From Burkholderiales bacterium PBB6 (GTDB lineage Bacteria > Pseudomonadota > Gammaproteobacteria > Burkholderiales > Burkholderiaceae_C): a stretch of DNA of 64,000 nucleotides. The position numbers and the translations under genes were made by a program. The notes beneath the pieces are model-generated. The model was not told the origin of the DNA. It did no database searches and was given only the letters and a program-made list of their open reading frames with translations. How positions within the stretch are numbered: position 1 is the stretch's first letter; each line of letters begins with the position of its first letter. Of the stretch, positions 1-64,000 are shown piece by piece. The stretch is from contig NKIH01000001.1 in the NCBI GenBank assembly GCA_002255925.1, forward strand, positions 744,001 through 808,000, given 5' to 3'.

Positions 1-293
1 CGGAAGGTCTGCGGGTTGGTGGTCAGCGTCGGCTTGAACAGCACGGCGCCCATCTGGTAGCCGTAGGCCGCGTCGATCACCTTGCCCGCCAGTGCTTTCG
101 CGGCCGGCTGGCCTTCGCGGTCGTTGGTGGCACTGATGTCCACCAGCGCCTTGCACCAGGCCTGCTGGGCAGCGGTCACCTCGGGTTCGGAGATCGCCTG
201 GTTGACGACGCTGACCTGGGCTTGCGCCGCGGCGGCCATCATGAAGGCGGCAGCCACAAAGGCCGAGCGGTGGGCGGTGAAAGGCTTGTTCAT
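1..293 (-). CDS. Exported protein of unknown function (5' part only)
   Basis: The first 97 codons of a minus-strand gene whose 3' end lies outside the window. The ATG at 293 is preceded by an AAGGAA ribosome site. The product opens with a signal peptide (MNKPFTAHRSAFVAAAFMMA, probably cleaved after AQA), then VSVVNQAISEPEVTAAQQAW and a KVIDAAYGYQMG segment. From memory this resembles small secreted Burkholderiales proteins that are sometimes labelled phosphoribosyl-AMP cyclohydrolase without obvious reason. I assign no function. It is divergent from the two-component system to its right. Confidence 0.7.
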   Translation of the reverse strand, partial: MNKPFTAHRSAFVAAAFMMAAAAQAQVSVVNQAISEPEVTAAQQAWCKALVDISATNDREGQPAAKALAGKVIDAAYGYQMGAVLFKPTLTTNPQTF

Positions 294-397
294 GAGAGGT
301 TCCTTGTGGTTGAGATGGCCGTGCCGTTCTTTTTCGTGAAGTGGCGGGCGGACAACTGCATTGCACCGCCCTGACTTGAACCTCCCCTGAACCCGCC

Positions 398-2098
398 ATG
401 AGCGCAGGCTGTCTGCCAGATGAACCGCAGATGAACGCCGCCCCGCAGGCCAGGCCCTCAGCGAGAATGCGCCGCATGTTTCGTCGCAGACTCACCCTGG
501 TGTTGATGTTGTTTGCATCGGTGGTCGTGCTGGCCGCGGTGGTGGCTGCCGCGTCGCTGGTGATCACCGAGCGGCAGGTGTTGCGGGGCCGTGTGGCCAG
601 CGACATCGCCACCGGCTTCGTGCAGCTGTCTGCGCAAAAGCAGCGGCTGCGCAGCTGGGTGGCTCAGGTGCAGCAAGGCGCCAGTGCTGATCTGAGCATG
701 CGCAGCGAACTGCTGGCGGCCATGCAAGGCACGCTGCAGAAGCTGAAGGTGCTGGCCGCGCAGGCGGCTGAGCTCGACAGCAGTGCCGATGCCGAGCGGG
801 AGCACAAGCAGCGCTACGAGACGCTGGCCGTGCTGGAGCTGAGCGTGGCCGCACTCGACCGCGCGGTGCAGGACGCCCGCCCCTTGGCGCCCGGCGTTGA
901 CCCCAACCAGGCGTGGCGTGAGTTGTCGCGCGTGTTCGACATGGCCGAGGGCCACGACATCCGCAAGCTGATCGCCGAGAGCATCGTGCGTGAGGCGGCG
1001 GCCGTGCAACGTGAGCGCGCCGCCGCTGATTCGACGCTGGGCTGGGTGCGCTGGCTCTGGCTGGGCGCCGCCGCCTTGCTGGCCGCTGGTGCCTTGACGG
1101 CGGCGGTGTACTTCGGCCGGGCGTTGCGCGGGCCGCTGGAGCAGCTCAGCCTGGGCGCCCGGGCCCTGCAGATGGGCCAACTCGGTCACCGCATTCCGCA
1201 GCAGGGCGACGACGAATTTGCGCAGGTGGCGCGCAGCGTGAATGCGCTCGCCGCTGAACTTGAGCAGCACCGCGAACGCGAATCCGCTGACCGCCAGCGC
1301 CTGGCCGATCTGGTGGCCGCCCGCACGCGTGAACTGGCCGATGCGCTGGGCTCGCTGCGGCAGGCCGACGGCCAGCGGCGGCGGCTGTTTGCCGACATCA
1401 GCCACGAGTTGCGCACCCCCACCACGGCCATCCGTGGCGAAGCCGAGATCACGCTGCGCGGCGTCGACAAACCGGCAGCCGAATACAAGGACGCACTGGC
1501 GCGCATCGTGGTCACCGCACGCCAGCTGGGCCATGTGATCGACGACCTGCTGACCATGGCCCGCAGCGACATCGATTCACTCTCGCTGGTGCGCGAAGCG
1601 GTGGACATGGACGAGCTGGCGCATGCGGTGCTTGACCAGGCCGCAGCGCTTTCCGAACAGCGCGGCGTCGTGCTCGGTGCACCGCCGCCCCGAACCGGCC
1701 ACCACATCGTGTCGGGTGATCCGATGCGGCTGCGCCAGATGCTGATGGTGCTGCTGGACAACGCGATGCGCTACTCCAACGCGCGGGGTGAGGTGCAACT
1801 CGCGCTGCAGGCCAGCACCAGCGATGACGGCCGCCGCCAGTTGACGCTCACCGTGGTGGACCAAGGCATCGGCATTCCGGCGGACGAGCTGTTGCGGGTG
1901 TTCGACCGGCATTTCCGCGGCCTGGTGGCGCGCCAGCACAGCCCTGACGGCAGCGGCCTGGGCCTGAGCATTGCGCGCCAGCTGGCGCAGGCCCACGGCG
2001 GCACGCTGGAGCTGCACAGTGAGCCGGGTGTGGGCACGCGCGCCTGCCTGACGCTGCCTCTGCTCGATCAACAAGACCTGGCCCCCACCACGACATGA
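398..2098 (+). CDS. Membrane sensor histidine kinase
   Basis: Sensor kinase of 566 residues that phosphorylates the response regulator encoded immediately downstream. Transmembrane helices lie near residues 33-54 and 216-238 and enclose a periplasmic region of about 160 residues. A HAMP linker follows, then the HisKA H-box FADISHELRTP (His near 336), the N-box LLDNAMRYS, the G1 motif DQGIGIP and the G2 motif GSGLGLSIARQLA. All catalytic boxes are intact. Later in-frame ATGs (431 and a few more before the first helix) are possible starts, so the N-terminus is uncertain by up to about 25 residues. The 3' end overlaps the regulator by ATGA, indicating translational coupling. The stimulus is unknown. 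Confidence 0.93.
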   Translation: MSAGCLPDEPQMNAAPQARPSARMRRMFRRRLTLVLMLFASVVVLAAVVAAASLVITERQVLRGRVASDIATGFVQLSAQKQRLRSWVAQVQQGASADLSMRSELLAAMQGTLQKLKVLAAQAAELDSSADAEREHKQRYETLAVLELSVAALDRAVQDARPLAPGVDPNQAWRELSRVFDMAEGHDIRKLIAESIVREAAAVQRERAAADSTLGWVRWLWLGAAALLAAGALTAAVYFGRALRGPLEQLSLGARALQMGQLGHRIPQQGDDEFAQVARSVNALAAELEQHRERESADRQRLADLVAARTRELADALGSLRQADGQRRRLFADISHELRTPTTAIRGEAEITLRGVDKPAAEYKDALARIVVTARQLGHVIDDLLTMARSDIDSLSLVREAVDMDELAHAVLDQAAALSEQRGVVLGAPPPRTGHHIVSGDPMRLRQMLMVLLDNAMRYSNARGEVQLALQASTSDDGRRQLTLTVVDQGIGIPADELLRVFDRHFRGLVARQHSPDGSGLGLSIARQLAQAHGGTLELHSEPGVGTRACLTLPLLDQQDLAPTTT

Positions 2099-2811
2099 AC
2101 ATCCTGATCATCGAAGACGATCAGCGCATCGCCGACTTTCTGGGGCGTGGCTTGCGCGCCGAAGGCCACCGGGTCACGGTCGTCAACGACGGTCTGCAGG
2201 GGCTGGACACCGCGCGCCATCTGGCGCGTGAGGCCCGCACGCCGGAAGGCGCCAACACCATCCTGATCCTCGATCTGATGCTGCCGGGCATGGGCGGCAT
2301 CGAGATCTGCCAGACCCTGCGCGCCGAGGGCGTGGCCATGCCCATCCTGATGCTCTCGGCCCTGGCCACGGTGGAAGACCGCGTGACCGGGCTGCGCCTG
2401 GGCGCCGACGACTACCTGCCCAAGCCCTTTGATTTTGAAGAGCTGCTGGCGCGGCTGGAATCATTGGCGCGCCGTGGTCGCGAGCTGCAGCGCGCGGCCC
2501 CCAGCCGTCTGGCGCTGGACGATCTGGTGTTTGATCGTGAGCGCATGCAGGCCAGCCGCGGTGGCCGTCCGCTGACGCTCACCGCCAAGGAGCTGGCCCT
2601 GCTGGAGCTGATGATGAGCGCGCCCGGCCGGCTGTTCAGCCGCGAACGCATCCTGGCCAATGTGTGGGGCAACAGTGAAGACCCGCTGACCAACGTCGTC
2701 GACGTCTACATCCGCCGCCTGCGCTCCAAGATCGACGATGGCGCCGCCACGCCGCTGATCCACACCGTGCGGGGCCTGGGCTACCGGCTGGAAGCGTTGC
2801 CGGGCGGTTGA
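2095..2811 (+). CDS. OmpR-family response regulator
   Basis: A 238-residue DNA-binding regulator paired with the upstream kinase (4-base overlap). The receiver domain has the acidic pocket EDD at residues 7-9, the phosphoacceptor Asp60 in LILDLMLPG and the conserved Lys110 in YLPKPFD. The C-terminal winged-helix domain has the typical LTAKELALLELMM and VVDVYIRRLRSKID segments and ends in HTVRGLGYRLE. Its targets cannot be read from the sequence. The exported protein at the left edge is the nearest candidate. Confidence 0.95.
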   Translation: MNILIIEDDQRIADFLGRGLRAEGHRVTVVNDGLQGLDTARHLAREARTPEGANTILILDLMLPGMGGIEICQTLRAEGVAMPILMLSALATVEDRVTGLRLGADDYLPKPFDFEELLARLESLARRGRELQRAAPSRLALDDLVFDRERMQASRGGRPLTLTAKELALLELMMSAPGRLFSRERILANVWGNSEDPLTNVVDVYIRRLRSKIDDGAATPLIHTVRGLGYRLEALPGG

Positions 2812-2824
2812 CGTGGCGCCCGGC
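2799..2824. terminator. Bidirectional hairpin between convergent genes
   Basis: Perfect 8-bp inverted repeat, GCCGGGCG at 2799-2806 and CGCCCGGC at 2817-2824, with a 10-base loop that contains the stop codon of the response regulator. The stop codon of the convergent LysR gene follows at 2825. There is no U-tract, so it may act as a Rho-assisted or attenuating stem. Confidence 0.5.
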
Positions 2825-3751
2825 TCAGGCCCGGATAGGCTCCGCATCCATCCGTACAGCCGCCCGCCGCAGCAGGCTGCGCAACCACACCAGCCCCGGG
2901 TCCTGGGACTTGTACTTGTGCCACTGCATGCACTGCTCCATCGGGGCGATGGGCAGGGGCGAAGGGCGCAGCTCGATCGGGTAGATCTGCTGCATCTGGC
3001 GTGCCAGGCGGGCATGCACGGTGGCCACGAAGTCGGTGCCCACCACCAGCGCGGGCAGGGTGGCGAAGCCGTAGCTCGTCACGGCCACGCGCCGTGTCAC
3101 GCCGTGCCGGGTGGCCATCTCCTGCTCGAACGAGCTGCCGGTGCCGCCCTGCGGCTGCATCACCACATGGCCGGCGGCCAGGTAGCGCTCAGGGCTGAGC
3201 GGCCCGCGCGCCATCGTGCCGTCGCGCCACACCGCGCAGACGAAGTCCTCGGCATACAGCAGCTCTTGCGGATGGTCGGGTGACAAAAAGCCCCGCGGGA
3301 TGATGAGCAGATCGGCCTCGCCGCGCTCTAGGCTGCGCTGCGGGTTACTCACCTGCGGCAGGAAGTCGAAGCGCGCGGTACAGCGCTCGGCACTGGCCAG
3401 CGCCAGCAGGTGCGGCACGAACACCAGCTGCGTGTAGTCCGACGCAAAGATGCGGAAGGTCCGGTCCGACGTGGACGGATCGAACTGCGGCGGAATCGCG
3501 ATCGCGCTGTCGACGCGCACCAACACATCGCGCACGGCTTCTTCCAGCCCGAGTGCGCGCGGCGTCGGCGCCATCTTGCGGCCGACCTGCACCAGCAACT
3601 CGTCGTCGAAGTACTCACGCAGTCGCGCCAGCGCATTGCTGGTGGCCGACGGACTGAGGTTCAGACGCTCTGCGGCGCGCGTGATGCTGCGCTCGGTCAG
3701 CAAGGCGTCCAGGGCAACCAGCAGGTTCAGGTCAAGGCGGTTGAAGCGCAT
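2825..3751 (-). CDS. LysR-type transcriptional regulator of the catabolic operon
   Basis: A 308-residue LysR regulator with an N-terminal winged helix (FNRLDLNLLVALDALLTERS, then ITRAAERLNLSPSATSNALA), as in NodD/PcpR/LinR-type activators, and a type-2 periplasmic-binding-like effector domain. It is transcribed away from the 17-kb plus-strand operon that starts 144 bases to its right, the classic arrangement for a LysR that senses a pathway intermediate and activates the divergent operon. That regulatory link is inferred from position only. Confidence 0.9.
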   Translation of the reverse strand: MRFNRLDLNLLVALDALLTERSITRAAERLNLSPSATSNALARLREYFDDELLVQVGRKMAPTPRALGLEEAVRDVLVRVDSAIAIPPQFDPSTSDRTFRIFASDYTQLVFVPHLLALASAERCTARFDFLPQVSNPQRSLERGEADLLIIPRGFLSPDHPQELLYAEDFVCAVWRDGTMARGPLSPERYLAAGHVVMQPQGGTGSSFEQEMATRHGVTRRVAVTSYGFATLPALVVGTDFVATVHARLARQMQQIYPIELRPSPLPIAPMEQCMQWHKYKSQDPGLVWLRSLLRRAAVRMDAEPIRA

Positions 3752-3895
3752 GGCGATGTGTGGATGGGATCAAGGGTTAACCCACGAAGTATTCACCAAA
3801 CCGAATCATTGATTGGAAACAACCCATTTTTCTTGAAGGCCGTCAGTCCGTACGCTCTCGTTGAACCTTTACCAAAACAACAAAGGAGACACGGA
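3752..3895. promoter_or_regulatory. Divergent control region with three palindromes
   Basis: The intergenic region between the LysR gene and the DUF1302 gene is locally AT-richer than its surroundings. It holds the palindrome GGGTTAACCC (3774-3783), the inverted repeat ATTC-N8-GAAT (3791-3806) and the palindrome AATCATTGATT (3804-3814). These are plausible LysR recognition and activation sites, but no footprint supports one over another. The DUF1302 gene has the ribosome site AAAGGAG about ten bases before its ATG. Confidence 0.5.
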
Positions 3896-5581
3896 ATGAC
3901 CATCCGACAAGCTGCGGGCACGCGCCTGCTGCACTCAACACATCGACGTCGTCTGGGCGCCCTGGCGCTGGCTGCTTTCGCCGCTTGCGGTGTACACGCG
4001 GTGGAGATCGACACTGAGGTGCCCGACCTCAAGCTGCGCTGGGACAACACCGTCAAGTACAGCGCCGCGGCGCGGCTCAAGAAAGCGTCGCCGGGCCTGT
4101 CGCAAACGGCGTTCGGCCCCACCGGCATCGTGGGCGCCAACAACATCAACCAGGACGACGGCGACAACAACTTCGGCCGTGGCCTGGTGTCGAGCCGCCT
4201 CGACCTGCTGAGCGAGTTCGACGTGCGCTACCGCAACATCGGTGCGCGCGTCAGCGCCGCCGGCTGGTACGACCAGGTCTACAACCGCAGCAACGACAAC
4301 ACCACCTTCACGGCCAACCACACGCCGGGCAACGCCTTCACCAGCGAAACCCGTGAGCTGATGGGCCGCAAGCTGGAACTGCTCGACGCCTTTGTGTTCG
4401 GCAAGTTCGAGCTGGCCGACAAGCCCGTCACGGTGCGCCTGGGCCGCCACACCCTGCTGTGGGGCGAGAGCCTGTTCTTCGGCGCCAACGGCATTGCCGG
4501 TGGCCAGGCGCCGCTCGATTTGCCCAAGCTGCTGTCGGTGCCCAACGCGCAGTTCAAGGAGATTGCGCGCCCCACCGGCAAGTTGTCGGGCCAGGTGCAG
4601 CTGTCGTCCGATGTGTCGGTCGGCGCGTACGTGGGCTACGAGTGGGAAAAGACCCGGCTGATGCCAGTGGGTGCGTATCTCTCGACCAGCGATTCGCTGG
4701 GCGCGGGTGGTGAGCGCATCAACGCCGGCGCCACCGGCCAGTTCGTCAACTCGGGTGATCTGGATGCGCGCAACGGTGGCCAGTACGGCCTGCAGGTGCG
4801 CTGGCGTGTTGAAGACATCGATACCGACCTCGGCTTCTACGCCATTCGCTACAACGCCACCGGCCCGAGCAACATCTGGACGACGCTTTCTGGCGCGCCG
4901 CCGGCCCTCTCGGCCAGCAGCTACCGCTGGGCGTACCACGAAGGCATCCGCGCCTTCGGCGTCAGCTTCGCCAAGAGCGTGGGCGAGTGGGGCTTGGCCG
5001 GTGAGGCCTCGTACCGGCAGAACTCGCCGCTGGCCAGCTCGGGCCAATCGGTGATCCCGGCCATCGGCTTGGGCGTGGGCTTCGACAACAACAGCAACCC
5101 CGGTTATGCGGTGGGCGACACGGCACATGCGCAGTTCTCGTGGCTTGCCAGCCTCGGCCCCAACTGGCTCGCCAATGAGACGAGCTTCCTCGGCGAAGTG
5201 GCCTGGAACACCCGCGTCAAGGTGACCAAGAACGAAGCGATGCTGAACCCGAATGCACAAAAGTCGGCGACGGCGATGCGCTTGGTGTTCGCGCCGTCGT
5301 ACCGCCAGGTGCTGCCGGGTCTGGACCTCACGCCCAGCGTGGGTCTGGGTTATGGCTGGGGCAAGTCCTCGGCGGTGGGCCCGGCCTTTGCCGTCGACAA
5401 GGGCGGTGATCTGACCCTCGGCCTGGGGGCGGTGTACCTCGGCACCTGGAACGCCAACCTCAGTGTTGTGCATTACCTCGGCCGCGAAGCGCCCACGCTG
5501 GACAACGCCAACAACGCGCAATTCCTGCAGGCCATGAAGGACCGCGATTCCGTGACGCTGTCGCTGCGCACCACGTTCTGA
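3896..5581 (+). CDS. DUF1302-family outer-membrane protein
   Basis: A 561-residue exported protein. The ATG at 3896 follows an AAAGGAG site, and the open frame reading upstream of it is only an antisense shadow of the LysR gene. A signal peptide (RRLGALALAAFAACGVHA) precedes a long stretch of alternating polar/aromatic strands. The chain ends in SVTLSLRTTF, a C-terminal phenylalanine of the kind recognised by the BAM machinery, so an outer-membrane beta-barrel is likely. DUF1302 proteins commonly travel with DUF1329 proteins and RND pumps, as here. I infer that it is the outer-membrane channel or receptor for the substrate of this operon. Confidence 0.85.
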   Translation: MTIRQAAGTRLLHSTHRRRLGALALAAFAACGVHAVEIDTEVPDLKLRWDNTVKYSAAARLKKASPGLSQTAFGPTGIVGANNINQDDGDNNFGRGLVSSRLDLLSEFDVRYRNIGARVSAAGWYDQVYNRSNDNTTFTANHTPGNAFTSETRELMGRKLELLDAFVFGKFELADKPVTVRLGRHTLLWGESLFFGANGIAGGQAPLDLPKLLSVPNAQFKEIARPTGKLSGQVQLSSDVSVGAYVGYEWEKTRLMPVGAYLSTSDSLGAGGERINAGATGQFVNSGDLDARNGGQYGLQVRWRVEDIDTDLGFYAIRYNATGPSNIWTTLSGAPPALSASSYRWAYHEGIRAFGVSFAKSVGEWGLAGEASYRQNSPLASSGQSVIPAIGLGVGFDNNSNPGYAVGDTAHAQFSWLASLGPNWLANETSFLGEVAWNTRVKVTKNEAMLNPNAQKSATAMRLVFAPSYRQVLPGLDLTPSVGLGYGWGKSSAVGPAFAVDKGGDLTLGLGAVYLGTWNANLSVVHYLGREAPTLDNANNAQFLQAMKDRDSVTLSLRTTF

Positions 5582-5598
5582 TTTCCGGAGACTGATTT

Positions 5599-6945
5599 AT
5601 GCGAACCCTCTCTCACGGCGCGCTGCTGGCCGCTACCTTGCTGGCGGGCGTGGCCCACGCCGCCGTCACCGCTGACGAAGCGGCCAAGCTGAAATCCACC
5701 CTCACCCCGTTCGGTGCCGAGAAGGCCGGCAACGCTGACGGCAGCATCCCGGCCTGGACCGGTGGCTACACCACGCCCGTGGCCGGCTACAAAAGCGGTG
5801 GCCGCCGCGGCGACCCCTTCGCCAACGAAAAGCCGATCTACAGCATCACCGCCGACAACCTGGCTCAGCACGCATCGAAGCTGACCGAAGGCACGCAGGC
5901 GCTGCTCAAGAAGTACCCGAAGACCTTCCGCGTGGATGTCTACAAGACCCACCGCACGGCCGCTGCGCCGCAATGGGTCTACGACAACACATCCAGGAAC
6001 GCGCTTACCGCAACACTGAAGGGCGGCGTCGTCGGCAACGCCTTTGGGGGGATACCGTTCCCGATTCCCAAGACTGGGGAAGAGGTCATCGCCAACCACA
6101 CATTGCGATGGCGCGGCGAAGCCTGGCAGGCCGATTTTTCGGGCTATCTGACTACCGCGAATGGCCAGCGAGTCCTGACCGTACAGGCCATCGGCGACTT
6201 CCAGATGCCCTACTACGCCAACAACGAGCGGGACAAGTTCCAGGGCGACTACTGGATGACCCGCATCGTCAATTCGGGCCCACCCGTGAGAGCTGGGGAG
6301 GCGATCACAGGGCGTGAGAACGTGGACCCGTCAAAGGGCGCCGCCTGGGTGTACCTGACAGGACAACGCCGTGTCCGCAAGTTGCCCAAGGCCTGCTGTG
6401 ACACGCCCACCCCGGCCACCAGCGGGGTGATGAGCTTCGACGAAGTCGATGTGTTCACCGGGCGCACGGACAGCTTCGATTGGAAGCTCGTTGGCAAGCA
6501 GGAGATGCTGATTCCGTACAACGCCAACGGCTTGCACACGCCCAAGAACGTCGGTGAAGTGCTGCTGGCAAACCACCTCAACCCCGACCATGTGCGCTGG
6601 GAGCTGCACCGCGTCTGGGTGGTGGAGGCAACCGTGAAGCCAGGGGAGCGTCACCAGGCGCCGAAGAGCCGGTACTACGTCGATGAAGACACTTGGGTGG
6701 CTGTGTTGGGTGACCGCTGGGACGCCAATGGGCAGCTCTGGAAAACATTGTGGTCTCACCCAGTGGTCATGCCGGACCTGCCGGCAACCGTGCCCCAGCA
6801 GCAGTTCGGTTTCAATGACTTGATCTCGGGCGCTTGGTACGCCAACGGAGTGGTCAACGACAGCAACAAGCACTACCAGATCGTTCCGCGTCGCCCGGAC
6901 AGCTTCTTCACACCCGATGCCATGGCTGGCGAGGGCGTTCGCTGA
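5599..6945 (+). CDS. DUF1329-family periplasmic protein
   Basis: A 448-residue protein with a signal peptide (LSHGALLAATLLAGVAHA), then AVTADEAAKLKSTLTPFGAEK and the family's ADGSIPAWTGGYT segment. The DUF1329 fold is thought to resemble the LolA/LolB lipid-binding half-barrel, which would suit a periplasmic carrier of a hydrophobic compound. This is family knowledge and not proof. It lies 17 bases after the DUF1302 gene behind a GGAG site. Codon use is strongly G/C-ending up to about 5985 and visibly more relaxed after it, suggesting a recombination junction inside the gene. Confidence 0.88.
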   Translation: MRTLSHGALLAATLLAGVAHAAVTADEAAKLKSTLTPFGAEKAGNADGSIPAWTGGYTTPVAGYKSGGRRGDPFANEKPIYSITADNLAQHASKLTEGTQALLKKYPKTFRVDVYKTHRTAAAPQWVYDNTSRNALTATLKGGVVGNAFGGIPFPIPKTGEEVIANHTLRWRGEAWQADFSGYLTTANGQRVLTVQAIGDFQMPYYANNERDKFQGDYWMTRIVNSGPPVRAGEAITGRENVDPSKGAAWVYLTGQRRVRKLPKACCDTPTPATSGVMSFDEVDVFTGRTDSFDWKLVGKQEMLIPYNANGLHTPKNVGEVLLANHLNPDHVRWELHRVWVVEATVKPGERHQAPKSRYYVDEDTWVAVLGDRWDANGQLWKTLWSHPVVMPDLPATVPQQQFGFNDLISGAWYANGVVNDSNKHYQIVPRRPDSFFTPDAMAGEGVR

Positions 6946-6958
6946 GGCGACCAGAACC

Positions 6959-8068
6959 ATGCGACTTTCTCTTGTGATTGCTACCGCCTGGGCTGCGGCC
7001 TTGGTGGTGGCCCAGGGTGCCGCGGCCGCCACGGCCACGGCGGCCCCTGGGGCTGCCACGCCGGCAGCCCCGGTGGGTGATGCCCTGCTGCGCCCGGCCC
7101 TGGCCACGGCCGCGCCGGAACGCGCGGTGCTGCTCAGCGCCGCCCGGGCTGGCCAGCGCCTGGTGGCCGTGGGTGAGCGCGGCCTGGTGGCGCTGAGTGA
7201 CGACGAAGGGCGCACCTGGCGCCAGGCGCCGTGCCCGGTGAGCGTCAGCTTGACGATGGTGCGGTTTGCCGATGCACGCAACGGTGTGGCCGTGGGCCAT
7301 GCCGGCACCGTGCTGACCACCGCCGATGCCGGCGCCAGCTGGACGCTGCGGCTCGATGGCCGCCGCGTGGCCGCTGCCGCGCAGCAGGCGGCCACCACGC
7401 CGGCAGCCCAGCAAGAGGCCGCCCGCCTGGTGGCCGATGGCCCCGACAAGCCCTTCCTCGATGTGCTGCTGTGGGACGCCAAGCGCATGCTGGCCGTGGG
7501 CGCTTATGGCCTGGCCATGCACAGCGCCGACGGCGGTGTGACCTGGCAGCCGTGGATGGACCGCCTGCCCAATCCGAAGGGCCTGCACTGGTACGTGGCG
7601 CAGCGCGCCGGCGACACCTTGCTGCTGGCCGGTGAACAAGGCCTGCTGGCCACGTCAACCGACGGCGGCCGCAACTTCCGTGCGCTGGCTTCGCCGTATG
7701 CCGGCAGCTGGTTCACGGGGGACGTGAGCGCCTCGGGCGAATGGCTGCTGGCCGGTTTGCGCGGCAACGTCTGGCGGTCGATGGATGGTGGTGCGCAGTG
7801 GCAGGCCCTGGCCTCGCCCGTGCCCGCCAGCATCACCGCCGCAGTGCGCGGCAGCAACGGGCAATTGCTGCTCGCCAGCCAGGCCGGCCTGGTGCTGCAG
7901 GTGCAGGGCCAGGCGCTGGTGCCGATGCGCACGGCGCCACTGGCCTTGCCCTCGGCCCTGCTGCCGCTGCGCGACGGCCGCCTGTTGGCGCTGGGTGCCA
8001 CCGGCGTGACGCTGGTCTCGCCTGCTGAAGACAAGGCAAAAGCACAAGAAAAAGGAGAGCGCCCGTGA
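6959..8068 (+). CDS. YCF48/BNR-type beta-propeller protein, exported
   Basis: 369 residues from the ATG at 6959, which opens a signal peptide (MRLSLVIATAWAAALVVAQG). Repeated units of the form ALSDDEGRTWR, LTTADAGASWT, MHSADGGVTWQ and ATSTDGGRNFR are BNR/YCF48 blades, so it should fold as a periplasmic propeller. Genes like this sit beside MMPL pumps and DUF1329 proteins in several catabolic loci. A scaffold or assembly role for the transporter is my inference. Its stop codon overlaps the GTG start of the pump gene. Confidence 0.82.
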   Translation: MRLSLVIATAWAAALVVAQGAAAATATAAPGAATPAAPVGDALLRPALATAAPERAVLLSAARAGQRLVAVGERGLVALSDDEGRTWRQAPCPVSVSLTMVRFADARNGVAVGHAGTVLTTADAGASWTLRLDGRRVAAAAQQAATTPAAQQEAARLVADGPDKPFLDVLLWDAKRMLAVGAYGLAMHSADGGVTWQPWMDRLPNPKGLHWYVAQRAGDTLLLAGEQGLLATSTDGGRNFRALASPYAGSWFTGDVSASGEWLLAGLRGNVWRSMDGGAQWQALASPVPASITAAVRGSNGQLLLASQAGLVLQVQGQALVPMRTAPLALPSALLPLRDGRLLALGATGVTLVSPAEDKAKAQEKGERP

Positions 8069-10452
8069 ACGCGCCGGCATTTGATACCCGCTCAGGCTCA
8101 CTGATTGAGCGAGCCCTGTTCAACCACCGCCGTGTGGTGCTGCTGCTGTGCGCGCTGGTCACGCTGCTGCTGGGCTGGCAAGCCACGCACCTGCAACTGC
8201 ATGCCAGCTTCGAAAAGACCATTCCCACCCGCCACCCGTACATCCAGAACTTTCTGGCCAACCAGCATGAGCTGAGCGGCCTGGGCAATGCCGTGCGCAT
8301 CGCCGTGGCCCAGCCCAAGGGCAGCATCTACCAGGCCGCGTACCTGGACACGCTGCGCCGCTTGTCTGACGAAGTCTTCCTGATGCCCGGCGTGGACCGC
8401 ACGCGGATGAAGTCGCTGTGGACACCCACCACCCGCTGGGTTGGCGTCACCGAAGACGGGCTCGAAGGCGGCCCGGTGATCCCGGACGGCTTCGACGGCT
8501 CACCGGAAAAGCTGCAGGCGCTGGCCAGCAACGTGGCCCGCTCGGGTGAGATCGGCCAGCTGGTGGCGCGTGATGCGCAGTCCAGCGTGTTGTTCGTGCC
8601 GCTGCTGGCCAAGGGCGCCGATGGCCAGGCCATCGACTACGCCGAGCTGTCGACGCGGCTGGAGGCCCTGCGCACCAAGTACGAGGCGGAAGGCGTGCAG
8701 CTGCACATCACCGGCTTCGCCAAGATCATCGGCGACCTGATCGAAGGCGTGCGCGCCGTGCTGGTGTTCTTCGCGCTGGCCGTGGCCATCGCCACCGCGA
8801 TGGTGTTCTGGTACACGCGCTGCCTGCGCTCCACCGCGCTGGTGGTGCTGGCCTCGCTGATCGCGGTGGTGTGGCAGCTTGGCCTGCTGCCGGTGCTTGG
8901 CTTTGCGCTCGACCCCTACTCCATCCTCGTGCCCTTCCTCGTGTTCGCCATCGGCATGAGCCACGGTGCGCAGAAGATGAACGGCATCATGCAGGACGTG
9001 GGCCGCGGCGTGGACAAGCTGGTCGCTGCGCGCTTCACCTTCCGCCGCCTGTTCCTGGCCGGCCTCACCGCCTTGCTGGCCGACGCGGTGGGCTTTGCGG
9101 TGCTGCTGGTCATCGATATCCAGGTGATCCGCGAGCTGGCGATTGCCGCCTCCATCGGTGTCGGCGTGCTGATCTTCACCAACCTGATCCTGCTGCCCAT
9201 CGGCCTGAGCTACACCGGTGTCAGTGCCTCGGCCGCAGCACGCAGCCTGCGTGACGAGCAGGCCGATGCGGCCGGTGCCGCCAAGCACCCGCTGTGGGCT
9301 TTCCTTGATCGCTTCACGCAGCGCCGCTGGGCCACCGCGGCTGTGCTCGCCGGCCTGGTGATGGGCGTGGGCGGTTATGCCGCCAGCACCCAGTTGAAGA
9401 TCGGTGACCTGGACCCCGGCGCGCCCGAGCTGCGGGCGGACAGCCGCTACAACCGCGACGTGGCCTTCATGACCTCGGCCTACGGCGCGGGCAGTGACGT
9501 GCTGGCGGTGATGGTGAAAACGCCCGACGGCCAGTGCTCGAACTATGCCGCGCTGAACAAGATCGACGCGCTGGAGTGGCAGCTGCGCCAGCTGGACGGT
9601 GTGGAGAGCACCAACACGCTGTCGCTGCTGAACCGCCGCGTGCTGTCGGGCCTGAACGAGGGCAACCCGCGCTGGTACGAGTTCCTGCCCAACCAGGACA
9701 TGCTCAACACCGTCACCGCCGGTGCGCCGCGCGGGCTCTACAACGACGCCTGCAACCTGCTCACGCTGTACGTGTACCTGCGTGACCACAAGGCCGACAC
9801 CCTGGCCCGCGTGGTGCAGCACGTCGAGGCATTCGCCAGCGTCAACAACAGCCCCGAGGCCACCTTCATGCTGGCCGCAGGCAGCGCCGGCATCGAGGCC
9901 GCCACCAACATCGTCGTGCGTGACGCCTGGCACACCATGCTCGCCATGGTCTACGGCGCGGTGGTGCTGCTGTGCTTCATCACCTTCCGCTCGTGGCGGG
10001 CCGTGGTGGTGGCCGTGCTGCCGCTGGTGCTGACCTCCTTCCTGGCCGAAGCCTTGATGGTGGCGCTGGGCATGGGCGTGAAGGTGGCCACGCTGCCAGT
10101 CATCGCCCTCGGTGTGGGCATCGGCGTTGATTACGCGCTCTACATCCTGTCCGTCACCCTGGCCCAGCTGCGCGAAGGCAAGAGCCTGTCGGAGAGCTAT
10201 TACCGCGCGCTGCTGTTCACCGGCAAGGTGGTGATGCTCACCGGCGTCACGCTGGCCGTGGGCGTCATCACCTGGGTTGCCAGCCCCATCAAGTTCCAGG
10301 CCGACATGGGCTTGCTGCTGGCCTTCATGTTCGTCTGGAACATGCTCGGCGCACTGGTCCTGGTGCCGGCGCTCGCGCATTTCCTGCTCAAACCCGCCGT
10401 GGTGGCACGCGAACCAGAAGCCGCTTCGGTCGGTGCGGAGGTGGCGGCATGA
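8065..10452 (+). CDS. MMPL/RND-family inner-membrane transporter
   Basis: A 795-residue RND-superfamily permease starting with GTG at 8065 behind an AAAGGAG site. It has the duplicated RND plan: one N-terminal helix, a large periplasmic domain, then a helical block (FFALAVAIATAMVFWY onward), repeated in the second half (VYGAVVLLCFITFRSW onward). The membrane motifs VFAIGMSHGAQKMNGI and ALGVGIGVDYALYILS mark the paired helix-4 regions. This branch (hydrophobe/amphiphile and sterol-sensing type) moves lipids or hydrophobic compounds. Given the DUF1302/DUF1329/YCF48 partners it probably handles the pathway substrate. It overlaps the next gene by ATGA. Confidence 0.9.
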   Translation: MNAPAFDTRSGSLIERALFNHRRVVLLLCALVTLLLGWQATHLQLHASFEKTIPTRHPYIQNFLANQHELSGLGNAVRIAVAQPKGSIYQAAYLDTLRRLSDEVFLMPGVDRTRMKSLWTPTTRWVGVTEDGLEGGPVIPDGFDGSPEKLQALASNVARSGEIGQLVARDAQSSVLFVPLLAKGADGQAIDYAELSTRLEALRTKYEAEGVQLHITGFAKIIGDLIEGVRAVLVFFALAVAIATAMVFWYTRCLRSTALVVLASLIAVVWQLGLLPVLGFALDPYSILVPFLVFAIGMSHGAQKMNGIMQDVGRGVDKLVAARFTFRRLFLAGLTALLADAVGFAVLLVIDIQVIRELAIAASIGVGVLIFTNLILLPIGLSYTGVSASAAARSLRDEQADAAGAAKHPLWAFLDRFTQRRWATAAVLAGLVMGVGGYAASTQLKIGDLDPGAPELRADSRYNRDVAFMTSAYGAGSDVLAVMVKTPDGQCSNYAALNKIDALEWQLRQLDGVESTNTLSLLNRRVLSGLNEGNPRWYEFLPNQDMLNTVTAGAPRGLYNDACNLLTLYVYLRDHKADTLARVVQHVEAFASVNNSPEATFMLAAGSAGIEAATNIVVRDAWHTMLAMVYGAVVLLCFITFRSWRAVVVAVLPLVLTSFLAEALMVALGMGVKVATLPVIALGVGIGVDYALYILSVTLAQLREGKSLSESYYRALLFTGKVVMLTGVTLAVGVITWVASPIKFQADMGLLLAFMFVWNMLGALVLVPALAHFLLKPAVVAREPEAASVGAEVAA

Positions 10453-11405
10453 CCACGCTCACCACACGGGCGGTACGCATTGCACGCAAGGCCGACCAAG
10501 CGCCGGGCATCTGCTCATTCGAGCTGGTCGACCCCGACGGCGGCGCCCTGCCCAGCTTCTCCGCCGGCGCCCACATCGATGTTCACCTTCCAGGTGGGTT
10601 GGTGCGTCAGTACTCGCTTTGCAACAACCCGGTGGAGACTCACCGCTACCTGATCGCCGTCTTGCGCGATCCGGCTTCACGCGGCGGATCCGCTGGGATG
10701 CACGATCTGGTGGAAGACCAGTGCATCCGGATCAGCGATCCGAAGAATCACTTCGAACTCGCTGCCCACGCCAAGCGCAGCCTGTTGCTGGCCGGAGGCA
10801 TCGGTGTGACGCCGATCCTGTGCATGGCCGAGTGGCTCGCCAGCGAAGGCGCTGAGTTCGAGATGCACTATTGCACTCGCTCGAGAGCGCGCACGGCTTT
10901 CGTCGAGCGCCTTGCTGCCGGGTCGTTCGCATCGCGAGTGCACTTGCACCACGACGATGAACAGCCCCTCGATGCCGCGAAGTTGCTCGCGGCACCCGAG
11001 CCGGGAACGCACCTGTATGTGTGCGGCCCGACCCGCTTCATGGATTGGGTGCTCGAAACGGCACGCGCCGCGGGCTGGCCCGAGGACCGGCTGCACCGCG
11101 AGTACTTTGCCGCGGCGCCGATCGACACCCGTGACGATGGCAGCTTCGAGGTCCAGATTGCATCGACCGGCATCGTGATCGGCATCGCTGCTGACCAGAC
11201 CGTTGTCGCTGCGCTGGCCGCGAGAGGGATCGAGGTGCAAACGTCTTGCGAACAGGGCGTCTGCGGCACCTGCCTGACCCGCGTGCTGGACGGTGTCCCT
11301 GATCACCGCGACATGTACCTCACACCGGATGAGCAGGCCAAGGGTGACCAGTTCACCCCGTGCTGTTCACGCGCCAAGACGGCGCGCCTCGTACTTGACC
11401 TTTGA
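10449..11405 (+). CDS. Phthalate-dioxygenase-reductase/VanB-type oxidoreductase
   Basis: A 318-residue electron-transfer protein that should pass electrons from NADH to the Rieske oxygenase encoded next. The order is a flavin-binding barrel (HLPGGLVRQYSLCNNP), an NAD-binding domain (LLLAGGIGVTPILCMAEW) and a C-terminal plant-type [2Fe-2S] domain with Cys267, Cys272, Cys275 and Cys305 or Cys306 (CEQGVCGTC...PCC). This domain order defines the PDR/VanB class IA reductases. Codon use here is less G/C-biased than in the flanking genes. Confidence 0.93.
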   Translation: MTTLTTRAVRIARKADQAPGICSFELVDPDGGALPSFSAGAHIDVHLPGGLVRQYSLCNNPVETHRYLIAVLRDPASRGGSAGMHDLVEDQCIRISDPKNHFELAAHAKRSLLLAGGIGVTPILCMAEWLASEGAEFEMHYCTRSRARTAFVERLAAGSFASRVHLHHDDEQPLDAAKLLAAPEPGTHLYVCGPTRFMDWVLETARAAGWPEDRLHREYFAAAPIDTRDDGSFEVQIASTGIVIGIAADQTVVAALAARGIEVQTSCEQGVCGTCLTRVLDGVPDHRDMYLTPDEQAKGDQFTPCCSRAKTARLVLDL

Positions 11406-11415
11406 AGGAGAACAC

Positions 11416-12468
11416 ATGACCTATTTGCGCAATGTCTGGTACGCGGCCGCCTGGGCGACCGAAGTGCCCCAGAGCCAGTTGCTGGCGAGGCAAATCTGCG
11501 ATGAGCCCATGGTGCTGTACCGCGACGATCAGGGCGTACCGCACGCCTTGTTCGATCGCTGCCCGCACCGTTTTGCGCCACTGTCGATGGGCAAGCTGTG
11601 TGACGGCGGCACGTCGATCCAGTGTGGCTATCACGGCCTTCGCTTTGGAGCGGACGGCAAGTGCCACCACAACCCGCACGGTGACGGGCGGATTCCCATC
11701 GCGGCCGTCGTCAAGTCCTATCCGGTGGTCGAACGCTGGAGCCTTCTGTGGGTCTGGATCGGGGATCCTGCCCAGGCCGACCCGGCACTGATTCCGTCAT
11801 TTCCGTTCCTGGACACCGAGCACTGGTACGTCGCCACGGCGCAGATGGAAATTGACGCCAATTACGTCCTGGAGAGCGACAACATCCTGGACCTGAGCCA
11901 TATCGAATACCTGCATCCGACCACGCTCGGTGCCGGGCAGTCGGGTGAGGGCAAGACCTCCGTCACGCAGGATGGCAGCACGGTCTGGTCCCGACGCGTG
12001 ATCCGCAACGAGATCCTCCCGGCCTTCCTCTATCAAGCCACCGGCCTGCCCGATCAGGCCCCTTGCGACCGCTGGCTGGACGTGCGTTGGGACGCGCCGG
12101 CGAGCATGTACCTGCAGGCCGACATGGCCTTGGCCGGTACCCCGCGAGAGCAAGGTATCCAGTCGCCGCAGGCGCATCTGTTCACGCCCGTGTCGGCAGG
12201 CAAGACCTGCTACTTTTACTCCTTCTCGATGCCCAAGGCGCTCGGCCCTTGGGCTGAGGAGGCGACACAGCGCAACGTCGAGGCTTTGCGCGAACCCTTC
12301 CTGCGGGAGGACAAGCCGATGGTCGAAGCGCAGCAGCGTGCCTTGGCAGGCCGCTCGTTCTGGGATCTGAAACCGGTGCTGCTCGACGTCGACGCACCGG
12401 CCGTGCGCGCGCGCCGTGTCCTTGAGCAACTGCTGGCGGCCGAGCAGGCGAGCCATCTCTCGAAGTAA
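11416..12468 (+). CDS. Rieske non-haem iron oxygenase, VanA/TsaM-like
   Basis: 350 residues from the ATG at 11416, which follows a GAAGGAG site. The Rieske centre is complete (Cys49-X-His51 in CPHRFAPLSMG and Cys70-X2-His73 in CGYHGLRF), and so is the mononuclear-iron segment (NILDLSHIEYLH, His162 and His167). Length and motif spacing match single-component oxygenases such as vanillate O-demethylase or toluenesulfonate monooxygenase, which work with a PDR-type reductase like the upstream gene. Likely chemistry is O-demethylation or hydroxylation of an aromatic carboxylate or ether. The substrate is unknown. Confidence 0.92.
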   Translation: MTYLRNVWYAAAWATEVPQSQLLARQICDEPMVLYRDDQGVPHALFDRCPHRFAPLSMGKLCDGGTSIQCGYHGLRFGADGKCHHNPHGDGRIPIAAVVKSYPVVERWSLLWVWIGDPAQADPALIPSFPFLDTEHWYVATAQMEIDANYVLESDNILDLSHIEYLHPTTLGAGQSGEGKTSVTQDGSTVWSRRVIRNEILPAFLYQATGLPDQAPCDRWLDVRWDAPASMYLQADMALAGTPREQGIQSPQAHLFTPVSAGKTCYFYSFSMPKALGPWAEEATQRNVEALREPFLREDKPMVEAQQRALAGRSFWDLKPVLLDVDAPAVRARRVLEQLLAAEQASHLSK

Positions 12469-12472
12469 CCCC

Positions 12473-12592
12473 GTGCGCACACGCCTGCTGGACCAGGGCG
12501 ATCGCGTCGCCTGTTTTGCCCTGATTGTCGCCGTGCTTGCCGCGGCCGCTCTTGCGATCGACTGGCTTGCGACGATGGTCTGGCCGCGCTGA
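12473..12592 (+). CDS. 39-residue single-span membrane peptide
   Basis: A short frame starting with GTG four bases after the oxygenase stop codon. It encodes VRTRLLDQGDRVACFALIVA followed by VLAAAALAIDWLATMVWPR. A charged N-terminus, one hydrophobic helix of about 22 residues and a short tail make it a plausible inner-membrane micropeptide. It fills most of the gap between the oxygenase and hydrolase genes and shares their relaxed codon use. It lacks an obvious ribosome site other than coupling to the upstream stop, so it could be fortuitous or a remnant. Confidence 0.45.
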   Translation: MRTRLLDQGDRVACFALIVAVLAAAALAIDWLATMVWPR

Positions 12593-12622
12593 ATCCTCTC
12601 GACGACCTCTATCTGGAACCCC

Positions 12623-13783
12623 ATGTTCAAGTACTTTCCCACCAACTACGTCTGGAATCTCTCGGTCGATCTGGCCATTGAAATGGGCGCGCGCATCGGC
12701 GAGATCGAAGCCATGTGCGCCCCGCTGCAGGAGGCTGCCAAGGCGCCTGACGCCGCCGGCACGAAAGCCTTCCGCGAGACCTGGGTGCGCATGGCCGACC
12801 AGCTGTGCGAACTGGCTGATGAAGACCTGGCGCGTGGCCGCCAGCGCTCAGCCGGTGAGAAGCTGCGCCGCGCGTCCAGCTACCTGATCACGGCCGAGCG
12901 CCTGCAGGCGCACGACGCACCGGGCCGCCTGGCGATGTACCGGCGTGAGCTGGCGCTGTTCCAGGAAGGCTCGCGCCTGCTGGGCGATCCGGTGCAGCGC
13001 GTCGAGATTCCGTACGAAGGCCGGTACCTGTCGGCCCTGTACCTGCCCGCGCAAGGCCTGCGGCCGGGTGAGCGTGCGCCGGTGCTGGTGCAGCTCAACG
13101 GCCTGGATTCAACCAAGGAAATGAAGCACCTGGTGGGCCTGCCAGGCTGGCTGGCGCAGCGCGGCGTGTCGTCGCTGGTGGTGGACCAACCGGGCACCGG
13201 CGAAGCCCTGCGCCTGCAAGGCCTGACCGCCCGCTTCGACACCGAACACTGGGCCAGCCGCGTGGTGGACTGGCTGGAAACGCGCGACGACGTTGATGCC
13301 AAGCGCATCGGCTGCGAAGGCGTGTCGCTGGGCGGCTATTACTGCCCGCGCGCCGTGGCCATGGAGCCGCGTTTTGCCGCCGGCGTGTGCTGGGGCGCGA
13401 ACCACGACTGGCGCGACGTGCAGAAGCGCCGCCTGGAAAAGGAGGGCGATTTCCCTGTGCCGCATTACTGGGCCCACGTCTGCTGGGTCTGGGGCGCCAA
13501 GGACGTGGACGACTTCATGCGCATTGCCGAAGACGTGCACCTGGACGGCGTGATCGAAAAGATCCGCGTGCCCTTCCTGGTCACCCACGGCGAGAAGGAC
13601 TCGCAGATCCCGCTCAAGTGGGCGCACCGCACCTACGAGCAACTGGTGAACAGCCCGAAGCGCGAACTCAAGGTCTTCACCGACCGCGAAGGCGGCGCGC
13701 AGCACGCCAGCTTCGACAACTCGATCAACGCCGGTCAGTACATCGCCGACTGGGTGGCCGAGACGCTGGGCGGCCGGACGTAA
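12623..13783 (+). CDS. Alpha/beta hydrolase, C-C hydrolase/esterase type
   Basis: A 386-residue serine hydrolase with an alpha-helical N-terminal extension of about 125 residues before the alpha/beta core. The nucleophile elbow is GVSLGG with Ser235. An acid is available in THGEKDSQIP (about 320-330), and the catalytic His is probably His361 in GGAQHASFDNS. The long N-terminal lid resembles the family of 2,6-dihydroxypseudooxynicotine hydrolase and related polyketide or C-C hydrolases. In this operon it may split a side chain or a ring-fission product, which is inference from context. Confidence 0.85.
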   Translation: MFKYFPTNYVWNLSVDLAIEMGARIGEIEAMCAPLQEAAKAPDAAGTKAFRETWVRMADQLCELADEDLARGRQRSAGEKLRRASSYLITAERLQAHDAPGRLAMYRRELALFQEGSRLLGDPVQRVEIPYEGRYLSALYLPAQGLRPGERAPVLVQLNGLDSTKEMKHLVGLPGWLAQRGVSSLVVDQPGTGEALRLQGLTARFDTEHWASRVVDWLETRDDVDAKRIGCEGVSLGGYYCPRAVAMEPRFAAGVCWGANHDWRDVQKRRLEKEGDFPVPHYWAHVCWVWGAKDVDDFMRIAEDVHLDGVIEKIRVPFLVTHGEKDSQIPLKWAHRTYEQLVNSPKRELKVFTDREGGAQHASFDNSINAGQYIADWVAETLGGRT

Positions 13784-13858
13784 CCCCCGCTGCAGCGGCT
13801 GCTGGCTGTGACGGCGGCCCCTCCAACAACGATTCGAATTCTGAGGAAGAAACCCACC

Positions 13859-14791
13859 ATGAACATCATTGGACTCGACGCCCTCGTCTTCGGCGTGGAC
13901 GACCTGGCCGGCTGCCGGCAATACCTGATCGACTACGGCCTGAGCGACGCGGGCGATGGCCGCTTCGAAGCGCTGGACGGCACCGCGGTGCTCATCCGCG
14001 CCAAGGACGACCCCAGCCTGCCGGCTGATCTGGGCACCGCCAGCCTGCTGCGCGAAACCGTGTACGGCGTGGCCGACGTGGCCACGCTCGACGCGATCGA
14101 GGCCGAGCTGCAACGCGACCGCACCGTCACCCGCGAAGGCGGTGTGCTGCGCAGCGTGGATGACCTCGGCTTTGCGCTGGCCTTCCAGGTCACGGTGCGT
14201 CGCCCGCTGTCGATGCCCGCTGAAACCGTGAACGCCCCCGGTGCCGTGTCGCAGCGCGGCGTCAACGCCCTGGGCCTGCCGCCAGAGATGCCGGCGCTGC
14301 CGCGTTCGCTCTCGCACGTCGTGTACTTCGTGCCAGACACGGCCAAGGCCGAGGCCTTCTATGCGCGCCTGGGCTTTGTCTGCACCGACCGGTTCACCGG
14401 CGTCGGTCCCTTCCTGCGTCCGGCCGGCACCACCGAACACCACGCGTTGTTCATGATCCAGACGCCGCCGTTCATGAAGGGCTGCGAGCACTTCACCTTC
14501 CACATGGGCGGCCCCACCGAGGTGCTGCTGGCCGGCAGCCGCTTCGTGGAGAAGGGCTACCAGAGCTTCTGGGGCCCGGGCCGCCACCGCTTCGGCAGCA
14601 ACTGGTTCTGGTACTTCAACTCACCGCTGGGTTGCCATGTGGAATACGACGCCGACATGGACCTGCACGACGACAGCTGGACCGCGCGCGAGGTGCCGAT
14701 GAGCGCTGACGCCTCACAGCTGTTCCTGTTCCAGAACCGCGAGAAGTGGGCGCCCTCGGGCCCGCCTCCCGGTGGCAAGCCGGCGCACTGA
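13859..14791 (+). CDS. Two-domain VOC-family protein, extradiol-dioxygenase-like
   Basis: 310 residues from the ATG at 13859, preceded by a GAGGAAG site. Two vicinal-oxygen-chelate modules are visible. The N-terminal one (residues 1-130) is degenerate. The C-terminal one keeps a His-His-Glu set (LSHVVYFVPD, FTFHMGG, CHVEYDAD) suited to Fe(II) or Mn(II) binding as in extradiol ring-cleavage enzymes. A ring-opening dioxygenase is the natural reading in this pathway, but VOC proteins also include isomerases and lyases, so the reaction is not certain. Confidence 0.82.
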   Translation: MNIIGLDALVFGVDDLAGCRQYLIDYGLSDAGDGRFEALDGTAVLIRAKDDPSLPADLGTASLLRETVYGVADVATLDAIEAELQRDRTVTREGGVLRSVDDLGFALAFQVTVRRPLSMPAETVNAPGAVSQRGVNALGLPPEMPALPRSLSHVVYFVPDTAKAEAFYARLGFVCTDRFTGVGPFLRPAGTTEHHALFMIQTPPFMKGCEHFTFHMGGPTEVLLAGSRFVEKGYQSFWGPGRHRFGSNWFWYFNSPLGCHVEYDADMDLHDDSWTAREVPMSADASQLFLFQNREKWAPSGPPPGGKPAH

Positions 14792-14801
14792 GGACTGAGC
14801 C

Positions 14802-15152
14802 ATGCGCCTGTGCCACGTGCATGACATTCCTGACGGCGGTGCCCGCGGTTTTGACACCGCAGGCGCCGGTCAGGACACGCTGTTCGTGGTGCGCCGTGGC
14901 GAGCAGCTGCTGGCCTACGTCAACAGCTGCCCGCACCACGACACGCCGCTGGCCTGGCGCCGCGATGCCTACCTCAATGCCGCGGGTGATCGCATCGTGT
15001 GCGCGGCCCACGGCGCGCTGTTCGAGATCGACACCGGCCGCTGCACGCTCGGCCCTTGCCTGGGCGATGCACTGACCCCGCTGGCGCTGCGCACAGACCC
15101 TGACGGCGAGGTCCACCTCGCCCCCCCACAAGATTCGGAGACAACCCCATGA
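14802..15152 (+). CDS. Rieske-type [2Fe-2S] ferredoxin
   Basis: A 116-residue soluble Rieske protein with Cys43-X-His45 (CPHHDTPL) and Cys67-X2-His70 (CAAHGALF), a complete cluster site. Proteins of this size serve as electron carriers to Rieske oxygenases or occasionally other mono-oxygenases. No second Rieske oxygenase is adjacent, so it either supplies the VanA-like enzyme or an enzyme elsewhere. It overlaps the FAD monooxygenase gene by ATGA. Confidence 0.9.
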   Translation: MRLCHVHDIPDGGARGFDTAGAGQDTLFVVRRGEQLLAYVNSCPHHDTPLAWRRDAYLNAAGDRIVCAAHGALFEIDTGRCTLGPCLGDALTPLALRTDPDGEVHLAPPQDSETTP

Positions 15153-16279
15153 ACCTCTCAAACCAACGCATCCTCATCATCGGTGGCGGCTTCTCCGGCA
15201 TGTCCGCGGCCATCCAGCTGCGCAAGCTCGGCGCCAGTGTCGACCTCGTTGAGATCGACGCGGGCTGGCGCAGCTACGGCGCCGGCATCAGCTTGGGTGG
15301 CGCCACGCTGCGCGCCTTCCGCACGCTCGGCATCCTCGACGCCTTCATGGCCGAGGGCAGCGCCACCGACGGCGTGCACCTGCACCTGCCGCATGGCCCG
15401 AAGGTCGCCGAGATCCCGACGCCGCGCATCGCTGGCGCCGACGTGCCCGGCGGCGGCGCCATCATGCGGCCGGTGCTGGCCCGCATCCTGGCCGATGCCA
15501 CACGCGCCTCGGGCACGCACGTGCGCCTGGGCTGCACCTTCACCGCCATCGAGCAAGACGCGGACGGTGTGACCGTCACCTTCAACGACGGCGACAGCCA
15601 GCGCTATGACCTGGTGATTGGCGCCGACGGCCTGTACTCGAAGGTCCGCGAAACCGTGTTCCCGGACGCGCCGAAGCCGCGCTACAGCGGCCAGGCCGTG
15701 TGGCGCGCCGTGCTGCCGCGCCTGCCTGAGGTCGAGACCGCCACCATGTGGATCGGCCCGCAGGTGAAGCCGGGCGTGAACCCGGTGTCGGCCTCTGAGA
15801 TGTACCTGTTCGTCACCGAGCCCAAGCCGGTCAACGAGCACGTCGACCCCGCCACCTTCGCCGACCGCCTGCGCGATCTGCTGACCGATTTCCCGGCGCC
15901 GGTGCTGCGCCAGATCCGCGAACAGATCACGCCGGAGTCACAGATCAACTACCGTCCGCTGGAAGGCTTGTTGATGCCGCGCCCGTGGGCCAACGGCCGC
16001 GTGGTGATGATCGGCGACACCGTGCATGCCACCACGCCGCACCTGGCCTCGGGCGCCTGCATCGGCGTTGAAGATGCGCTGGTGCTGGCCGAAGAACTCG
16101 GCCGCGGTGATGACCTGCCCGCCGCGCTCGCTGCGTTCGAGGACCGTCGCTGGGAGCGCTGCCGGATGGTGGTGGAAAACTCCACCCGCCTGGGTGAGAT
16201 CGAGATCAGCGGGGGCGACAAGGAAGAGCACGGCCGCATCATGCGCGACTCCCTGATGGCCCTGTCCCAGCCCATCTGA
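15149..16279 (+). CDS. FAD-dependent aromatic-ring monooxygenase
   Basis: A 376-residue class A flavoprotein hydroxylase. The FAD site is read from ILIIGGGFSGMSAAIQL at residues 7-23, the DG motif from IGADGLYSKVRE and the second FAD motif from MIGDTVHATTPHLASGACIG. This set defines salicylate or para-hydroxybenzoate hydroxylase relatives, which use NAD(P)H and oxygen to hydroxylate, sometimes decarboxylate, an aromatic ring. Here it probably prepares the ring for cleavage by the VOC protein encoded two genes upstream. Confidence 0.9.
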   Translation: MNLSNQRILIIGGGFSGMSAAIQLRKLGASVDLVEIDAGWRSYGAGISLGGATLRAFRTLGILDAFMAEGSATDGVHLHLPHGPKVAEIPTPRIAGADVPGGGAIMRPVLARILADATRASGTHVRLGCTFTAIEQDADGVTVTFNDGDSQRYDLVIGADGLYSKVRETVFPDAPKPRYSGQAVWRAVLPRLPEVETATMWIGPQVKPGVNPVSASEMYLFVTEPKPVNEHVDPATFADRLRDLLTDFPAPVLRQIREQITPESQINYRPLEGLLMPRPWANGRVVMIGDTVHATTPHLASGACIGVEDALVLAEELGRGDDLPAALAAFEDRRWERCRMVVENSTRLGEIEISGGDKEEHGRIMRDSLMALSQPI

Positions 16280-16293
16280 CCGGAGCACACCGC

Positions 16294-17448
16294 ATGATCA
16301 AGACCGACAGCCGGACCGGGCGCCTGGCCCTGGCCGTGGCGCATTGCGCCGGCATGGTGGATCTGGTGGCGCTGCCCGTGTGGGTGGGCACACTGATCGC
16401 CCACTACGCGTTCGATCCGCAACAGGCGGGCGCGCTGGTGACCTTGTTCCTCGTGGGCGCGGTGCTGGCCAGTGCGGTGTTCGCGCCGCGCTTCCACCGC
16501 CTGCGTGGCCGGCCGGCGGCAGCGCTGGGCTTTGGTGTGGCGGCGGCGGCTTTCTTCGCGGCCTCCACCACCACGGCGTTCAACCAACTGGCGGTGCTGC
16601 ATGCGGTGGCGGGTTTCAGCGCCGGCACGGGCTTGAGCTTCACCCACGGCACGATCGGCCGCAGCGCCAATCCGCACCGTCTGTTCGCCATCGTCGGCAT
16701 GGCGCTCGGGGCGTTTGCGGTGTTGTTCCTCGGCGGCACGCCGCAGCTGGTGGCGGCCCTGGGCGGCCCGGTGCTGTTCGTCGTGTTCGGCGGCGTGATG
16801 GCGCTGGCCGCGGTCACGTCAACGCTGGCCTTCCCGGTGCCCGATGAAGAGTCGCAAGCCTCGCAGTCGTTCCGCGCGTCGGGGCAGCGCCTGCCGGGTG
16901 TCATCTGGTACGGCATCGCCGCGATCAGCTGCATGGCCGTGGCGCAGGCCATGGTGTTCAGTTTCGTCGAGCGCGTCGGCGTGGACCGCGGCTTTGGCAC
17001 GGAGCGTGTCACGGCGGTGCTCATCGCCATCGGCTTGGTGAACCTGTTCCCGGCCGCCATCGCCGCGCTGCTGCAGCGCCGCGTGGACGCCCGCACCGTG
17101 GTGCTGGCAGGCCCGGCCGTGCAGGGCGTGCTGGCGCTGACCATTGCGGTCAGCAGCGGCTTCGAGGCCTACGCGCTGGCCACCGCCGTGTTCGTGGTGC
17201 CCATGCTGTTCACCCACACCTTTGCCTTCGGCCTGCTGGCCAAGCTCGACGTGACGGGCCGCGCCACCGCCGCCACCCCCGCCATGCTGATGATCGGCTC
17301 GGCCATCGGGCCGGTGCTGGGCGGCACGCTCGTCAAGGCCTTCGGCTACGGCGGGCTGGGCGCTGCGGCCGTGCTGATCGACCTCATCGCCATCGTTCTC
17401 TTTGCCCGTTTGATGCCGACCACCCGGTCGGCCGAGGCCACCCCATGA
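16294..17448 (+). CDS. MFS transporter
   Basis: A 384-residue integral membrane protein with about twelve predicted helices arranged in two halves, split by a polar stretch at residues 185-200 (VPDEESQASQSFRASGQRLP). This is the size and plan of small major-facilitator permeases. Substrate residues cannot be read off. Its place between the monooxygenase and cyclase genes suggests uptake of the aromatic substrate or export of an intermediate. It overlaps the cyclase start by ATGA. Confidence 0.85.
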   Translation: MIKTDSRTGRLALAVAHCAGMVDLVALPVWVGTLIAHYAFDPQQAGALVTLFLVGAVLASAVFAPRFHRLRGRPAAALGFGVAAAAFFAASTTTAFNQLAVLHAVAGFSAGTGLSFTHGTIGRSANPHRLFAIVGMALGAFAVLFLGGTPQLVAALGGPVLFVVFGGVMALAAVTSTLAFPVPDEESQASQSFRASGQRLPGVIWYGIAAISCMAVAQAMVFSFVERVGVDRGFGTERVTAVLIAIGLVNLFPAAIAALLQRRVDARTVVLAGPAVQGVLALTIAVSSGFEAYALATAVFVVPMLFTHTFAFGLLAKLDVTGRATAATPAMLMIGSAIGPVLGGTLVKAFGYGGLGAAAVLIDLIAIVLFARLMPTTRSAEATP

Positions 17449-18266
17449 ACTCGAACCTGCCCACCCGCCCGAAGCGCCGTTTCGTGGATCTGTCGATCTA
17501 CCTTGAAAACGATGTGCTCTCTGACCCGCCACCACTGGCGCCGAAGATCACCTACCAGCAGCACGCCGACACGCTGCCGGAGTTCATGGCTATGCTGCCC
17601 GGCACCACGGCGGAGGACTACCCGGACGGCGAGGCCGCAGCCGCCGAGTGGGTGACGCTGACGACCCACAACGGCACCCACCTGGATGCGCCCTGGCATT
17701 TCCATTCCACGCAGGACGCCAAGAACGGCGGCAGCCGGCCCAGCATCACGATTGACGAGGTGCCGCTGGAGTGGTGCTTCCAGTCGGGTGTGAAGCTCGA
17801 CTTCCGCCACTTCCCCGACGGCTATGTGGCCACCGCGGCTGATGTGGAGGCTGAGCTGGCGCGCATCGGCCATGAGCTGCAGCCGCTGGACATCGTGGTG
17901 GTGAACACCCGCGCCGGCAGCCGCTACGGCCACAAGGATTACCTGGGCGCCGGCTGCGGCATGGGCTACGAGGCCACCATGTACCTGCTCGAGCGCGGCG
18001 TGCGGTTGACCGGCACCGACGCCTGGAGCTGGGACGCGCCGTTTTCATACACCGCGAAGAAGGTGGCCGAGACCGGCAATAAGGCGCTGATCTGGGAAGG
18101 CCACAAGGCCGGCCGCGACATCGGCTACTGCCACCTCGAGAAGCTGCACAACCTCGAAGCCCTGCCAGCGCATGGCTTCACCATCAGCTGCTTCCCGCAC
18201 AAAATCCGCGGCGCATCTGCCGGCTGGACCCGTGCCGTCGCCATCTTTGAAGGAGAGGCCGCATGA
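17445..18266 (+). CDS. Cyclase/kynurenine-formamidase-family metal hydrolase
   Basis: A 273-residue member of the metal-dependent cyclase family (kynurenine formamidase relatives). The signature HNGTHLDAPWHF near residues 69-80 supplies metal ligands, and GHKDYLGAGCGM and an EGHKAGRDIGYCHLEKLHN stretch follow. Family members hydrolyse amides or lactones or cyclise polyketides. In a ring-degradation operon a lactone or enol-lactone hydrolase role is reasonable but unproved. It overlaps the cupin gene by ATGA. Confidence 0.85.
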   Translation: MNSNLPTRPKRRFVDLSIYLENDVLSDPPPLAPKITYQQHADTLPEFMAMLPGTTAEDYPDGEAAAAEWVTLTTHNGTHLDAPWHFHSTQDAKNGGSRPSITIDEVPLEWCFQSGVKLDFRHFPDGYVATAADVEAELARIGHELQPLDIVVVNTRAGSRYGHKDYLGAGCGMGYEATMYLLERGVRLTGTDAWSWDAPFSYTAKKVAETGNKALIWEGHKAGRDIGYCHLEKLHNLEALPAHGFTISCFPHKIRGASAGWTRAVAIFEGEAA

Positions 18267-18877
18267 GCGCGCCAGTCAATCACTTTCCCGCCATCCACCG
18301 CGTGGTGACGGGCCACGATGCTGAAGGTCAGGCCATCGTGGCCAGCTCAGGCCCGTTGCCCAGCGTGGTCGAGATTGCCGCGATTCCCGGCACGGTGTTC
18401 CATGAGGTGTGGAGCACCACCGAAACGCCCGCCCCGCTGAACAACGGCGCCGACCCGACGCTGGGCCCGTTGACGCTGCCACCGCCACCCCGCGGCACGC
18501 GCGTGCGCTTCGTCGACATTCCGCCCGACACCGACGAGTTCCTCGCCCACGGTGCGGCCCGCATGAAGCAGGCCTTCTCCCAGATCGGCGACGAAGCGGC
18601 CTCCACCGTGCAGGCGCACTCGCCCCATCCGCTGATGCACCGCACCGAGTCGATCGACTACGGCGTGGTCATCGCCGGCGAGCTGACGCTGGTGCTCGAC
18701 ACCGGTGACGTGCAATTGCGCGCCGGCAGCGTGGTGGTGCAACGTGGCACCAACCACGCCTGGGCCAACCGTTCGGGCCAGCCCTGCCGCATGCTGTTCG
18801 TGCTGGTGGACGGGCAGTTTGACCCGGTCATCACGGCCACCTTCGCCCACCCCACCGATGTCCCGGTCGCACCATGA
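18263..18877 (+). CDS. Cupin-domain protein
   Basis: A 204-residue protein with a single C-terminal cupin barrel. A segment reading ELTLVLDTGDVQLRAGSVVV and then QRGTNHAWANRSGQPCRMLF corresponds to the two cupin motifs. The second motif keeps a histidine (TNHAW), while the first has no clear H-X-H pair, so metal binding and dioxygenase activity are doubtful. A role as isomerase, decarboxylase accessory or regulator is equally possible. It overlaps the FAH-family gene by ATGA. Confidence 0.8.
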   Translation: MSAPVNHFPAIHRVVTGHDAEGQAIVASSGPLPSVVEIAAIPGTVFHEVWSTTETPAPLNNGADPTLGPLTLPPPPRGTRVRFVDIPPDTDEFLAHGAARMKQAFSQIGDEAASTVQAHSPHPLMHRTESIDYGVVIAGELTLVLDTGDVQLRAGSVVVQRGTNHAWANRSGQPCRMLFVLVDGQFDPVITATFAHPTDVPVAP

Positions 18878-19857
18878 AATTCGCATCCCTTCGCAACGGC
18901 AGCCTGGACGGTCGCCTGGTTTTGGTGTCGGCCGATCTGAGCCGTGCCGTGGCCGTGCCGCAGATCGCCCCCAGCCTCATCGACGCCCTGCAGCGCTGGG
19001 ACGAGGTGCTGCCGCAACTGCAGCAGGTGGCTGCCGCACTGGAAGCCGGCCAGGCCGCTGAGGCCTTCGACTTTGACCCGCAAGCCTGTGGTGCGCCGCT
19101 GCCGCGCAGCCCGCAGTGGCTCGACGGCTCGGCCTTCCTGAACCACGGGCACCTGATGGAGCAGGCCTTCAACACGCCGCCGATTCCGCAGTTCGACACC
19201 ACGCCCGTGATGTACCAGGGCGCGAGCGACGACTTTCTCGGCCCGCACGCCGACGTGCCGCTGCCCAGCGAAGCCGACGGCATCGACTTCGAAGGCGAGT
19301 TCGGTGTGGTGTGCGGCCCGGTGCCGATGGGCGTGTCCGCGGACGCGGCGCTTGGCTGCATCCGCCTGATCGTGCAGGTCAATGACTGGAGCCTGCGTGC
19401 CCTGGGCCCGCATGAGATGAAAACCGGCTTCGGCTTCCTGCAGGCCAAGCCGTCATCGTCGTTCGCGCCGGTGGCCGTGACGCCCGACGAGCTGGGCAGC
19501 GCCTGGCAGGGCGGCCGGGTGCAGATGCGGCTGCATGTGCAATGGAACGGCGAGCGTTTTGGCGAGCCGCATGGTGGCGAGATGAACTTCCACTTCGGCC
19601 AGCTGGTGGCGCATGCCGCGCGCACGCGGCGGCTGGCGGCAGGCTGCATCGTCGGCTCGGGCACGGTGTCGAACGTGGCGCGCAGCGCGGGCTCCGCCTG
19701 CATCGCCGAGCGCCGCGTGATCGAGAAGATCGACCTCGGCGAGATCCGCACGCCCTTCATGCGCTTCGGTGACGAGGTGCGCATGCAGGCGCGTTTCGAC
19801 GACGGGCGCGACGGCCCGTTTGGCGTCATCCGCCAGCGCGTGCTGGCCGCAGGCTGA
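18874..19857 (+). CDS. Fumarylacetoacetate-hydrolase-family protein
   Basis: A 327-residue FAH-superfamily protein. The metal site is visible as DFEGEFGVV (Glu-X-Glu) and QVNDWSLR (Asp), with MKTGFGFLQAKPSSSFAP downstream as in fumarylacetoacetases, which hydrolyse the C-C bond of 3-ketoacids. It could release the final short acids of the pathway. The C-terminal part (GCIVGSGTVSN) is also typical. Strong family assignment, unknown substrate. Confidence 0.9.
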   Translation: MKFASLRNGSLDGRLVLVSADLSRAVAVPQIAPSLIDALQRWDEVLPQLQQVAAALEAGQAAEAFDFDPQACGAPLPRSPQWLDGSAFLNHGHLMEQAFNTPPIPQFDTTPVMYQGASDDFLGPHADVPLPSEADGIDFEGEFGVVCGPVPMGVSADAALGCIRLIVQVNDWSLRALGPHEMKTGFGFLQAKPSSSFAPVAVTPDELGSAWQGGRVQMRLHVQWNGERFGEPHGGEMNFHFGQLVAHAARTRRLAAGCIVGSGTVSNVARSAGSACIAERRVIEKIDLGEIRTPFMRFGDEVRMQARFDDGRDGPFGVIRQRVLAAG

Positions 19858-19867
19858 GGTTGGCGCC

Positions 19868-20836
19868 ATGAATGTGCTGATCACCGGCGCGGCCGGTTTT
19901 GTGGGCTGCGCGTTGGCGCGCCGATTGCAGGCAGAGGCCAGCCTCGGCGGCCGCCCGCTCCAACGTCTGATCCTGACCGACCTCGGCTTTGGCGACTCGC
20001 CAGCGCCGGGCGGCATCACCCAGCACCTGGCCGGCGACTTGACGGATGCCGCGTGGCTGGATGCTGCCTTGACGACCGCACTGGGCGCCGAGCCCATCGA
20101 CGTGATCTTCCATCTGGCCAGCGTGCCGGGTGGCATGGCCGAGGCGAACCCGGCACTGGCCCGGCGTGTGAACCTGGATGCGACGCAGTGGCTGCTGGCG
20201 CGTGGCCAGCAACAGGTGGAGGCCGGTGGGCCAGCGCCGGTGTTCGTGTTCGCCAGCTCCATCGCGGTGTTTGGTGCGCTGCCCGCGGAAGTCAACGATG
20301 ACACGGCGCTGCGTCCGTTGTTGACCTACGGCGCGCACAAGGTGGTGGGCGAGGTGCTGGTCGATGACTTCAGCCGCCGTGGCTGGGTGGATGGCCGCTC
20401 GCTGCGCCTGCCCGGCGTGCTCGCCCGTCCGCCGCAGCGCACGGGGCAGCTGTCGGCCTTCCTGAGCGACATGATCCGCGAGGTGGCCGCGGGCCGCAGC
20501 GTGATCTGCCCGATGTCGCCGCAGGCCACGACCTGGGCCTCCTCCATCACCAACGTGGTGGAAAACCTGCTGCATGCCGCCGTGGTGGACACCGCGGGCT
20601 GGGGCCAGTCACGCGCCATCACCTTGCCGACCGTGCGGTACTCGATGAGCGAACTGGTGGATGCCCTGGTGGCGCAGCACGGGCCGGCTGCGCGTAGCCT
20701 GATCAGCCATGCACCGCAGCCGCACATCGAGGCGCTGTTCGGCCGCTTCCCTCTGCTGAGCACACCACGAGCACTCGCGGCGGGCTTTCAAAGTGATGCC
20801 AGTCTGGCGGCGCTGGTGACGTCGGCGCTGGATTGA
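19868..20836 (+). CDS. NAD-dependent epimerase/dehydratase, DenD-like
   Basis: 322 residues from the ATG at 19868. An extended short-chain dehydrogenase with the Rossmann motif TGAAGFVG at the N-terminus and the catalytic Tyr-X3-Lys in YGAHK, and FASSIAVFG supplying the serine. The overall sequence recalls D-erythronate dehydrogenase (DenD). As the last gene of the 17-kb plus-strand run it may oxidise a hydroxyacid product, or be an unrelated passenger. Confidence 0.82.
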   Translation: MNVLITGAAGFVGCALARRLQAEASLGGRPLQRLILTDLGFGDSPAPGGITQHLAGDLTDAAWLDAALTTALGAEPIDVIFHLASVPGGMAEANPALARRVNLDATQWLLARGQQQVEAGGPAPVFVFASSIAVFGALPAEVNDDTALRPLLTYGAHKVVGEVLVDDFSRRGWVDGRSLRLPGVLARPPQRTGQLSAFLSDMIREVAAGRSVICPMSPQATTWASSITNVVENLLHAAVVDTAGWGQSRAITLPTVRYSMSELVDALVAQHGPAARSLISHAPQPHIEALFGRFPLLSTPRALAAGFQSDASLAALVTSALD

Positions 20837-20847
20837 GGTGCGCGCAA

Positions 20848-20868
20848 GGCGAGGCCAGGTGCCTCGTC
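20848..20868. terminator. Hairpin at the end of the catabolic operon
   Basis: GGCGAGGC at 20848-20855 can pair with GCCTCGTC at 20861-20868 (one G-T pair) around the loop CAGGT. It lies between the convergent DenD-like and hydrolase genes and reaches the hydrolase stop codon. There is no T-run. Confidence 0.45.
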
Positions 20869-21775
20869 AAGCGGCAGCTTGGCCGGCCTGCCCGCGCACC
20901 GCGGCCAGCACCAGCGGCCACAGCCCGCGGTGTGATTGCCTGAACCAGTCGAGGTGCCCGATGTGGCGCAGCCCGTGGTCGGCCGGGTGGACGGTGTGCA
21001 CGGTGTGGGGTGCGGTGGGCAGGGTGCGCAGCAGGTCTTGCACGGTGGCGCTGGTGGCGATGTCGTCGTCGGTGGCGTGGAACACGGTGATGGGTGTGGT
21101 CACGGCAGCATGGAAGTCAGCTGCGCCGTGGTGGCGCACGGCGTTGGTGGCATAGCCCCCGGCGGCGCACCACTGGCCCCATTGGCGGCCCACGGCGGCG
21201 GGCAGGTTTTCGCCCAGGCCGAACCAGGAAGTAGGCGCGTAGCCCTTGAACACGGTGGCCAGTGGCACCAGCACGCCCAGGCCCAGCTTGGCCTTGAGTG
21301 CAAACGCCGTGCGCATGCCACCGAACCAGCCGGTGGACGCCGCCATGCCCACCAGACGCGCCACTTGGTGGTGGTTGGGCAGCAGGCCGATCATCTGGGC
21401 GCCCGCGCTGTGGCCGACCAGCACGAGTTGGGCGGCGCCGCTGCGCTGCAGCACGGCCTGGATGGCCGCGACCTGGTCTTGCTGGCCCCACTCCACCAGT
21501 TGCGCCGGGTGCCCGGCCAGCGGGCGGTCGAGCGAGAGGCCGATGCCACGGTAATCAAACACCATCACGTGGTGGCCCTGGCTGGCCAGCCAGTCTGCGA
21601 AGCGCCAGTAGAACTGCTGCCGTACGCCGGTGGCCGGGCTGATCAGCACCGGGTGCGGATGCACCTCGCCGCGGGCGCCAAACCAGTGGGCTTGCAGGCG
21701 CTGGCCGTCGGCGCAGGTCACGGTCATGGGCTCGGGCGCCGGGTTGGTGGCGGGGGCTCTGGTGCTGTCAGTCAT
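20867..21775 (-). CDS. Alpha/beta hydrolase
   Basis: 302 residues from the ATG at 21775, which has a GGAG site at good spacing. An upstream in-frame ATG at 21787 is less well placed. The nucleophile elbow is VGHSAGAQ, an earlier FDYRGIGLSLDRPL segment corresponds to the oxyanion region, and the probable catalytic His is in HPADHGLRHIGH near the C-terminus. The pattern (DxRGxGxS, then HSAG) is that of serine hydrolases acting on small acyl substrates. The gene starts inside the 3' end of the MarR gene, so the two are cotranscribed. Confidence 0.85.
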   Translation of the reverse strand: MTDSTRAPATNPAPEPMTVTCADGQRLQAHWFGARGEVHPHPVLISPATGVRQQFYWRFADWLASQGHHVMVFDYRGIGLSLDRPLAGHPAQLVEWGQQDQVAAIQAVLQRSGAAQLVLVGHSAGAQMIGLLPNHHQVARLVGMAASTGWFGGMRTAFALKAKLGLGVLVPLATVFKGYAPTSWFGLGENLPAAVGRQWGQWCAAGGYATNAVRHHGAADFHAAVTTPITVFHATDDDIATSATVQDLLRTLPTAPHTVHTVHPADHGLRHIGHLDWFRQSHRGLWPLVLAAVRGQAGQAAA

Positions 21776-22241
21776 GGGTGTCTCCAAGGGCTTGCACGTG
21801 CGTCAGCCAGCGCGCCACGGTCTGCAGCTCGTCCTCGCTGAAGCCGGCGGTCAGGCGGCGGTTGACGCGGGTGAGGGCCGTGCGCAGGCCCGGCAGTTGC
21901 GCGGCGCCTTCAGCGCTCAGCCACACGCGCTGGGTGCGGGCGTCGGCTTCGCAGGGGCGGCGCTCCAGCCAGCCCAGCAAGGCCATGCGCTGCACCAGGC
22001 CCGAGATGGCGGATGGCGCCAGGTCCAGCGCTTGCGCCAGCTGGCCCATCGGCACGCCGTCAGTGCGGGCGAGGATGAACAGCACCCCGCTTTGCACGGG
22101 GGTGGGCAGGCGCTCGCCAGACAAGGCGGCGCGTTCCTGCTCGGTCGCCATCCACTGGTGCAGGCGGCGCTGGGCGCTGTTGAGCAGGAATACAAGACGG
22201 GGAGGGCGGGTGGCCACGGGCAGGCTCCAGATACTTCGCAT
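21768..22241 (-). CDS. MarR-family regulator
   Basis: A 157-residue winged-helix regulator. A helix-turn-helix is visible in PMGQLAQALDLAPSAISGLV, followed by the wing ERRPCEADARTQRVWLS. The start codon lies inside a 35-base inverted repeat (22231-22265), and a TATACT element sits only about 20 bases upstream, so the transcript would have a very short leader. The gene is probably autorepressed and coregulates the hydrolase gene that overlaps its end. Confidence 0.9.
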   Translation of the reverse strand: MRSIWSLPVATRPPRLVFLLNSAQRRLHQWMATEQERAALSGERLPTPVQSGVLFILARTDGVPMGQLAQALDLAPSAISGLVQRMALLGWLERRPCEADARTQRVWLSAEGAAQLPGLRTALTRVNRRLTAGFSEDELQTVARWLTHVQALGDTHD

Positions 22242-22265
22242 GCGAACAGTTCGCGTGTGAAGTAT
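22231..22265. promoter_or_regulatory. MarR operator overlapping promoter and start codon
   Basis: ATACTTCGCATGCGAA at 22231-22246 is repeated in inverted form as TTCGCGTGTGAAGTAT at 22250-22265, with two mismatches and a 3-base centre. The minus-strand reading contains TATACT as a possible -10 element and the MarR start codon, so a bound repressor would block both transcription and translation. Confidence 0.7.
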
Positions 22266-22280
22266 AGGGCCATGTGGCTG

Positions 22281-23027
22281 TCAGTCCTCGATGCTGCCGT
22301 GGTGGTCGGCCGCGCCGGGTTTCCAGTACGCGGCGGCACGGATCTGGTCCTTGCGCACGCCCTTCTCGTTCACCAGCACCGCGCGCAGGGCGGTCATGGC
22401 GGCGGCTTCGCCGGCGCACCAGGCATAACCTTCGCCGTCGGGCAATGTCAGGGCGCGGGCCGCGGCCAGCAGGGCGCTGGTGCCGTCCACCCAGGTCAGG
22501 TTCACCTGCGCCCGGCTGGGCAGGGCGCGGCGGTCTTCCGGGGCCACGTCGGCCAGCACGGTCACGCGGGCACCGGCGGGCAGCTCTTCCAGGCGCCGGG
22601 CGATGGCGGGCAGGGCCGACAGATCACCCACCAGCAGGTGCCAGTCGTAGTCGAGCGGGATGATGAAGGAGCCGCGCGGCCCGCCCACCATCAGCGGCTG
22701 ACCGGGCTGGGCCTGCGCGGCCCAGGCCGCTGCGGGGCCGTCGCCATGCAGGGTGAATTCGATGTCGAGCTCGCCGGTGGTGGTGTCGAAACGGCGCGGC
22801 GTGTAATCGCGGCGCACGGGCTCGGCGCCTTCGGGTGTGGGCCAGATTACCTTGACGTGATCGTCGAAGGAGGCGCTGATGAAGTCGGCCATGTCGGCGC
22901 CGTGCAGGGTGATGCTGCGCACATGGGGGCTGAGGTCGGTCACGCGCAGCACGGTCAGGTCGCGGCGTTTGAGTTCGTGGCGCACGCGTTCGACGCGGCG
23001 GGCTGGGGCATGGGTGTCTTCACGCAT
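22281..23027 (-). CDS. Siderophore-interacting protein (ferric-siderophore reductase)
   Basis: A ViuB/YqjH-type flavin reductase of 248 residues if it starts at the ATG at 23027. The frame stays open to 23063, but that extension would include the palindromic operators. The FAD-binding motif is RDYTPRRFD, followed by GPAAAWAAQAQPGQPL and the GPRGSFIIP turn. The C-terminal NAD(P)H-binding half contains LLVGDLSALPAIARRL and the WCAGEAAAM segment. The reaction is reduction of ferric siderophore to release iron in the cytoplasm. No strong ribosome site is visible. Confidence 0.88.
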   Translation of the reverse strand: MREDTHAPARRVERVRHELKRRDLTVLRVTDLSPHVRSITLHGADMADFISASFDDHVKVIWPTPEGAEPVRRDYTPRRFDTTTGELDIEFTLHGDGPAAAWAAQAQPGQPLMVGGPRGSFIIPLDYDWHLLVGDLSALPAIARRLEELPAGARVTVLADVAPEDRRALPSRAQVNLTWVDGTSALLAAARALTLPDGEGYAWCAGEAAAMTALRAVLVNEKGVRKDQIRAAAYWKPGAADHHGSIED

Positions 23028-23047
23028 GGTGAGGTTTTGAATATTGA

Positions 23048-23091
23048 TTGACAATGTCATCAATCATGCGCAAATCAATTGACAATGTCAA
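23048..23091. promoter_or_regulatory. Tandem palindromic operators, siderophore reductase/MarR
   Basis: Two copies of the near-palindrome TTGACAATGTCA(A/T), at 23048-23060 and 23079-23091, have centres 31 bp apart, about three helical turns. They lie between the divergent siderophore-reductase and MarR genes. The spacing suggests two MarR dimers bound on the same face of the DNA, silencing both genes until a ligand is sensed. Confidence 0.75.
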
Positions 23092-23119
23092 CCATGTGGG
23101 CAAACCTTGCTCATCCGAG

Positions 23120-23557
23120 ATGAAAGACGGTGCCGACGCCGTACTCGACCTGGTGCACACGCTGATGCACCAGGTGCGCGCGCAGCAATACCAGCCGCTG
23201 CAGGCCGGTGACGCGCCGCTGACGCACATGGAAGCCAAGGTGCTGGGCTTCTTTGGCCGGCGGCCCATGGCCACGCAAAGTGACCTGGCCGTGCACAGCG
23301 GGCGCGACAAGGCGCAACTGGCTCGGCTGATCAAGGGCCTGCGTGAGCGCGAGCTGCTGGGCGCCGCACCGGACCCGGCCGACAAGCGCAACGTGCTGCT
23401 CTTCGTCAGCCCGCAAGGCCAGGCTTTGCTGGCGCGCCTGAATCACATCAGCCGCGCGGTGAGCGCACGCGCGTCAGCCGGATTGACGCAGGCCGAGCTG
23501 GCCACGCTGCAGGCGCTGCTGCAGCGCATGCGGCAGAACCTCGACGAGCCGGGTTGA
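23120..23557 (+). CDS. MarR-family regulator
   Basis: 145 residues from the ATG at 23120. The frame is open further upstream, but that part overlaps the tandem operators, and a GTG at 23096 is a second option. The HTH region is MATQSDLAVHSGRDKAQLAR and the wing is GAAPDPADKRNVLLFVSPQG. The divergent arrangement with a siderophore reductase and the two operators between them make this gene the probable repressor of both. Confidence 0.9.
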   Translation: MKDGADAVLDLVHTLMHQVRAQQYQPLQAGDAPLTHMEAKVLGFFGRRPMATQSDLAVHSGRDKAQLARLIKGLRERELLGAAPDPADKRNVLLFVSPQGQALLARLNHISRAVSARASAGLTQAELATLQALLQRMRQNLDEPG

Positions 23558-23599
23558 TGCCGGCGGCGGGTGCTGCGCCGCACCCGCCGTACCCGCCGT

Positions 23600-24859
23600 T
23601 CACACCGGCAGGAAGGTCTGCCCGTCCAGCCGCACGCACCGGTTGCGGCCTTGCCGCTTGGCCTCATACAGCGCCCGGTCGGCGGCGTCCATCAGGGCAT
23701 CGGGCGCCAGCAGCACGGGTGGGCCGGTCACCACAAACCCCACGCTGATGGTGACGACGGGCTGCCCCGCCAAGCCGTTGTGCGTGATGCCGGCGGTCAC
23801 CACCGCGGCCCTCAGCCGCTGCGCCAGCCGGGTGGCTGACGACACCGTGGCGGGCTGCAGCAACACGGCAAATTCTTCGCCGCCAATGCGCGCGAGGTGG
23901 TCGTTGTCACGCACCGCAATGCGCATGGCGCAGGCCACGCGGCGCAGGCAGTCGTCACCGGCGGCGTGGCCGTGCAAATCATTGAATTGCTTGAAGTGGT
24001 CGATGTCGATCAGCAATGCCGCCATGCCCAGGCCGTTGTTGGCGGCATGCGCCCAGCGGCGCGGCAGTTCCTGGTCGAAGGCGCGGCGGTTCGCGAGGTC
24101 GGTGAGCGCATCGGTGTCGGCCAGAGCGGCATAGCGGCTGGCCGCTTGCAGGGCCATGTCGCTGCGCGTGATCTCTCGAAGCACATGCAGGTAGTTCCTG
24201 CGTTCTGCGCGTTCCAGGCGGTAGCAGGCCAGCGCCGTGAACAGCGCCGTCGCCTCCATCAGTCCCATGGCGTAGGTCTTGGCGTGGTGGGGCTGGGTGC
24301 CGGGCCCAAACAGGTAGAAGGCGGCGACCAGCAGCCCGATCATCGAGCTGCCCAAGGCACAGGCAAAGCGCAGCTGGAACACGACGTTGCCAGCCAGGAA
24401 AATCAGGCTGAACAGGAAGATGTCGTAGATCCCATCGGGTGACGTGGTCTGCTGGAACAGCTTGCAGCCCGCCACCAACGCGAGGATCAGCAGGCTGCCG
24501 ATTGCCCCTTCGCGCCAGGCGCGTGGCAGGCCGCGTCGCACCAGGGCCAGCACCAGCAGGGCGTAGGGCGTGGCCACCCCCAGGCGCCACCAGCAGGCCA
24601 GCAGGAACACCTCCGGTCGGCTGATCCAGTCGTTCAGCAGCAGGCTGTCAAAAATGCCCAGTGCCAGCAAACCCGCGGCTTGCAGATCACGGCTGCGTTG
24701 TGCTGCAGTGTCGGCCTCGAAGCGGGCCTCCAGGCTGGGCGGAAAGCGCAGGTGCCAGCGCTCCTGCTTGCCCATCGCCAGCAAGGCTGCCATGGCCGCA
24801 CCACCGTCTGACGGGCCGAGCTCTGGAGCGGTGGTGAAGCGGTGGTGGAGGGGGGGCAT
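23600..24859 (-). CDS. Membrane diguanylate cyclase (GGDEF)
   Basis: Synthesises cyclic di-GMP. The N-terminal half holds six or so hydrophobic helices (for example YALLVLALVRRG, SLLILALVAGC, FLFSLIFLAGNVVF, ALGSSMIGLLVAAFYLF). The C-terminal GGDEF domain reads LTDLANRRAFDQEL, IDIDHFKQFND and ARIGGEEFAVLL, so the active-site GGEEF is intact, and TISVGF and EAKRQGRN follow. No upstream RxxD inhibitory motif is obvious. The start is uncertain: ATGs at 24859 and 24793 and an open frame to 24940 all fit, and none has a convincing ribosome site. Confidence 0.9.
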   Translation of the reverse strand: MPPLHHRFTTAPELGPSDGGAAMAALLAMGKQERWHLRFPPSLEARFEADTAAQRSRDLQAAGLLALGIFDSLLLNDWISRPEVFLLACWWRLGVATPYALLVLALVRRGLPRAWREGAIGSLLILALVAGCKLFQQTTSPDGIYDIFLFSLIFLAGNVVFQLRFACALGSSMIGLLVAAFYLFGPGTQPHHAKTYAMGLMEATALFTALACYRLERAERRNYLHVLREITRSDMALQAASRYAALADTDALTDLANRRAFDQELPRRWAHAANNGLGMAALLIDIDHFKQFNDLHGHAAGDDCLRRVACAMRIAVRDNDHLARIGGEEFAVLLQPATVSSATRLAQRLRAAVVTAGITHNGLAGQPVVTISVGFVVTGPPVLLAPDALMDAADRALYEAKRQGRNRCVRLDGQTFLPV

Positions 24860-25017
24860 GCGGTGGATGTGTGCGGCTTGTCCCGTTATCGGTGCATTGG
24901 CGACCGCCGGGCACCCAAGGGCCGCCACATACCCCCGCAATGGCAGCCAACTTGTGCATCGACTACGCTTGACGCCTGAACTTGCTTCGCCAACCTCACC
25001 TGCCCAACGAGCCCACC

Positions 25018-25893
25018 ATGAGCGACACGCCTGACACCTACACCCCGCCCAAAGTCTGGACCTGGAACAAGGGCAACGGCGGCCAGTTCGCCAGCATCAA
25101 CCGCCCGGTGGCCGGCGCCACGCACGAGAAAGACCTGCCCGTTGGCCAGCACCCGCTGCAGCTGTATTCGCTTGCCACGCCCAACGGCGTGAAGGTGACG
25201 GTGATGCTCGAAGAGCTGCTGGCCCTGGGCCACACGGGCGCCGAGTACGACGCCTGGCTGATCCGCATCAATGAAGGCACGCAGTTCGGCAGCGGCTTCG
25301 TGGCCGTGAACCCGAACTCGAAGATCCCGGCGCTGCTCGACACCAGCACGGCCACGCCGACGCGTGTGTTCGAGTCCGGCGCCATCCTGCTGTACCTCGC
25401 GGAAAAGTTCGGCGCCTTGCTGCCGTCTGATCCCGCCCAGCGCGCGGAATGCCTGTCGTGGCTGTTCTGGCAGATGGGCAGCGCGCCTTACCTCGGCGGC
25501 GGCTTCGGCCACTTCTATGTGTATGCACCGGTGAAGATCGAATACGCCATCGACCGCTTCACGATGGAGGTCAAGCGCCAGCTGGACGTGCTGAACCAGC
25601 GCCTGGCCCAGCACCGTTTCCTGTCCGGCGACGACTACACCATCGCCGACATCGCCAACTGGGGCTGGTACGGCCAGGTGGTGCGCGGCCAGCTCTATGA
25701 GGCCGCAGAGTTCCTGCAGGTGCACGAGTACCCGCATGTGCAACGCTGGGCGAACGAGATTGCGGCGCGGCCGGCGGTGGTGCGTGGCCGCATGGTCAAC
25801 CGTGCGTGGGGGCCGCTGGAAGAGCAGCTGCACGAGCGCCATGAAGCGTCTGACTTCGAGCTGCGCACGCAGGACAAGCTCAGCCCGGCCTGA
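25018..25893 (+). CDS. yghU: YghU-type glutathione S-transferase
   Basis: 291 residues from the ATG at 25018, close to the roughly 288 of Escherichia coli YghU. The thioredoxin-like domain has LYSLATPNGVKVTVMLEEL and NPNSKIPALLD, and FESGAILLYLAEKFG marks the glutathione gamma-glutamyl pocket. The helical C-terminal domain carries FLSGDDYTIADIANWGWYG. The family binds two glutathiones and acts as a disulfide-bond reductase. It stands alone between a diguanylate cyclase and an HxlR regulator. Confidence 0.92.
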   Translation: MSDTPDTYTPPKVWTWNKGNGGQFASINRPVAGATHEKDLPVGQHPLQLYSLATPNGVKVTVMLEELLALGHTGAEYDAWLIRINEGTQFGSGFVAVNPNSKIPALLDTSTATPTRVFESGAILLYLAEKFGALLPSDPAQRAECLSWLFWQMGSAPYLGGGFGHFYVYAPVKIEYAIDRFTMEVKRQLDVLNQRLAQHRFLSGDDYTIADIANWGWYGQVVRGQLYEAAEFLQVHEYPHVQRWANEIAARPAVVRGRMVNRAWGPLEEQLHERHEASDFELRTQDKLSPA

Positions 25894-25933
25894 CAAACGG
25901 GCCGCGGGCGGGGGGTGCCGGGGACGGCCGCCG

Positions 25934-25961
25934 GGCCTGAGGCCTCCTTGTGCCTCAGGCC
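25934..25961. terminator. Bidirectional hairpin, yghU/hxlR
   Basis: Perfect 10-bp inverted repeat, GGCCTGAGGC at 25934-25943 and GCCTCAGGCC at 25952-25961, with an 8-base loop. The right arm contains the stop codon of the convergent HxlR gene. A short T-stretch is lacking. Confidence 0.6.
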
Positions 25962-26416
25962 TCGGTGGTTTCGCGCCCGGTGAGGATGCGCGGCAGATTG
26001 CCTTCGATCCAGTCGACCAGCTCGGCCACCTGACGCGCGGCTTCTTCGCCCATCCGCGTCAGCGAATACTCGACATGCGGCGGCACCACCGGGTGGGCCG
26101 TGCGCCGCACGAAGCCGTCAGCCTCCAGGGTTTGCAGCGTCTGCGCCAGCATCTTTTCGCTGACGCCGTCGATCTTGCGACGCAGCTCGCTGAAGCGGTG
26201 CGTGCCGCCCAGCAGCAACGCCACCAGCACCAGCACACCCCAGCGGCTGGTGAGGTGCTGCAGCACCTCGCGCGACGGGCACATCGCGGAAAACACCTCG
26301 CCGCGGCGTGCGGTGTGCAGCGGCTGCTCGACCGGGGGCGCCGATGAGGAGCCCGCCTTGACCGGCTGGTCTTGCGCGGTGCGGGTACGGGCGTGAGCGC
26401 GTGGTGATGTGGCCAT
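25955..26416 (-). CDS. HxlR-family regulator (YtfH-like)
   Basis: A 153-residue HxlR winged-helix protein with a 35-residue leader, then CPSREVLQHLTSRWGVLVLV, GGTHRFSELRRKIDGVSEKM and the wing GFVRRTAHPVVPPHVEYSLT. One conserved cysteine (Cys46) near the HTH is typical of redox- or quinone-sensing members. It is divergent from a QorB/YtfG-type quinone reductase, the same pairing as ytfH-ytfG in enterobacteria. Regulation of that gene in response to quinones or electrophiles is the likely job. Confidence 0.9.
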   Translation of the reverse strand: MATSPRAHARTRTAQDQPVKAGSSSAPPVEQPLHTARRGEVFSAMCPSREVLQHLTSRWGVLVLVALLLGGTHRFSELRRKIDGVSEKMLAQTLQTLEADGFVRRTAHPVVPPHVEYSLTRMGEEAARQVAELVDWIEGNLPRILTGRETTEA

Positions 26417-26418
26417 GG

Positions 26419-26454
26419 GTACTTACCTTTTTGTGCGTACTTACGAAAAGTAAG
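26419..26454. promoter_or_regulatory. HxlR operator between hxlR and qorB
   Basis: GTACTTAC occurs directly repeated at 26419-26426 and 26437-26444, 18 bp apart. The second copy forms an inverted repeat, CTTAC at 26440-26444 with GTAAG at 26450-26454, across GAAAA. The cluster sits immediately upstream of the HxlR start codon and about 60 bases before qorB. Confidence 0.6.
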
Positions 26455-26510
26455 CGCTGTCGGTATTCTGCCTGCATCAACCACTTTTTGCAGCTCGCTG
26501 CCCCATCACC

Positions 26511-27368
<858 letters not shown>

Positions 27369-27385
27369 GGCCTGCAGCGCAGCGC

Positions 27386-28336
27386 TCAGCCCGCCGTGCG
27401 GGTGAGCGCGCGCAGCAGCTGCCGCACCGGCGCGTCCACCTTGCCTTGCCGGCAGGTGAGCACGATGTCTTGGCAGTGGCTGAAGCGTGCCGGCTGCACC
27501 CGGCGCAGCGGGCCCCAGGCCGCGCGGCCGGCCACCAGGTGGTCGGGCAGGAAGCCGGCAAAGCAGCCCGTTGCCACCAGCACCGCCACGCCTTCGAGGC
27601 TGTCGGCCTGGGTGCGGCTGGCGGCCAGGCCGGCAAGCTCGGGGTGGGGCAGGTCGGCCGAGTAGGGGTCACAGACCCACGCGGCCTGCTGCAGCTCGGC
27701 GTCGCTCAAGGCGGTGTCAGGTTTGCGGAACCACGGGTGCCCCTTGGCCACATACAGGCTGTTGGGCTCGCTGTAGATCACATGCTGAGCCAGCCCGGCT
27801 GCGGGCGCGCGGGCCGCCACCACGCCGGCGTCCAGTTCGCCCGTCAACACGCGGCGCTCGATGTCGATCGGCCGCAGCGTCTGCACCTGCACGTCCAGGC
27901 CCGGCAGCGCGGCCACGCACGCACGCAAGGCCTGCGTCAGCGGGGCCGACATCAAGGCGTCTACCAGGCCCAGCCGCAGCAGCGGCCCGGGTGGCCGGGC
28001 GATGCGCGCCACATCGGCCCGGAAGGCGCCGAGCGCATCAAACAGCCGGGTGGTGATGGCGTGCAGTTCCAGCCCGGCGGGCGTGAGGGCAAAGCCGCCG
28101 CGGCCACGCTTGGCCAGTGGCGCGCCCACGCGTGATTCCAGCTCCTTGAACTGCCGGCTGATGGTGGAGAGATCGGTGCGCAGCTCGGCCGTGGCGGCCG
28201 ACAGCCCGCCTGCGCTCACCACCACGCTGAACACCTGCAGCAGGCGCAATTCTGCGTCGCTGGCGGTGGCGAGGTGGCGCACGGCATCGCTGGCAAACAG
28301 GGTCCGGCGATCAAGTGAACTTGCAGGCGTGGTCAT
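27386..28336 (-). CDS. LysR-type regulator
   Basis: A 316-residue LysR protein with a slightly extended N-terminus before the HTH (LRLLQVFSVVVSAGGLSAAT through DLSTISRQFKELESRVGAPL), then a conventional effector-binding domain. It is divergent from the ureohydrolase gene across an 85-base gap, which makes that gene its most likely target. The effector is unknown. A guanidino compound would fit. Confidence 0.88.
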   Translation of the reverse strand: MTTPASSLDRRTLFASDAVRHLATASDAELRLLQVFSVVVSAGGLSAATAELRTDLSTISRQFKELESRVGAPLAKRGRGGFALTPAGLELHAITTRLFDALGAFRADVARIARPPGPLLRLGLVDALMSAPLTQALRACVAALPGLDVQVQTLRPIDIERRVLTGELDAGVVAARAPAAGLAQHVIYSEPNSLYVAKGHPWFRKPDTALSDAELQQAAWVCDPYSADLPHPELAGLAASRTQADSLEGVAVLVATGCFAGFLPDHLVAGRAAWGPLRRVQPARFSHCQDIVLTCRQGKVDAPVRQLLRALTRTAG

Positions 28337-28421
28337 TGCAAAGGCGTGGTGTGACGGCTAGCCTTCAGCGGCATCGGGCGTCTGGATTGTCAGGCACGCC
28401 CGCCGAGCCCTGGAGCCCGCC

Positions 28422-29351
28422 GTGACCGACTTTGCCTTCCGTTCCGATTCGCACTTCCTGAAAGTGGGCGCGCCCGCCGCCACGCCGCGGCCCTACGGCC
28501 TGGCCGGTGTGGCCTGGGACAGCTCGACCACCAACCGCCCGGGCGCGCGCTTCGGCCCCCGCGCCATCCGCGAAGCCAGCCACATGCTGTGCGACGGCAT
28601 CCACCCCTTGTTCAACACCACGCCGGTCGGCCACCTCGACGACCTGGGTGACCTGGCCCTGCCCAATACCAGCCTGGAGCGCATGCGTGCCGAGATGGCG
28701 CGGCAGCTGCCGGCCCTGCTGGCGCAGCGCCACATGGTGTGGCTGGGCGGTGATCACTCCATCACCCTGCCCATCCTGCGCGCACTGAAGGCGCAACTCG
28801 GCCGCCCGCTGGCCGTGTTCCATGTGGACGCGCACTGCGACACCTGGGAAGACCACTTCGGTGAGCCCAGCGGCCACGGCACCTGGGTCTATGAGGCCAT
28901 CCAGGAAGGGCTGGTGGTGAATGAATGCTTCACCCAGGTGGGCATCCGTTCCGCCGGCGAGCGAGAGGCCCGCGAATACGTGCGCGACCAAGGCGGGCAG
29001 ATCTTCACCGCGCGTGACCTGCGCGGCCTGGAAAGCCCCGCCCAGCTGGCCGGCGTGATGGCCAGCGTGCGTGAGCGCCTGGCTGCGCACGGCAACCCGC
29101 CGATCTACCTCAGCCTCGACATCGACGGTCTGGACCCGGCGTTTGCACCCGGCACCGGCACGCCCGAGCCGGGTGGACTGAGTTCGGCCGCGTTGCTGAC
29201 ACTGGTGGAAGAGCTGGCCGACCTGCCCTGGGTGGGCATGGACTGCGTGGAAGTGGCGCCTGCGTATGACCATGCCGAGCTGACATCAAGCGCGGCGGCC
29301 ACGCTGGTCTGGACTTACCTCGCAGGCCGCGTGGCACAAAGTAGGGGGTGA
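28422..29351 (+). CDS. speB: Ureohydrolase (agmatinase/guanidinobutyrase family)
   Basis: A 309-residue Mn-dependent ureohydrolase starting with GTG at 28422 behind a GGAG site. The binuclear metal site is complete: GGDHSITLP, FHVDAHCDTW and SLDIDGLDPAFAPGTGTPEP. Family members hydrolyse agmatine, guanidinobutyrate, guanidinopropionate, proclavaminate or arginine to urea plus an amine. The Cys in DAHCD and the divergent LysR fit a catabolic guanidino-acid enzyme as well as agmatinase, so the speB label is tentative. Confidence 0.85.
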   Translation: MTDFAFRSDSHFLKVGAPAATPRPYGLAGVAWDSSTTNRPGARFGPRAIREASHMLCDGIHPLFNTTPVGHLDDLGDLALPNTSLERMRAEMARQLPALLAQRHMVWLGGDHSITLPILRALKAQLGRPLAVFHVDAHCDTWEDHFGEPSGHGTWVYEAIQEGLVVNECFTQVGIRSAGEREAREYVRDQGGQIFTARDLRGLESPAQLAGVMASVRERLAAHGNPPIYLSLDIDGLDPAFAPGTGTPEPGGLSSAALLTLVEELADLPWVGMDCVEVAPAYDHAELTSSAAATLVWTYLAGRVAQSRG

Positions 29352-29433
29352 ACCTGGGGGGGTGTCACGCAGGTTTCACGGGCACTGGCGAACATGCGTT
29401 TTTGCTCATTCCAAGAACGCTTCGGAGAATACC

Positions 29434-30579
29434 ATGCGCACACCCCGTTTTGCCCTGGCCGCCATTGGCGCCGCCGCCCTGATCACCGTGCTGGCCGCTT
29501 GCGGCGGCAGTGACAACAAGTACCAGACCCTGAACGGCGAAGCGCCGCTCGTCATCGGCCACCGCGGTGCCTCGGGCACGCTGCCGGAGCACACGCTGGA
29601 AGGCTATCAACTGGCCATCGACCAGGGCGCCGACGTGATCGAGCCCGACCTGGTGCTGACTTCTGACGGCGAGATGATCGTGCGCCACGAGCCGATGCTC
29701 GACAGCACCACCGACGTGGCCACCAAGTTCCCGGCCAGCCGCATGGCCACGCGCATGGTGGACGGCGTGTCGACCACCGCCTACTTCGCCAGCGACTTCA
29801 CCCTGGCTGAAATCAAGACGCTGCGTGCCGTGCAGGCGCGCGCCAACCGCTCGCAGGCCTACAACGGCCTGTACGGCATTCCGACGCTGGCCGAAGTCAT
29901 CACGCTGGCCAAGAACGCCAGCCTGAAGACCGGCCGCACCGTGGGCATCTACCCGGAAGTGAAGCACTCCACCTTCCACGCCGGCCTGTTTGGTGCCAAC
30001 GTGTTCGAGAACAAGCTGGTGGCCATGCTGCACCTGGCTTACGGCAACACCGTCACCGCGCCGGTGTTCATCCAGTCGTTTGAAGTGAGCAACCTGCAGT
30101 ACCTGCACACCAAGACGGCCATCCGTCTGGTGCAGCTGATCGACGCCGACGACGTCAACGCCGACGGCAGCATGTCGCTGGTCGCCCCGTACCGCCAGCC
30201 GTATGACTTCGTCGTCAAGGGCGATACCCGCACCTTCGCTGACCTGCTCACCGGCACCGGCCTGGACTTCGTCAAGACCTACGCCTACGCCGTCGGCCCG
30301 TGGAAGCCGTACCTGCTGAAGACGGTGGATGACGGCGTGGAGCGCACCGGCGACACCACGCTCACCATCAACGACCGCCGCGTCGCGGGCAGCACCGGCG
30401 TGATCGAGGCAGCCCACCAGCGTGGTCTGGCCGTGCACACCTGGACCTTCCGTGACGACGCCAGCGGCTACGGCTTCAAGGACCCGAAGGCCGAGATGAC
30501 CTATTACATGAACATGGGCATCGACGGCGTGTTCACCGACTTCCCCGCCACCGGCGTGGCGGCTCGCAACGGCCTGTGA
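29434..30579 (+). CDS. glpQ: Glycerophosphodiester phosphodiesterase, lipoprotein
   Basis: 381 residues from the ATG at 29434. A lipoprotein signal ending in LITVLAACGG puts the lipidated Cys at residue 23. The GDPD barrel begins with LVIGHRGASGTLPEHTLEGY (the HRGA...PE/NT signature) and continues with VIEPDLVLTSDG and VRHEP, giving the catalytic His pair and the metal-binding Glu/Asp. The enzyme releases glycerol-3-phosphate from deacylated phospholipid head groups in the periplasm. Confidence 0.92.
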   Translation: MRTPRFALAAIGAAALITVLAACGGSDNKYQTLNGEAPLVIGHRGASGTLPEHTLEGYQLAIDQGADVIEPDLVLTSDGEMIVRHEPMLDSTTDVATKFPASRMATRMVDGVSTTAYFASDFTLAEIKTLRAVQARANRSQAYNGLYGIPTLAEVITLAKNASLKTGRTVGIYPEVKHSTFHAGLFGANVFENKLVAMLHLAYGNTVTAPVFIQSFEVSNLQYLHTKTAIRLVQLIDADDVNADGSMSLVAPYRQPYDFVVKGDTRTFADLLTGTGLDFVKTYAYAVGPWKPYLLKTVDDGVERTGDTTLTINDRRVAGSTGVIEAAHQRGLAVHTWTFRDDASGYGFKDPKAEMTYYMNMGIDGVFTDFPATGVAARNGL

Positions 30580-30582
30580 GGC

Positions 30583-32055
30583 TCAAACGTCCACGCTGCT
30601 TGCCGGCGTGGACAACTCGAAGCGGTTCACCACCGCATTGAGCTGAACGGCCTGCCGCTGCAAGCTCTCCGCTGCAGCGGCACTCTCTTCCACCAGCGCG
30701 GCGTTCTGCTGCGTGCCACTGTCGAGCTGGCGCACGGCACTGTCCACCGCGCCGATGTCCTGGGTCTGGTGCCGGGTGGCGCTCGAGATGTGGCCGATCA
30801 GCGTGCTCATCCGCTGCACCTGCGCCACCAGCTCCGTCATGCAGGCGCTGGCCCCCCCCGCCAGCTCGGTGCCGATGCGCACCTGCGTCGCCCCCTCGTC
30901 GATCAGTTGCCGGATCTCCAGCGCGGCCTCCGCCGTTCGGCGCGCCAGTGAGCGCACTTCACTGGCCACCACTGAAAACCCGCGGCCATGCTCGCCGGCG
31001 TGGGCCGCCTCCACCGCGGCGTTCAGGGCCAGCACATTGCTCTGGAAGGCCAACCCGTCGACCACCGCATTGATGGCGCCGATGCGTGCGGCGGCCTCGG
31101 CCACCGCTGCCATGCGCGTGACCACGGCCTGCATGGCATCGCCGCCATGGGTGGCCACTTCGGCGGCGGTGCGCACGAGGCTGTCGGCATGGTCGGCGTT
31201 GTCGGCCGTCAACTGCACCTGCCCGGCAAGCGCCGACATGGCCGCGGCGGTGGCTTGCAGGTTGCCGGCCTGGCGCTCGGTGCGCTGGCTCAGGTCCTGG
31301 TTGCCCATGGCGATGTCGCGAGCGGCGTCTTCCACCGACTGGGCCGCCACGCGCACCTCCTGCAGAGCGGCATCGATCTTGAGCAGCGCCCCCTTCAGCA
31401 TCCGCGCGACAGGGCCGGTGGCGGTGGCCTGGGTCATGTCCAGGCACAGCGCATCGCGGCCGTCCACGGCATGCACGATGGCCGTCAGCTCGGCGCTTTC
31501 GATGGCGGCGCGCCGCAGCTGCCGGGCGAGCACCAGCTCGACGCCGGTCTGCACCACCACATACACCGCATGCGACAGCGTCACCGCCAGGTCGGCCTGC
31601 GGCGTGCAATACACCGGCAGGCCCAGCGCCTGCAGCCGGTCAAACAGCACATGGTGCGCCGCGAACAGCACGGCGGCCAGCAGGATCGGCGTGCGGCTGC
31701 GATAAACCATCAGCACCGCCAGCAGCACGAAGACGCCGAAGTGCATCTCGATGTCGCCGCGCGCCAGGTGGATGTGCACCACCACCATCAGCACATGGCA
31801 CACCGTCAGCACGGTCTGGCTGAGCAGGCTGCCGCGGGCCAGCAGCACGGCCAGGGCGGCGATGGGCAGCAGGATGGCCGCCAGGCCCAGCGGCACGGCC
31901 ACATCCACCGCGTCATACAGCAGGCTCACCAGCAAGGCGGCCACGCCACTGCCGCACAGCGCCAACAGCAGCCAGCCGTCGGCCTGGCGGCTCACGTCCT
32001 GCAGGGCGGCCGGGCCGTTGGCGCCGTCTGGGTGTGCCATGGCGATAGAAACCAT
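30583..32055 (-). CDS. Methyl-accepting chemotaxis protein with six-helix membrane sensor
   Basis: A 490-residue chemoreceptor starting at 32055, with a GGAG site seven bases upstream. Residues 20-165 are almost entirely hydrophobic, about six helices with very short loops (WLLLALCGSGVAALLVSLLY and following), so there is no periplasmic ligand domain. The C-terminal signalling domain has the conserved tip LAFQSNVLALNAAVEAAHAG and EVRSLARRTAEAA. It probably senses a membrane-borne or intracellular cue such as energy state or a hydrophobic ligand. Confidence 0.9.
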   Translation of the reverse strand: MVSIAMAHPDGANGPAALQDVSRQADGWLLLALCGSGVAALLVSLLYDAVDVAVPLGLAAILLPIAALAVLLARGSLLSQTVLTVCHVLMVVVHIHLARGDIEMHFGVFVLLAVLMVYRSRTPILLAAVLFAAHHVLFDRLQALGLPVYCTPQADLAVTLSHAVYVVVQTGVELVLARQLRRAAIESAELTAIVHAVDGRDALCLDMTQATATGPVARMLKGALLKIDAALQEVRVAAQSVEDAARDIAMGNQDLSQRTERQAGNLQATAAAMSALAGQVQLTADNADHADSLVRTAAEVATHGGDAMQAVVTRMAAVAEAAARIGAINAVVDGLAFQSNVLALNAAVEAAHAGEHGRGFSVVASEVRSLARRTAEAALEIRQLIDEGATQVRIGTELAGGASACMTELVAQVQRMSTLIGHISSATRHQTQDIGAVDSAVRQLDSGTQQNAALVEESAAAAESLQRQAVQLNAVVNRFELSTPASSVDV

Positions 32056-32139
32056 CTCGATACTCCGGTGTGAAGGAGATCGGGTTTCTAGGTGAAAGCC
32101 GCTGCCCCGGCGCCGCAGCGCGGGACATGCTGGCCGGGG

Positions 32140-32325
32140 CTACACCGCCGTGTCGCGATCTGCCTGATCCTGGGCGCGGCGCGCCAGTTCGGCGTCGCTG
32201 AGGCTGCCAGGCGGGGTGGGCGGCACCATGCGGTCGCCGTCCCATTGCTGGCCGCACCAGCAGTGGCCGTCAGGGTCGATCAGGCACGCGCCGGTGCCGC
32301 AGTTGCGAGGGTCGGTGTCGCTCAT
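32140..32325 (-). CDS. Cys-rich 61-residue protein
   Basis: A small protein starting at the ATG at 32325, with GGAG upstream. The sequence starts MSDTDPRNCGTGACLIDPDG and continues HCWCGQQWDGDRMVPPTPPG, giving four cysteines (CGTGAC and CWC) in the first 25 residues and an acidic, Ala-rich helix after. The spacing suggests a metal-binding knuckle or a pair of disulfides, but no signal peptide is visible. I do not recognise a named family. It lies back to back with the NfeD gene. Confidence 0.7.
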   Translation of the reverse strand: MSDTDPRNCGTGACLIDPDGHCWCGQQWDGDRMVPPTPPGSLSDAELARRAQDQADRDTAV

Positions 32326-32441
32326 GGGCGGGGAACTCCGTGGGGCGTTGGCAAGGCAGTAAAAGCGTGTGGGCTGGTCGCGACGAGATCGTTGCACCGG
32401 CCTACACTGCCACTCACAGAATACACAAGGAGGCCGCACAC

Positions 32442-32888
32442 ATGGCATGGAATGAACCCGTCCTCTGGTGGGCGTTGGCCGGGGTGCTGGTGGTGGTGGA
32501 ACTGCTCACCGGCACCTTCTACCTGCTGATGCTGGCGCTGGGCGCCGCCGCGGCCGCCGTGGCCGCGCACCTGGGCTTGGGCGGCACGCAGCAGGTGCTG
32601 GCCTTTGCCGCGGTGGGCGGCGGTGCGGTGGCCGTGTGGCACTGGCGCCGGGCACAGTCGCCGCGCAGCGCGCCCGCAGACAGCAACCGCGATGTGCACC
32701 TGGACATCGGCGAGCGTGTGACCGTGGAGGCCTGGGCGCCTGACGGCACGGCGCGCGTCAACTACCGCGGCTCGCAGTGGTCGGCCCGGCTGGCGCCAGG
32801 CGCCGCCGCCCCGGCGCCCGGGCCGCACCGGGTGCAGGCGCTTGACGCCAACTGGCTGGTGCTGGTGGCTGACAACGCGCCTGCCTGA
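32442..32888 (+). CDS. NfeD-family membrane protein
   Basis: 148 residues from the ATG at 32442, behind an AAGGAGG site. Two or three N-terminal helices (VLWWALAGVLVVVELLTGTF, then YLLMLALGAAAAAVA) are followed by a C-terminal OB-fold (GERVTVEAWAPDGTARVNYR and SQWSARL). Short NfeD proteins form two-gene modules with SPFH proteins, as here, and are thought to assist assembly or turnover of membrane complexes. Confidence 0.88.
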   Translation: MAWNEPVLWWALAGVLVVVELLTGTFYLLMLALGAAAAAVAAHLGLGGTQQVLAFAAVGGGAVAVWHWRRAQSPRSAPADSNRDVHLDIGERVTVEAWAPDGTARVNYRGSQWSARLAPGAAAPAPGPHRVQALDANWLVLVADNAPA

Positions 32889-32938
32889 ACCTTCGCAACA
32901 GCCTCTGCCCATTCCTGATTCATCACCCCGAGTACCTC

Positions 32939-33856
32939 ATGGAAATCGCAATCATCCTGGCGATCATCGCCATCGTCTTCGTGGTCCGCACCGTCAAGAT
33001 CGTCCCGCAGCAGCACGCGTGGGTGGTGGAGCGGCTGGGCAAGTACGACCGCACGCTCACCCCGGGCCTCAAGTTCGTCGTGCCGTTCATCGAGCGCGTG
33101 GCCTACCAGCACTCGCTCAAGGAAGTGCCGATGGACGTGCCCAGCCAGGTCTGCATCACGCGTGACAACACCCAGCTGCAGGTCGACGGCATCATCTACT
33201 TCCAGGTGACCGACCCGATGCGCGCGAGCTACGGCTCCAGCAACTACGAGTTCGCCATCACCCAGCTGGCCCAGACGCTGCTGCGCTCGGTCATCGGCAA
33301 GATGGAGCTCGACAAGACCTTTGAAGAGCGCGACCAGATCAACGGCGCGGTGGTGAGCGCGCTGGATGAGGCCGCCGCCAACTGGGGCGTGAAGGTGCTG
33401 CGCTACGAGATCAAGGACCTGACGCCGCCGGCGGAAATCCTGCGCTCGATGCAGGCCCAGATCACCGCCGAGCGCGAGAAGCGCGCGCTGATCGCCGCCA
33501 GTGAAGGCCGCAAGCAGGAGCAGATCAACATCGCCACCGGCGAGCGCGAGGCTTTCATCGCCCGCTCGGAGGGCCAGCGCCAGGCCGAGATCAACAACGC
33601 CCAGGGCCAGGCCGCGGCCATCATCGCCGTGGCCGATGCGACCGCCGATGCCATCCGCAAGGTCGCCGAGGCCATCCAGCAGCCGGGCGGTGAACAAGCC
33701 GTGCAGCTGAAGGTCGCCGAGAAGGCCGTCGAGGCCTATGCCCAGCTCGCCCAGAAGAACAACACCATGATCGTGCCCGGCAACATGAGCGAGGTCTCGG
33801 CGCTGATCGGCACGGCCATGACGCTGCTCAAGCCGCCGGCAGCCCGCCAGCCCTGA
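32939..33856 (+). CDS. qmcA: SPFH/stomatin-family protein (QmcA-like)
   Basis: 305 residues. One N-terminal membrane anchor (IAIILAIIAIVFVVRTVKIV) leads into a band-7 domain (GKYDRTLTPGLKFVVPFIER, then SVIGKMELDKTFEERDQIN). A long alanine/glutamate coiled coil follows (AQITAEREKRALIAASEGRK). It is the usual partner of the NfeD protein encoded 50 bases upstream and forms large membrane rings thought to organise lipid domains or proteases. Confidence 0.92.
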   Translation: MEIAIILAIIAIVFVVRTVKIVPQQHAWVVERLGKYDRTLTPGLKFVVPFIERVAYQHSLKEVPMDVPSQVCITRDNTQLQVDGIIYFQVTDPMRASYGSSNYEFAITQLAQTLLRSVIGKMELDKTFEERDQINGAVVSALDEAAANWGVKVLRYEIKDLTPPAEILRSMQAQITAEREKRALIAASEGRKQEQINIATGEREAFIARSEGQRQAEINNAQGQAAAIIAVADATADAIRKVAEAIQQPGGEQAVQLKVAEKAVEAYAQLAQKNNTMIVPGNMSEVSALIGTAMTLLKPPAARQP

Positions 33857-33886
33857 GCTTCCACCGCGCCCTCCCCGGAGTACCCC

Positions 33887-34306
33887 ATGAGCCACGACCC
33901 CTCTGACCACAGCGGCCAAGACGCCCAGGACGATGTGCCCGAGGCCCTGAACGTGCTCGGCACGCCGCTGGTGCCTTGCTCGTACGACCCGCTGACCGGG
34001 TACTTCCGCGACGGCTGCTGCAACACCCGCGCCGATGATCTGGGCACGCACGTGGTGTGCGCCCGCGTGACGGCCGACTTCCTGGCGTACTCGCTCAAGC
34101 GCGGCAATGACCTGGTCACGCCGCGCCCTGAATACCGCTTCCGAGGCCTGCAACCCGGTGACCGCTGGTGCCTGTGTGCGCTGCGCTGGAAAGAGGCGCT
34201 GCAGGCCGGTGTGGCCCCGCCGGTGGTGCTGGAATGCACCCACCAGGCCGCGCTGCAGCATGTGACGCTGGCGCAGCTGGAGGCGCACGCACTGGGCTCG
34301 GCGTGA
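33887..34306 (+). CDS. DUF2237-family protein
   Basis: A 139-residue soluble protein with the family core NVLGTPLVPCSYDPLTGYFR, DGCCNTRADDLGTHVVCARV and GDRWCLCALRWKEALQAG. Several cysteines are conserved in the family, but no activity is known. It ends in GTGA overlapping a possible GTG start of the amine oxidase gene. Confidence 0.85.
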   Translation: MSHDPSDHSGQDAQDDVPEALNVLGTPLVPCSYDPLTGYFRDGCCNTRADDLGTHVVCARVTADFLAYSLKRGNDLVTPRPEYRFRGLQPGDRWCLCALRWKEALQAGVAPPVVLECTHQAALQHVTLAQLEAHALGSA

Positions 34307-34323
34307 GCAGGGTACCGAAGGCG

Positions 34324-35931
34324 ATGAAGGACGTTGGGGCTGGCATGCTCACCCGGCGCAGCTGGCTGCTGCACATCGGCGCGCGGGCCGGCGCCGGGAT
34401 GATGTTGCAGGCCATGGGCGCACTGGCGCTGGCCACGCCCTCGGGGTTTCAGGCGCCGCAACGCCTGCAGGGGGCGCCGCGGGGTGCGCGCGTGCTGGTG
34501 CTGGGCGCCGGCATGGCGGGCCTGGTGGCGGCGCACGAGTTGCGTGCGGCGGGCTACCAGGTGCAGGTGCTGGAATACAACCAGCGCGCCGGTGGCCGCA
34601 GCTGGACGCTGCGACCCGGTGACGTGCACACCGAGCTCGGTGGCGTCACGCAGCAATGCCGCTGGGCGCCTGGCCAGTATTTCAACCCCGGCCCCTGGCG
34701 CATTCCCCACCACCACCATGCGCTGCTGCATTACGCCCAGCTGTTCAAGGTGCCGCTGGAGCCGTTTGTCCAGGTCAACCACAACGCCTACCTGCATGCC
34801 CGCGGGGCCTTTGGCGGCCAGCCGCTGCGCTACCGCGAGGTGATGGCCGACTTCCATGGCGAGCTGGCCGAGTTGCTGGATCGCCTGGCGCCGGCCGCCG
34901 CCCTTGACCAGCCGCTTGATGGCATCGACCGAGAGCGCTTGCGAGCCGCCCTGCGCGCCTGGGGTGCGCTGGATGGTGAGGGCCGTTACCGCATCAACCC
35001 GGGGCGGGGTGATCGTCGTGGCTGGGCCGTGCCGCCCGGTGGCGGCCGCATGTCTGTTGAGCAACCGTCCGCGGCCTTGCCCGCCGACGCCCTGTGGCAA
35101 TCCGGCCTGTGGGAATACCTGGCCGATGACCAGTCGATCGAACACCAGACCACCCTGCTGCAACCGGTGGGCGGCATGGACCGCATCGCCCAGGCCCTGC
35201 ACGCCAGCCTGAAGCCGCTGGTGCGCCTGGGGACCCGCGTGCAGGCCGTGCAGCAGGACGAGCGCGGCGTGCGTGCGGTGTGGACCGACACCCGCACGGG
35301 CACCACGCACACGTCAACGGCGGATGCCTGCGTCTGCACGCTGCCGTTGTCCATCCTGGGCCAGCTTGATGTGCAGGTGCAGCCGGCGATGCGCGCCGCG
35401 ATCGAGGCCGTGCCGTATGCGTCCGCCGTGAAGGTGGGGCTGCAGTTCAAGCGCCGCTTCTGGGAGCAGGACGAGGCGATCTACGGCGGCATCTCGCACA
35501 CCGACATGGCGATTGGCCAGATCGGCTACCCCAGCCATGGCCTCGGCGCACCCGGGCCGGGCGTGTTGCTGGGCGCGTATGTGTGGGGACCGAATGCCTT
35601 CACGATGACCGGCATGAGCCCGGCGCAGCGGGTGGAGGTGGCGCTGGCCCAAGGGTCGGTGCTGCACCCGGCTTACCGCCAGGAATTTGACGTGGGCATG
35701 AGCGTGGCCTGGCACCGTGTGCCGTTCACGCTGGGCTGTTTTGGCCAGTGGTCGAACGACGCGCGGGCCCGCCATTACGAGGCCTTGACTGCTGTGGACG
35801 GCCGGCTGGTGCTGGCGGGTGAACATGCCTCGCGCCTGCCAGCCTGGCAGGAAGGGGCGGTGCTGTCTGCGCTCGACGCCACGAGCCGCCTGCATGCGCA
35901 TCTGCGGGCCACGATGAAGGGGGTGGCATGA
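34324..35931 (+). CDS. Flavin monoamine oxidase with Tat-type signal
   Basis: 535 residues from the ATG at 34324 (GTG 34303 and ATG 34345 are alternatives). The N-terminus has a twin-arginine-like signal (LTRRSWLLHIGARAGAGMML), then the FAD motif VLVLGAGMAGLVAAHEL, YNQRAGGRSWTL, and the C-terminal FAD segment LVLAGEHASRLPAWQEGAVL. This is the GG-doublet amine oxidase family (L-amino acid, polyamine and nicotine oxidases). Coupling by ATGA to a cytochrome c gene and then to an exported RidA suggests periplasmic amine dehydrogenation, with cytochrome rather than oxygen as acceptor. Confidence 0.88.
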   Translation: MKDVGAGMLTRRSWLLHIGARAGAGMMLQAMGALALATPSGFQAPQRLQGAPRGARVLVLGAGMAGLVAAHELRAAGYQVQVLEYNQRAGGRSWTLRPGDVHTELGGVTQQCRWAPGQYFNPGPWRIPHHHHALLHYAQLFKVPLEPFVQVNHNAYLHARGAFGGQPLRYREVMADFHGELAELLDRLAPAAALDQPLDGIDRERLRAALRAWGALDGEGRYRINPGRGDRRGWAVPPGGGRMSVEQPSAALPADALWQSGLWEYLADDQSIEHQTTLLQPVGGMDRIAQALHASLKPLVRLGTRVQAVQQDERGVRAVWTDTRTGTTHTSTADACVCTLPLSILGQLDVQVQPAMRAAIEAVPYASAVKVGLQFKRRFWEQDEAIYGGISHTDMAIGQIGYPSHGLGAPGPGVLLGAYVWGPNAFTMTGMSPAQRVEVALAQGSVLHPAYRQEFDVGMSVAWHRVPFTLGCFGQWSNDARARHYEALTAVDGRLVLAGEHASRLPAWQEGAVLSALDATSRLHAHLRATMKGVA

Positions 35932-36356
35932 CGCACGCCGCGAACCGATCTCGCTCAATCCCGGTCGCGGTGTGGGCTGCAGTTTTGGTAGCAGCGTCGA
36001 CATCCGCCAGCGCCGCCACCGATGTGCCAGCCGCCGCGTTGTCGCGCGGCTGGGTGTTTGATGCCCGCGACGGCGCCGCGCTGTACGTGGCCGCCTGCCA
36101 GGGTTGCCACATGGCGGACGGCCGCGGTGCGCAGGGCGCCGGCCGCTACCCGGCCCTGCTGGGCAACCCGCGGCTGGTGGCGGCGCCGTATGTGGTGCGC
36201 ATGGTGCTGCACGGCAACCGCGCCATGCCGGCCCTGGGTCGCATGCTGGATGACGCGCAGGTGGCCGCCGTGGCCACCCATGTGCAGCGGCGCTGGGGCG
36301 GGCTCGATGTGCCCGCCATCACGCCCGCAGATGTAGCCGCACAGCGCCAACCCTGA
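35928..36356 (+). CDS. Periplasmic cytochrome c
   Basis: A 142-residue protein with a signal peptide (PVAVWAAVLVAASTSASA) and a single c-type haem site, Cys57-X2-Cys60-His61 (CQGCH). The axial methionine is probably in NRAMPALGRML. Its start overlaps the amine oxidase stop (ATGA). A dedicated electron acceptor for that flavoprotein is the simplest reading. Confidence 0.9.
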   Translation: MTHAANRSRSIPVAVWAAVLVAASTSASAATDVPAAALSRGWVFDARDGAALYVAACQGCHMADGRGAQGAGRYPALLGNPRLVAAPYVVRMVLHGNRAMPALGRMLDDAQVAAVATHVQRRWGGLDVPAITPADVAAQRQP

Positions 36357-36393
36357 ACGCAGCCACCCCTTTCAACGTTGATTGGAGATGACG

Positions 36394-36915
36394 ATGTCGC
36401 AACACCGCCCCTTCCGCCTGGCCACTTTCCGCGCCGCATCAGCCCTGTGCGCAGCCCTGCTGCTGCCCGCCTGCGCGCTGGCCCAGGACGTGATTCGCCA
36501 CCGCATCCCGGGTTCTGATTTCCCCATCGCCCGCGCTGTGGAAGTGCCGGCCGGCAAGACCATGGTGCACCTCAGCGGCGCAGGCCCCGTGTGGCTGGAC
36601 CGCAGCTTGCCGGCCACTTCGCCGGCGGCTTATGGAAACACTCGCGCACAAACCGTGAGCACGCTCAAGGCCATCGAAGCCACGCTGATTGATCTGAAGC
36701 TGGGCATGGGCGATGTGGTGCGCATGCAGGTGTTTCTGGTGGGTGATCCGGCGCTGAACGGCGAGATGGATTTCGCTGGTTTCATGGCCGGCTACCGCGA
36801 GTTTTTCGGCACGGCGGCGCAGCCGAACTTGCCGGTGCGCTCGACCATGAAAGTGGCGGGCCTTGCCAATACCGGCTGGCTGGTCGAGATCGAGGTCAGC
36901 GCCGTGCGCCCTTGA
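36394..36915 (+). CDS. RidA-family protein with signal peptide
   Basis: 173 residues from the ATG at 36394 (GGAG six bases upstream; an ATG at 36388 also fits). The N-terminus is a signal peptide (RAASALCAALLLPACALAQD, which may also be read as a lipobox). The RidA/YjgF core retains the imine-deaminase arginine in LPVRSTMKVAGL and the VEIEVSAV end strand. RidA proteins normally work in the cytosol, hydrolysing reactive enamines and imines. An exported copy next to an exported amine oxidase would clear the imine product in the periplasm. Confidence 0.85.
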   Translation: MSQHRPFRLATFRAASALCAALLLPACALAQDVIRHRIPGSDFPIARAVEVPAGKTMVHLSGAGPVWLDRSLPATSPAAYGNTRAQTVSTLKAIEATLIDLKLGMGDVVRMQVFLVGDPALNGEMDFAGFMAGYREFFGTAAQPNLPVRSTMKVAGLANTGWLVEIEVSAVRP

Positions 36916-37069
36916 AAGGTGCATGCAACTGCGCCGTTTAACACCGCTTCATCAAAGGCTCCCCGCAGGCGGGCGTTGCCTACATTGATCGCTCCATCGA
37001 ACACCGTCGCCACTGCGCTGATCAACCTCCCGAGAGAGGGCGCGCAGACCGACGCATCAGGGAGTGACC

Positions 37070-38671
37070 ATGTTCATGCTTTTTGTGCGCAACCGATCCA
37101 TCGGGGCGCGACTTGCAGTTGGTTTTGCGTTGGTGATTGCCGCGGGCATCGTGGCCTCGATGCTGGTGTACGGCAGCCTGGAGCGCATACGCGCCGAGGT
37201 GAGTTTGCTGGCCCATGACCGGCTGTCGCAGGTGCTGATCATTCAGCAGATCAAGGAAAACGCAGACACCGCGGCGCTGGCGGTGCGCAACATTGCCCTG
37301 CTCTCCGTGGTGGAGCAGCAAGAGGCCGAGAAGAAGCGGATCGCTGACATCCGCGAAGACAACGTCCGGCTGAACAAGCAGCTCGAAGGTTTCGAGCAGG
37401 ATGCCCGCAGCACGCTGCTGATCCAGCAATCGGTGAAGACGCGTGGCGCCTACCGCGAGGCCGTGAACAAGGCCATCGATTTCGGCATGGCCGGTGACTC
37501 GGCGGCCGCGTCGGTCTACATCACCCAGACGCTGGCACCGCAGCAGACCGCCTACTTCAAGGCGCTGGATGCGCTGTCCGATCACATCACTGGCCAGATG
37601 CATGCGGCGGCCACCCGGGTGGAAGAGCGTGCCGCCACTGCGAACCAGGTGATGCTGGGTCTGGCGCTGGGTGCGGCCCTGCTGGGCACGGCCGTGGCCT
37701 GGCTGGTGACGCAGTCGATCACCGCGCCGCTGGCCGATGCCGTGAACTGGGCTCGGCGCATTCGCGACGGCGACCTGAGCCGGCATGTGGCCGTGATGGG
37801 CAAGGACGAAACCGCGCAGCTCTTGACCGCGATGGACGAGATGCAGACGGCGCTGGAAGGGCTGGTGGCCGTGGCCCGCCGCAATGCCGACAACGTGGCC
37901 ACGGCCAGCATGCAGATTGCCACCGGCAACCATGACCTGAGCCAGCGCACCGAGCAGCAAGCCAGCGCGCTGGAGCAGACCTCCGCGACCATGGACGAGT
38001 TGGGCCACACCGTGCGGGCCAACGCCGAGCATGCGCGCACGGCGGCGCAGCTGGCAGGCGAAGCCGCCGAGGTGGCGCTGCGGGGCGGCAAGGTGGTGGC
38101 CGACGTGGTGGACACCATGCACGGCATCCATGCGTCGTCCAGCAAGATCGCCGACATCATTGGCGTGATCGATGGCATTGCCTTCCAGACCAACATCCTG
38201 GCCCTGAATGCGGCGGTGGAAGCCGCGCGGGCGGGTGAGCAGGGCCGCGGTTTTGCCGTGGTGGCCTCAGAGGTTCGCAGCCTGGCAGGGCGGTCGTCAG
38301 AGGCCGCGAGAGAGATTCGTCAGCTCATCCTGTCCAGCGTCGAGCGCATGGACCAGGGCAGTGTGCTGGTCGATGAAGCCGGCCACACCATGCAGAGCAT
38401 CGTGACGGCCATCGGGCGTGTCAGTGGCATCGTCAAGGACATCAGCCAGGCCAATGCCGAGCAGGATCACCGGGTGCACGAGGTGACGGAAGCCGTGAGC
38501 CAGATCGACACCGCCACGCAGCAGAACGCCGCCTTGGTGGAAGAAGCGGCGGCGGCGGCGGAAAGCCTGCGGCAGCAGTCGCGTGCGCTGGTGACGGCCG
38601 TCTCGGCCTTCCGGCTGGCGGGTGATGCCGAGCCCTCGGGCGGAGTGCCCAGGTTGGCAATGGCGGCGTGA
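37070..38671 (+). CDS. Methyl-accepting chemotaxis protein (Tar-like plan)
   Basis: 533 residues from the ATG at 37070, five bases after a GGAG site. The first membrane helix is near residues 13-35 and the second near 190-212. Between them lies a four-helix-bundle ligand domain of about 155 residues (EQQEAEKKRIADIREDNVRL is part of it). A HAMP linker and the signalling domain with the tip GIAFQTNILALNAAVEAARA follow. It stands just downstream of the amine-oxidase trio, so an amine or amino-acid ligand is a reasonable guess. Confidence 0.92.
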   Translation: MFMLFVRNRSIGARLAVGFALVIAAGIVASMLVYGSLERIRAEVSLLAHDRLSQVLIIQQIKENADTAALAVRNIALLSVVEQQEAEKKRIADIREDNVRLNKQLEGFEQDARSTLLIQQSVKTRGAYREAVNKAIDFGMAGDSAAASVYITQTLAPQQTAYFKALDALSDHITGQMHAAATRVEERAATANQVMLGLALGAALLGTAVAWLVTQSITAPLADAVNWARRIRDGDLSRHVAVMGKDETAQLLTAMDEMQTALEGLVAVARRNADNVATASMQIATGNHDLSQRTEQQASALEQTSATMDELGHTVRANAEHARTAAQLAGEAAEVALRGGKVVADVVDTMHGIHASSSKIADIIGVIDGIAFQTNILALNAAVEAARAGEQGRGFAVVASEVRSLAGRSSEAAREIRQLILSSVERMDQGSVLVDEAGHTMQSIVTAIGRVSGIVKDISQANAEQDHRVHEVTEAVSQIDTATQQNAALVEEAAAAAESLRQQSRALVTAVSAFRLAGDAEPSGGVPRLAMAA

Positions 38672-38685
38672 GCCCACGGCCGGCT

Positions 38686-38708
38686 GCGCTGGCGATTGAG
38701 GCCAGCGC
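38686..38708. terminator. Hairpin between convergent chemoreceptor and LysR genes
   Basis: GCGCTGGC at 38686-38693 pairs perfectly with GCCAGCGC at 38701-38708 around a 7-base loop, seven bases before the LysR stop codon. It lacks a T-run. Confidence 0.5.
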
Positions 38709-38714
38709 GTCGGC

Positions 38715-39632
38715 TCAGCCGGTTTGTGCGCCAGCCTCCGCTTCGGCCATCAACCACGCGCGAAAGCTGGCCAGCGCGGGCGAGTCAGCCCGGCCTTCAG
38801 GCGTGATGAGCGCCACCGTGCGCGGGGCGCTGGCAGCGCTCGGGCACAACTCCACCAGCTGACCCGCAGTCAGCTCGTCCTGCACCAGCAGGCGCGGCAG
38901 CAGCGCCACGCCCTGGCCTTGCACGGCGGCAGCGGCCAGCATCGAAAACAACTCATAGCGCGGCCCGGCCACGGCGGCTTCGGCCGCATGGCCGTGCGCG
39001 TCGAACCAGTCGCGCCAGGCCTCGGGCCGGGTGCTGGCCTGCAGCAGCGGCAGTGCAGCCACCTCCGCCGCGGTGAGGGCCTTGCGGCGTGCCGGCAGCC
39101 AGCTGGGTGCACCCACCACGATCATGTCCTCCGGCAGCAAGGCGGCCCGCCGGGTGCCGGGCCAGCGCATCAGCTCTTCAGGCGTGCCGGCCGCCACGGC
39201 GGCGTCGAACGGCGTTTCCGCGAACAGGAAGGGGCGGGTGCGGATGTCGATGTGCAGCACCAGCTCCGGGTGGGCGGCGCGCAGGGCCGGCAGACGCGGC
39301 ATCAGCCAGCGGCTGGCGAAGGTGGGCACGGTGGCCAGGTGCACGGCACCGCCCTGGCCCTGGTTGGCCATGGCGTCGAGCGTGTGGCGCTCCAGAGTGT
39401 CCAGTTGCTGGCGCACCTGCCGGGCATAGGCGCTGCCGGCCGGCGTGAGGGCCACGCCGTGCCGCGTGCGCCGGAACAGCGCCAGGCCCAGAAAGCGCTC
39501 CAGCGCGGCGATCTGGCGTGAGACGGCGCCCTGCGTCATGGCCAGTTCTTCAGCGGCGCGGGTGTAGCTGTCGTGCCGCGCGGCGGCATCAAAGCAACTC
39601 AGGGCCTGCAGGGAAGGGATGTTTCGACGCAT
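38715..39632 (-). CDS. LysR-type regulator, GcvA-like, of the glutarate genes
   Basis: A 305-residue protein of the GcvA-type subgroup: IPSLQALSCFDAAARHDSYT, then RAAEELAMTQGAVSRQIAAL and LFRRTRHGVALTPAG. It is divergent from gcdH and a CoA-transferase gene, the standard arrangement for the glutaryl-CoA locus regulator. The effector is probably glutarate or glutaryl-CoA (inference). Confidence 0.9.
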   Translation of the reverse strand: MRRNIPSLQALSCFDAAARHDSYTRAAEELAMTQGAVSRQIAALERFLGLALFRRTRHGVALTPAGSAYARQVRQQLDTLERHTLDAMANQGQGGAVHLATVPTFASRWLMPRLPALRAAHPELVLHIDIRTRPFLFAETPFDAAVAAGTPEELMRWPGTRRAALLPEDMIVVGAPSWLPARRKALTAAEVAALPLLQASTRPEAWRDWFDAHGHAAEAAVAGPRYELFSMLAAAAVQGQGVALLPRLLVQDELTAGQLVELCPSAASAPRTVALITPEGRADSPALASFRAWLMAEAEAGAQTG

Positions 39633-39811
39633 GACATGCCAAACGCGGTGTGACTGTGGCGTGCAGTGTGGCGCATTTGAGAAGCAGTTGGGCCTGATAA
39701 ATACGCCGAGGTATGCGCTGAATGCATGTCTGGGTGCGCAGAATTCGTTTGCCTCACCGTCGGCAGGCGCCTAGCATTCAAGCATTCACCGAACAACCGG
39801 AGCGAGACACC
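39633..39811. promoter_or_regulatory. Divergent control region, LysR/gcdH
   Basis: This 179-base gap is locally AT-richer and contains the inverted repeat ATAC-N6-GTAT (39701-39714), close to the T-N-A spacing of LysR boxes. The gcdH ribosome site is a weak GAGCGAGA-like stretch. I see no clear -35/-10 pair. Confidence 0.45.
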
Positions 39812-40993
39812 ATGGCCAAAGCCACCTTCGACTGGAACGACCCGCTGCTGCTGGACAGCCAGCTGACCGACGACGAGCGCGCCGTGCGTGACGCCGCCCG
39901 GGCCTACTGCCAGGACAAGCTCGCCCCGCGCGTGGTGCATGCCTTCCGCAATGAGCAGACCGACCTGGCCATCTTCCGCGAGATGGGTGAGCTGGGCCTG
40001 CTGGGCGCCACCATCCCCGAGCAGTACGGCGGCGCCGGCCTGAACTACGTCTGCTACGGCCTGGTGGCCCGCGAGGTGGAGCGCGTCGATTCGGGCTACC
40101 GCTCGATGATGAGCGTGCAGTCGTCGCTGGTCATGGTGCCGATCAACGAGTTCGGCACCGAAGCCCAGAAGCAGAAGTACCTGCCCAAGCTGGCGCGCGG
40201 CGAATGGATCGGCTGCTTCGGCCTGACCGAGCCCGACCACGGCTCCGACCCCGGCAGCATGGTCACCCGTGCCCGCAAGGTGGACGGCGGCTTCAGCCTG
40301 AGCGGCGCCAAGATGTGGATCACCAACTCGCCGGTGGCGGACGTGTTCGTGGTCTGGGCCAAGGACGACGAAGGCCAGATCCGCGGCTTCATTCTCGAGA
40401 AGGGCTGGAAGGGCCTGAGCGCCCCGGCGGTGCACGGCAAGGTCGGTCTGCGCGCCTCCATCACCGGCGAGATCGTCATGGACAACGTGTTCGTGCCGGA
40501 AGAAAACGCCTTCCCCGACGTGCGTGGCTTGAAGGGCCCGTTCACCTGCCTGAACAGCGCGCGTTACGGCATCGCCTGGGGCGCGCTGGGGGCCGCTGAA
40601 GATTGCTACACCCGTGCCCGCCAGTACGTGCTGGACCGCAAGCAGTTCGGCCGCCCGCTGGCCGCCAACCAGCTGATCCAGAAGAAGCTGGCCGACATGG
40701 TCACTGAAATCTCCCTGGGCCTGCAGGGCTGCCTGCAGCTCGGCCGCATGAAGGACGCCGGCACCGCCAGCGTGGAAGTCACGTCGATCATGAAGCGCAA
40801 CTCCTGCGGCAAGTCGCTCGACATCGCCCGCGTGGCCCGCGACATGATGGGTGGCAACGGCATCTCCGACGAGTTCGGCGTGGCCCGCCACCTGGTGAAC
40901 CTGGAGGTGGTGAACACTTACGAGGGCACGCACGACGTGCATGCGCTCATCCTGGGCCGCGCCATCACCGGCATCCCGGCGTTCTCGAACTGA
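39812..40993 (+). CDS. gcdH: Glutaryl-CoA dehydrogenase
   Basis: 393 residues from the ATG at 39812. An acyl-CoA dehydrogenase with [20 protein letters not shown] at the start, FAD-site segments [17 protein letters not shown] and [19 protein letters not shown], and the catalytic base in [17 protein letters not shown]. These features match glutaryl-CoA dehydrogenase, which oxidises and decarboxylates glutaryl-CoA to crotonyl-CoA and passes electrons to ETF. The glutaryl-CoA arises from lysine, tryptophan or aromatic breakdown. It pairs with the downstream CoA-transferase. Confidence 0.95.
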
Positions 40994-41005
40994 CAGGTCA
41001 CGGCA

Positions 41006-42265
41006 GTGAGCGCACCCCGGAGCCCGTCCAACAACGCTGAGCGCCAGGCGCCGCTGGCCGGGCTCAAGGTGCTCGATCTGTCGCGCGTGCTGGCCGGCCC
41101 CTGGGCGGGCCAGCTGCTGGCGGATCTGGGCGCCGATGTGGTGAAGGTGGAGCGCCCCGGTGCGGGCGACGACACTCGCAGCTGGGGCCCGCCCTTCCTC
41201 ACCGATGTGGACGGCCGGCCGACCAGCGAGGCCGCCTACTTCCAGTGCGCCAACCGCAACAAGCGCTCGCTCACCGTGGACATGGCGCACCCGGACGGCG
41301 CGGCACTGATCCGCCGTCTGGCTGCGCAGGCCGATGTGCTGCTGGAAAACTTCAAGGTGGGTGGCCTGCAGCAATACGGGCTCGACTGGCCCAGCCTGCA
41401 GGCGATCAACCCGCGGCTGGTGTATTGCTCGATCACCGGCTTCGGCCAGACCGGCCCGTATGCGCCGCGTGCGGGTTATGACTTCCTCATCCAGGGCCTG
41501 GGCGGCCTGATGAGCGTGACGGGCCGCAGCGATGCCGAAGAGGGCGCCGGCCCGCAGAAAGTGGGCGTGGCCCTGACCGACGTGATGACCGGCCTGTACG
41601 CCACGATCGCCGTGCAAGGCGCACTCGCTGAGCGTGCGCGCTCCGGCCTGGGCCAGCACATTGATCTGGCGCTGCTGGACGTGCAGGTGGCGGCACTGGC
41701 CAACCAGGCCTCCAGCTATCTGGTGTCTGGCCGCGTGCCGCAGCGCATGGGCAATGCCCACCCCACCATCGTGCCGTACCAGGACTTCCCGACGGCCGAC
41801 GGCGACATGATCCTGGCGATCGGCAACGACGGCCAGTTCAGCCGCTTGTGCGCCGCGCTGGGCCATCCGGACTGGGCGCTGGACCCGCGCTTCGCGACCA
41901 ACCCGCAACGCGTGGCGAACCGCGGGGTGCTCATCCCCTTGATGCGCCAGACCACCGTCATGAAAACCACCGCTGAATGGGTGGCGCTGCTGGAATCGCA
42001 GGCGGTGCCCTGCGGCCCGATCAACCGCATCGACCAGGTGTTTGCCGACCCGCAGGTGCAGGCACGTGGCCTGCAGACCAGCCTGCCACATCCGCTGGCC
42101 GGCACGGTGCCGCTGGTGGCCAACCCGATCCGCTACAGCGCCACACCGGTGGTGATGCACAGCGCACCGCCGCTGCTGGGTCAGCACACCGCAGAGGTGC
42201 TGGCGCACTGGCTGGGCGTGGATGATGCGGCCTGCCAACACCTGCGGGATCAACAGGTGATCTGA
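41006..42265 (+). CDS. CaiB/BaiF CoA-transferase (glutarate CoA-transferase candidate)
   Basis: A 419-residue class III CoA-transferase starting with GTG at 41006, twelve bases after gcdH. The segments VLDLSRVLAGPWAGQLLADL, GADVVKVERPGAGDD and [19 protein letters not shown] are diagnostic, and the catalytic Asp is in LALLDVQVAAL. In the gcdH operon it should load glutarate with CoA, probably from succinyl-CoA. Confidence 0.9.
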   Translation: MSAPRSPSNNAERQAPLAGLKVLDLSRVLAGPWAGQLLADLGADVVKVERPGAGDDTRSWGPPFLTDVDGRPTSEAAYFQCANRNKRSLTVDMAHPDGAALIRRLAAQADVLLENFKVGGLQQYGLDWPSLQAINPRLVYCSITGFGQTGPYAPRAGYDFLIQGLGGLMSVTGRSDAEEGAGPQKVGVALTDVMTGLYATIAVQGALAERARSGLGQHIDLALLDVQVAALANQASSYLVSGRVPQRMGNAHPTIVPYQDFPTADGDMILAIGNDGQFSRLCAALGHPDWALDPRFATNPQRVANRGVLIPLMRQTTVMKTTAEWVALLESQAVPCGPINRIDQVFADPQVQARGLQTSLPHPLAGTVPLVANPIRYSATPVVMHSAPPLLGQHTAEVLAHWLGVDDAACQHLRDQQVI

Positions 42266-42317
42266 ACTCGTCTGGCGGCTGAGAATGCAGAGGTCATCTG
42301 TGTTCACGAGACCGTCC

Positions 42318-44138
42318 ATGACCATGTCTGATCTTGCCCTTGCGCGGCTTGGTGGTGCCCGCCGCGCCTGGTTTGCTGCCGCTCTCACGGCGGCCTTCCT
42401 CAACGTGGCTTCACCCGCGCTGGCCGCGAAGCCGTCGCCTGAATGGCTTACCCATGCCGAACGCACCGCCTGGGTTGAAACCGGCCGCTACGCCGAGGTC
42501 GAGCAGCTGTGCAAGCGCATGGCCACGCGCTTTCCGAAGGCGGTGCGCTGCGAGACTTTCGGCACCACGCCGGAAGGCCGGCCGATGCTGGCCGTGGTGG
42601 CCAATACGCGCGGTGTGCTGAGCCCGGCCGCCGCACAGCGCGCGGGGGTGCCCGTGGTGCTGGTGCAGGGCGGCATCCACGCTGGCGAAATTGATGGCAA
42701 GGACGCCGGCTTCCAGCTGCTGCGCCAGATGTTGACCGGCGAGGTGCCCAGCTTGCTGGACGAGCAGGTGCTGGTTTTCGTGCCGGTGTTCAACATCGAC
42801 GGCCATGAGCGCTTCGGTGCCTGGCAGCGGCCCAACCAGCGCGGGCCGGCGGCGATGGGCTGGCGCACCACCGGCCAGAACGTCAACCTGAACCGCGACT
42901 ACGCCAAGGCCGACAGCCCCGAGATGCGCGCCATGCTGCGCCTGGTGGAGCGCTGGGACCCGCTGGCCACCATCGACCTGCATGTCACCGACGGCGCAAA
43001 GTTCGAGCACGACATCGCCATCATGGTCGAGCCTGGAAAGGCCGGTGATGCCGCGCTGCAACCGCTGGGCCGCGACCTGCGCGACGGCGTGATCGCCCAG
43101 ATCGCCGACCGCGGCGCCTTGCCGGTGGCGTTTTATCCGAGCTTCGTGGTGGAAGACGACCCGGCCTCGGGCTTTGCGGAAGGGGTGTCGCCACCGCGGT
43201 TCTCGACCGGTTACTTCCACCTGCGCAACCGCTTCGGCATGCTGGTGGAAACACACTCCTGGCGGCCCTATGCCCACCGCGTCAAGCTGACGCGCGACAC
43301 CATCGAGGCGGTGCTCACGCAGGTGGCGCGCCACGGTGCGGACTGGCTGGCGCAGGCCCGTGCCGCTGATGCCCGCTCGGCGCAGCTGGCCGGCCAGCCC
43401 GTGGTGCTGGATTCGCGCGTGACTGACGCGGTGCGCACCATCGGCTTCCGCGGTTATGCCTACACGCGCACGCCGTCGGAGGTGTCGGGTGCGCTGATGA
43501 CGCGCTACGACGAAGCCACACCGCAGCTCTGGCGCCTGCCGCTGCGCGACCAGGTGACGCCTCGCTTGCAGCTGCCCGCACCCGGCGCAGGCTATGTGGT
43601 GCCGCCGGCCTGGGCGGCGGATGCCGCGGCACGCCTGAGCGCACACGGCCTGCAGTTCGAGCGCCTGACAGTGGCCGTGCCGAAGGTCGCGCTGCAAACC
43701 TTCCGGGCGGCCAGCACCAAGCTGGATGCGAAGTCAGTTGAAGGCCACCAGCGCCTGACCGTGACCGGCCAGTGGCGTGACGAGGCCCGCGATGTGCCGG
43801 CCGGTGCGCTGTGGGTGCCGATCAAGCAGCCGCGCGCCCGCTTGCTGATGGCGCTGCTGGAGCCGCAGGCCCCCGATTCCTGGCTGGCCTGGGGCGTCTT
43901 CAACAACGCCTTCGAAGCCAAGGAATACATGGAGCCTTATGTGGCCGAAGAGGTGGCGCGGCAGATGCTGGCGGCCGATGCGGCGCTGGCGGCGCGGTTC
44001 AAGCAGCGCGTGGCGGACGACGCCGCGTTTGCAGCTGACCCGGCCGCCCGGCTCGACTTCTTCTACCGCCTGCATCCGTCGTTCGACGAGCGGCTCAACC
44101 TCTATCCCGTCTGGCGGGCAGACCAGCCGCTGCGCTGA
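42318..44138 (+). CDS. M14-family zinc carboxypeptidase, exported
   Basis: About 606 residues. The ATG at 42318 is chosen because it leads straight into a signal peptide (AWFAAALTAAFLNVASPALA); 42285 and 42324 are alternatives. The zinc site is HAGE in VQGGIHAGEIDGKDAG plus the later DLHVTDG His, NLNRDYAKADSPEM supplies substrate-binding Asn/Arg, and the catalytic Glu is in MLVETHSWRPY. The long C-terminal half (from about residue 360) is not part of the minimal peptidase. Its target is probably a periplasmic peptide. Confidence 0.88.
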   Translation: MTMSDLALARLGGARRAWFAAALTAAFLNVASPALAAKPSPEWLTHAERTAWVETGRYAEVEQLCKRMATRFPKAVRCETFGTTPEGRPMLAVVANTRGVLSPAAAQRAGVPVVLVQGGIHAGEIDGKDAGFQLLRQMLTGEVPSLLDEQVLVFVPVFNIDGHERFGAWQRPNQRGPAAMGWRTTGQNVNLNRDYAKADSPEMRAMLRLVERWDPLATIDLHVTDGAKFEHDIAIMVEPGKAGDAALQPLGRDLRDGVIAQIADRGALPVAFYPSFVVEDDPASGFAEGVSPPRFSTGYFHLRNRFGMLVETHSWRPYAHRVKLTRDTIEAVLTQVARHGADWLAQARAADARSAQLAGQPVVLDSRVTDAVRTIGFRGYAYTRTPSEVSGALMTRYDEATPQLWRLPLRDQVTPRLQLPAPGAGYVVPPAWAADAAARLSAHGLQFERLTVAVPKVALQTFRAASTKLDAKSVEGHQRLTVTGQWRDEARDVPAGALWVPIKQPRARLLMALLEPQAPDSWLAWGVFNNAFEAKEYMEPYVAEEVARQMLAADAALAARFKQRVADDAAFAADPAARLDFFYRLHPSFDERLNLYPVWRADQPLR

Positions 44139-44146
44139 GGCTGGGC

Positions 44147-44566
44147 TTACCAGCTGCCCGTGTTGGCCATCGAGGCCCAGGGCTCTGCCGGGGCGAGCGA
44201 GGCGCCGTCCTGCAGCAGTTCGATGGAGATGCCATCGGGCGAGCGCACGAAGGCCATGCGGCCGTCACGCGGCGGGCGCAGGATGGTGACGCCGTGGTCG
44301 GCCAGGCGCTGGCAGGCCGCGTAGATGTCGGGCACGGCGTAGGCCAGGTGGCCGAAGTTGCGGCCGCCGGTGTAGGTTTCCGGATCCCAGTTGTGGGTCA
44401 GCTCGACCTGCGCGTCTTCGTCGCCGGGAGCGGCCAGGTAGATCAGGGTGAAGCGGCCTTGCGGGTAATCGCGCCGGCTGATCACCTGCAGCCCGAGGGC
44501 GTCCTGGTAGAAGTGCAGCGAGGCGTCAACGTCGGTCACACGGACCATGGTGTGCAGGTATTTCAT
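44147..44566 (-). CDS. gloA: Lactoylglutathione lyase (glyoxalase I)
   Basis: 139 residues from the ATG at 44566. The sequence begins MKYLHTMVRVTDVDASLHFY, then RFTLIYLAAPGDED, VELTHNWDPETYTGGRNFGH and SPDGISIELLQDG. The metal ligands His, Glu, His and Glu of the Ni-type glyoxalase I are present in order. It isomerises the methylglyoxal-glutathione adduct. The open frame continues upstream as a shadow and is not used. Confidence 0.93.
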   Translation of the reverse strand: MKYLHTMVRVTDVDASLHFYQDALGLQVISRRDYPQGRFTLIYLAAPGDEDAQVELTHNWDPETYTGGRNFGHLAYAVPDIYAACQRLADHGVTILRPPRDGRMAFVRSPDGISIELLQDGASLAPAEPWASMANTGSW

Positions 44567-44683
44567 GCCTGAAGTGTGCCGTGTCGACGTGCGGCTTGCC
44601 CATGCTGGGGATATTGCCGGCTCACGGGCGTCGGCACGTACCATCGGGCTTGTCTTGAATTTTCCGAGAGAAAGCGAGTTGCG

Positions 44684-45754
44684 ATGTTGCCGATCTGGTC
44701 CGTGGGCCTGCCGCTGGTGGCGGCCACCTTTCTCGGCCTGGGGCTGGGCTGGGGCCTGGCCGGTGTCGGTCTGTGGCTCGGTGCCGCCGCGTTGATGGGC
44801 GCGGTGCTGGCCTCTGTGCACCATGCCGAAGTGGTGGCGCACAAGGTCGGTGAGCCGCTCGGCACGCTGGTGCTGGCTGTGGCCATCACCGTGATCGAGG
44901 TGTCGCTGATCGTCTCGTTGATGCTTGCGGGCGGGCCCGACAAGGCCGCGTTGCCCCGCGACACCATCTTCTCGGCCGTGATGATCATCTGCAATGGCGT
45001 GGTGGGCCTGTGTCTGCTGTCTGGCGGCTTGCGGCACCAGGTGCAGACCTTCCGAACCGAAGGCGTGAACGGCGGGCTGGCTGCGCTGGTGGCGCTGAGC
45101 ACGCTGTCGCTGGTGCTGCCGACCTTCACCACCAGCTCGGTCGGGCCGACCTACACGCCGGCGCAACTCGCGTTCGCGGCGGCCGCGTCACTGGCGCTGT
45201 GGCTGGTGTTCGTGTTCGTGCAGACGGTGCGTCACCGCGACTTCTTCCTGCCGGAGGACGACGCACATGACCCGCAGGTGCATGCCGCGCCGCCGAGCAC
45301 GGCTGAAACCTGGGCCAGCCTGGGGCTGCTGATGGTGGCGCTGGTGTCGGTGGTGGGTCTGGCCAAGTTGCTGTCGCCCAGCATCGAGCAGGCGGTGGCG
45401 CAGGCCGGTGCACCCAAGGCGGTGGTGGGCGTGGCGATTGCGCTGCTGGTGCTGCTGCCTGAAACCTGGGCGGCGGTGCGGGCGGCCGCCGCCAACCGGC
45501 TGCAGACCAGCCTGAACCTGGCCATCGGTTCGGCACTGGCCAGCATCGGCCTGACCATTCCGGCGGTGGCCGTGGCGGCGCTGTGGCTCGACATGCCGCT
45601 GGTGCTGGGCCTGTCGAACAAGGACTTGGTCATGCTCGGCTTGACCTTCCTGGTGAGTGCCATCACCTTTGCGCAGGGGCGCACGAACATGCTGCAAGGC
45701 GCGGTGCACCTGGTGATCTTCGCCAGCTTCCTGTTCCTGGCGCTGGTGCCCTGA
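44684..45754 (+). CDS. CaCA-family cation:proton antiporter (ChaA-like)
   Basis: 356 residues from the ATG at 44684. About eleven helices, with the two alpha repeats visible as KVGEPLGTLVLAVAITVIEV and NRLQTSLNLAIGSALASIGL, each carrying the acidic or polar residues that bind cation. A short acidic linker (LPEDDAHDPQVHAAPPSTAE) separates the halves. The family exchanges Ca2+, Na+ or K+ for protons. Confidence 0.9.
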   Translation: MLPIWSVGLPLVAATFLGLGLGWGLAGVGLWLGAAALMGAVLASVHHAEVVAHKVGEPLGTLVLAVAITVIEVSLIVSLMLAGGPDKAALPRDTIFSAVMIICNGVVGLCLLSGGLRHQVQTFRTEGVNGGLAALVALSTLSLVLPTFTTSSVGPTYTPAQLAFAAAASLALWLVFVFVQTVRHRDFFLPEDDAHDPQVHAAPPSTAETWASLGLLMVALVSVVGLAKLLSPSIEQAVAQAGAPKAVVGVAIALLVLLPETWAAVRAAAANRLQTSLNLAIGSALASIGLTIPAVAVAALWLDMPLVLGLSNKDLVMLGLTFLVSAITFAQGRTNMLQGAVHLVIFASFLFLALVP

Positions 45755-45764
45755 AGGGCGGACT

Positions 45765-47939
45765 TCAGCGGACGGGCATCACCTGCCCTGTGGCCGAGAA
45801 CAGGTCGGTCGGCTGGTTCAGCAACCAGTCCACCAGGGCCGCATCGGTCAAGGGCCGGCTGAACAGATAGCCCTGGGCCAGGGTGCAGCCGGCGGCCAGC
45901 AACGCCTCGGCCTGGGCCGGGGTTTCAACCCCTTCGGCAATCACCTGCAGTTGCAGCGCTTCGGCCACCTGCACGGTCGAGCGCACCAGGGCGGCCTGGT
46001 AGCGGTTGTCGACCATCTTGATGACGAAGCTGCGGTCGATCTTCACGGCGTTCACCGGCAGCAGATCGAGCGAAGCGAGTGATGAGTAGCCGGTGCCGAA
46101 GTCATCGAGCGACAGGCTGACGCCGAGGTCGCGCAGCTGCTGCAGCAGGCCAAGCATCGCGTCGGTCTGCATGGCCAGGCTTTCGGTCACTTCCAGGCGC
46201 AGGGCCGACGGCGGCAGATGGTGGTCGGCCAGGGTCTGGCGCACCAGCTCCACCAGGGCCTGGTTGTGCAGCTGCGCTCGGCTCAGATTGACGGACACCG
46301 AGGCCGGCGCATGCGGGCCGAGATCACGCTGCCATCGGGCCAGATCCCGGCAGGCGCGGCGCAGCACGAACTCGCCCACCGCCTCGATCAGGCCGGCCTC
46401 TTCGGCCACCGGAATGAACTCGATCGGCGGCACCAGACCGCGTTGTGGATGCTGCCAGCGCGCGAGTGCTTCCACGCCCTTGACCTGCCCCGAGGCCAGA
46501 TCAACGATGGGCTGGTAGGCGACAAACAGGTCGTCGTCGCGCAGCGCGCGCCGCAGGTCGGCTTCCATGTCGACCACCTTGCGGATGCGCTCGTGCATCG
46601 CCGGCTGGAAGGCCACGGCACGGCCGCGGCCCTGGTGCTTGGCCTCGTACATGGCGGTGTCGGCGTCGCGCAGCACGCTCTCCACATCGGCCGACGACAC
46701 ATCGCTGGTCAGCACGCCGATGCTGGCACTCGACTGCACACGCCGGCCCTGCAGGTCATAGGGCGCGGACAGGGCCTTCAGCAGCCGGTTGGCCACGGTC
46801 ATGGCGTCGTCCGGGTGGCGGATGCCGCTGAGCAGCACCACGAACTCGTCACCACCCAGCCGACCGGCCAGATCACTCAGGTCGGCGCCTTGCGCCACGT
46901 TGTCGCCGGGCCGCAGCGTGGCGCGCAGGCGGCTGGCGATCTGGCGCAGCAGCTCGTCGCCGGCTTCGTGCCCGAGGCTGTCATTGACGACCTTGAAGCG
47001 GTCGAAGTCCATGAAGAGCACCGCGAAGTGCCAGTCGGGCTCCAGCTGCCGGCGGTCCACGCAGCGCTGGATGGCCTGCTGCATGCTGGCCCGGTTCGGC
47101 AGTCGGGTCAGGGTGTCGGTCAGGGCGGCGTCGCTCAAGGCCTGGGCCATGTGCTTGTGCGGCGTGATGTCGACATGCACGCCGGCCATGCGCAGGGCAC
47201 GGCCTTCGCGGTCGCGCTCGATCACGGCGCCGGCGGCCATCACCCACAGCCATTCGCCGCTCTTGGCGCGCATCCGGAATTCGGTGCGGTAGGGCACGCT
47301 GGCGTCGTTCAGGTGGGCGCGCAGGGCGGCCCGCGCCATGGTGGCGTCTTCCGGATGCACCAGCCGCATCCAGGCATTGATCTTGTCGGGCAGCTCGGCC
47401 AATGCAAAACCGAACATGCGGGCCCACCGACCGTTGTAGCGGATACGGCCACTCGGCAGGTGCCAGTCCCAGCTGCCCAGCCCGGCACCGTCAATGGTCA
47501 GATCGAGCATGCGCTGCTGCTCGCGCGATTCGGTTTCGTCGAGGAAGCAGGCGACCACGCCGCGCGCACGACCGTCGCCGTGCAGCAGCAATCGCGTGTT
47601 CACCCGCAGCCACCGCCGCGTGCCGTCCGGCAGTTGAACGCCGATCTGTGCGCCTGTCAGTGGCTCGCCGGTGCGCAGCGTGTACATGGCCGGGTGTCGA
47701 TCACCGGGCAGGTCTTGTCCGATGGCGTCGATCGCGGCCCAGCGCGGGTCGAGCGGGGTCAGACCGAGCAACTGATCACGGGTCAGGTGCAGCACCCGCT
47801 CGGCTTCGGTGTTCGCCTCGACGATAGCGCCGCCGGTGTCATGCACCACCACCCCGGCCGGCAGCGTGTGCAGCAGGGTGTACAGGTCATCGAGCGGATG
47901 GCCTGTGGGTGGGATATGTAGGACCTTGGCGTGCGGCAT
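45765..47939 (-). CDS. PAS-PAS-GGDEF-EAL cyclic-di-GMP protein
   Basis: 724 residues from the ATG at 47939 (the frame reads 21 bases further only to a TTG). Two PAS domains (LLHTLPAGVVVHDTGGAIVE and the LGSWDWHLPSGRIRYNGRWA region, with a PAC segment) precede an intact GGDEF domain (LAGRLGGDEFVVLL) and an intact EAL domain (GVEALARWQHPQRGLVPP, LDDFGTGYSSLASLDLLPVN). It could both make and degrade cyclic di-GMP, with PAS input. There are no transmembrane helices, so it is cytoplasmic. Confidence 0.93.
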   Translation of the reverse strand: MPHAKVLHIPPTGHPLDDLYTLLHTLPAGVVVHDTGGAIVEANTEAERVLHLTRDQLLGLTPLDPRWAAIDAIGQDLPGDRHPAMYTLRTGEPLTGAQIGVQLPDGTRRWLRVNTRLLLHGDGRARGVVACFLDETESREQQRMLDLTIDGAGLGSWDWHLPSGRIRYNGRWARMFGFALAELPDKINAWMRLVHPEDATMARAALRAHLNDASVPYRTEFRMRAKSGEWLWVMAAGAVIERDREGRALRMAGVHVDITPHKHMAQALSDAALTDTLTRLPNRASMQQAIQRCVDRRQLEPDWHFAVLFMDFDRFKVVNDSLGHEAGDELLRQIASRLRATLRPGDNVAQGADLSDLAGRLGGDEFVVLLSGIRHPDDAMTVANRLLKALSAPYDLQGRRVQSSASIGVLTSDVSSADVESVLRDADTAMYEAKHQGRGRAVAFQPAMHERIRKVVDMEADLRRALRDDDLFVAYQPIVDLASGQVKGVEALARWQHPQRGLVPPIEFIPVAEEAGLIEAVGEFVLRRACRDLARWQRDLGPHAPASVSVNLSRAQLHNQALVELVRQTLADHHLPPSALRLEVTESLAMQTDAMLGLLQQLRDLGVSLSLDDFGTGYSSLASLDLLPVNAVKIDRSFVIKMVDNRYQAALVRSTVQVAEALQLQVIAEGVETPAQAEALLAAGCTLAQGYLFSRPLTDAALVDWLLNQPTDLFSATGQVMPVR

Positions 47940-48025
47940 GTCTCCGGGGATATCGGACAACAGCCGTCACAACTTGACCCTGCATGTCAGCGATACGCAC
48001 CGCGAGGGTGCGCCGGAGACCCGCT

Positions 48026-49129
48026 TCAGAACCCGCTCTGTCGGTCGGCCGTGCGGCCCACCGTGACGCGGCTGGCCACCGCCGCAGGCAGGTTGTAGGG
48101 GTCGGCCGTCATCTGGCCCTGCACCACGTCGACGAGGTAGTAGCCGTCGTGGGGGCGCTGGGTCAGGTCGATGCTGCCACCGGCTTCCACGCGCCAGATC
48201 TTGAAGCCGCTGTAGGTCACTGGTTCAGCTTCGTTCTGGCAGCCAGCCGCAGGCTGGTCGGCCTGCACCAGGTAAGCGGTGTCGCCAAACACCGTGCCCC
48301 GGCCGTCGCGGTCGATCAGCAATACGCCGCCGTCGTTCAGGCCCAGGCCCCAGGCCGATGCCGAGCGGCCGCCGGCCACCTGGCGGCACAGGAAGGTCAT
48401 CAGCCGGCCCATGCGGTCACGGCGCACGAAATGGCTGTCGGTCAGCAGGTCGGCCAGCGGGGCCCAGTCAAACAGGCGGTCGCTGAAGCTGACCCCGGGC
48501 TGGTAGGGCTCGGCCAGGGCCAGCCGTGAGCTGATGCTGCCGCGGCAGCCGTCGAACACCGCCAGCCCGCCCTGGATGGCCAGGCCGGCACTGCCGCCGC
48601 CGGTGCCACCGCCGCGCTCGACCAGCGCCTGCACTTCACGCACCGTGGCGCTGCCTTGCCAGCGCATGAAGTTGCATTGATCACCGCCGCGGAAATAAAC
48701 CACCTCGGCTTGCTGCAGGGCCGACACCACGTCCGGGTCGTCGGCGTCGTCGGCATCACGGATCACCACCGTGGTGCAGGAGTTGACCGTGGGCAGGCCG
48801 TTCAGCCGCAGGCACTCGCCCTCGTAGTTCGCGAAGCTGGCGCCCAGCACCACCACGTCCAGCGGGGTGTCGGCGATGCGCTGGGTGAAGTTCTCGAAGG
48901 ACTCCAGCTCTGGCGGGCCGTCACCCTTCAAATACAGCGCCGGGCCGTGCAGCGCGGGCGCTGCGTCGTCGGTGAAACCGAGGCGGCTGATGGTGACGGA
49001 CGGTGCTGCTGCCTGCGCCAGGCCGGTCAGCAGGCACAGGCCCGCCGCCCACAAGCCCCTGGCTGCGCGTCGCTGCACGGCCAGCGCAACTTGGCGCGGG
49101 CGGGGCAGGGGGGCAAGGTGCTTGAACAT
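48026..49129 (-). CDS. Secreted cyanophycinase-like S51 peptidase
   Basis: 367 residues from the ATG at 49129, with GGAG seven bases upstream. A signal peptide (AARGLWAAGLCLLTGLAQAA) is followed by the S51 core: VVYFRGGDQCNFMRWQGSAT, then GGGTGGGSAGLAIQG with the nucleophile serine in GGSAG, and TDSHFVRRDRMGRLMTFLCR, which matches the conserved Asp-X-His-Phe...Arg-X-Arg block of cyanophycinase. Cyanophycinase splits cyanophycin into beta-Asp-Arg dipeptides. An exported version would feed on external polymer. No cyanophycin synthetase is in this window. Confidence 0.85.
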   Translation of the reverse strand: MFKHLAPLPRPRQVALAVQRRAARGLWAAGLCLLTGLAQAAAPSVTISRLGFTDDAAPALHGPALYLKGDGPPELESFENFTQRIADTPLDVVVLGASFANYEGECLRLNGLPTVNSCTTVVIRDADDADDPDVVSALQQAEVVYFRGGDQCNFMRWQGSATVREVQALVERGGGTGGGSAGLAIQGGLAVFDGCRGSISSRLALAEPYQPGVSFSDRLFDWAPLADLLTDSHFVRRDRMGRLMTFLCRQVAGGRSASAWGLGLNDGGVLLIDRDGRGTVFGDTAYLVQADQPAAGCQNEAEPVTYSGFKIWRVEAGGSIDLTQRPHDGYYLVDVVQGQMTADPYNLPAAVASRVTVGRTADRQSGF

Positions 49130-49275
49130 GGAGCCACTCCAGATCATGAGAGGGTCAGCGTTGAAAGGGTTATAGCAAGGATCGGGCCGCTTTTTGATGA
49201 CCACTGTGACCGGAATGGTGCCCCGCCAAGGTGCGATCATTGGCGCATGGGCATGCTTGTTGAGAGGTTCGGTGG

Positions 49276-50049
49276 ATGTTTGGTTCCGTGAAGATGATGC
49301 GCTCGGCCATCCGGGGCGCTCGGTGCATCAGGCTGTTCGCCGCTGGCTTGATCATCGCCGCTGGGTCGGCGCACGCACAATCCCCCCAAGTGACCGACTC
49401 GCTGGCGCAGCGCCTGCGGGCCTGCACCGCCTGCCACGCCGCCTCAGATCAAACCCTGTCGGACACCTTCGTGCCGCGCCTGGCCGGCAAACCGGCGGCG
49501 TACCTGCATGAACAACTGCGCAGCTTCCAGCAGGGCCGCCGGCTGTACCAGCCGATGCAGGGCCTGCTGGCGCCGCTGCCAGACGCCTACCTAGCCGACA
49601 TCGCCCGCTTCTTCGCCACCCAGCCTGTGGTGCTGGCACCCCCCACGCCCTTGGGGGATGCGGCCCTGCGCACGCGCGGCGAAGCCCTGGCCCTGCGCGG
49701 TGATGCCGCCGCGAAGGTGCCGGCCTGCGTGGCTTGCCACGGCGCGGCACTGACCGGCGTGCTGCCCGCCACGCCCGGCCTGGTGGGCCTGCCGCGCAAC
49801 TACCTGGTGGCGCAGCTGGGCGCCTGGCGCAGCGGTGCGCGTCAGGCGCGATCGCCGGACTGCATGTCGCAGATTGCCCGTGCGCTGGACCAGAACGACC
49901 TGGCCGCCGTGGCCGCCTGGCTGGCCAGCCAGCCTTTGCCGGCCGTGCATGACGCCGTTCCCCTCGCCAGCCTGCCGGCACCGCCGCCGATGGCCTGCGG
50001 CAGCATCCCGGCCGTGGGTGCCGACAACCGCGGGGCGGTGCGACCATGA
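49276..50049 (+). CDS. Di-haem cytochrome c (c4-like)
   Basis: A 257-residue exported protein with a signal peptide (LFAAGLIIAAGSAHAQ) and two haem sites, Cys50-X2-Cys53-His54 (CTACH) and CVACH near residues 151-155, in two similar halves. This is the cytochrome c4 plan: soluble or membrane-associated electron carrier. It overlaps the tri-haem gene by ATGA. No catalytic subunit is encoded alongside. Confidence 0.9.
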   Translation: MFGSVKMMRSAIRGARCIRLFAAGLIIAAGSAHAQSPQVTDSLAQRLRACTACHAASDQTLSDTFVPRLAGKPAAYLHEQLRSFQQGRRLYQPMQGLLAPLPDAYLADIARFFATQPVVLAPPTPLGDAALRTRGEALALRGDAAAKVPACVACHGAALTGVLPATPGLVGLPRNYLVAQLGAWRSGARQARSPDCMSQIARALDQNDLAAVAAWLASQPLPAVHDAVPLASLPAPPPMACGSIPAVGADNRGAVRP

Positions 50050-51368
50050 AGCGGTTTGCAGCCATTGTTTCAGCGCTGGCCCTGTCTGCCCTCGGCGTTG
50101 CGGGCGCCCTGGCAGCGCGTGGTGGTTATTTGAGCTCCGGCGAGGTGGACGCGCGTCCGTCGTCGGCCACGCCTGAGTTGGTGGCGCGTGGCGACTACCT
50201 CGCCAAGGTTGGCGGCTGCGTGTCGTGCCACACCCAGGCCGGCCAGCCGCTGATGAGTGGCGGTGTGGGCATCACCACCCCGTACGGCGTGGTCTGGCCG
50301 GGCAACCTCACGCCGGACGCCACGACCGGCCTCGGCGCATGGGGCCTGGCCGACTTCCGGCGCGCGCTGCGCCACGGCCAGTCACGCGACGGGCGCTTGC
50401 TGTCGCCGGCGTTCCCGTACACCGCCACCACCTTGTTGCCCGATGCCGACGTGCAGGCGCTGTGGGCCTGGCTGGGCACTTTGCCTGCCACCGCACGGCC
50501 TGCACCTGCGGCCACCTTGAGCTGGCCGACCAATGAGCGCTGGGCCCTGGCCATCTGGCGCGGCCTGTATTTCACGCCGGGTGAGCTGGCGCCGGTACCG
50601 GGCCAGAGCGCGGAATGGCAACGCGGCGCGCTGCTGGTGCGCGGCGTGGCGCATTGCAGTGCCTGCCACGACAGCCGCAATGCCTTGGGCGCCGCGCGTG
50701 AGCCGGGCTCGCTCGATGGACAGTTGATGCCGGGCGGCGGCTGGCTGGCGCCGTCGCTGCTGCAGGCCGATCAGGCGGGCGTGCAGGCCTGGCGCACCGA
50801 AGACATCGTCGCCTTGCTGCGTGAAGGCCAGAGCCCGCAGGGCCGTGCCAATGGCCCGATGGCCGAGGTGGTGCATGCCAATACCCGCCACCTGACGCTG
50901 GCCGATGCGCAGGCCATGGCCACCTATCTTCGCGCCTTGCCGTTGCAGCCAGATGCCGCGCCGCAGGCAGCGATGAAAACGCCGGCGCCAGCCACACCCG
51001 CCTCTTCCGCCTCGCAGGACGGCAGCTCCGCCATCGCCGTGCCGGGCGCCCGCCTGTATGCCCGCCACTGCGCCGAATGCCACGGCGATCAAGGCCAGGG
51101 CGTGCCGGGGGTGTATCCACCGCTGGCTGGCAATCGCCTGGTGACCATGTCTCGCCACAACAACCTGGTGCGCAGCGTGATGGAAGGCGGCTTCGCGCTG
51201 CCCACGGCCGCCGAGCCTCGCCCTTACGGCATGCCGCCCTTCGGCCCCTTGCTCAGCGACCCTGAACTGGCCGAGTTGCTCAGCTGGATGCGCACCGCCT
51301 GGGGCCACCAGGCTGCGCCGGTGAGCACGGTCGACATCAACCGCCTGCGCGGCGACCTGCAGCGATGA
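50046..51368 (+). CDS. Tri-haem cytochrome c, dehydrogenase-subunit type
   Basis: A 440-residue exported protein (signal near residues 4-24) with three CXXCH sites: CVSCH at 58-62, CSACH near 205 and CAECH near 341. Three-haem subunits of this length serve flavin, PQQ or molybdenum dehydrogenases (alcohol, gluconate, aldehyde) as membrane-anchored cytochromes. The partner dehydrogenase is not in the window, which is unusual. The di-haem protein is presumably its redox partner. Confidence 0.9.
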   Translation: MKRFAAIVSALALSALGVAGALAARGGYLSSGEVDARPSSATPELVARGDYLAKVGGCVSCHTQAGQPLMSGGVGITTPYGVVWPGNLTPDATTGLGAWGLADFRRALRHGQSRDGRLLSPAFPYTATTLLPDADVQALWAWLGTLPATARPAPAATLSWPTNERWALAIWRGLYFTPGELAPVPGQSAEWQRGALLVRGVAHCSACHDSRNALGAAREPGSLDGQLMPGGGWLAPSLLQADQAGVQAWRTEDIVALLREGQSPQGRANGPMAEVVHANTRHLTLADAQAMATYLRALPLQPDAAPQAAMKTPAPATPASSASQDGSSAIAVPGARLYARHCAECHGDQGQGVPGVYPPLAGNRLVTMSRHNNLVRSVMEGGFALPTAAEPRPYGMPPFGPLLSDPELAELLSWMRTAWGHQAAPVSTVDINRLRGDLQR

Positions 51369-51403
51369 GCTTCCTGCGCGTGAGGCGCCTGCTGGCGCCA
51401 GCG

Positions 51404-51733
51404 CTACACCGCCAGCGGGCGGCTGGCGTCAGGCACCAGCAGCGTCACATCGCGGCTGGCCACGGCCACGCAGGGCAGTACCCAGCCCTCGGCGCGCTCT
51501 TCGGCGCTCACGCCGGGCCAATCGATGCGGTAGCTGATTTCACCCGCCGTCATGCGGCACAGGCAGCGCCGGCAGGTGCCGTTGCGGCATGAACGCACCA
51601 GCCGCACGCCTGCGCGTTCGGCGCTTTCCATCAACGACAGCCCGGCCTGCAAGGGCACGTGCCAGCCGTGCGGCGCCAGCAGCAGCACGGGGCCGTCGGG
51701 CGTTGGCGGAGTTGACGGGGCGACCTGACACAT
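51404..51733 (-). CDS. Plant-type [2Fe-2S] ferredoxin
   Basis: A 109-residue protein with the cluster ligands Cys49, Cys54, Cys57 (CRNGTCRRC) and Cys88 (VLPCVA), and a hydrophobic N-terminal stretch (VLLLAPHGWHVPLQ). It transfers single electrons. It is convergent with the cytochrome genes and divergent from the CaiB gene. No obvious partner is adjacent. Confidence 0.85.
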   Translation of the reverse strand: MCQVAPSTPPTPDGPVLLLAPHGWHVPLQAGLSLMESAERAGVRLVRSCRNGTCRRCLCRMTAGEISYRIDWPGVSAEERAEGWVLPCVAVASRDVTLLVPDASRPLAV

Positions 51734-51771
51734 GGCGCGATGCTAGCGCCACCCACCCGAGGAGATGAGCG

Positions 51772-52938
51772 ATGGGACCGTTGCAAGGATTGCGTGTGAT
51801 CGAGCTGGCCAGCATCGGCCCCGGGCCGCTGTGCGCCATGTTGCTGGCCGACCAGGGCGCCGACGTGGTGCGCATCGACCGCCTGCAGCCGAGCGGGCTC
51901 GGGCTGGATCTGGATGAGACGCAGGACATCGCGGCCCGTGGCCGGCGCTCGGTGGCGCTCGATTTGAAACACCCCGACGGCCTGGCCGCGGCGCTGGCGC
52001 TGGTGGCCGGGGCCGATGTGCTGATCGAGGGCTGGCGGCCGGATGTGGCCGAGAAGCTGGGCCTCGGCCCTGCGGATTGCCATGCGCTGAACCCGGGCCT
52101 CATCTACGGCCGCATGACGGGCTTCGGACAGACCGGCCCCTTGGCCGCGGCGGCGGGGCATGACATCAACTACATCGCCCTCACCGGCGCGCTGCACGCG
52201 ATCGGCACGGCGCAGCCCGGCAGCCCGCCCGTGCCGCCGCTGAACCTGGTGGGCGACTACGGCGGCGGCGCCCTGTATCTGGCCTTTGGCGTGATGGCCG
52301 CGTTGTTCGAGCGCCAACGCTCTGGCCGTGGGCAGGTGGTGGACGCGGCGATGGTGGACGGTGCCGCATCGTTGATGACGCTGTTTCACGGCCTGGCCGC
52401 CGGCGGTGGCTGGAACACCGCGCAGCGCGCCAGCAACCTGCTCGATGGTGGCGCGCCGTTTTATGGCTGCTATGCCACCTCGGATGAGCGCTGGGTGTCC
52501 ATCGGCCCGCTGGAGCCGAAGTTCTTTGCCCAGTTGGCGGGCCTGATCGGGCTGCCGGCGCATTTCGTGAGCAGCCAGTACCGGCGCGAAACCTGGCCGG
52601 CGATGCGCGCCGCGCTGTCGAGCATCTTTGCCAGCCGCACCCGCGACGCCTGGTGTGCATTGCTTGAAGGCACCGACGCCTGTTTTGCCCCGGTGCTTGA
52701 TTTGCACGAGGCCACCGACCATGCCCACGCCGAGGCCCGCGGCGCCTATCTGACGATCAACGGCCTGCGCCAACCCGCACCCGCCCCGCGCTTTGGGCGC
52801 AGCGTGGCGGAGGTGCCTTCGCCGCCCCCGCAACTCGGCCAGCACACCCACAGCGTGCTGCGCGAGGCGGGGTTGAGCGACGATCACATCGGCCGCTTGC
52901 TGGCCAGTGGTGCGGCGCGCCAGAATCCGGCCCCATGA
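51772..52938 (+). CDS. CaiB/BaiF CoA-transferase or alpha-methylacyl-CoA racemase
   Basis: 388 residues, class III CoA-transferase fold: [54 protein letters not shown] and the catalytic Asp in [14 protein letters not shown]. The stretch [16 protein letters not shown] is typical of the racemase (AMACR) branch, which epimerises 2-methylacyl-CoA esters. The substrate is unknown. It overlaps the following fusion gene by ATGA. Confidence 0.88.
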
Positions 52939-54608
52939 CCGCCCCCCGAGACTTTCAGCCCGCCCCGCAAGACCTGCAGGGCACCCGCCAGGCCGCCAGC
53001 CTGCTGTTGTTGCGCGACAGCCCCGCCGGCCCCGAAGTGCTGATGCTGCGTCGGGCCGAACGGGCGGATGACCTGCGCAGCGGCGTCTGGGTGTTCCCGG
53101 GCGGCGTGCTGGACCCGGTGGATGCCCGCCTGCATGCGCGGGTATCGGGCGCAGACGACGCGGCGCTGAGCGAGGACATGGGCCTGGCCGCCGGTGCGCT
53201 GGACTATGTCGTGGCCGCCATCCGCGAAAGCTTCGAGGAAGTGGGCGTGCTGCTGGCCGGGCCAGTCGAGGCGGCGCAGCGGGCGGCGCAAGAGCGCGAC
53301 GGCTGCATCACCGGCGCTGACTTCGAAGCACTGTGCCAGCGCCACGACCTGCAGTTGCAGGGCGACGCGCTGGTCTACTACAGCCATTGGCTGACCCCGC
53401 CGGGCATGCCCAAACGCTTCGATACGCGGTTCTTTGTGGCCCGCATGCCCGCCGGGCAAAAGGCGGTGGCTGACCGGGGCGAAGCGCAGGAGGTGGCCTG
53501 GTTCACGCCGGCCGCCGCGCTGGAGGCTGAGCTGAAATTGTTGCCGGTCACGCGCCGCACGTTGATGGACCTGGCCCGCGCGCCCGATGTGGCCAGCGTG
53601 CTCGACCTGGCCCGGCGCCAGCCGCCCGAGCGTTGCATGATGCCGCGCCTGGGTCTGGGGCCGAAGGGCGTGCGCCCGGTGCTGCCCGATGAATGGGCCT
53701 GGGCTGAAATCGGCCGGCTGGACCCGACTGGCCAAGGCGATGTGGCGCTGGATTTGCAGCCGCTGCGCGCCGTGCCCTTGTCGCCCCGTGTGACGCGCCT
53801 GACCTGCGCCAACGGCTCGGTGATGACCGGCCCCGGCACCAACACCTACCTCGTGCGCTCGCCCGGCAGCATGGAGGTGGCCGTGATCGACCCCGGCCCC
53901 GAAGATGCCCACACCGAGGCCCATCTGCAGGCCGTGCTGGCCGCAGCCGCGCCGGGGCGCATCACCCGTATCTTTGTCACCCACACCCACAAAGACCATT
54001 CACCCGCGGCGCAGCGGCTGCGCGCGCTGACCGGTGCGCCGGTGATTGGCCGGGTGGCCGATCACCCCGAGTGGCAGGACGCCACGATGCAGCCCGACCA
54101 CGTGCCGGCCGACGGCGAATGGTTCGAACTCGGGCCGGATGCGCACCTGCAGGCCGTGGCCACGCCCGGCCATGCGTCGAACCACGTCTGCTGGCTGCTG
54201 CCGCAAGAGCAGTTGCTGTTCACCGGCGACCATGTGATGCAGGGCTCGACGGTGGTGATCAACCCACCCGACGGCGACATGGCGGCGTATTTCCGGTCGC
54301 TGGAAGCGATGCTGGCGCTGGACCTGGATTGGCTGGCGCCGGGGCATGGTTTCCTGATGCCCGAGCCGCATGCCGAAGTGCACCGCCTGCTGGCCCATCG
54401 GCGGGTGCGCGAGGCCAAGGTGATGGCTGCACTGGCCGCCATCGGCCCGGCGACCGCCGAGCAGCTGGTGCCCGAGGTGTATGGCGACGTGCCGGTGGCC
54501 CGCCACGCCCTGGCCGCCCGTTCATTGACCGCCCACCTGCTGAAGCTGGCGGGCGACGGCCGTGCAACCTGCAGCGACGCCGAGGCCGTCTGGCAGGTGG
54601 TGGCCTGA
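52935..54608 (+). CDS. Nudix / metallo-beta-lactamase fusion protein
   Basis: A 557-residue protein. Residues 15-240 form a Nudix-like domain with [10 protein letters not shown] and the Nudix-box remnant RESFEEVGV. Residues 285-500 form a metallo-beta-lactamase domain with [37 protein letters not shown] and APGHGFLM, so its metal site is complete. A C-terminal winged helix follows ([20 protein letters not shown]). MBL hydrolases with this C-terminal helix resemble LACTB2-type endoribonucleases or thioesterases. The combined function is unknown. Coupling to a CoA-transferase favours a CoA-related role. Confidence 0.85.
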
Positions 54609-54787
54609 CGGGCCGCACACGCGCGGATGACCGCGGATGGCCGCGGATGGCGCCGCTGCCGCCGTGCAGCGTTCTTGGGGCTTGAAAGCCCGGCGCCCAT
54701 CCCCATGTGCACCGCTGGCCGCCCGGTAAAGCCGGGCGCGCGACTTCATCAAAACCCATAAACAGAGTCCTGACTCCTCGTCCCATC
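54609..54787. promoter_or_regulatory. htpG control region with heat-shock promoter
   Basis: CTTGAAA (54681-54687), 13 bases, then CCCCATGT (54701-54708) matches the sigma-32 consensus almost exactly, placing transcription start near 54717 and a leader of about 70 bases. Further left (54621-54650) three near-repeats of CGCGGATG occur and no gene is visible. It lies between the Nudix-MBL gene and htpG. Confidence 0.85.
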
Positions 54788-56668
54788 ATGAGCAAACAGA
54801 CCCATTCCTTCCAAGCCGAGGTCAAGCAGATCCTGCACCTCGTCACGCACTCGCTGTATTCGAACCGCGAGATCTTCCTGCGCGAGCTCGTCTCGAACGC
54901 GTCCGACGCCTGCGACAAGCTGCGCTTCGAGGCGCTCGACAACGCCGCCCTGCTGGAAGACGCCCCTGAGCTGGCCGTGCGCGTGCTGTTCGACGCCGAC
55001 GCGAAGACCATCACCATCCGCGACAACGGCATCGGCATGAGCGCCGACGAAGCCGCAGCGCACCTGGGCACCATCGCCAAGAGCGGCACGCGCGAGTTCA
55101 TGTCCAAGCTCGACGGCGACCAGAAGAAGGACGCCAACCTGATTGGCCAGTTCGGCGTGGGCTTCTACTCCGGCTTCATCGTCGCCGACCGCATCACGGT
55201 CGAAACCCGTCGCGCCGGCCTGCCGGCTGATCAAGGCGTGCGCTGGTCGAGCGAAGGCACGGGTGAATATGACCTCGAAACCATCGAGCGCACCCAGCGC
55301 GGCACCGACGTCATCCTGCACCTGCGCGAAGACGCTGCCGAGTACCTGTCGACCTGGAAGCTGAAGTCCATCATCAGCAAGTACAGCGACCACATCTCGC
55401 TGCCCGTGCTGATGCAGAAGGACGAGTGGGACGCGGAAGCCGGTGCCCAGGTGAAGACCGACGAGTGGGAGCCGGTGAACAAGGCCGCGGCCCTGTGGGC
55501 GCGCAGCAAGAGCGACGTGACCGACGCCGAGTACCAGGAGTTCTACAAGCAGATCAGCTACGACAGCCAGGCGCCGCTGGCCTACACCCACAACCGGGTG
55601 GAAGGCCGCACCGAGTACACCCAGCTGCTCTACATCCCGACCAAGGCGCCGTTCGATTTGTGGAACCGCGACAAGCGCGGTGGCGTGAAGCTGTACGTCA
55701 AGCGCGTCTTCATCATGGACGATGCCGAGACGCTGCTGCCGGTGTACCTGCGCTTCGTCAAGGGCGTGATCGACTCGGCCGACCTGCCGCTGAACGTGAG
55801 CCGCGAGCTGCTGCAGGAAAGCCGCGACGTGAAGGCGATCCGCGAAGGCTCGACCAAGCGCGTGCTGTCGATGCTCGAAGCCCTGGCGGACAGCGACAGC
55901 GCCGAGGACAAGGCCAAATACCAGAGCTTCTGGAACGAGTTTGGCGCCGTGCTCAAGGAAGGCATCGGCGAGGACATGGCCAACGCCGAGCGTCTGGCCA
56001 AGCTGTACCGCTTTGCCTCGACCCACGCCGACGAGGGCGTGAGCCTGGCTGATTACGTGTCGCGCATGAAGGAAGGCCAGGACACGATCTACGTGATCAC
56101 GGCCGACACCCTGACCGCCGCCCGCAACAGCCCGCAGCTCGAGATCTTCCGCAAGAAGGGCCTCGAAGTGCTGCTGCTCACCGACCGCGTCGACGAGTGG
56201 CTGCTCTCGCACCTGCATGAGTTTGAAGGCCACTCGCTGCAAAGCGTCGCCAAGGGCGGCGTGGACCTGAGCAAGCTGCAGGACGACGAGGAAAAGAAGA
56301 AGGCCGAGGAAGCCGCCGAGACCTTCAAGCCGGTGCTGGAACGCCTGAAGGAAAGCCTGAAGAGCCGCGTCAAGGACGTGCGCGTGACGACCCGTCTGGT
56401 GGATTCGCCCGCCTGCGTGGTGGTGGAAGAGGGCGACATGAGCGCCCACCTGGCGCGTCTGCTGAAGCAGGCCGGCCAGGAAGCGCCGTCGTCATTGCCG
56501 GTGCTGGAAGTGAACCCGGACCATGCGCTGGTGAAGAAGCTGGCTGATGACCCGCGGTTCGATGACCTGGCTCAGATCCTGTTCGACCAGGCCTTGCTGG
56601 CCGACGGCGCCCAGCTGGACGACCCGGCCGCCTATGTGCAGCGCGTGACGCGCTTGCTGGCGGCCTGA
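54788..56668 (+). CDS. htpG: Chaperone HtpG (Hsp90)
   Basis: 626 residues from the ATG at 54788. The GHKL ATPase domain shows [30 protein letters not shown], and [14 protein letters not shown]. The middle domain contains [16 protein letters not shown] and [20 protein letters not shown] with the catalytic Arg, and a C-terminal dimerisation domain follows. It is the bacterial Hsp90 that remodels client proteins with DnaK. Its heat-shock promoter agrees with the function. Confidence 0.97.
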
Positions 56669-56680
56669 GCTCGAGCCGGC

Positions 56681-56700
56681 GCTGAGCCTTCGGGCTCAGC
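56681..56700. terminator. TTCG-loop hairpin between htpG and srkA
   Basis: GCTGAGCC at 56681-56688 and GGCTCAGC at 56693-56700 form a perfect 8-bp stem capped by a TTCG tetraloop. The right arm contains the stop codon of the convergent srkA gene (56696-56698). It should act in both directions. Confidence 0.65.
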
Positions 56701-57745
56701 CGAGCAGGTCGCGCATGCGCTCGACCTGCTCGTTCAATTCGGTGGCCTGCTGCTGCCAGTAGCTCGGGCTGTCGAACCACGGAAAGCCGATCGGGAACGC
56801 CGGGTCTGACCAGCGTTCGGCGATCCAGGCGCTGTGGTGAATCATCCGCAGCGTGCGCAGCGGCTCGATCAGCAGCAGCTCCCGGTCGTCAAAGGGGGTG
56901 AAGTCGCGGTAGCCGTCGAGCAGGTGGTGCAGCGCGGCGTCGGTGGCCTCGCGCTCACCGGGCAGCAACATCCACAGGTCTTGCACGGCCGGGCCGGTGC
57001 AGCAGTCGTCAAAGTCGACGAGGTTCGGGCCGCTGTGCTGGCCTTCGTCGCGCCACAGCAGGTTGCCGGGGTGGCAGTCGCCGTGCAGACGAAAGCTGCG
57101 CACGCCATCAAGGCGGGCGGTCAGCTGATCGATCAATTCGAGGGCCTGGGCACTGGCGCGCAGCCAGCTGCTTTCGGTGTCGGCATGCACGGTGCCGCTG
57201 TCCAGCAGCCGTTGTCGCGCTGCGTGGCCGTAGGTCTGGCTGTTCAGCGTGCGCCGGTGCTCGAAGCGGCCGCGCCGGCCCACCGCATGCACGCGGCCCA
57301 GCAGGCGGCCCAGGCGCGCCAGCGTTTCCGGGTGTTCCAGCTCCGGGGCATGGCCCACGCGCCGCTCGGTCACGGCAAGGCGGAAGGTGCCGCCGTCCGG
57401 GGTGGTGAAGCGCCCCAGCGTCGGCGTGCACAACACCAGGTCGGGCGTGCGCGGCTGCAGGGCCAGCGGCGTGACCACCGGCAGATCGGCCTCGGCCAGC
57501 TCAGCCGTCAGGGCATGTTCCTCGGCGATCTGGGCGTCGGTCCAGCGATTCGGCCGATAGAACTTGGCGACGACGGCGCTGCCGTCTTCCAGGTGCGCCA
57601 TCCACACCCGGTTTTCATAGGAGTTCAGCTGCAGCAGCCGCCCGTCGGCGTCAAAGCCGGCGGCGTATAGCGCTTCGAGCACCGCCTGAGGATCGAGGCT
57701 GGCGTAGGGCGCCAGGGTGGGAGCGTGGTCAGATGCGGTGGGCAT
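56696..57745 (-). CDS. srkA: Stress-response protein kinase SrkA (YihE)
   Basis: 349 residues. An aminoglycoside-phosphotransferase-like kinase: NSYENRVWMAHLEDGSAVVA, KFYRPNRWTDAQIAEEHAL, the catalytic loop RLHGDCHPGNLLWRDE and the metal-binding DFDDC. The pattern is that of SrkA/YihE, a kinase that protects against envelope and oxidative stress. It is convergent with htpG and shares its terminator hairpin. Confidence 0.93.
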   Translation of the reverse strand: MPTASDHAPTLAPYASLDPQAVLEALYAAGFDADGRLLQLNSYENRVWMAHLEDGSAVVAKFYRPNRWTDAQIAEEHALTAELAEADLPVVTPLALQPRTPDLVLCTPTLGRFTTPDGGTFRLAVTERRVGHAPELEHPETLARLGRLLGRVHAVGRRGRFEHRRTLNSQTYGHAARQRLLDSGTVHADTESSWLRASAQALELIDQLTARLDGVRSFRLHGDCHPGNLLWRDEGQHSGPNLVDFDDCCTGPAVQDLWMLLPGEREATDAALHHLLDGYRDFTPFDDRELLLIEPLRTLRMIHHSAWIAERWSDPAFPIGFPWFDSPSYWQQQATELNEQVERMRDLLG

Positions 57746-57768
57746 CGCCGCATCCTACGCGAGCAGGC

Positions 57769-58440
57769 TCACTCGATCGTGGTCTGCCGGGTCTTGCCGA
57801 TGCCGGCCTTCACTTCCGAAAAGAAGTGCAGCAGCAGGTCCATGCGCTGGGCGTGACTCTTCATCTGGTAGTCAAGCTCGGCGGCCTGCACTTCCACCAT
57901 CTCCTCGACATGTGAGGCGAACGATTCCGGCGGCAGTTTCAGGCGGGCTTCCGATTCACTGCCGTCACGCACCACCTCGGCCCCCGACTTGCGGGCGATC
58001 TTCAGCATGGCGGTGTTTTCGCTCAAGGCATGGATGATCATCGTTTCGACATTCCGGTTGCGGGCGTGCAGCACGGCATGGTCAAACAGGCGACGGCCGT
58101 AGCCGCGAGCGCGGGCCTTGGGCAGCACGGACACACCGAACTCGGCAGCGGCCGGCTCGTTGGGCAGCTCGGGCAGGTAAGCCAGGTGGGCCATGGCGAT
58201 CAGCTCGAGCTTGCGGTTGAACACGCCAAAGACCTCGTCGCGGCGGAAGTCCAGCAGATCGACATAGCGGCCGATCTGGGCGTCATTTGCCGCATAGCCG
58301 AAGCGCAGGTAACGGTCTTGCGGCTCCATGGCCAGCAGGTGCGCAAGCACACGCGGGCGGTGGCGCTCAGACAGCGAGCGGATCGGGATCCAGCGAAAGG
58401 AAGCAGGGTTGGCAACAGGCGTCACACCGGATTCGTCCAT
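57769..58440 (-). CDS. GNAT-family N-acetyltransferase
   Basis: A 223-residue protein with a GGAG site before the ATG at 58440. The acetyl-CoA-binding motif is KARARGYGRRLFDHAV in the V-P-KARGYG arrangement, preceded by the beta strand AAAEFGVSVLP and followed by IIHALSENTAMLKIARKSGA. The substrate is unknown. It has a helical C-terminal tail. Confidence 0.85.
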   Translation of the reverse strand: MDESGVTPVANPASFRWIPIRSLSERHRPRVLAHLLAMEPQDRYLRFGYAANDAQIGRYVDLLDFRRDEVFGVFNRKLELIAMAHLAYLPELPNEPAAAEFGVSVLPKARARGYGRRLFDHAVLHARNRNVETMIIHALSENTAMLKIARKSGAEVVRDGSESEARLKLPPESFASHVEEMVEVQAAELDYQMKSHAQRMDLLLHFFSEVKAGIGKTRQTTIE

Positions 58441-58797
58441 CGGGACACTCCAGGAACTAAGGGATTACCCGCAATGTACACGGCCCGTCTGGAGAGCGGT
58501 ACCCAGAAGCCTGATGCGGCTGAGGCAGAATTCGCAGTGGACACAAAAGTTTTCTGCGATATACTCGCGGGCTTTCCCGCAATCGGCGGGGAGAGCGGGC
58601 CATTGTTGTGGCCATGTTCAGGGCAGTTGACTGGCATGGCACGGCACCGGCGCCCGGTGTGACCTGAGAGGCCGCCGGTTGATGTGTTTTTCGAGAGTCA
58701 AAACTCTTCGGTCAGCGCACCAACCCCTCCAAAAGCGGTTCCGATGGCACTCGGCCAGCCGCTCATACAGCCGTAATTCTCATACAGAGACCATCTC
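58441..58797 (+). promoter_or_regulatory. Promoter and leader of rplM-rpsI
   Basis: A 357-base region without a gene. A sigma-70-like promoter is read at TGGACA (58538-58543), 16 bases, TATACT (58560-58565), giving a leader of about 225 bases. The leader can form GCGGG-CTTT-CCCGC (58567-58580) and AGAGT-CAAA-ACTCT (58694-58707). Such a long leader suits autogenous control by ribosomal protein L13, but I cannot identify its binding site. Confidence 0.55.
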
Positions 58798-59226
58798 ATG
58801 AAGACCTTCAGCGCCAAACCGGCCGAGGTGACGCACGAGTGGCTTGTGATTGACGCCACCGACAAGGTGCTCGGACGTGTTGCCAGCGAAGTGGCACTCC
58901 GTTTGCGCGGCAAGCACAAGGCCATTTACACGCCTCACGTGGACACCGGTGATTTCATCATCATCCTGAACGCCGACAAGATCCGCGTCACTGGCAACAA
59001 GGCCAATGACAAGGTGTACTACCGTCACTCGGGTTTCCCGGGCGGTATCTACGGCACCAAGTTCAAGGACATGCAAGCCAAGCACCCAGGCCGCGCCCTG
59101 GAAAAGGCCGTCAAGGGCATGCTGCCCAAGGGCCCGCTCGGCTACGCCATGATCAAGAAGCTGAAGGTGTATGCGGGCGACACGCATCCGCACGCCGCCC
59201 AGCAGCCCAAGGCGCTGGAAATCTAA
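58798..59226 (+). CDS. rplM: 50S ribosomal protein L13
   Basis: 142 residues, full length. It begins [20 protein letters not shown] and carries the family segments [26 protein letters not shown]-type [20 protein letters not shown] and [20 protein letters not shown]. An early-assembling protein of the large subunit. It is followed after 9 bases by rpsI, the universal pairing. Confidence 0.98.
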
Positions 59227-59235
59227 GGAGCGGTG

Positions 59236-59628
59236 ATGATCGGTAATTGGAACTACGGCACTGGCCGTCGCAAGTCGTCCGTCGCACGCGTCTTCATGAA
59301 GAAGGGCACCGGCCTGATCACCGTCAACGGCAAGACCGTGGACGAGTACTTCGGCCGTCAAACCTCGATCATGATCGTCAAGCAGCCTCTGATGCTGACG
59401 GCCAACGCTGAAACGTTTGACATCAAGATCAACGTGCATGGCGGCGGTGAGTCCGGCCAGGCAGGTGCAGCCCGTCACGGCATCACCCGCGCACTGATCG
59501 ACTACGATGCAGCCCTGAAGCCCGAACTGAGCCACGCCGGCTTCGTCACGCGTGATGCGCGTGAAGTCGAGCGTAAGAAGGTCGGTTTCCACGGTGCACG
59601 TCGCCGCAAGCAGTTCAGCAAGCGCTGA
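59236..59628 (+). CDS. rpsI: 30S ribosomal protein S9
   Basis: 130 residues from the ATG at 59236, behind AAGGAG. It starts [20 protein letters not shown] and ends in the conserved basic tail [17 protein letters not shown], whose last residues reach the P-site tRNA. Cotranscribed with rplM. Confidence 0.98.
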
Positions 59629-59660
59629 TACCGCGAAGCACCTTCGTGGTGTTTCATTTC

Positions 59661-59690
59661 AAAGGCCGCCCTGTGCGGCCTTTGTCGTCT
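59661..59690 (+). terminator. Terminator of rplM-rpsI
   Basis: AAAGGCCGC (59661-59669), loop CCTGT and GCGGCCTTT (59675-59683), then a T-rich stretch TTTGTCGTCT. A smaller CACC-TTCGT-GGTG stem lies just before it (about 59638-59650). Confidence 0.75.
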
Positions 59691-59727
59691 TTGGCCCCCG
59701 GTTTCAACCAGACACGGAGCGTTGCTG

Positions 59728-60444
59728 ATGCGTTGGAAGTTGTTGCGCCGTCGCCTGTCCGTCAGCGCGCCGCGCATGATCGTCCGCAGCCACCTGCCGT
59801 GGCCCCTGCGTTGGGCCGTGGCCGCTGTCGCATTCGGTTTTTCTGCAGCGCTGGCCTTGTGGGCGTTTGAATTCGGCAAGGACATCGCCGGCCTGGACCG
59901 GGGTGCCAAGGACGAGCTCAGCCGCCTGCGCAATGAGGCGACCGAGCTGCGTGATGCGCGCGACAAGGCGCAGTCCATCGCCAACACCGCTGAAAGCCTG
60001 CTCAAGACCGAGCGCGTGGCACAGGAGCGTCTGGCTGCGCAGCTGCGCCAGGCCGAATCGGACAACCTGACCCTGAAGGCCGACCTCGGCTTCTTTGAGC
60101 GGCTGTTGCCGGCGGCCGGTGCCGTTGAGGGCGCCCTGGTGTTGCGCGGGTTCCAGATCGAGCCCGACGGCGCAGGTTCCTGGAAGTACCAGTTGCTCGC
60201 CATGCAGAGTGGCAAGGCGGGCGGTGTCTTCAACGGCCGCTATGACGTCACGCTGTCGGGCACCTTGGACGGCAAACCGTGGACGATGAGCTTTCCGAAT
60301 GGCATGCAAACTTTGCAAGTGAAGCAATATGCAAGGGTGGAAGGGCGCATCGCCGTTCCGGCATCGGCCGTGGTAAAAACCGCGCAGCTCAAGGTGGTTG
60401 ATGCCAGTGGCGCCGTGCGTGCCAGCCAGACCACCCGACTGTGA
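59728..60444 (+). CDS. DUF6776-type membrane-anchored coiled-coil protein
   Basis: 238 residues from the ATG at 59728. One membrane helix near residues 30-48 (WAVAAVAFGFSAALALWAF) leads into a coiled coil at about 58-125 (DELSRLRNEATELRDARDKA onward) and a beta-rich C-terminal domain (GAGSWKYQLLAMQSG, TMSFPNGMQTLQVKQY). The topology suggests a periplasmic coiled coil. From memory it matches a family specific to Burkholderiales near erpA. Function unknown. Confidence 0.8.
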   Translation: MRWKLLRRRLSVSAPRMIVRSHLPWPLRWAVAAVAFGFSAALALWAFEFGKDIAGLDRGAKDELSRLRNEATELRDARDKAQSIANTAESLLKTERVAQERLAAQLRQAESDNLTLKADLGFFERLLPAAGAVEGALVLRGFQIEPDGAGSWKYQLLAMQSGKAGGVFNGRYDVTLSGTLDGKPWTMSFPNGMQTLQVKQYARVEGRIAVPASAVVKTAQLKVVDASGAVRASQTTRL

Positions 60445-60551
60445 CGGCGCACGGGGTTTCATGCCCTGACGCGCTGCTTTGACAACTCGATTGGGACAAT
60501 GGCTGATGCGCCCGCTAGAAAGCTGGCCACGGCTGCTGTGGAGAACATCAC

Positions 60552-60974
60552 ATGTGGTTCAGCAAGAAGAAGCAACCCCCGATTCGCAGCCTGATTGGCG
60601 AGGGCACCGCGGTGCACGGCGAACTCCGGTTCACCGACGGTCTGCGCATTGACGGTGAAGTGCACGGCGACGTGATCGCCGAAAGTGGCACCGGCAGCCT
60701 GCTCGTGATCAGCGAAAATGCCCGCGTGGTGGGCAAGGTGATCGCGGGTCATGTGATCATCAACGGTACTGTTACCGGCCCGGTCATGTCCAATGAGCTG
60801 CTGGAGCTTCAGCCCAAGGCTCGCATCGTGGGTGATGTCACCTACGAATCACTGGAAATGCACCAAGGCGCCACCATTGATGGCGGCCTGCAGCACCGTG
60901 CGGCCGGCACCAAGCTGTTGATTGAAGAAGACAAGCAGTCGCCCCTGAAGCTGGCTGCTTCCAACGAATCCTGA
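60552..60974 (+). CDS. Bactofilin (polymer-forming cytoskeletal protein)
   Basis: 140 residues. After a short membrane-targeting N-terminus ([20 protein letters not shown]) comes the right-handed beta-helix of bactofilins ([40 protein letters not shown]). Bactofilins polymerise into filaments that position cell-wall enzymes. The M23 endopeptidase encoded nearby is a plausible functional partner, as elsewhere in bacteria. Confidence 0.93.
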
Positions 60975-60991
60975 TTTTCCGAAAGGTCACC

Positions 60992-61366
60992 ATGAACGCT
61001 GTCGCCGAAACCCTGACCCCCAGCACCGAAGGCATGCCTGCTCCGCTGGTCTTTACCGATGCGGCTGCTGCCAAGGTGGCTGATCTGGTGGCCGAAGAAG
61101 GCAACCCGGAGCTGAAGCTGCGCGTGTTCGTGCAGGGCGGCGGCTGCTCGGGCTTCCAGTACGGTTTCACCTTCGACGAAATCGTGAACGCTGACGACAC
61201 CCAGATGGGCAAGAACGGCGTGACGCTGCTGATCGACGCGATGAGCCTGCAGTACCTGGTCGGCGCCGAGATCGACTACAAGGAAGATCTGCAAGGCGCC
61301 CAGTTCGTCATCAAGAACCCGAACGCCACCACCACCTGCGGTTGCGGCTCCAGCTTCTCGGCTTGA
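60992..61366 (+). CDS. erpA: Iron-sulfur cluster insertion protein ErpA
   Basis: 124 residues, A-type carrier with the three cluster cysteines in GGCSGFQY and TCGCGSSFS, and [20 protein letters not shown] between them. It delivers iron-sulfur clusters to apoproteins such as IspG/IspH. It is separated by only 17 bases from the bactofilin gene. Confidence 0.96.
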
Positions 61367-61372
61367 GTGGCC

Positions 61373-61425
61373 GGCACCTGCGGGTGCCTTGCCAGCAAAT
61401 CAGCCACCTTCGGGTGGCTTTTTTT
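61373..61425. terminator. Double hairpin terminator after erpA
   Basis: GGCACC-TGCG-GGTGCC (61373-61388) is followed by the stronger AGCCACC-TTCG-GGTGGCT (61402-61419) and a run of six T. It is a textbook intrinsic terminator for erpA and lies just outside the convergent anmK stop codon. Confidence 0.9.
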
Positions 61426-61442
61426 CGTCTGAACCTTGTGAA

Positions 61443-62621
61443 TCAAGCCGGGTAGAGCGCACCCAGCACGCGGGGCCCGCGTGCGCCCGTCACCTCGGCC
61501 CGGTTGCCGGCATCGCGCTGGCAGAACGCACGGGCCAACCAGGCGAAGGCCACGGCCTCGACCTGCATGGCGGGCACGCCGGCCGAGTCGGTGGCCGCCA
61601 CGCGCCAACCCGGCAGCAGGGCCGCCAGGCGACGCATCAGGTGGCCATTCAAGGCGCCGCCACCGCACACCAGCAAGTCCCGGGTGCCGGGCAGGCAGTG
61701 CTGCGTCAGGGCGTCACAGGCAGCGCGGGCCGTGAATTCGGTCAGCGTGGCTTGCACGTCCGCCGGCGCCACATCGCCATGGCTGGCCAGGTGGCGGGAG
61801 AGCCACGCCACATTGAACAGGTCGCGGCCGGTGCTCTTGGGCGGGTCCTGGGCCAGGAAGGGCTCTGAAAGCAGCAGTTCGAGCAGAGCGACATGCATCG
61901 TGCCGCTGGCAGCCCAGGCGCCGCCACGGTCAAACGGCTGGCCCAGGTGCTGCTGGCACCAGTGGTCCATCAGGGCATTGGCCGGGCCGCAGTCAAAGCC
62001 GGTCACGCGGCCTGCAGCATCGCTGCGGGCGGGCAGCACGCTGAGGTTACCGATGCCGCCAAGGTTGAGCACCGCGCGCGGCGCATCAGCCAGGGCGAAC
62101 AACTCGGCGTGACAGGCCGGCACCAGGGGCGCGCCCTGACCGCCGGCGGCCACGTCGCGGCTGCGGAAATCGCAGACCACGTCGATGCCGCACAACTCCG
62201 CCAGCAGGGCGCCGTTGTTGAGCTGGCAGGTGTAGCCGGTGCCGTCGAATTCAGCCGGGCGGTGCCGCACGGTCTGGCCATGTGAGCCGACGGCGGTGAC
62301 TTCACGCGGCATGCAGCCGGTCTGGTCCAGCAACTGGTGCACCACCGAGGCCTGCAGGCGGGCCAGCGCGTTGGCCGCCAGCGCGCCCAGGTGCAGCTCG
62401 TTGTGGCCGGCCAGATTCAGGGCCAGCAGGGTCTGGCGCAGCTCTTCCGGCATCGGTGCGAAGACATGCGCCAGCGTTTGCAGCCGCGCGCCAGTGCCGC
62501 CTTGGCCGCGGAAACGTGCAATCACGCCGTCCACGCCGTCGGTCGACGTGCCCGACATCAGCCCGATGAAAAGCGGGTCGGTGCGGGCGGGGTTGGCGTG
62601 TGGCGTGCCGGGCAGCGGCAA
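61443..62621 (-). CDS. anmK: Anhydro-N-acetylmuramic acid kinase
   Basis: 392 residues. The ATP-binding start is GLMSGTSTDGVDGVIARF, with VGSHGQTVRHRP, VCDFRSRDVAAGGQGAPLVP, LNLGGIGNLSVLP and LVCGGGALNGHLMRRL following in the order of the AnmK family. It phosphorylates anhydroMurNAc while opening the 1,6-anhydro ring during cell-wall recycling. The M23 gene encoding a wall hydrolase lies 5 bases upstream, an operon. Confidence 0.95.
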   Translation of the reverse strand: MPLPGTPHANPARTDPLFIGLMSGTSTDGVDGVIARFRGQGGTGARLQTLAHVFAPMPEELRQTLLALNLAGHNELHLGALAANALARLQASVVHQLLDQTGCMPREVTAVGSHGQTVRHRPAEFDGTGYTCQLNNGALLAELCGIDVVCDFRSRDVAAGGQGAPLVPACHAELFALADAPRAVLNLGGIGNLSVLPARSDAAGRVTGFDCGPANALMDHWCQQHLGQPFDRGGAWAASGTMHVALLELLLSEPFLAQDPPKSTGRDLFNVAWLSRHLASHGDVAPADVQATLTEFTARAACDALTQHCLPGTRDLLVCGGGALNGHLMRRLAALLPGWRVAATDSAGVPAMQVEAVAFAWLARAFCQRDAGNRAEVTGARGPRVLGALYPA

Positions 62622-62626
62622 GTGGC

Positions 62627-64000
62627 TTACTCGATGCGCCGGCCGGGCTGGCCACTCAGATCGTCGGCCACATCCAGCTGGGTCTTCAGCTTCAAGGCTG
62701 CCTGCAGGAAGCGCGGACGCTGCTGCGGGTTCAGCGTGATGGTTTCAGACGCCTTGGCGATCACCATCGGGTCTTGATGGCGGCCAGCCACGCGGAATTC
62801 GAAGTGCAGGTGCGGGCCGGTGGCCCAGCCGGTGGCGCCCACTGCGCCAACACGCTGGCCCTGGTCGATGCGCTGGCCCTTGCGCACGTCGATGCGGCTC
62901 AGGTGGGCATACACGGTCAGGCGATCGCCGCTGTGGCGCACCTGCACGACATTGCCGTAGCCGTTCTGCTGGCCGGCGAAATCGACCACGCCGTCGCCAA
63001 CGCTGCGCACCGGCGTGCCGGTGGGTGCGCCGTAGTCCACGCCCAGGTGGGCGCGCCAGGTCTGGTGGATCGGGTGGAAGCGCATCGCGAAGCCGGACGT
63101 GACCCGCGAAAACTCCATCGGGCTGGCCAGGAAGCTGCGGCGCTTGCTCTGACCGTTGAAGTCGAAGTAGCCGCCCTTGCCCTCACCGAACCACGCGCCC
63201 TGGTAGGTCTTGCCGTTGTTGACGAACTCGGCCGCCAGCACCTTGCCGCTGCCCTGGTTCCAGTTGACCGGCTCGCCGTCAGCGGTGAGTGCTTCGTAGA
63301 CCACGGCAAAGGTGTCGCCCTTGCGCAGTTCACGGTGGAAGTCGATGTCGCCCGAGAACATCTCGGCCATCTGCACGGCCACGGCGTCGGGGATGCCGGC
63401 GTCGTCGGTGGCGGCAAACAGCGAGGAGCGGATCGTGCCGCTGGCCAGGCGCGAGGTTTTCTCCAGCGGTGCCAGCTCCAGCGATGCGTGCCATTGGCCA
63501 TCGGCCTGGCGCAGGCTCAGCCGCGTGAACTGCTGGATGTCTGAGGCGTCGCCATTGGCGGGGTAGCGGGCCTGCAGCGATTGCAGGCGGCCGTCGGCGC
63601 CCACGCTGACGGTGACCAGCTTGCCGGCGCGGCCTTCCAGCAGCCGGCGGGCGACGCTGTCATTGCGGATCCAGTTGGCCGCGGCCGTGTCTTGCACGCC
63701 CAGGCGGCGCAGCAGCGATTCGGCGCTGTCGCCCGGACGGGTCACGTCGTTGCGCTGCAGGGCCATGCGCAGGCCTGCCAGCGCTTCGAGCTGGCTGTCG
63801 ATGCTGCTGTGCGGTACGACGGCTTCCTCGATGACGCGCACCGGCAACTCGGCCGCGTCGGGCGCCATCGGCGCAATGCCGAAAGCCGCCACGCCGAAGC
63901 CAGCCAGGAGGGAGAGCACGGCCATCGAGATGCCGCGGCGGTGGGTGTGCAGACGGGTGCCCAGCGCTTGTGCGCGTTCGGGCAGGGTCTGCAGGAATTG
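62627..64000 (-). CDS. M23-family peptidoglycan endopeptidase (5' end outside window)
   Basis: At least 457 residues. The frame stays open to base 64000 (QFLQTLPERAQALGTRLHTH...), so the true start lies beyond the window; an internal ATG at 63925 begins the hydrophobic anchor (AVLSLLAGFGVAAFGIAP). The C-terminal LytM/M23 domain has the zinc ligands His and Asp in HLGVDYGAPTGTPVRSVGDG and His in GPHLHFEFRV, so it is catalytically complete. A long OapA/LysM-like region precedes it. It should cleave peptide cross-links to allow wall growth. Confidence 0.93.
   Translation of the reverse strand, partial: QFLQTLPERAQALGTRLHTHRRGISMAVLSLLAGFGVAAFGIAPMAPDAAELPVRVIEEAVVPHSSIDSQLEALAGLRMALQRNDVTRPGDSAESLLRRLGVQDTAAANWIRNDSVARRLLEGRAGKLVTVSVGADGRLQSLQARYPANGDASDIQQFTRLSLRQADGQWHASLELAPLEKTSRLASGTIRSSLFAATDDAGIPDAVAVQMAEMFSGDIDFHRELRKGDTFAVVYEALTADGEPVNWNQGSGKVLAAEFVNNGKTYQGAWFGEGKGGYFDFNGQSKRRSFLASPMEFSRVTSGFAMRFHPIHQTWRAHLGVDYGAPTGTPVRSVGDGVVDFAGQQNGYGNVVQVRHSGDRLTVYAHLSRIDVRKGQRIDQGQRVGAVGATGWATGPHLHFEFRVAGRHQDPMVIAKASETITLNPQQRPRFLQAALKLKTQLDVADDLSGQPGRRIE

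Follow-up and report, generated by a model that had tools for sequence, protein, structure and literature searches.

The window (the whole 64,000-nucleotide stretch of DNA that was analysed) carries a run of plus-strand frames at positions 3896-20836, listed with its flanking features in Table 1. The frames of this run lack internal stops, neighbours overlap or are separated by gaps of at most 75 bases (the 75-base gap lies 5' of the VOC gene, which starts at 13859) and third-position G+C is 0.78-0.91 throughout. The initial annotation had described seventeen frames here; the gene run is real, but the recount gave 16, made up of 15 genes with family or conservation evidence and one 39-codon GTG frame. 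Because no convincing relative of this frame turned up in the compared loci (best tblastn E-value 0.68) and its 58-aa extended form matched nothing in Pfam or NCBIfam, it is probably not a gene; a real gene at this position was rejected for want of a significant tblastn match in those loci. With it excluded, the widest spacing between neighbouring genes becomes 154 bases (from 12468 to 12623). The protein families assigned in the first reading were borne out by profile searches and sequence motifs, and two genes were added to it: a divergent LysR gene and a separate small Rieske ferredoxin gene in the core. The VOC gene has a longer alternative frame starting at 13808.

Table 1. Features of the predicted flavonoid operon and its divergent regulator
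Feature	Positions	Strand	Evidence
NodD/FdeR-like LysR regulator, divergent from operon	2825-3751	-	Pfam HTH_1, LysR_substrate
Operator-like box GATTGGAAACAACCCATTTTTC, LysR-operon intergenic region	3811-3832	+	Conserved motif, candidate operator
DUF1302 protein, AmeA type, outer-membrane by analogy	3896-5581	+	PF06980, E 7.5e-127
DUF1329 protein, AmeB type, periplasmic by analogy	5599-6945	+	PF07044, E 1.1e-124
YCF48/BNR-like protein, AmeC type	6917-8068	+	PF14870, E 2.9e-14
HAE3-like RND transporter, AmeD type	8065-10452	+	PF03176
VanB-like reductase, C-terminal plant-type ferredoxin domain	10449-11405	+	PF00111 Fer2, DmmA-like_N, NAD_binding_1
Rieske oxygenase, VanA_C type	11416-12468	+	PF00355, PF19112
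39-codon GTG frame, probably not a gene	12473-12592	+	
Alpha/beta hydrolase (ABH), FdeB position, 2,6-dihydroxypseudooxynicotine hydrolase-like	12623-13783	+	2jbw, E 1.3e-22
VOC extradiol dioxygenase, FdeC position	13859-14791	+	PF00903
Small Rieske ferredoxin, FdeD position	14802-15152	+	PF00355, cluster-binding motif
Group A FAD monooxygenase, FdeE type, predicted flavonoid 8-hydroxylase	15149-16279	+	PF01494
MFS transporter, FdeF position	16294-17448	+	PF07690
Cyclase-type hydrolase, FdeG position	17445-18266	+	PF04199; 91% and 93% in L054, L056
Cupin, FdeH position	18263-18877	+	PF07883
FAH-type hydrolase, FdeI position	18874-19857	+	PF01557, PF18288
NAD-dependent SDR, D-erythronate-dehydrogenase-like, FdeJ position	19868-20836	+	PF01370

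A comparison of gene order with catabolic clusters, which the initial annotation had suggested as a check, was run, and the nine core genes (12623-20836) were found to follow the order of Herbaspirillum fdeB-fdeJ: ABH, VOC, Rieske ferredoxin, FAD hydroxylase, MFS, cyclase, cupin, FAH and SDR. The earlier statement that the combination matches no nameable pathway thus no longer holds, as the locus corresponds to Herbaspirillum fde (and the related Variovorax ifc) in the genes present and their arrangement, in the clade to which the hydroxylase belongs, in the regulator and in the operator-like box. The set of core loci comprised 591 pattern matches, 356 of which encode a VOC relative, and the best 80 of these 356, selected by their VOC proteins, were analysed. 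All nine core genes occur in the window's order in 20 of these best 80, including the Herbaspirillum loci L054 and L056, and the ABH, VOC, ferredoxin and FAD monooxygenase genes are consecutive in 54 of them. The core order of locus L033 is likewise the same as that of the window. The order of the nine-gene core is conserved more than expected by chance. As a point against the fde assignment, a VOC relative at E 1e-60 is present in only five of 16 genomes of the genus, the source genome counted.

Several core proteins are close to their Herbaspirillum-type counterparts. The ABH matches at 83% and 82% in L054 and L056, respectively, and the VOC protein is 84% identical to that of L033 and 81-84% identical to the Herbaspirillum-type rows; its candidate metal ligands (H153, H211 or H215, and E262) are invariant in all five aligned rows. 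The FAD monooxygenase, with the GD motif GDTVHATTPHLASG read by eye, scores 540.7 bits against PRK06847, exceeding the cut-off of 372. In a tree of 40 rows, sampled from 38 of 84 loci plus L036, it falls in a 15-row clade (support 99/99) with the three Herbaspirillum-type rows from L033, L054 and L056, outside the Pseudomonas/Marinobacterium clade at 38-42%. The SDR scored 235.6 bits against NF043036, under the cut-off of 325.

The divergent LysR protein is 56% identical to the LysR protein adjoining the fde core of L033, and its matches in L054 and L056 are at 57% and 56%, respectively. FdeR is itself labelled NodD-like in a reference title of PMC10799723. The motif AANCCATTT is present in 21 of the 27 intergenic regions between LysR and FdeA or DUF1302 genes, compared with a mean of 0.2 and a maximum of two of 27 in shuffles; it was picked after inspection of the same 27 regions, six of which lack it. 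Two patterns of NodD type, ATC-N9-GAT and ATTC-Nx-GAAT, lacked wide conservation among the intergenic regions compared.

A search of the window for FdeA (Phenol_MetA_deg) found none, and four Ame-type genes stand in the place of the first gene. They share with AmeABCD of Castellaniella defragrans the families DUF1302, DUF1329, COG4447/YCF48-like and HAE3 RND in identical order, a likeness at the level of families; the RND protein scores 157.8 bits against TIGR00921 (HAE3), under the cut-off of 351.9. Among the 84 core loci, 41 have an Ame module (defined as at least three of the four transporter genes), 15 have FdeA, 10 have a partial Ame module and 18 have neither, while Ame and FdeA occur together in none. 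The two states switch several times along the tree. In Castellaniella, AmeABCD serves monoterpene metabolism and is a proposed exporter (PMC6394551). The initial annotation had read the transport genes as serving uptake of a hydrophobic aromatic compound; catabolism of such a compound through ring activation, extradiol cleavage and hydrolysis, aided by envelope transport parts, is supported, but uptake is not borne out, given the export proposed in print for the characterised Ame relative. The monoterpene role would also suit a pathway for some steroid- or terpenoid-like compound, another of the earlier substrate guesses. We consider such a pathway highly improbable and rejected it because the core genes and their order, the clade of the hydroxylase and the regulator are those of fde, and the same transporter module accompanies an fde-type core in the 41 loci above. 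Whereas AmeABCD belongs to a monoterpene cluster in Castellaniella, its counterpart in the window belongs to a flavonoid cluster.

Between the transporter genes and the core lie the genes for the Rieske oxygenase and its reductase. The reductase carries RQYS and C-x4-C-x2-C...C motifs, and the iron-ligand motif of the oxygenase, read by eye, is DNILDLSHIEYLH. The nearest solved relatives of the oxygenase are GdmA (7QWT) and DdmC (E about 3e-64 each), which match it over the full length, including the Rieske and VanA_C domains; in the window these domains are accompanied by an adjacent reductase gene. Both relatives are O-demethylases, GdmA acting on guaiacol according to a reference title in PMC12445004. 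Based on sequence, the Rieske pair is predicted to O-demethylate a methoxy flavonoid or phenylpropanoid, and of the earlier substrate guesses a methoxylated aromatic is thus still a live idea for this pair. Alternatively, within the same operon, the pair may not be a demethylase at all and may instead carry out flavonoid ring hydroxylation or desaturation, or act on a different phenylpropanoid. We regard this as a substantial possibility that falls somewhat short of probable: a review describes many reaction types for Rieske oxygenases (PMC12445004), the window enzyme belongs to an uncharacterised 9-row clade of its own (support 100/99) that excludes GdmA and DdmC and stands apart from the VanA-like rows, and three of its close relatives adjoin an acyl-CoA ligase gene and not fde genes. 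Against it stands the O-demethylase activity of the two nearest solved relatives.

Two simpler views of the Rieske enzyme were abandoned. First, a housekeeping vanillate demethylase was rejected; three weaker relatives (31-37% identity) are encoded elsewhere in the genome, and the two that were domain-scanned are both VanA_C proteins. Second, the view that this Rieske group occurs in flavonoid clusters only was dropped. In a family search made without use of the VOC gene, six of the 12 places with relatives of at least 44% identity are in fde-type loci (the window's own, L045, L046, two of L048, and L144) and six are outside them (L143, L145, L146, L147, L148 and L150). Among 399 genomes of the order, Rieske relatives at E 1e-60 were found in 22, the source genome counted, and at E 1e-70 in the source genome only.

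Based on these results, 3896-20836 is very probably an fde-type flavonoid catabolic operon under a divergent FdeR-like LysR regulator. Gene identity, order and kinship, the conservation of regulator and box, and the mutual exclusivity of transporter and FdeA are observed; the operon likely serves to hydroxylate the flavonoid A ring at position 8, to open it by extradiol cleavage and to hydrolyse the product. The 8-hydroxylation has been demonstrated in relatives, as has the involvement of their VOC enzyme when the A ring is cleaved (e.g. ifc, PMC11069340). For passage of the flavonoid across the envelope, the AmeABCD-like complex would serve either to carry it or, like a bleed valve, to relieve a toxic excess. 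The Rieske pair may ready some substrates, its most likely reaction being the oxidative O-demethylation of methoxy flavonoids. The FdeE-type FAD enzyme and the small Rieske protein in the FdeD position would then hydroxylate carbon 8 of the A ring, giving a 7,8-catechol, and the VOC enzyme would cleave that ring. The ABH, cyclase, cupin, FAH and SDR proteins, in a presumed order, would degrade the ring fragment and leave the B-ring phenylpropanoid or benzoate. Protocatechuate 4,5-dioxygenase could cleave the B-ring product; LigAB is encoded in the genome, and a search of the genome for protocatechuate 3,4-dioxygenase gave one partial PF00775 match only. The assignments from the cleavage step onwards are uncertain because disruption of the Variovorax ABH gene left daidzein degradation unaffected and 8-hydroxydaidzein was still present after the IfcB reaction (PMC11069340).

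Homologous FAD enzymes can differ in the class of substrate they accept, as IfcA illustrates. The substrate could be another polyphenol with a resorcinol-type ring (an isoflavone, chromone, stilbene, xanthone or coumarin), flavanones being side substrates. Similar enzymes are applied to isoflavones in ifc (PMC11069340), and the related clusters are widespread and varied. This alternative is nonetheless unlikely, as the window hydroxylase groups with the Herbaspirillum enzymes and not with the distant Pseudomonas clade, and the abstract of PMC11303751 reports FdeE activity towards flavanones, flavones, isoflavones and flavonols.

With the flavonoid reading, a substrate class can now be assigned to a widespread cluster (the 591 pattern matches, 356 of them with a VOC relative). 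The Rieske oxygenase and reductase become a specific candidate pair for bacterial flavonoid O-demethylation, and the same reading suggests a role for DUF1302/DUF1329/YCF48/RND modules adjoining aromatic pathways. Neither flavonoid O-demethylation by a bacterial Rieske enzyme nor an Ame-type transporter tied to flavonoid catabolism was found in the open-access papers searched, subscription papers being mostly outside this scope. We tentatively suggest, as a possible but doubtful extension, that the operon is a modular chassis in which a four-part RND complex of Ame type takes the place of FdeA and serves as an energised carrier of flavonoids, and in which a Rieske group taken into the transporter-core slot in at least two lineages demethylates methoxylated flavonoids so that the hydroxylase can act (IfcA refuses a 7-methoxy isoflavone).

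The closest known systems include, besides AmeABCD and the two-component Rieske O-demethylases GdmA and DdmC treated above, two catabolic loci. The ifc cluster of Variovorax sp. V35, which acts on isoflavones, shares with the window, by the description in PMC11069340, an FAD 8-hydroxylase, a VOC enzyme, a DHPON-hydrolase-like ABH neighbour and a cupin. There, daidzein is 8-hydroxylated, the spectrum of the IfcB product is that of intermediate X2, and IfcA is reported to be specific to isoflavone aglycones. Between IfcA and FdeE the identity is only 36.3% (PMC11069340), whereas the window enzyme belongs to the Herbaspirillum clade. The fde operon of H. seropedicae SmR1, which acts on naringenin, was compared through L054, L056 and L033 standing in for SmR1, with the letters B and F-J assigned from position. 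In L054 and L056 an FdeA-like protein, 88% and 86% identical to the Phenol_MetA_deg copy of L033, leads the core; FdeA-like protein, LysR and core agree with the ten ORFs reported for fde in PMC9422121. The VOC, FAD monooxygenase and ferredoxin positions in the window agree with FdeC (the Hsero_1005 dioxygenase) and FdeE (the Hsero_1007 FAD monooxygenase), as named in PMC10755750, and with FdeD, FdeED being described in PMC8552027 as a hydroxylase with its Rieske carrier. The window and fde share genes B-J in order, the FdeE-type hydroxylase, VOC enzyme and Rieske ferredoxin, a divergent NodD-like LysR gene and the conserved box, but the window has AmeABCD-type genes for fdeA and an extra Rieske oxygenase and reductase. 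As FdeA is absent, the locus is a variant of the fde operon and not the fde operon itself: a known core in modular form, with the transporter swapped and a Rieske pair added.

From 3896 to 20836 on the plus strand, the window (contig 24 of the 4.41 Mb assembly) carries 15 genes with support and a 39-codon frame that is doubtful. The gene run described in the initial annotation is therefore borne out but its count of seventeen frames is not, and the spacing is as described there except that dropping the doubtful frame leaves 154 bases between the Rieske oxygenase gene and the next gene. This frame encodes a single hydrophobic stretch, and no convincing relatives of it were found. The host family also includes Piscinibacter defluvii and Hydrogenophaga flava, since Rieske hits in two of its genomes (G654 and G728) agree in coordinates with those in the genomes of L045 and L047.

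Features of the operon and its upstream region (protein families assigned with Pfam and NCBIfam)
Feature	Position	Strand	Part or remark
Sensor kinase and response regulator pair	398-2811	plus	just upstream of LysR gene
LysR regulator	2825-3751	minus	absent from initial annotation
AANCCATTT box	begins at 3811		
DUF1302 protein			transporter
DUF1329 protein			transporter
YCF48-like protein			transporter
MMPL/HAE3-like RND protein			transporter
VanB-like reductase			Rieske pair
Rieske oxygenase with VanA_C			Rieske pair
Doubtful 39-codon frame	12473-12592	plus	
Alpha/beta hydrolase (ABH)			core; best solved match 2,6-dihydroxypseudooxynicotine hydrolase
VOC dioxygenase			core
Small Rieske ferredoxin (FDX)			core
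Group A FAD monooxygenase (FMO)			core; NCBIfam PRK06847
MFS protein			core
PF04199 cyclase			core
Cupin			core
FAH protein			core
Epimerase-type SDR			core

The pathway had been considered unidentified, but the core belongs to a known pathway type: its nine-gene order recurs in Herbaspirillum frisingense (L054) and H. aquaticum (L056). These two loci additionally carry an FdeA-like protein and a LysR regulator, divergent from one another, giving ten ORFs, the number published for the naringenin (fde) operon (PMC9422121). A scan of named genomes gave at least 80 loci; the 80 kept are the best among the matches listed, and gene counts in them are lower bounds, with some loci stopping inside the cluster. 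ABH and FDX were each found in at least 77 of the 80, FMO in at least 78, cyclase in at least 60, FAH in at least 59, SDR in at least 45, cupin in at least 43 and MFS in at least 42. ABH-VOC-FDX-FMO are consecutive in at least 54/80, all nine genes are present in at least 28/80, and at least 20/80 have the window's order. FdeC (Hsero_1005) is described as a dioxygenase and FdeE (Hsero_1007) as an FAD 8-hydroxylase (PMC10755750), FdeED as a hydroxylase plus Rieske carrier (PMC8552027), and FdeR as a LysR regulator, with an intergenic region common to fdeR and fdeA (PMC10799723). FdeA reportedly shares 43% identity with a protein that itself best matches a phenol-degradation protein (PMC8552027). 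The putative assignments of window genes to B and F-J follow from position.

Among 300 genomes of the order, the VOC protein was detected in 21, own genome included (E 1e-20), with identity of at least 69% in only four (own, G178, G255 and G058) and of 31-41% in the remainder. Around the close relatives the core recurs nearly whole or in large part (L033, L035, L036) or in part (L034); it was not found around the distant relatives examined (L037-L040). A second, diverged core copy (VOC 55%, FMO 47-48%) occurs in G058, where it (L036) lies approximately 40 kb away from L035, the first copy, and in L076, where it directly adjoins the first.

At E 1e-60, VOC relatives were found in 5/16 genomes of the genus, own included, and ABH reached E 1e-100 in 6/100 genomes of the family (own among them; seven places, of which G466 has two). 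The four other genus relatives are 61-69% identical to the window VOC, less than the 82-84% of Acidovorax, Curvibacter CHRR-16 and Piscinibacter, among the matches listed. This sparse occurrence, together with the closer identity outside the genus, points to horizontal gain of the operon or to its patchy retention. L060, titled Pantoea sp., has a VOC 80% and a cyclase 92% identical to those of the window and lies among Comamonadaceae and Sphaerotilaceae in the VOC tree; its cluster may reflect transfer, contamination or a wrong name. The own genome also encodes LigA and LigB of protocatechuate 4,5-dioxygenase.

In a 40-row tree, the window FMO falls in a 15-row clade (99/99) with the three Herbaspirillum-type rows. 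A separate clade (100/100) consists of nine Pseudomonas and Marinobacterium rows at 38-42% identity, and neither clade includes a further five rows of 47-57% (L036, one of L076, L073, L084 and L144). Variovorax IfcA is reported to be specific for isoflavone aglycones and only 36.3% identical to FdeE (PMC11069340), and the Pseudomonas-type clade may therefore be an IfcA-like group. Reported FdeE substrates are flavanones, flavones, isoflavones and flavonols (PMC11303751).

The window Rieske oxygenase matches GdmA (7QWT, identified via PMC12445004) and DdmC equally. It belongs to a nine-row clade (100/99) with five rows in fde-type loci (window, Piscinibacter L045 and L048, Pseudomonas resinovorans L095, and L144), one (L143) in a transporter module without the fde core and three (L145-L147) adjoining an acyl-CoA ligase. 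A second clade of five rows (100/99; L046, L048, L051, L059, L061) also lies between transporter and ABH. On the tree, fde-slot rows of both clades need 4 label changes against a shuffled mean of 8.8 (1/500 shuffles as low), but because most of them were gathered via the VOC gene, the sampling itself accounts in part for their lying in fde loci. A fairer gauge is the Rieske-protein search of 399 family genomes: 12 places at 44% identity or above, six fde-type (own included) and six not. Among the 80 listed named loci, such an enzyme occupies the slot in six, and a reductase adjoins it inside the locus, as in the window, only in L095; L144 also has this arrangement. In L145 and L146, the pair occurs without being part of an fde-type locus. 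The simplest reading is that the window pair is predicted to carry out O-demethylation, because both solved relatives do so, because the cousins' CoA-ligase neighbourhood would suit methoxylated phenylpropanoids, and because IfcA reportedly leaves 4',7-dimethoxyisoflavone unconverted (PMC11069340). A different FAD monooxygenase lies in the slot in L046 (7566-8792, adjoining the Rieske gene) and L052 (6684-7901), and accessory oxygenases appear to be accommodated there. In L143 (6649-14209) the oxygenase gene lies between the DUF1329 and YCF48 genes, and the sole VOC match in its vicinity is weak (27%).

The LysR of the window shares 56% identity with the one adjoining the L033 core. The motif AANCCATTT is present in 21/27 regions that separate the LysR hit from that of the first gene (FdeA or DUF1302), and is common to FdeA-led and transporter-led operons; the shuffle control (mean 0.2, maximum 2 of 27) overstates the case, as the motif was picked after the regions were viewed and many come from related genomes.

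In family and order, the four transporter genes match AmeABCD of Castellaniella, proposed to export monoterpenes (PMC6394551). Among the matches listed, 41/84 loci have at least three Ame genes without FdeA, 15 have FdeA without any Ame gene, 10 have one or two Ame genes without FdeA, 18 have neither and none has both. Relatedness ignored, Fisher p is 5.7e-7 with the ten partial loci left out, 1.5e-5 if they are counted without Ame and 7e-8 with Ame. On the VOC tree of 84 proteins, the Ame/FdeA label of the 56 labelled rows switches at least six times (bootstrap 6-7; three forced by strongly supported branches alone). The two modules thus appear to have replaced one another repeatedly, which suggests overlapping roles. 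In 26/80 listed named loci, as in the window, no more than 3 kb separates the RND gene from ABH downstream of it. If FdeA is an outer-membrane channel, as its family would indicate, mutual replacement would favour passage of substrate rather than defence alone, and would speak against export. With its exchanged transporter and inserted Rieske genes, the window operon is a variant of the fde type that merits testing.
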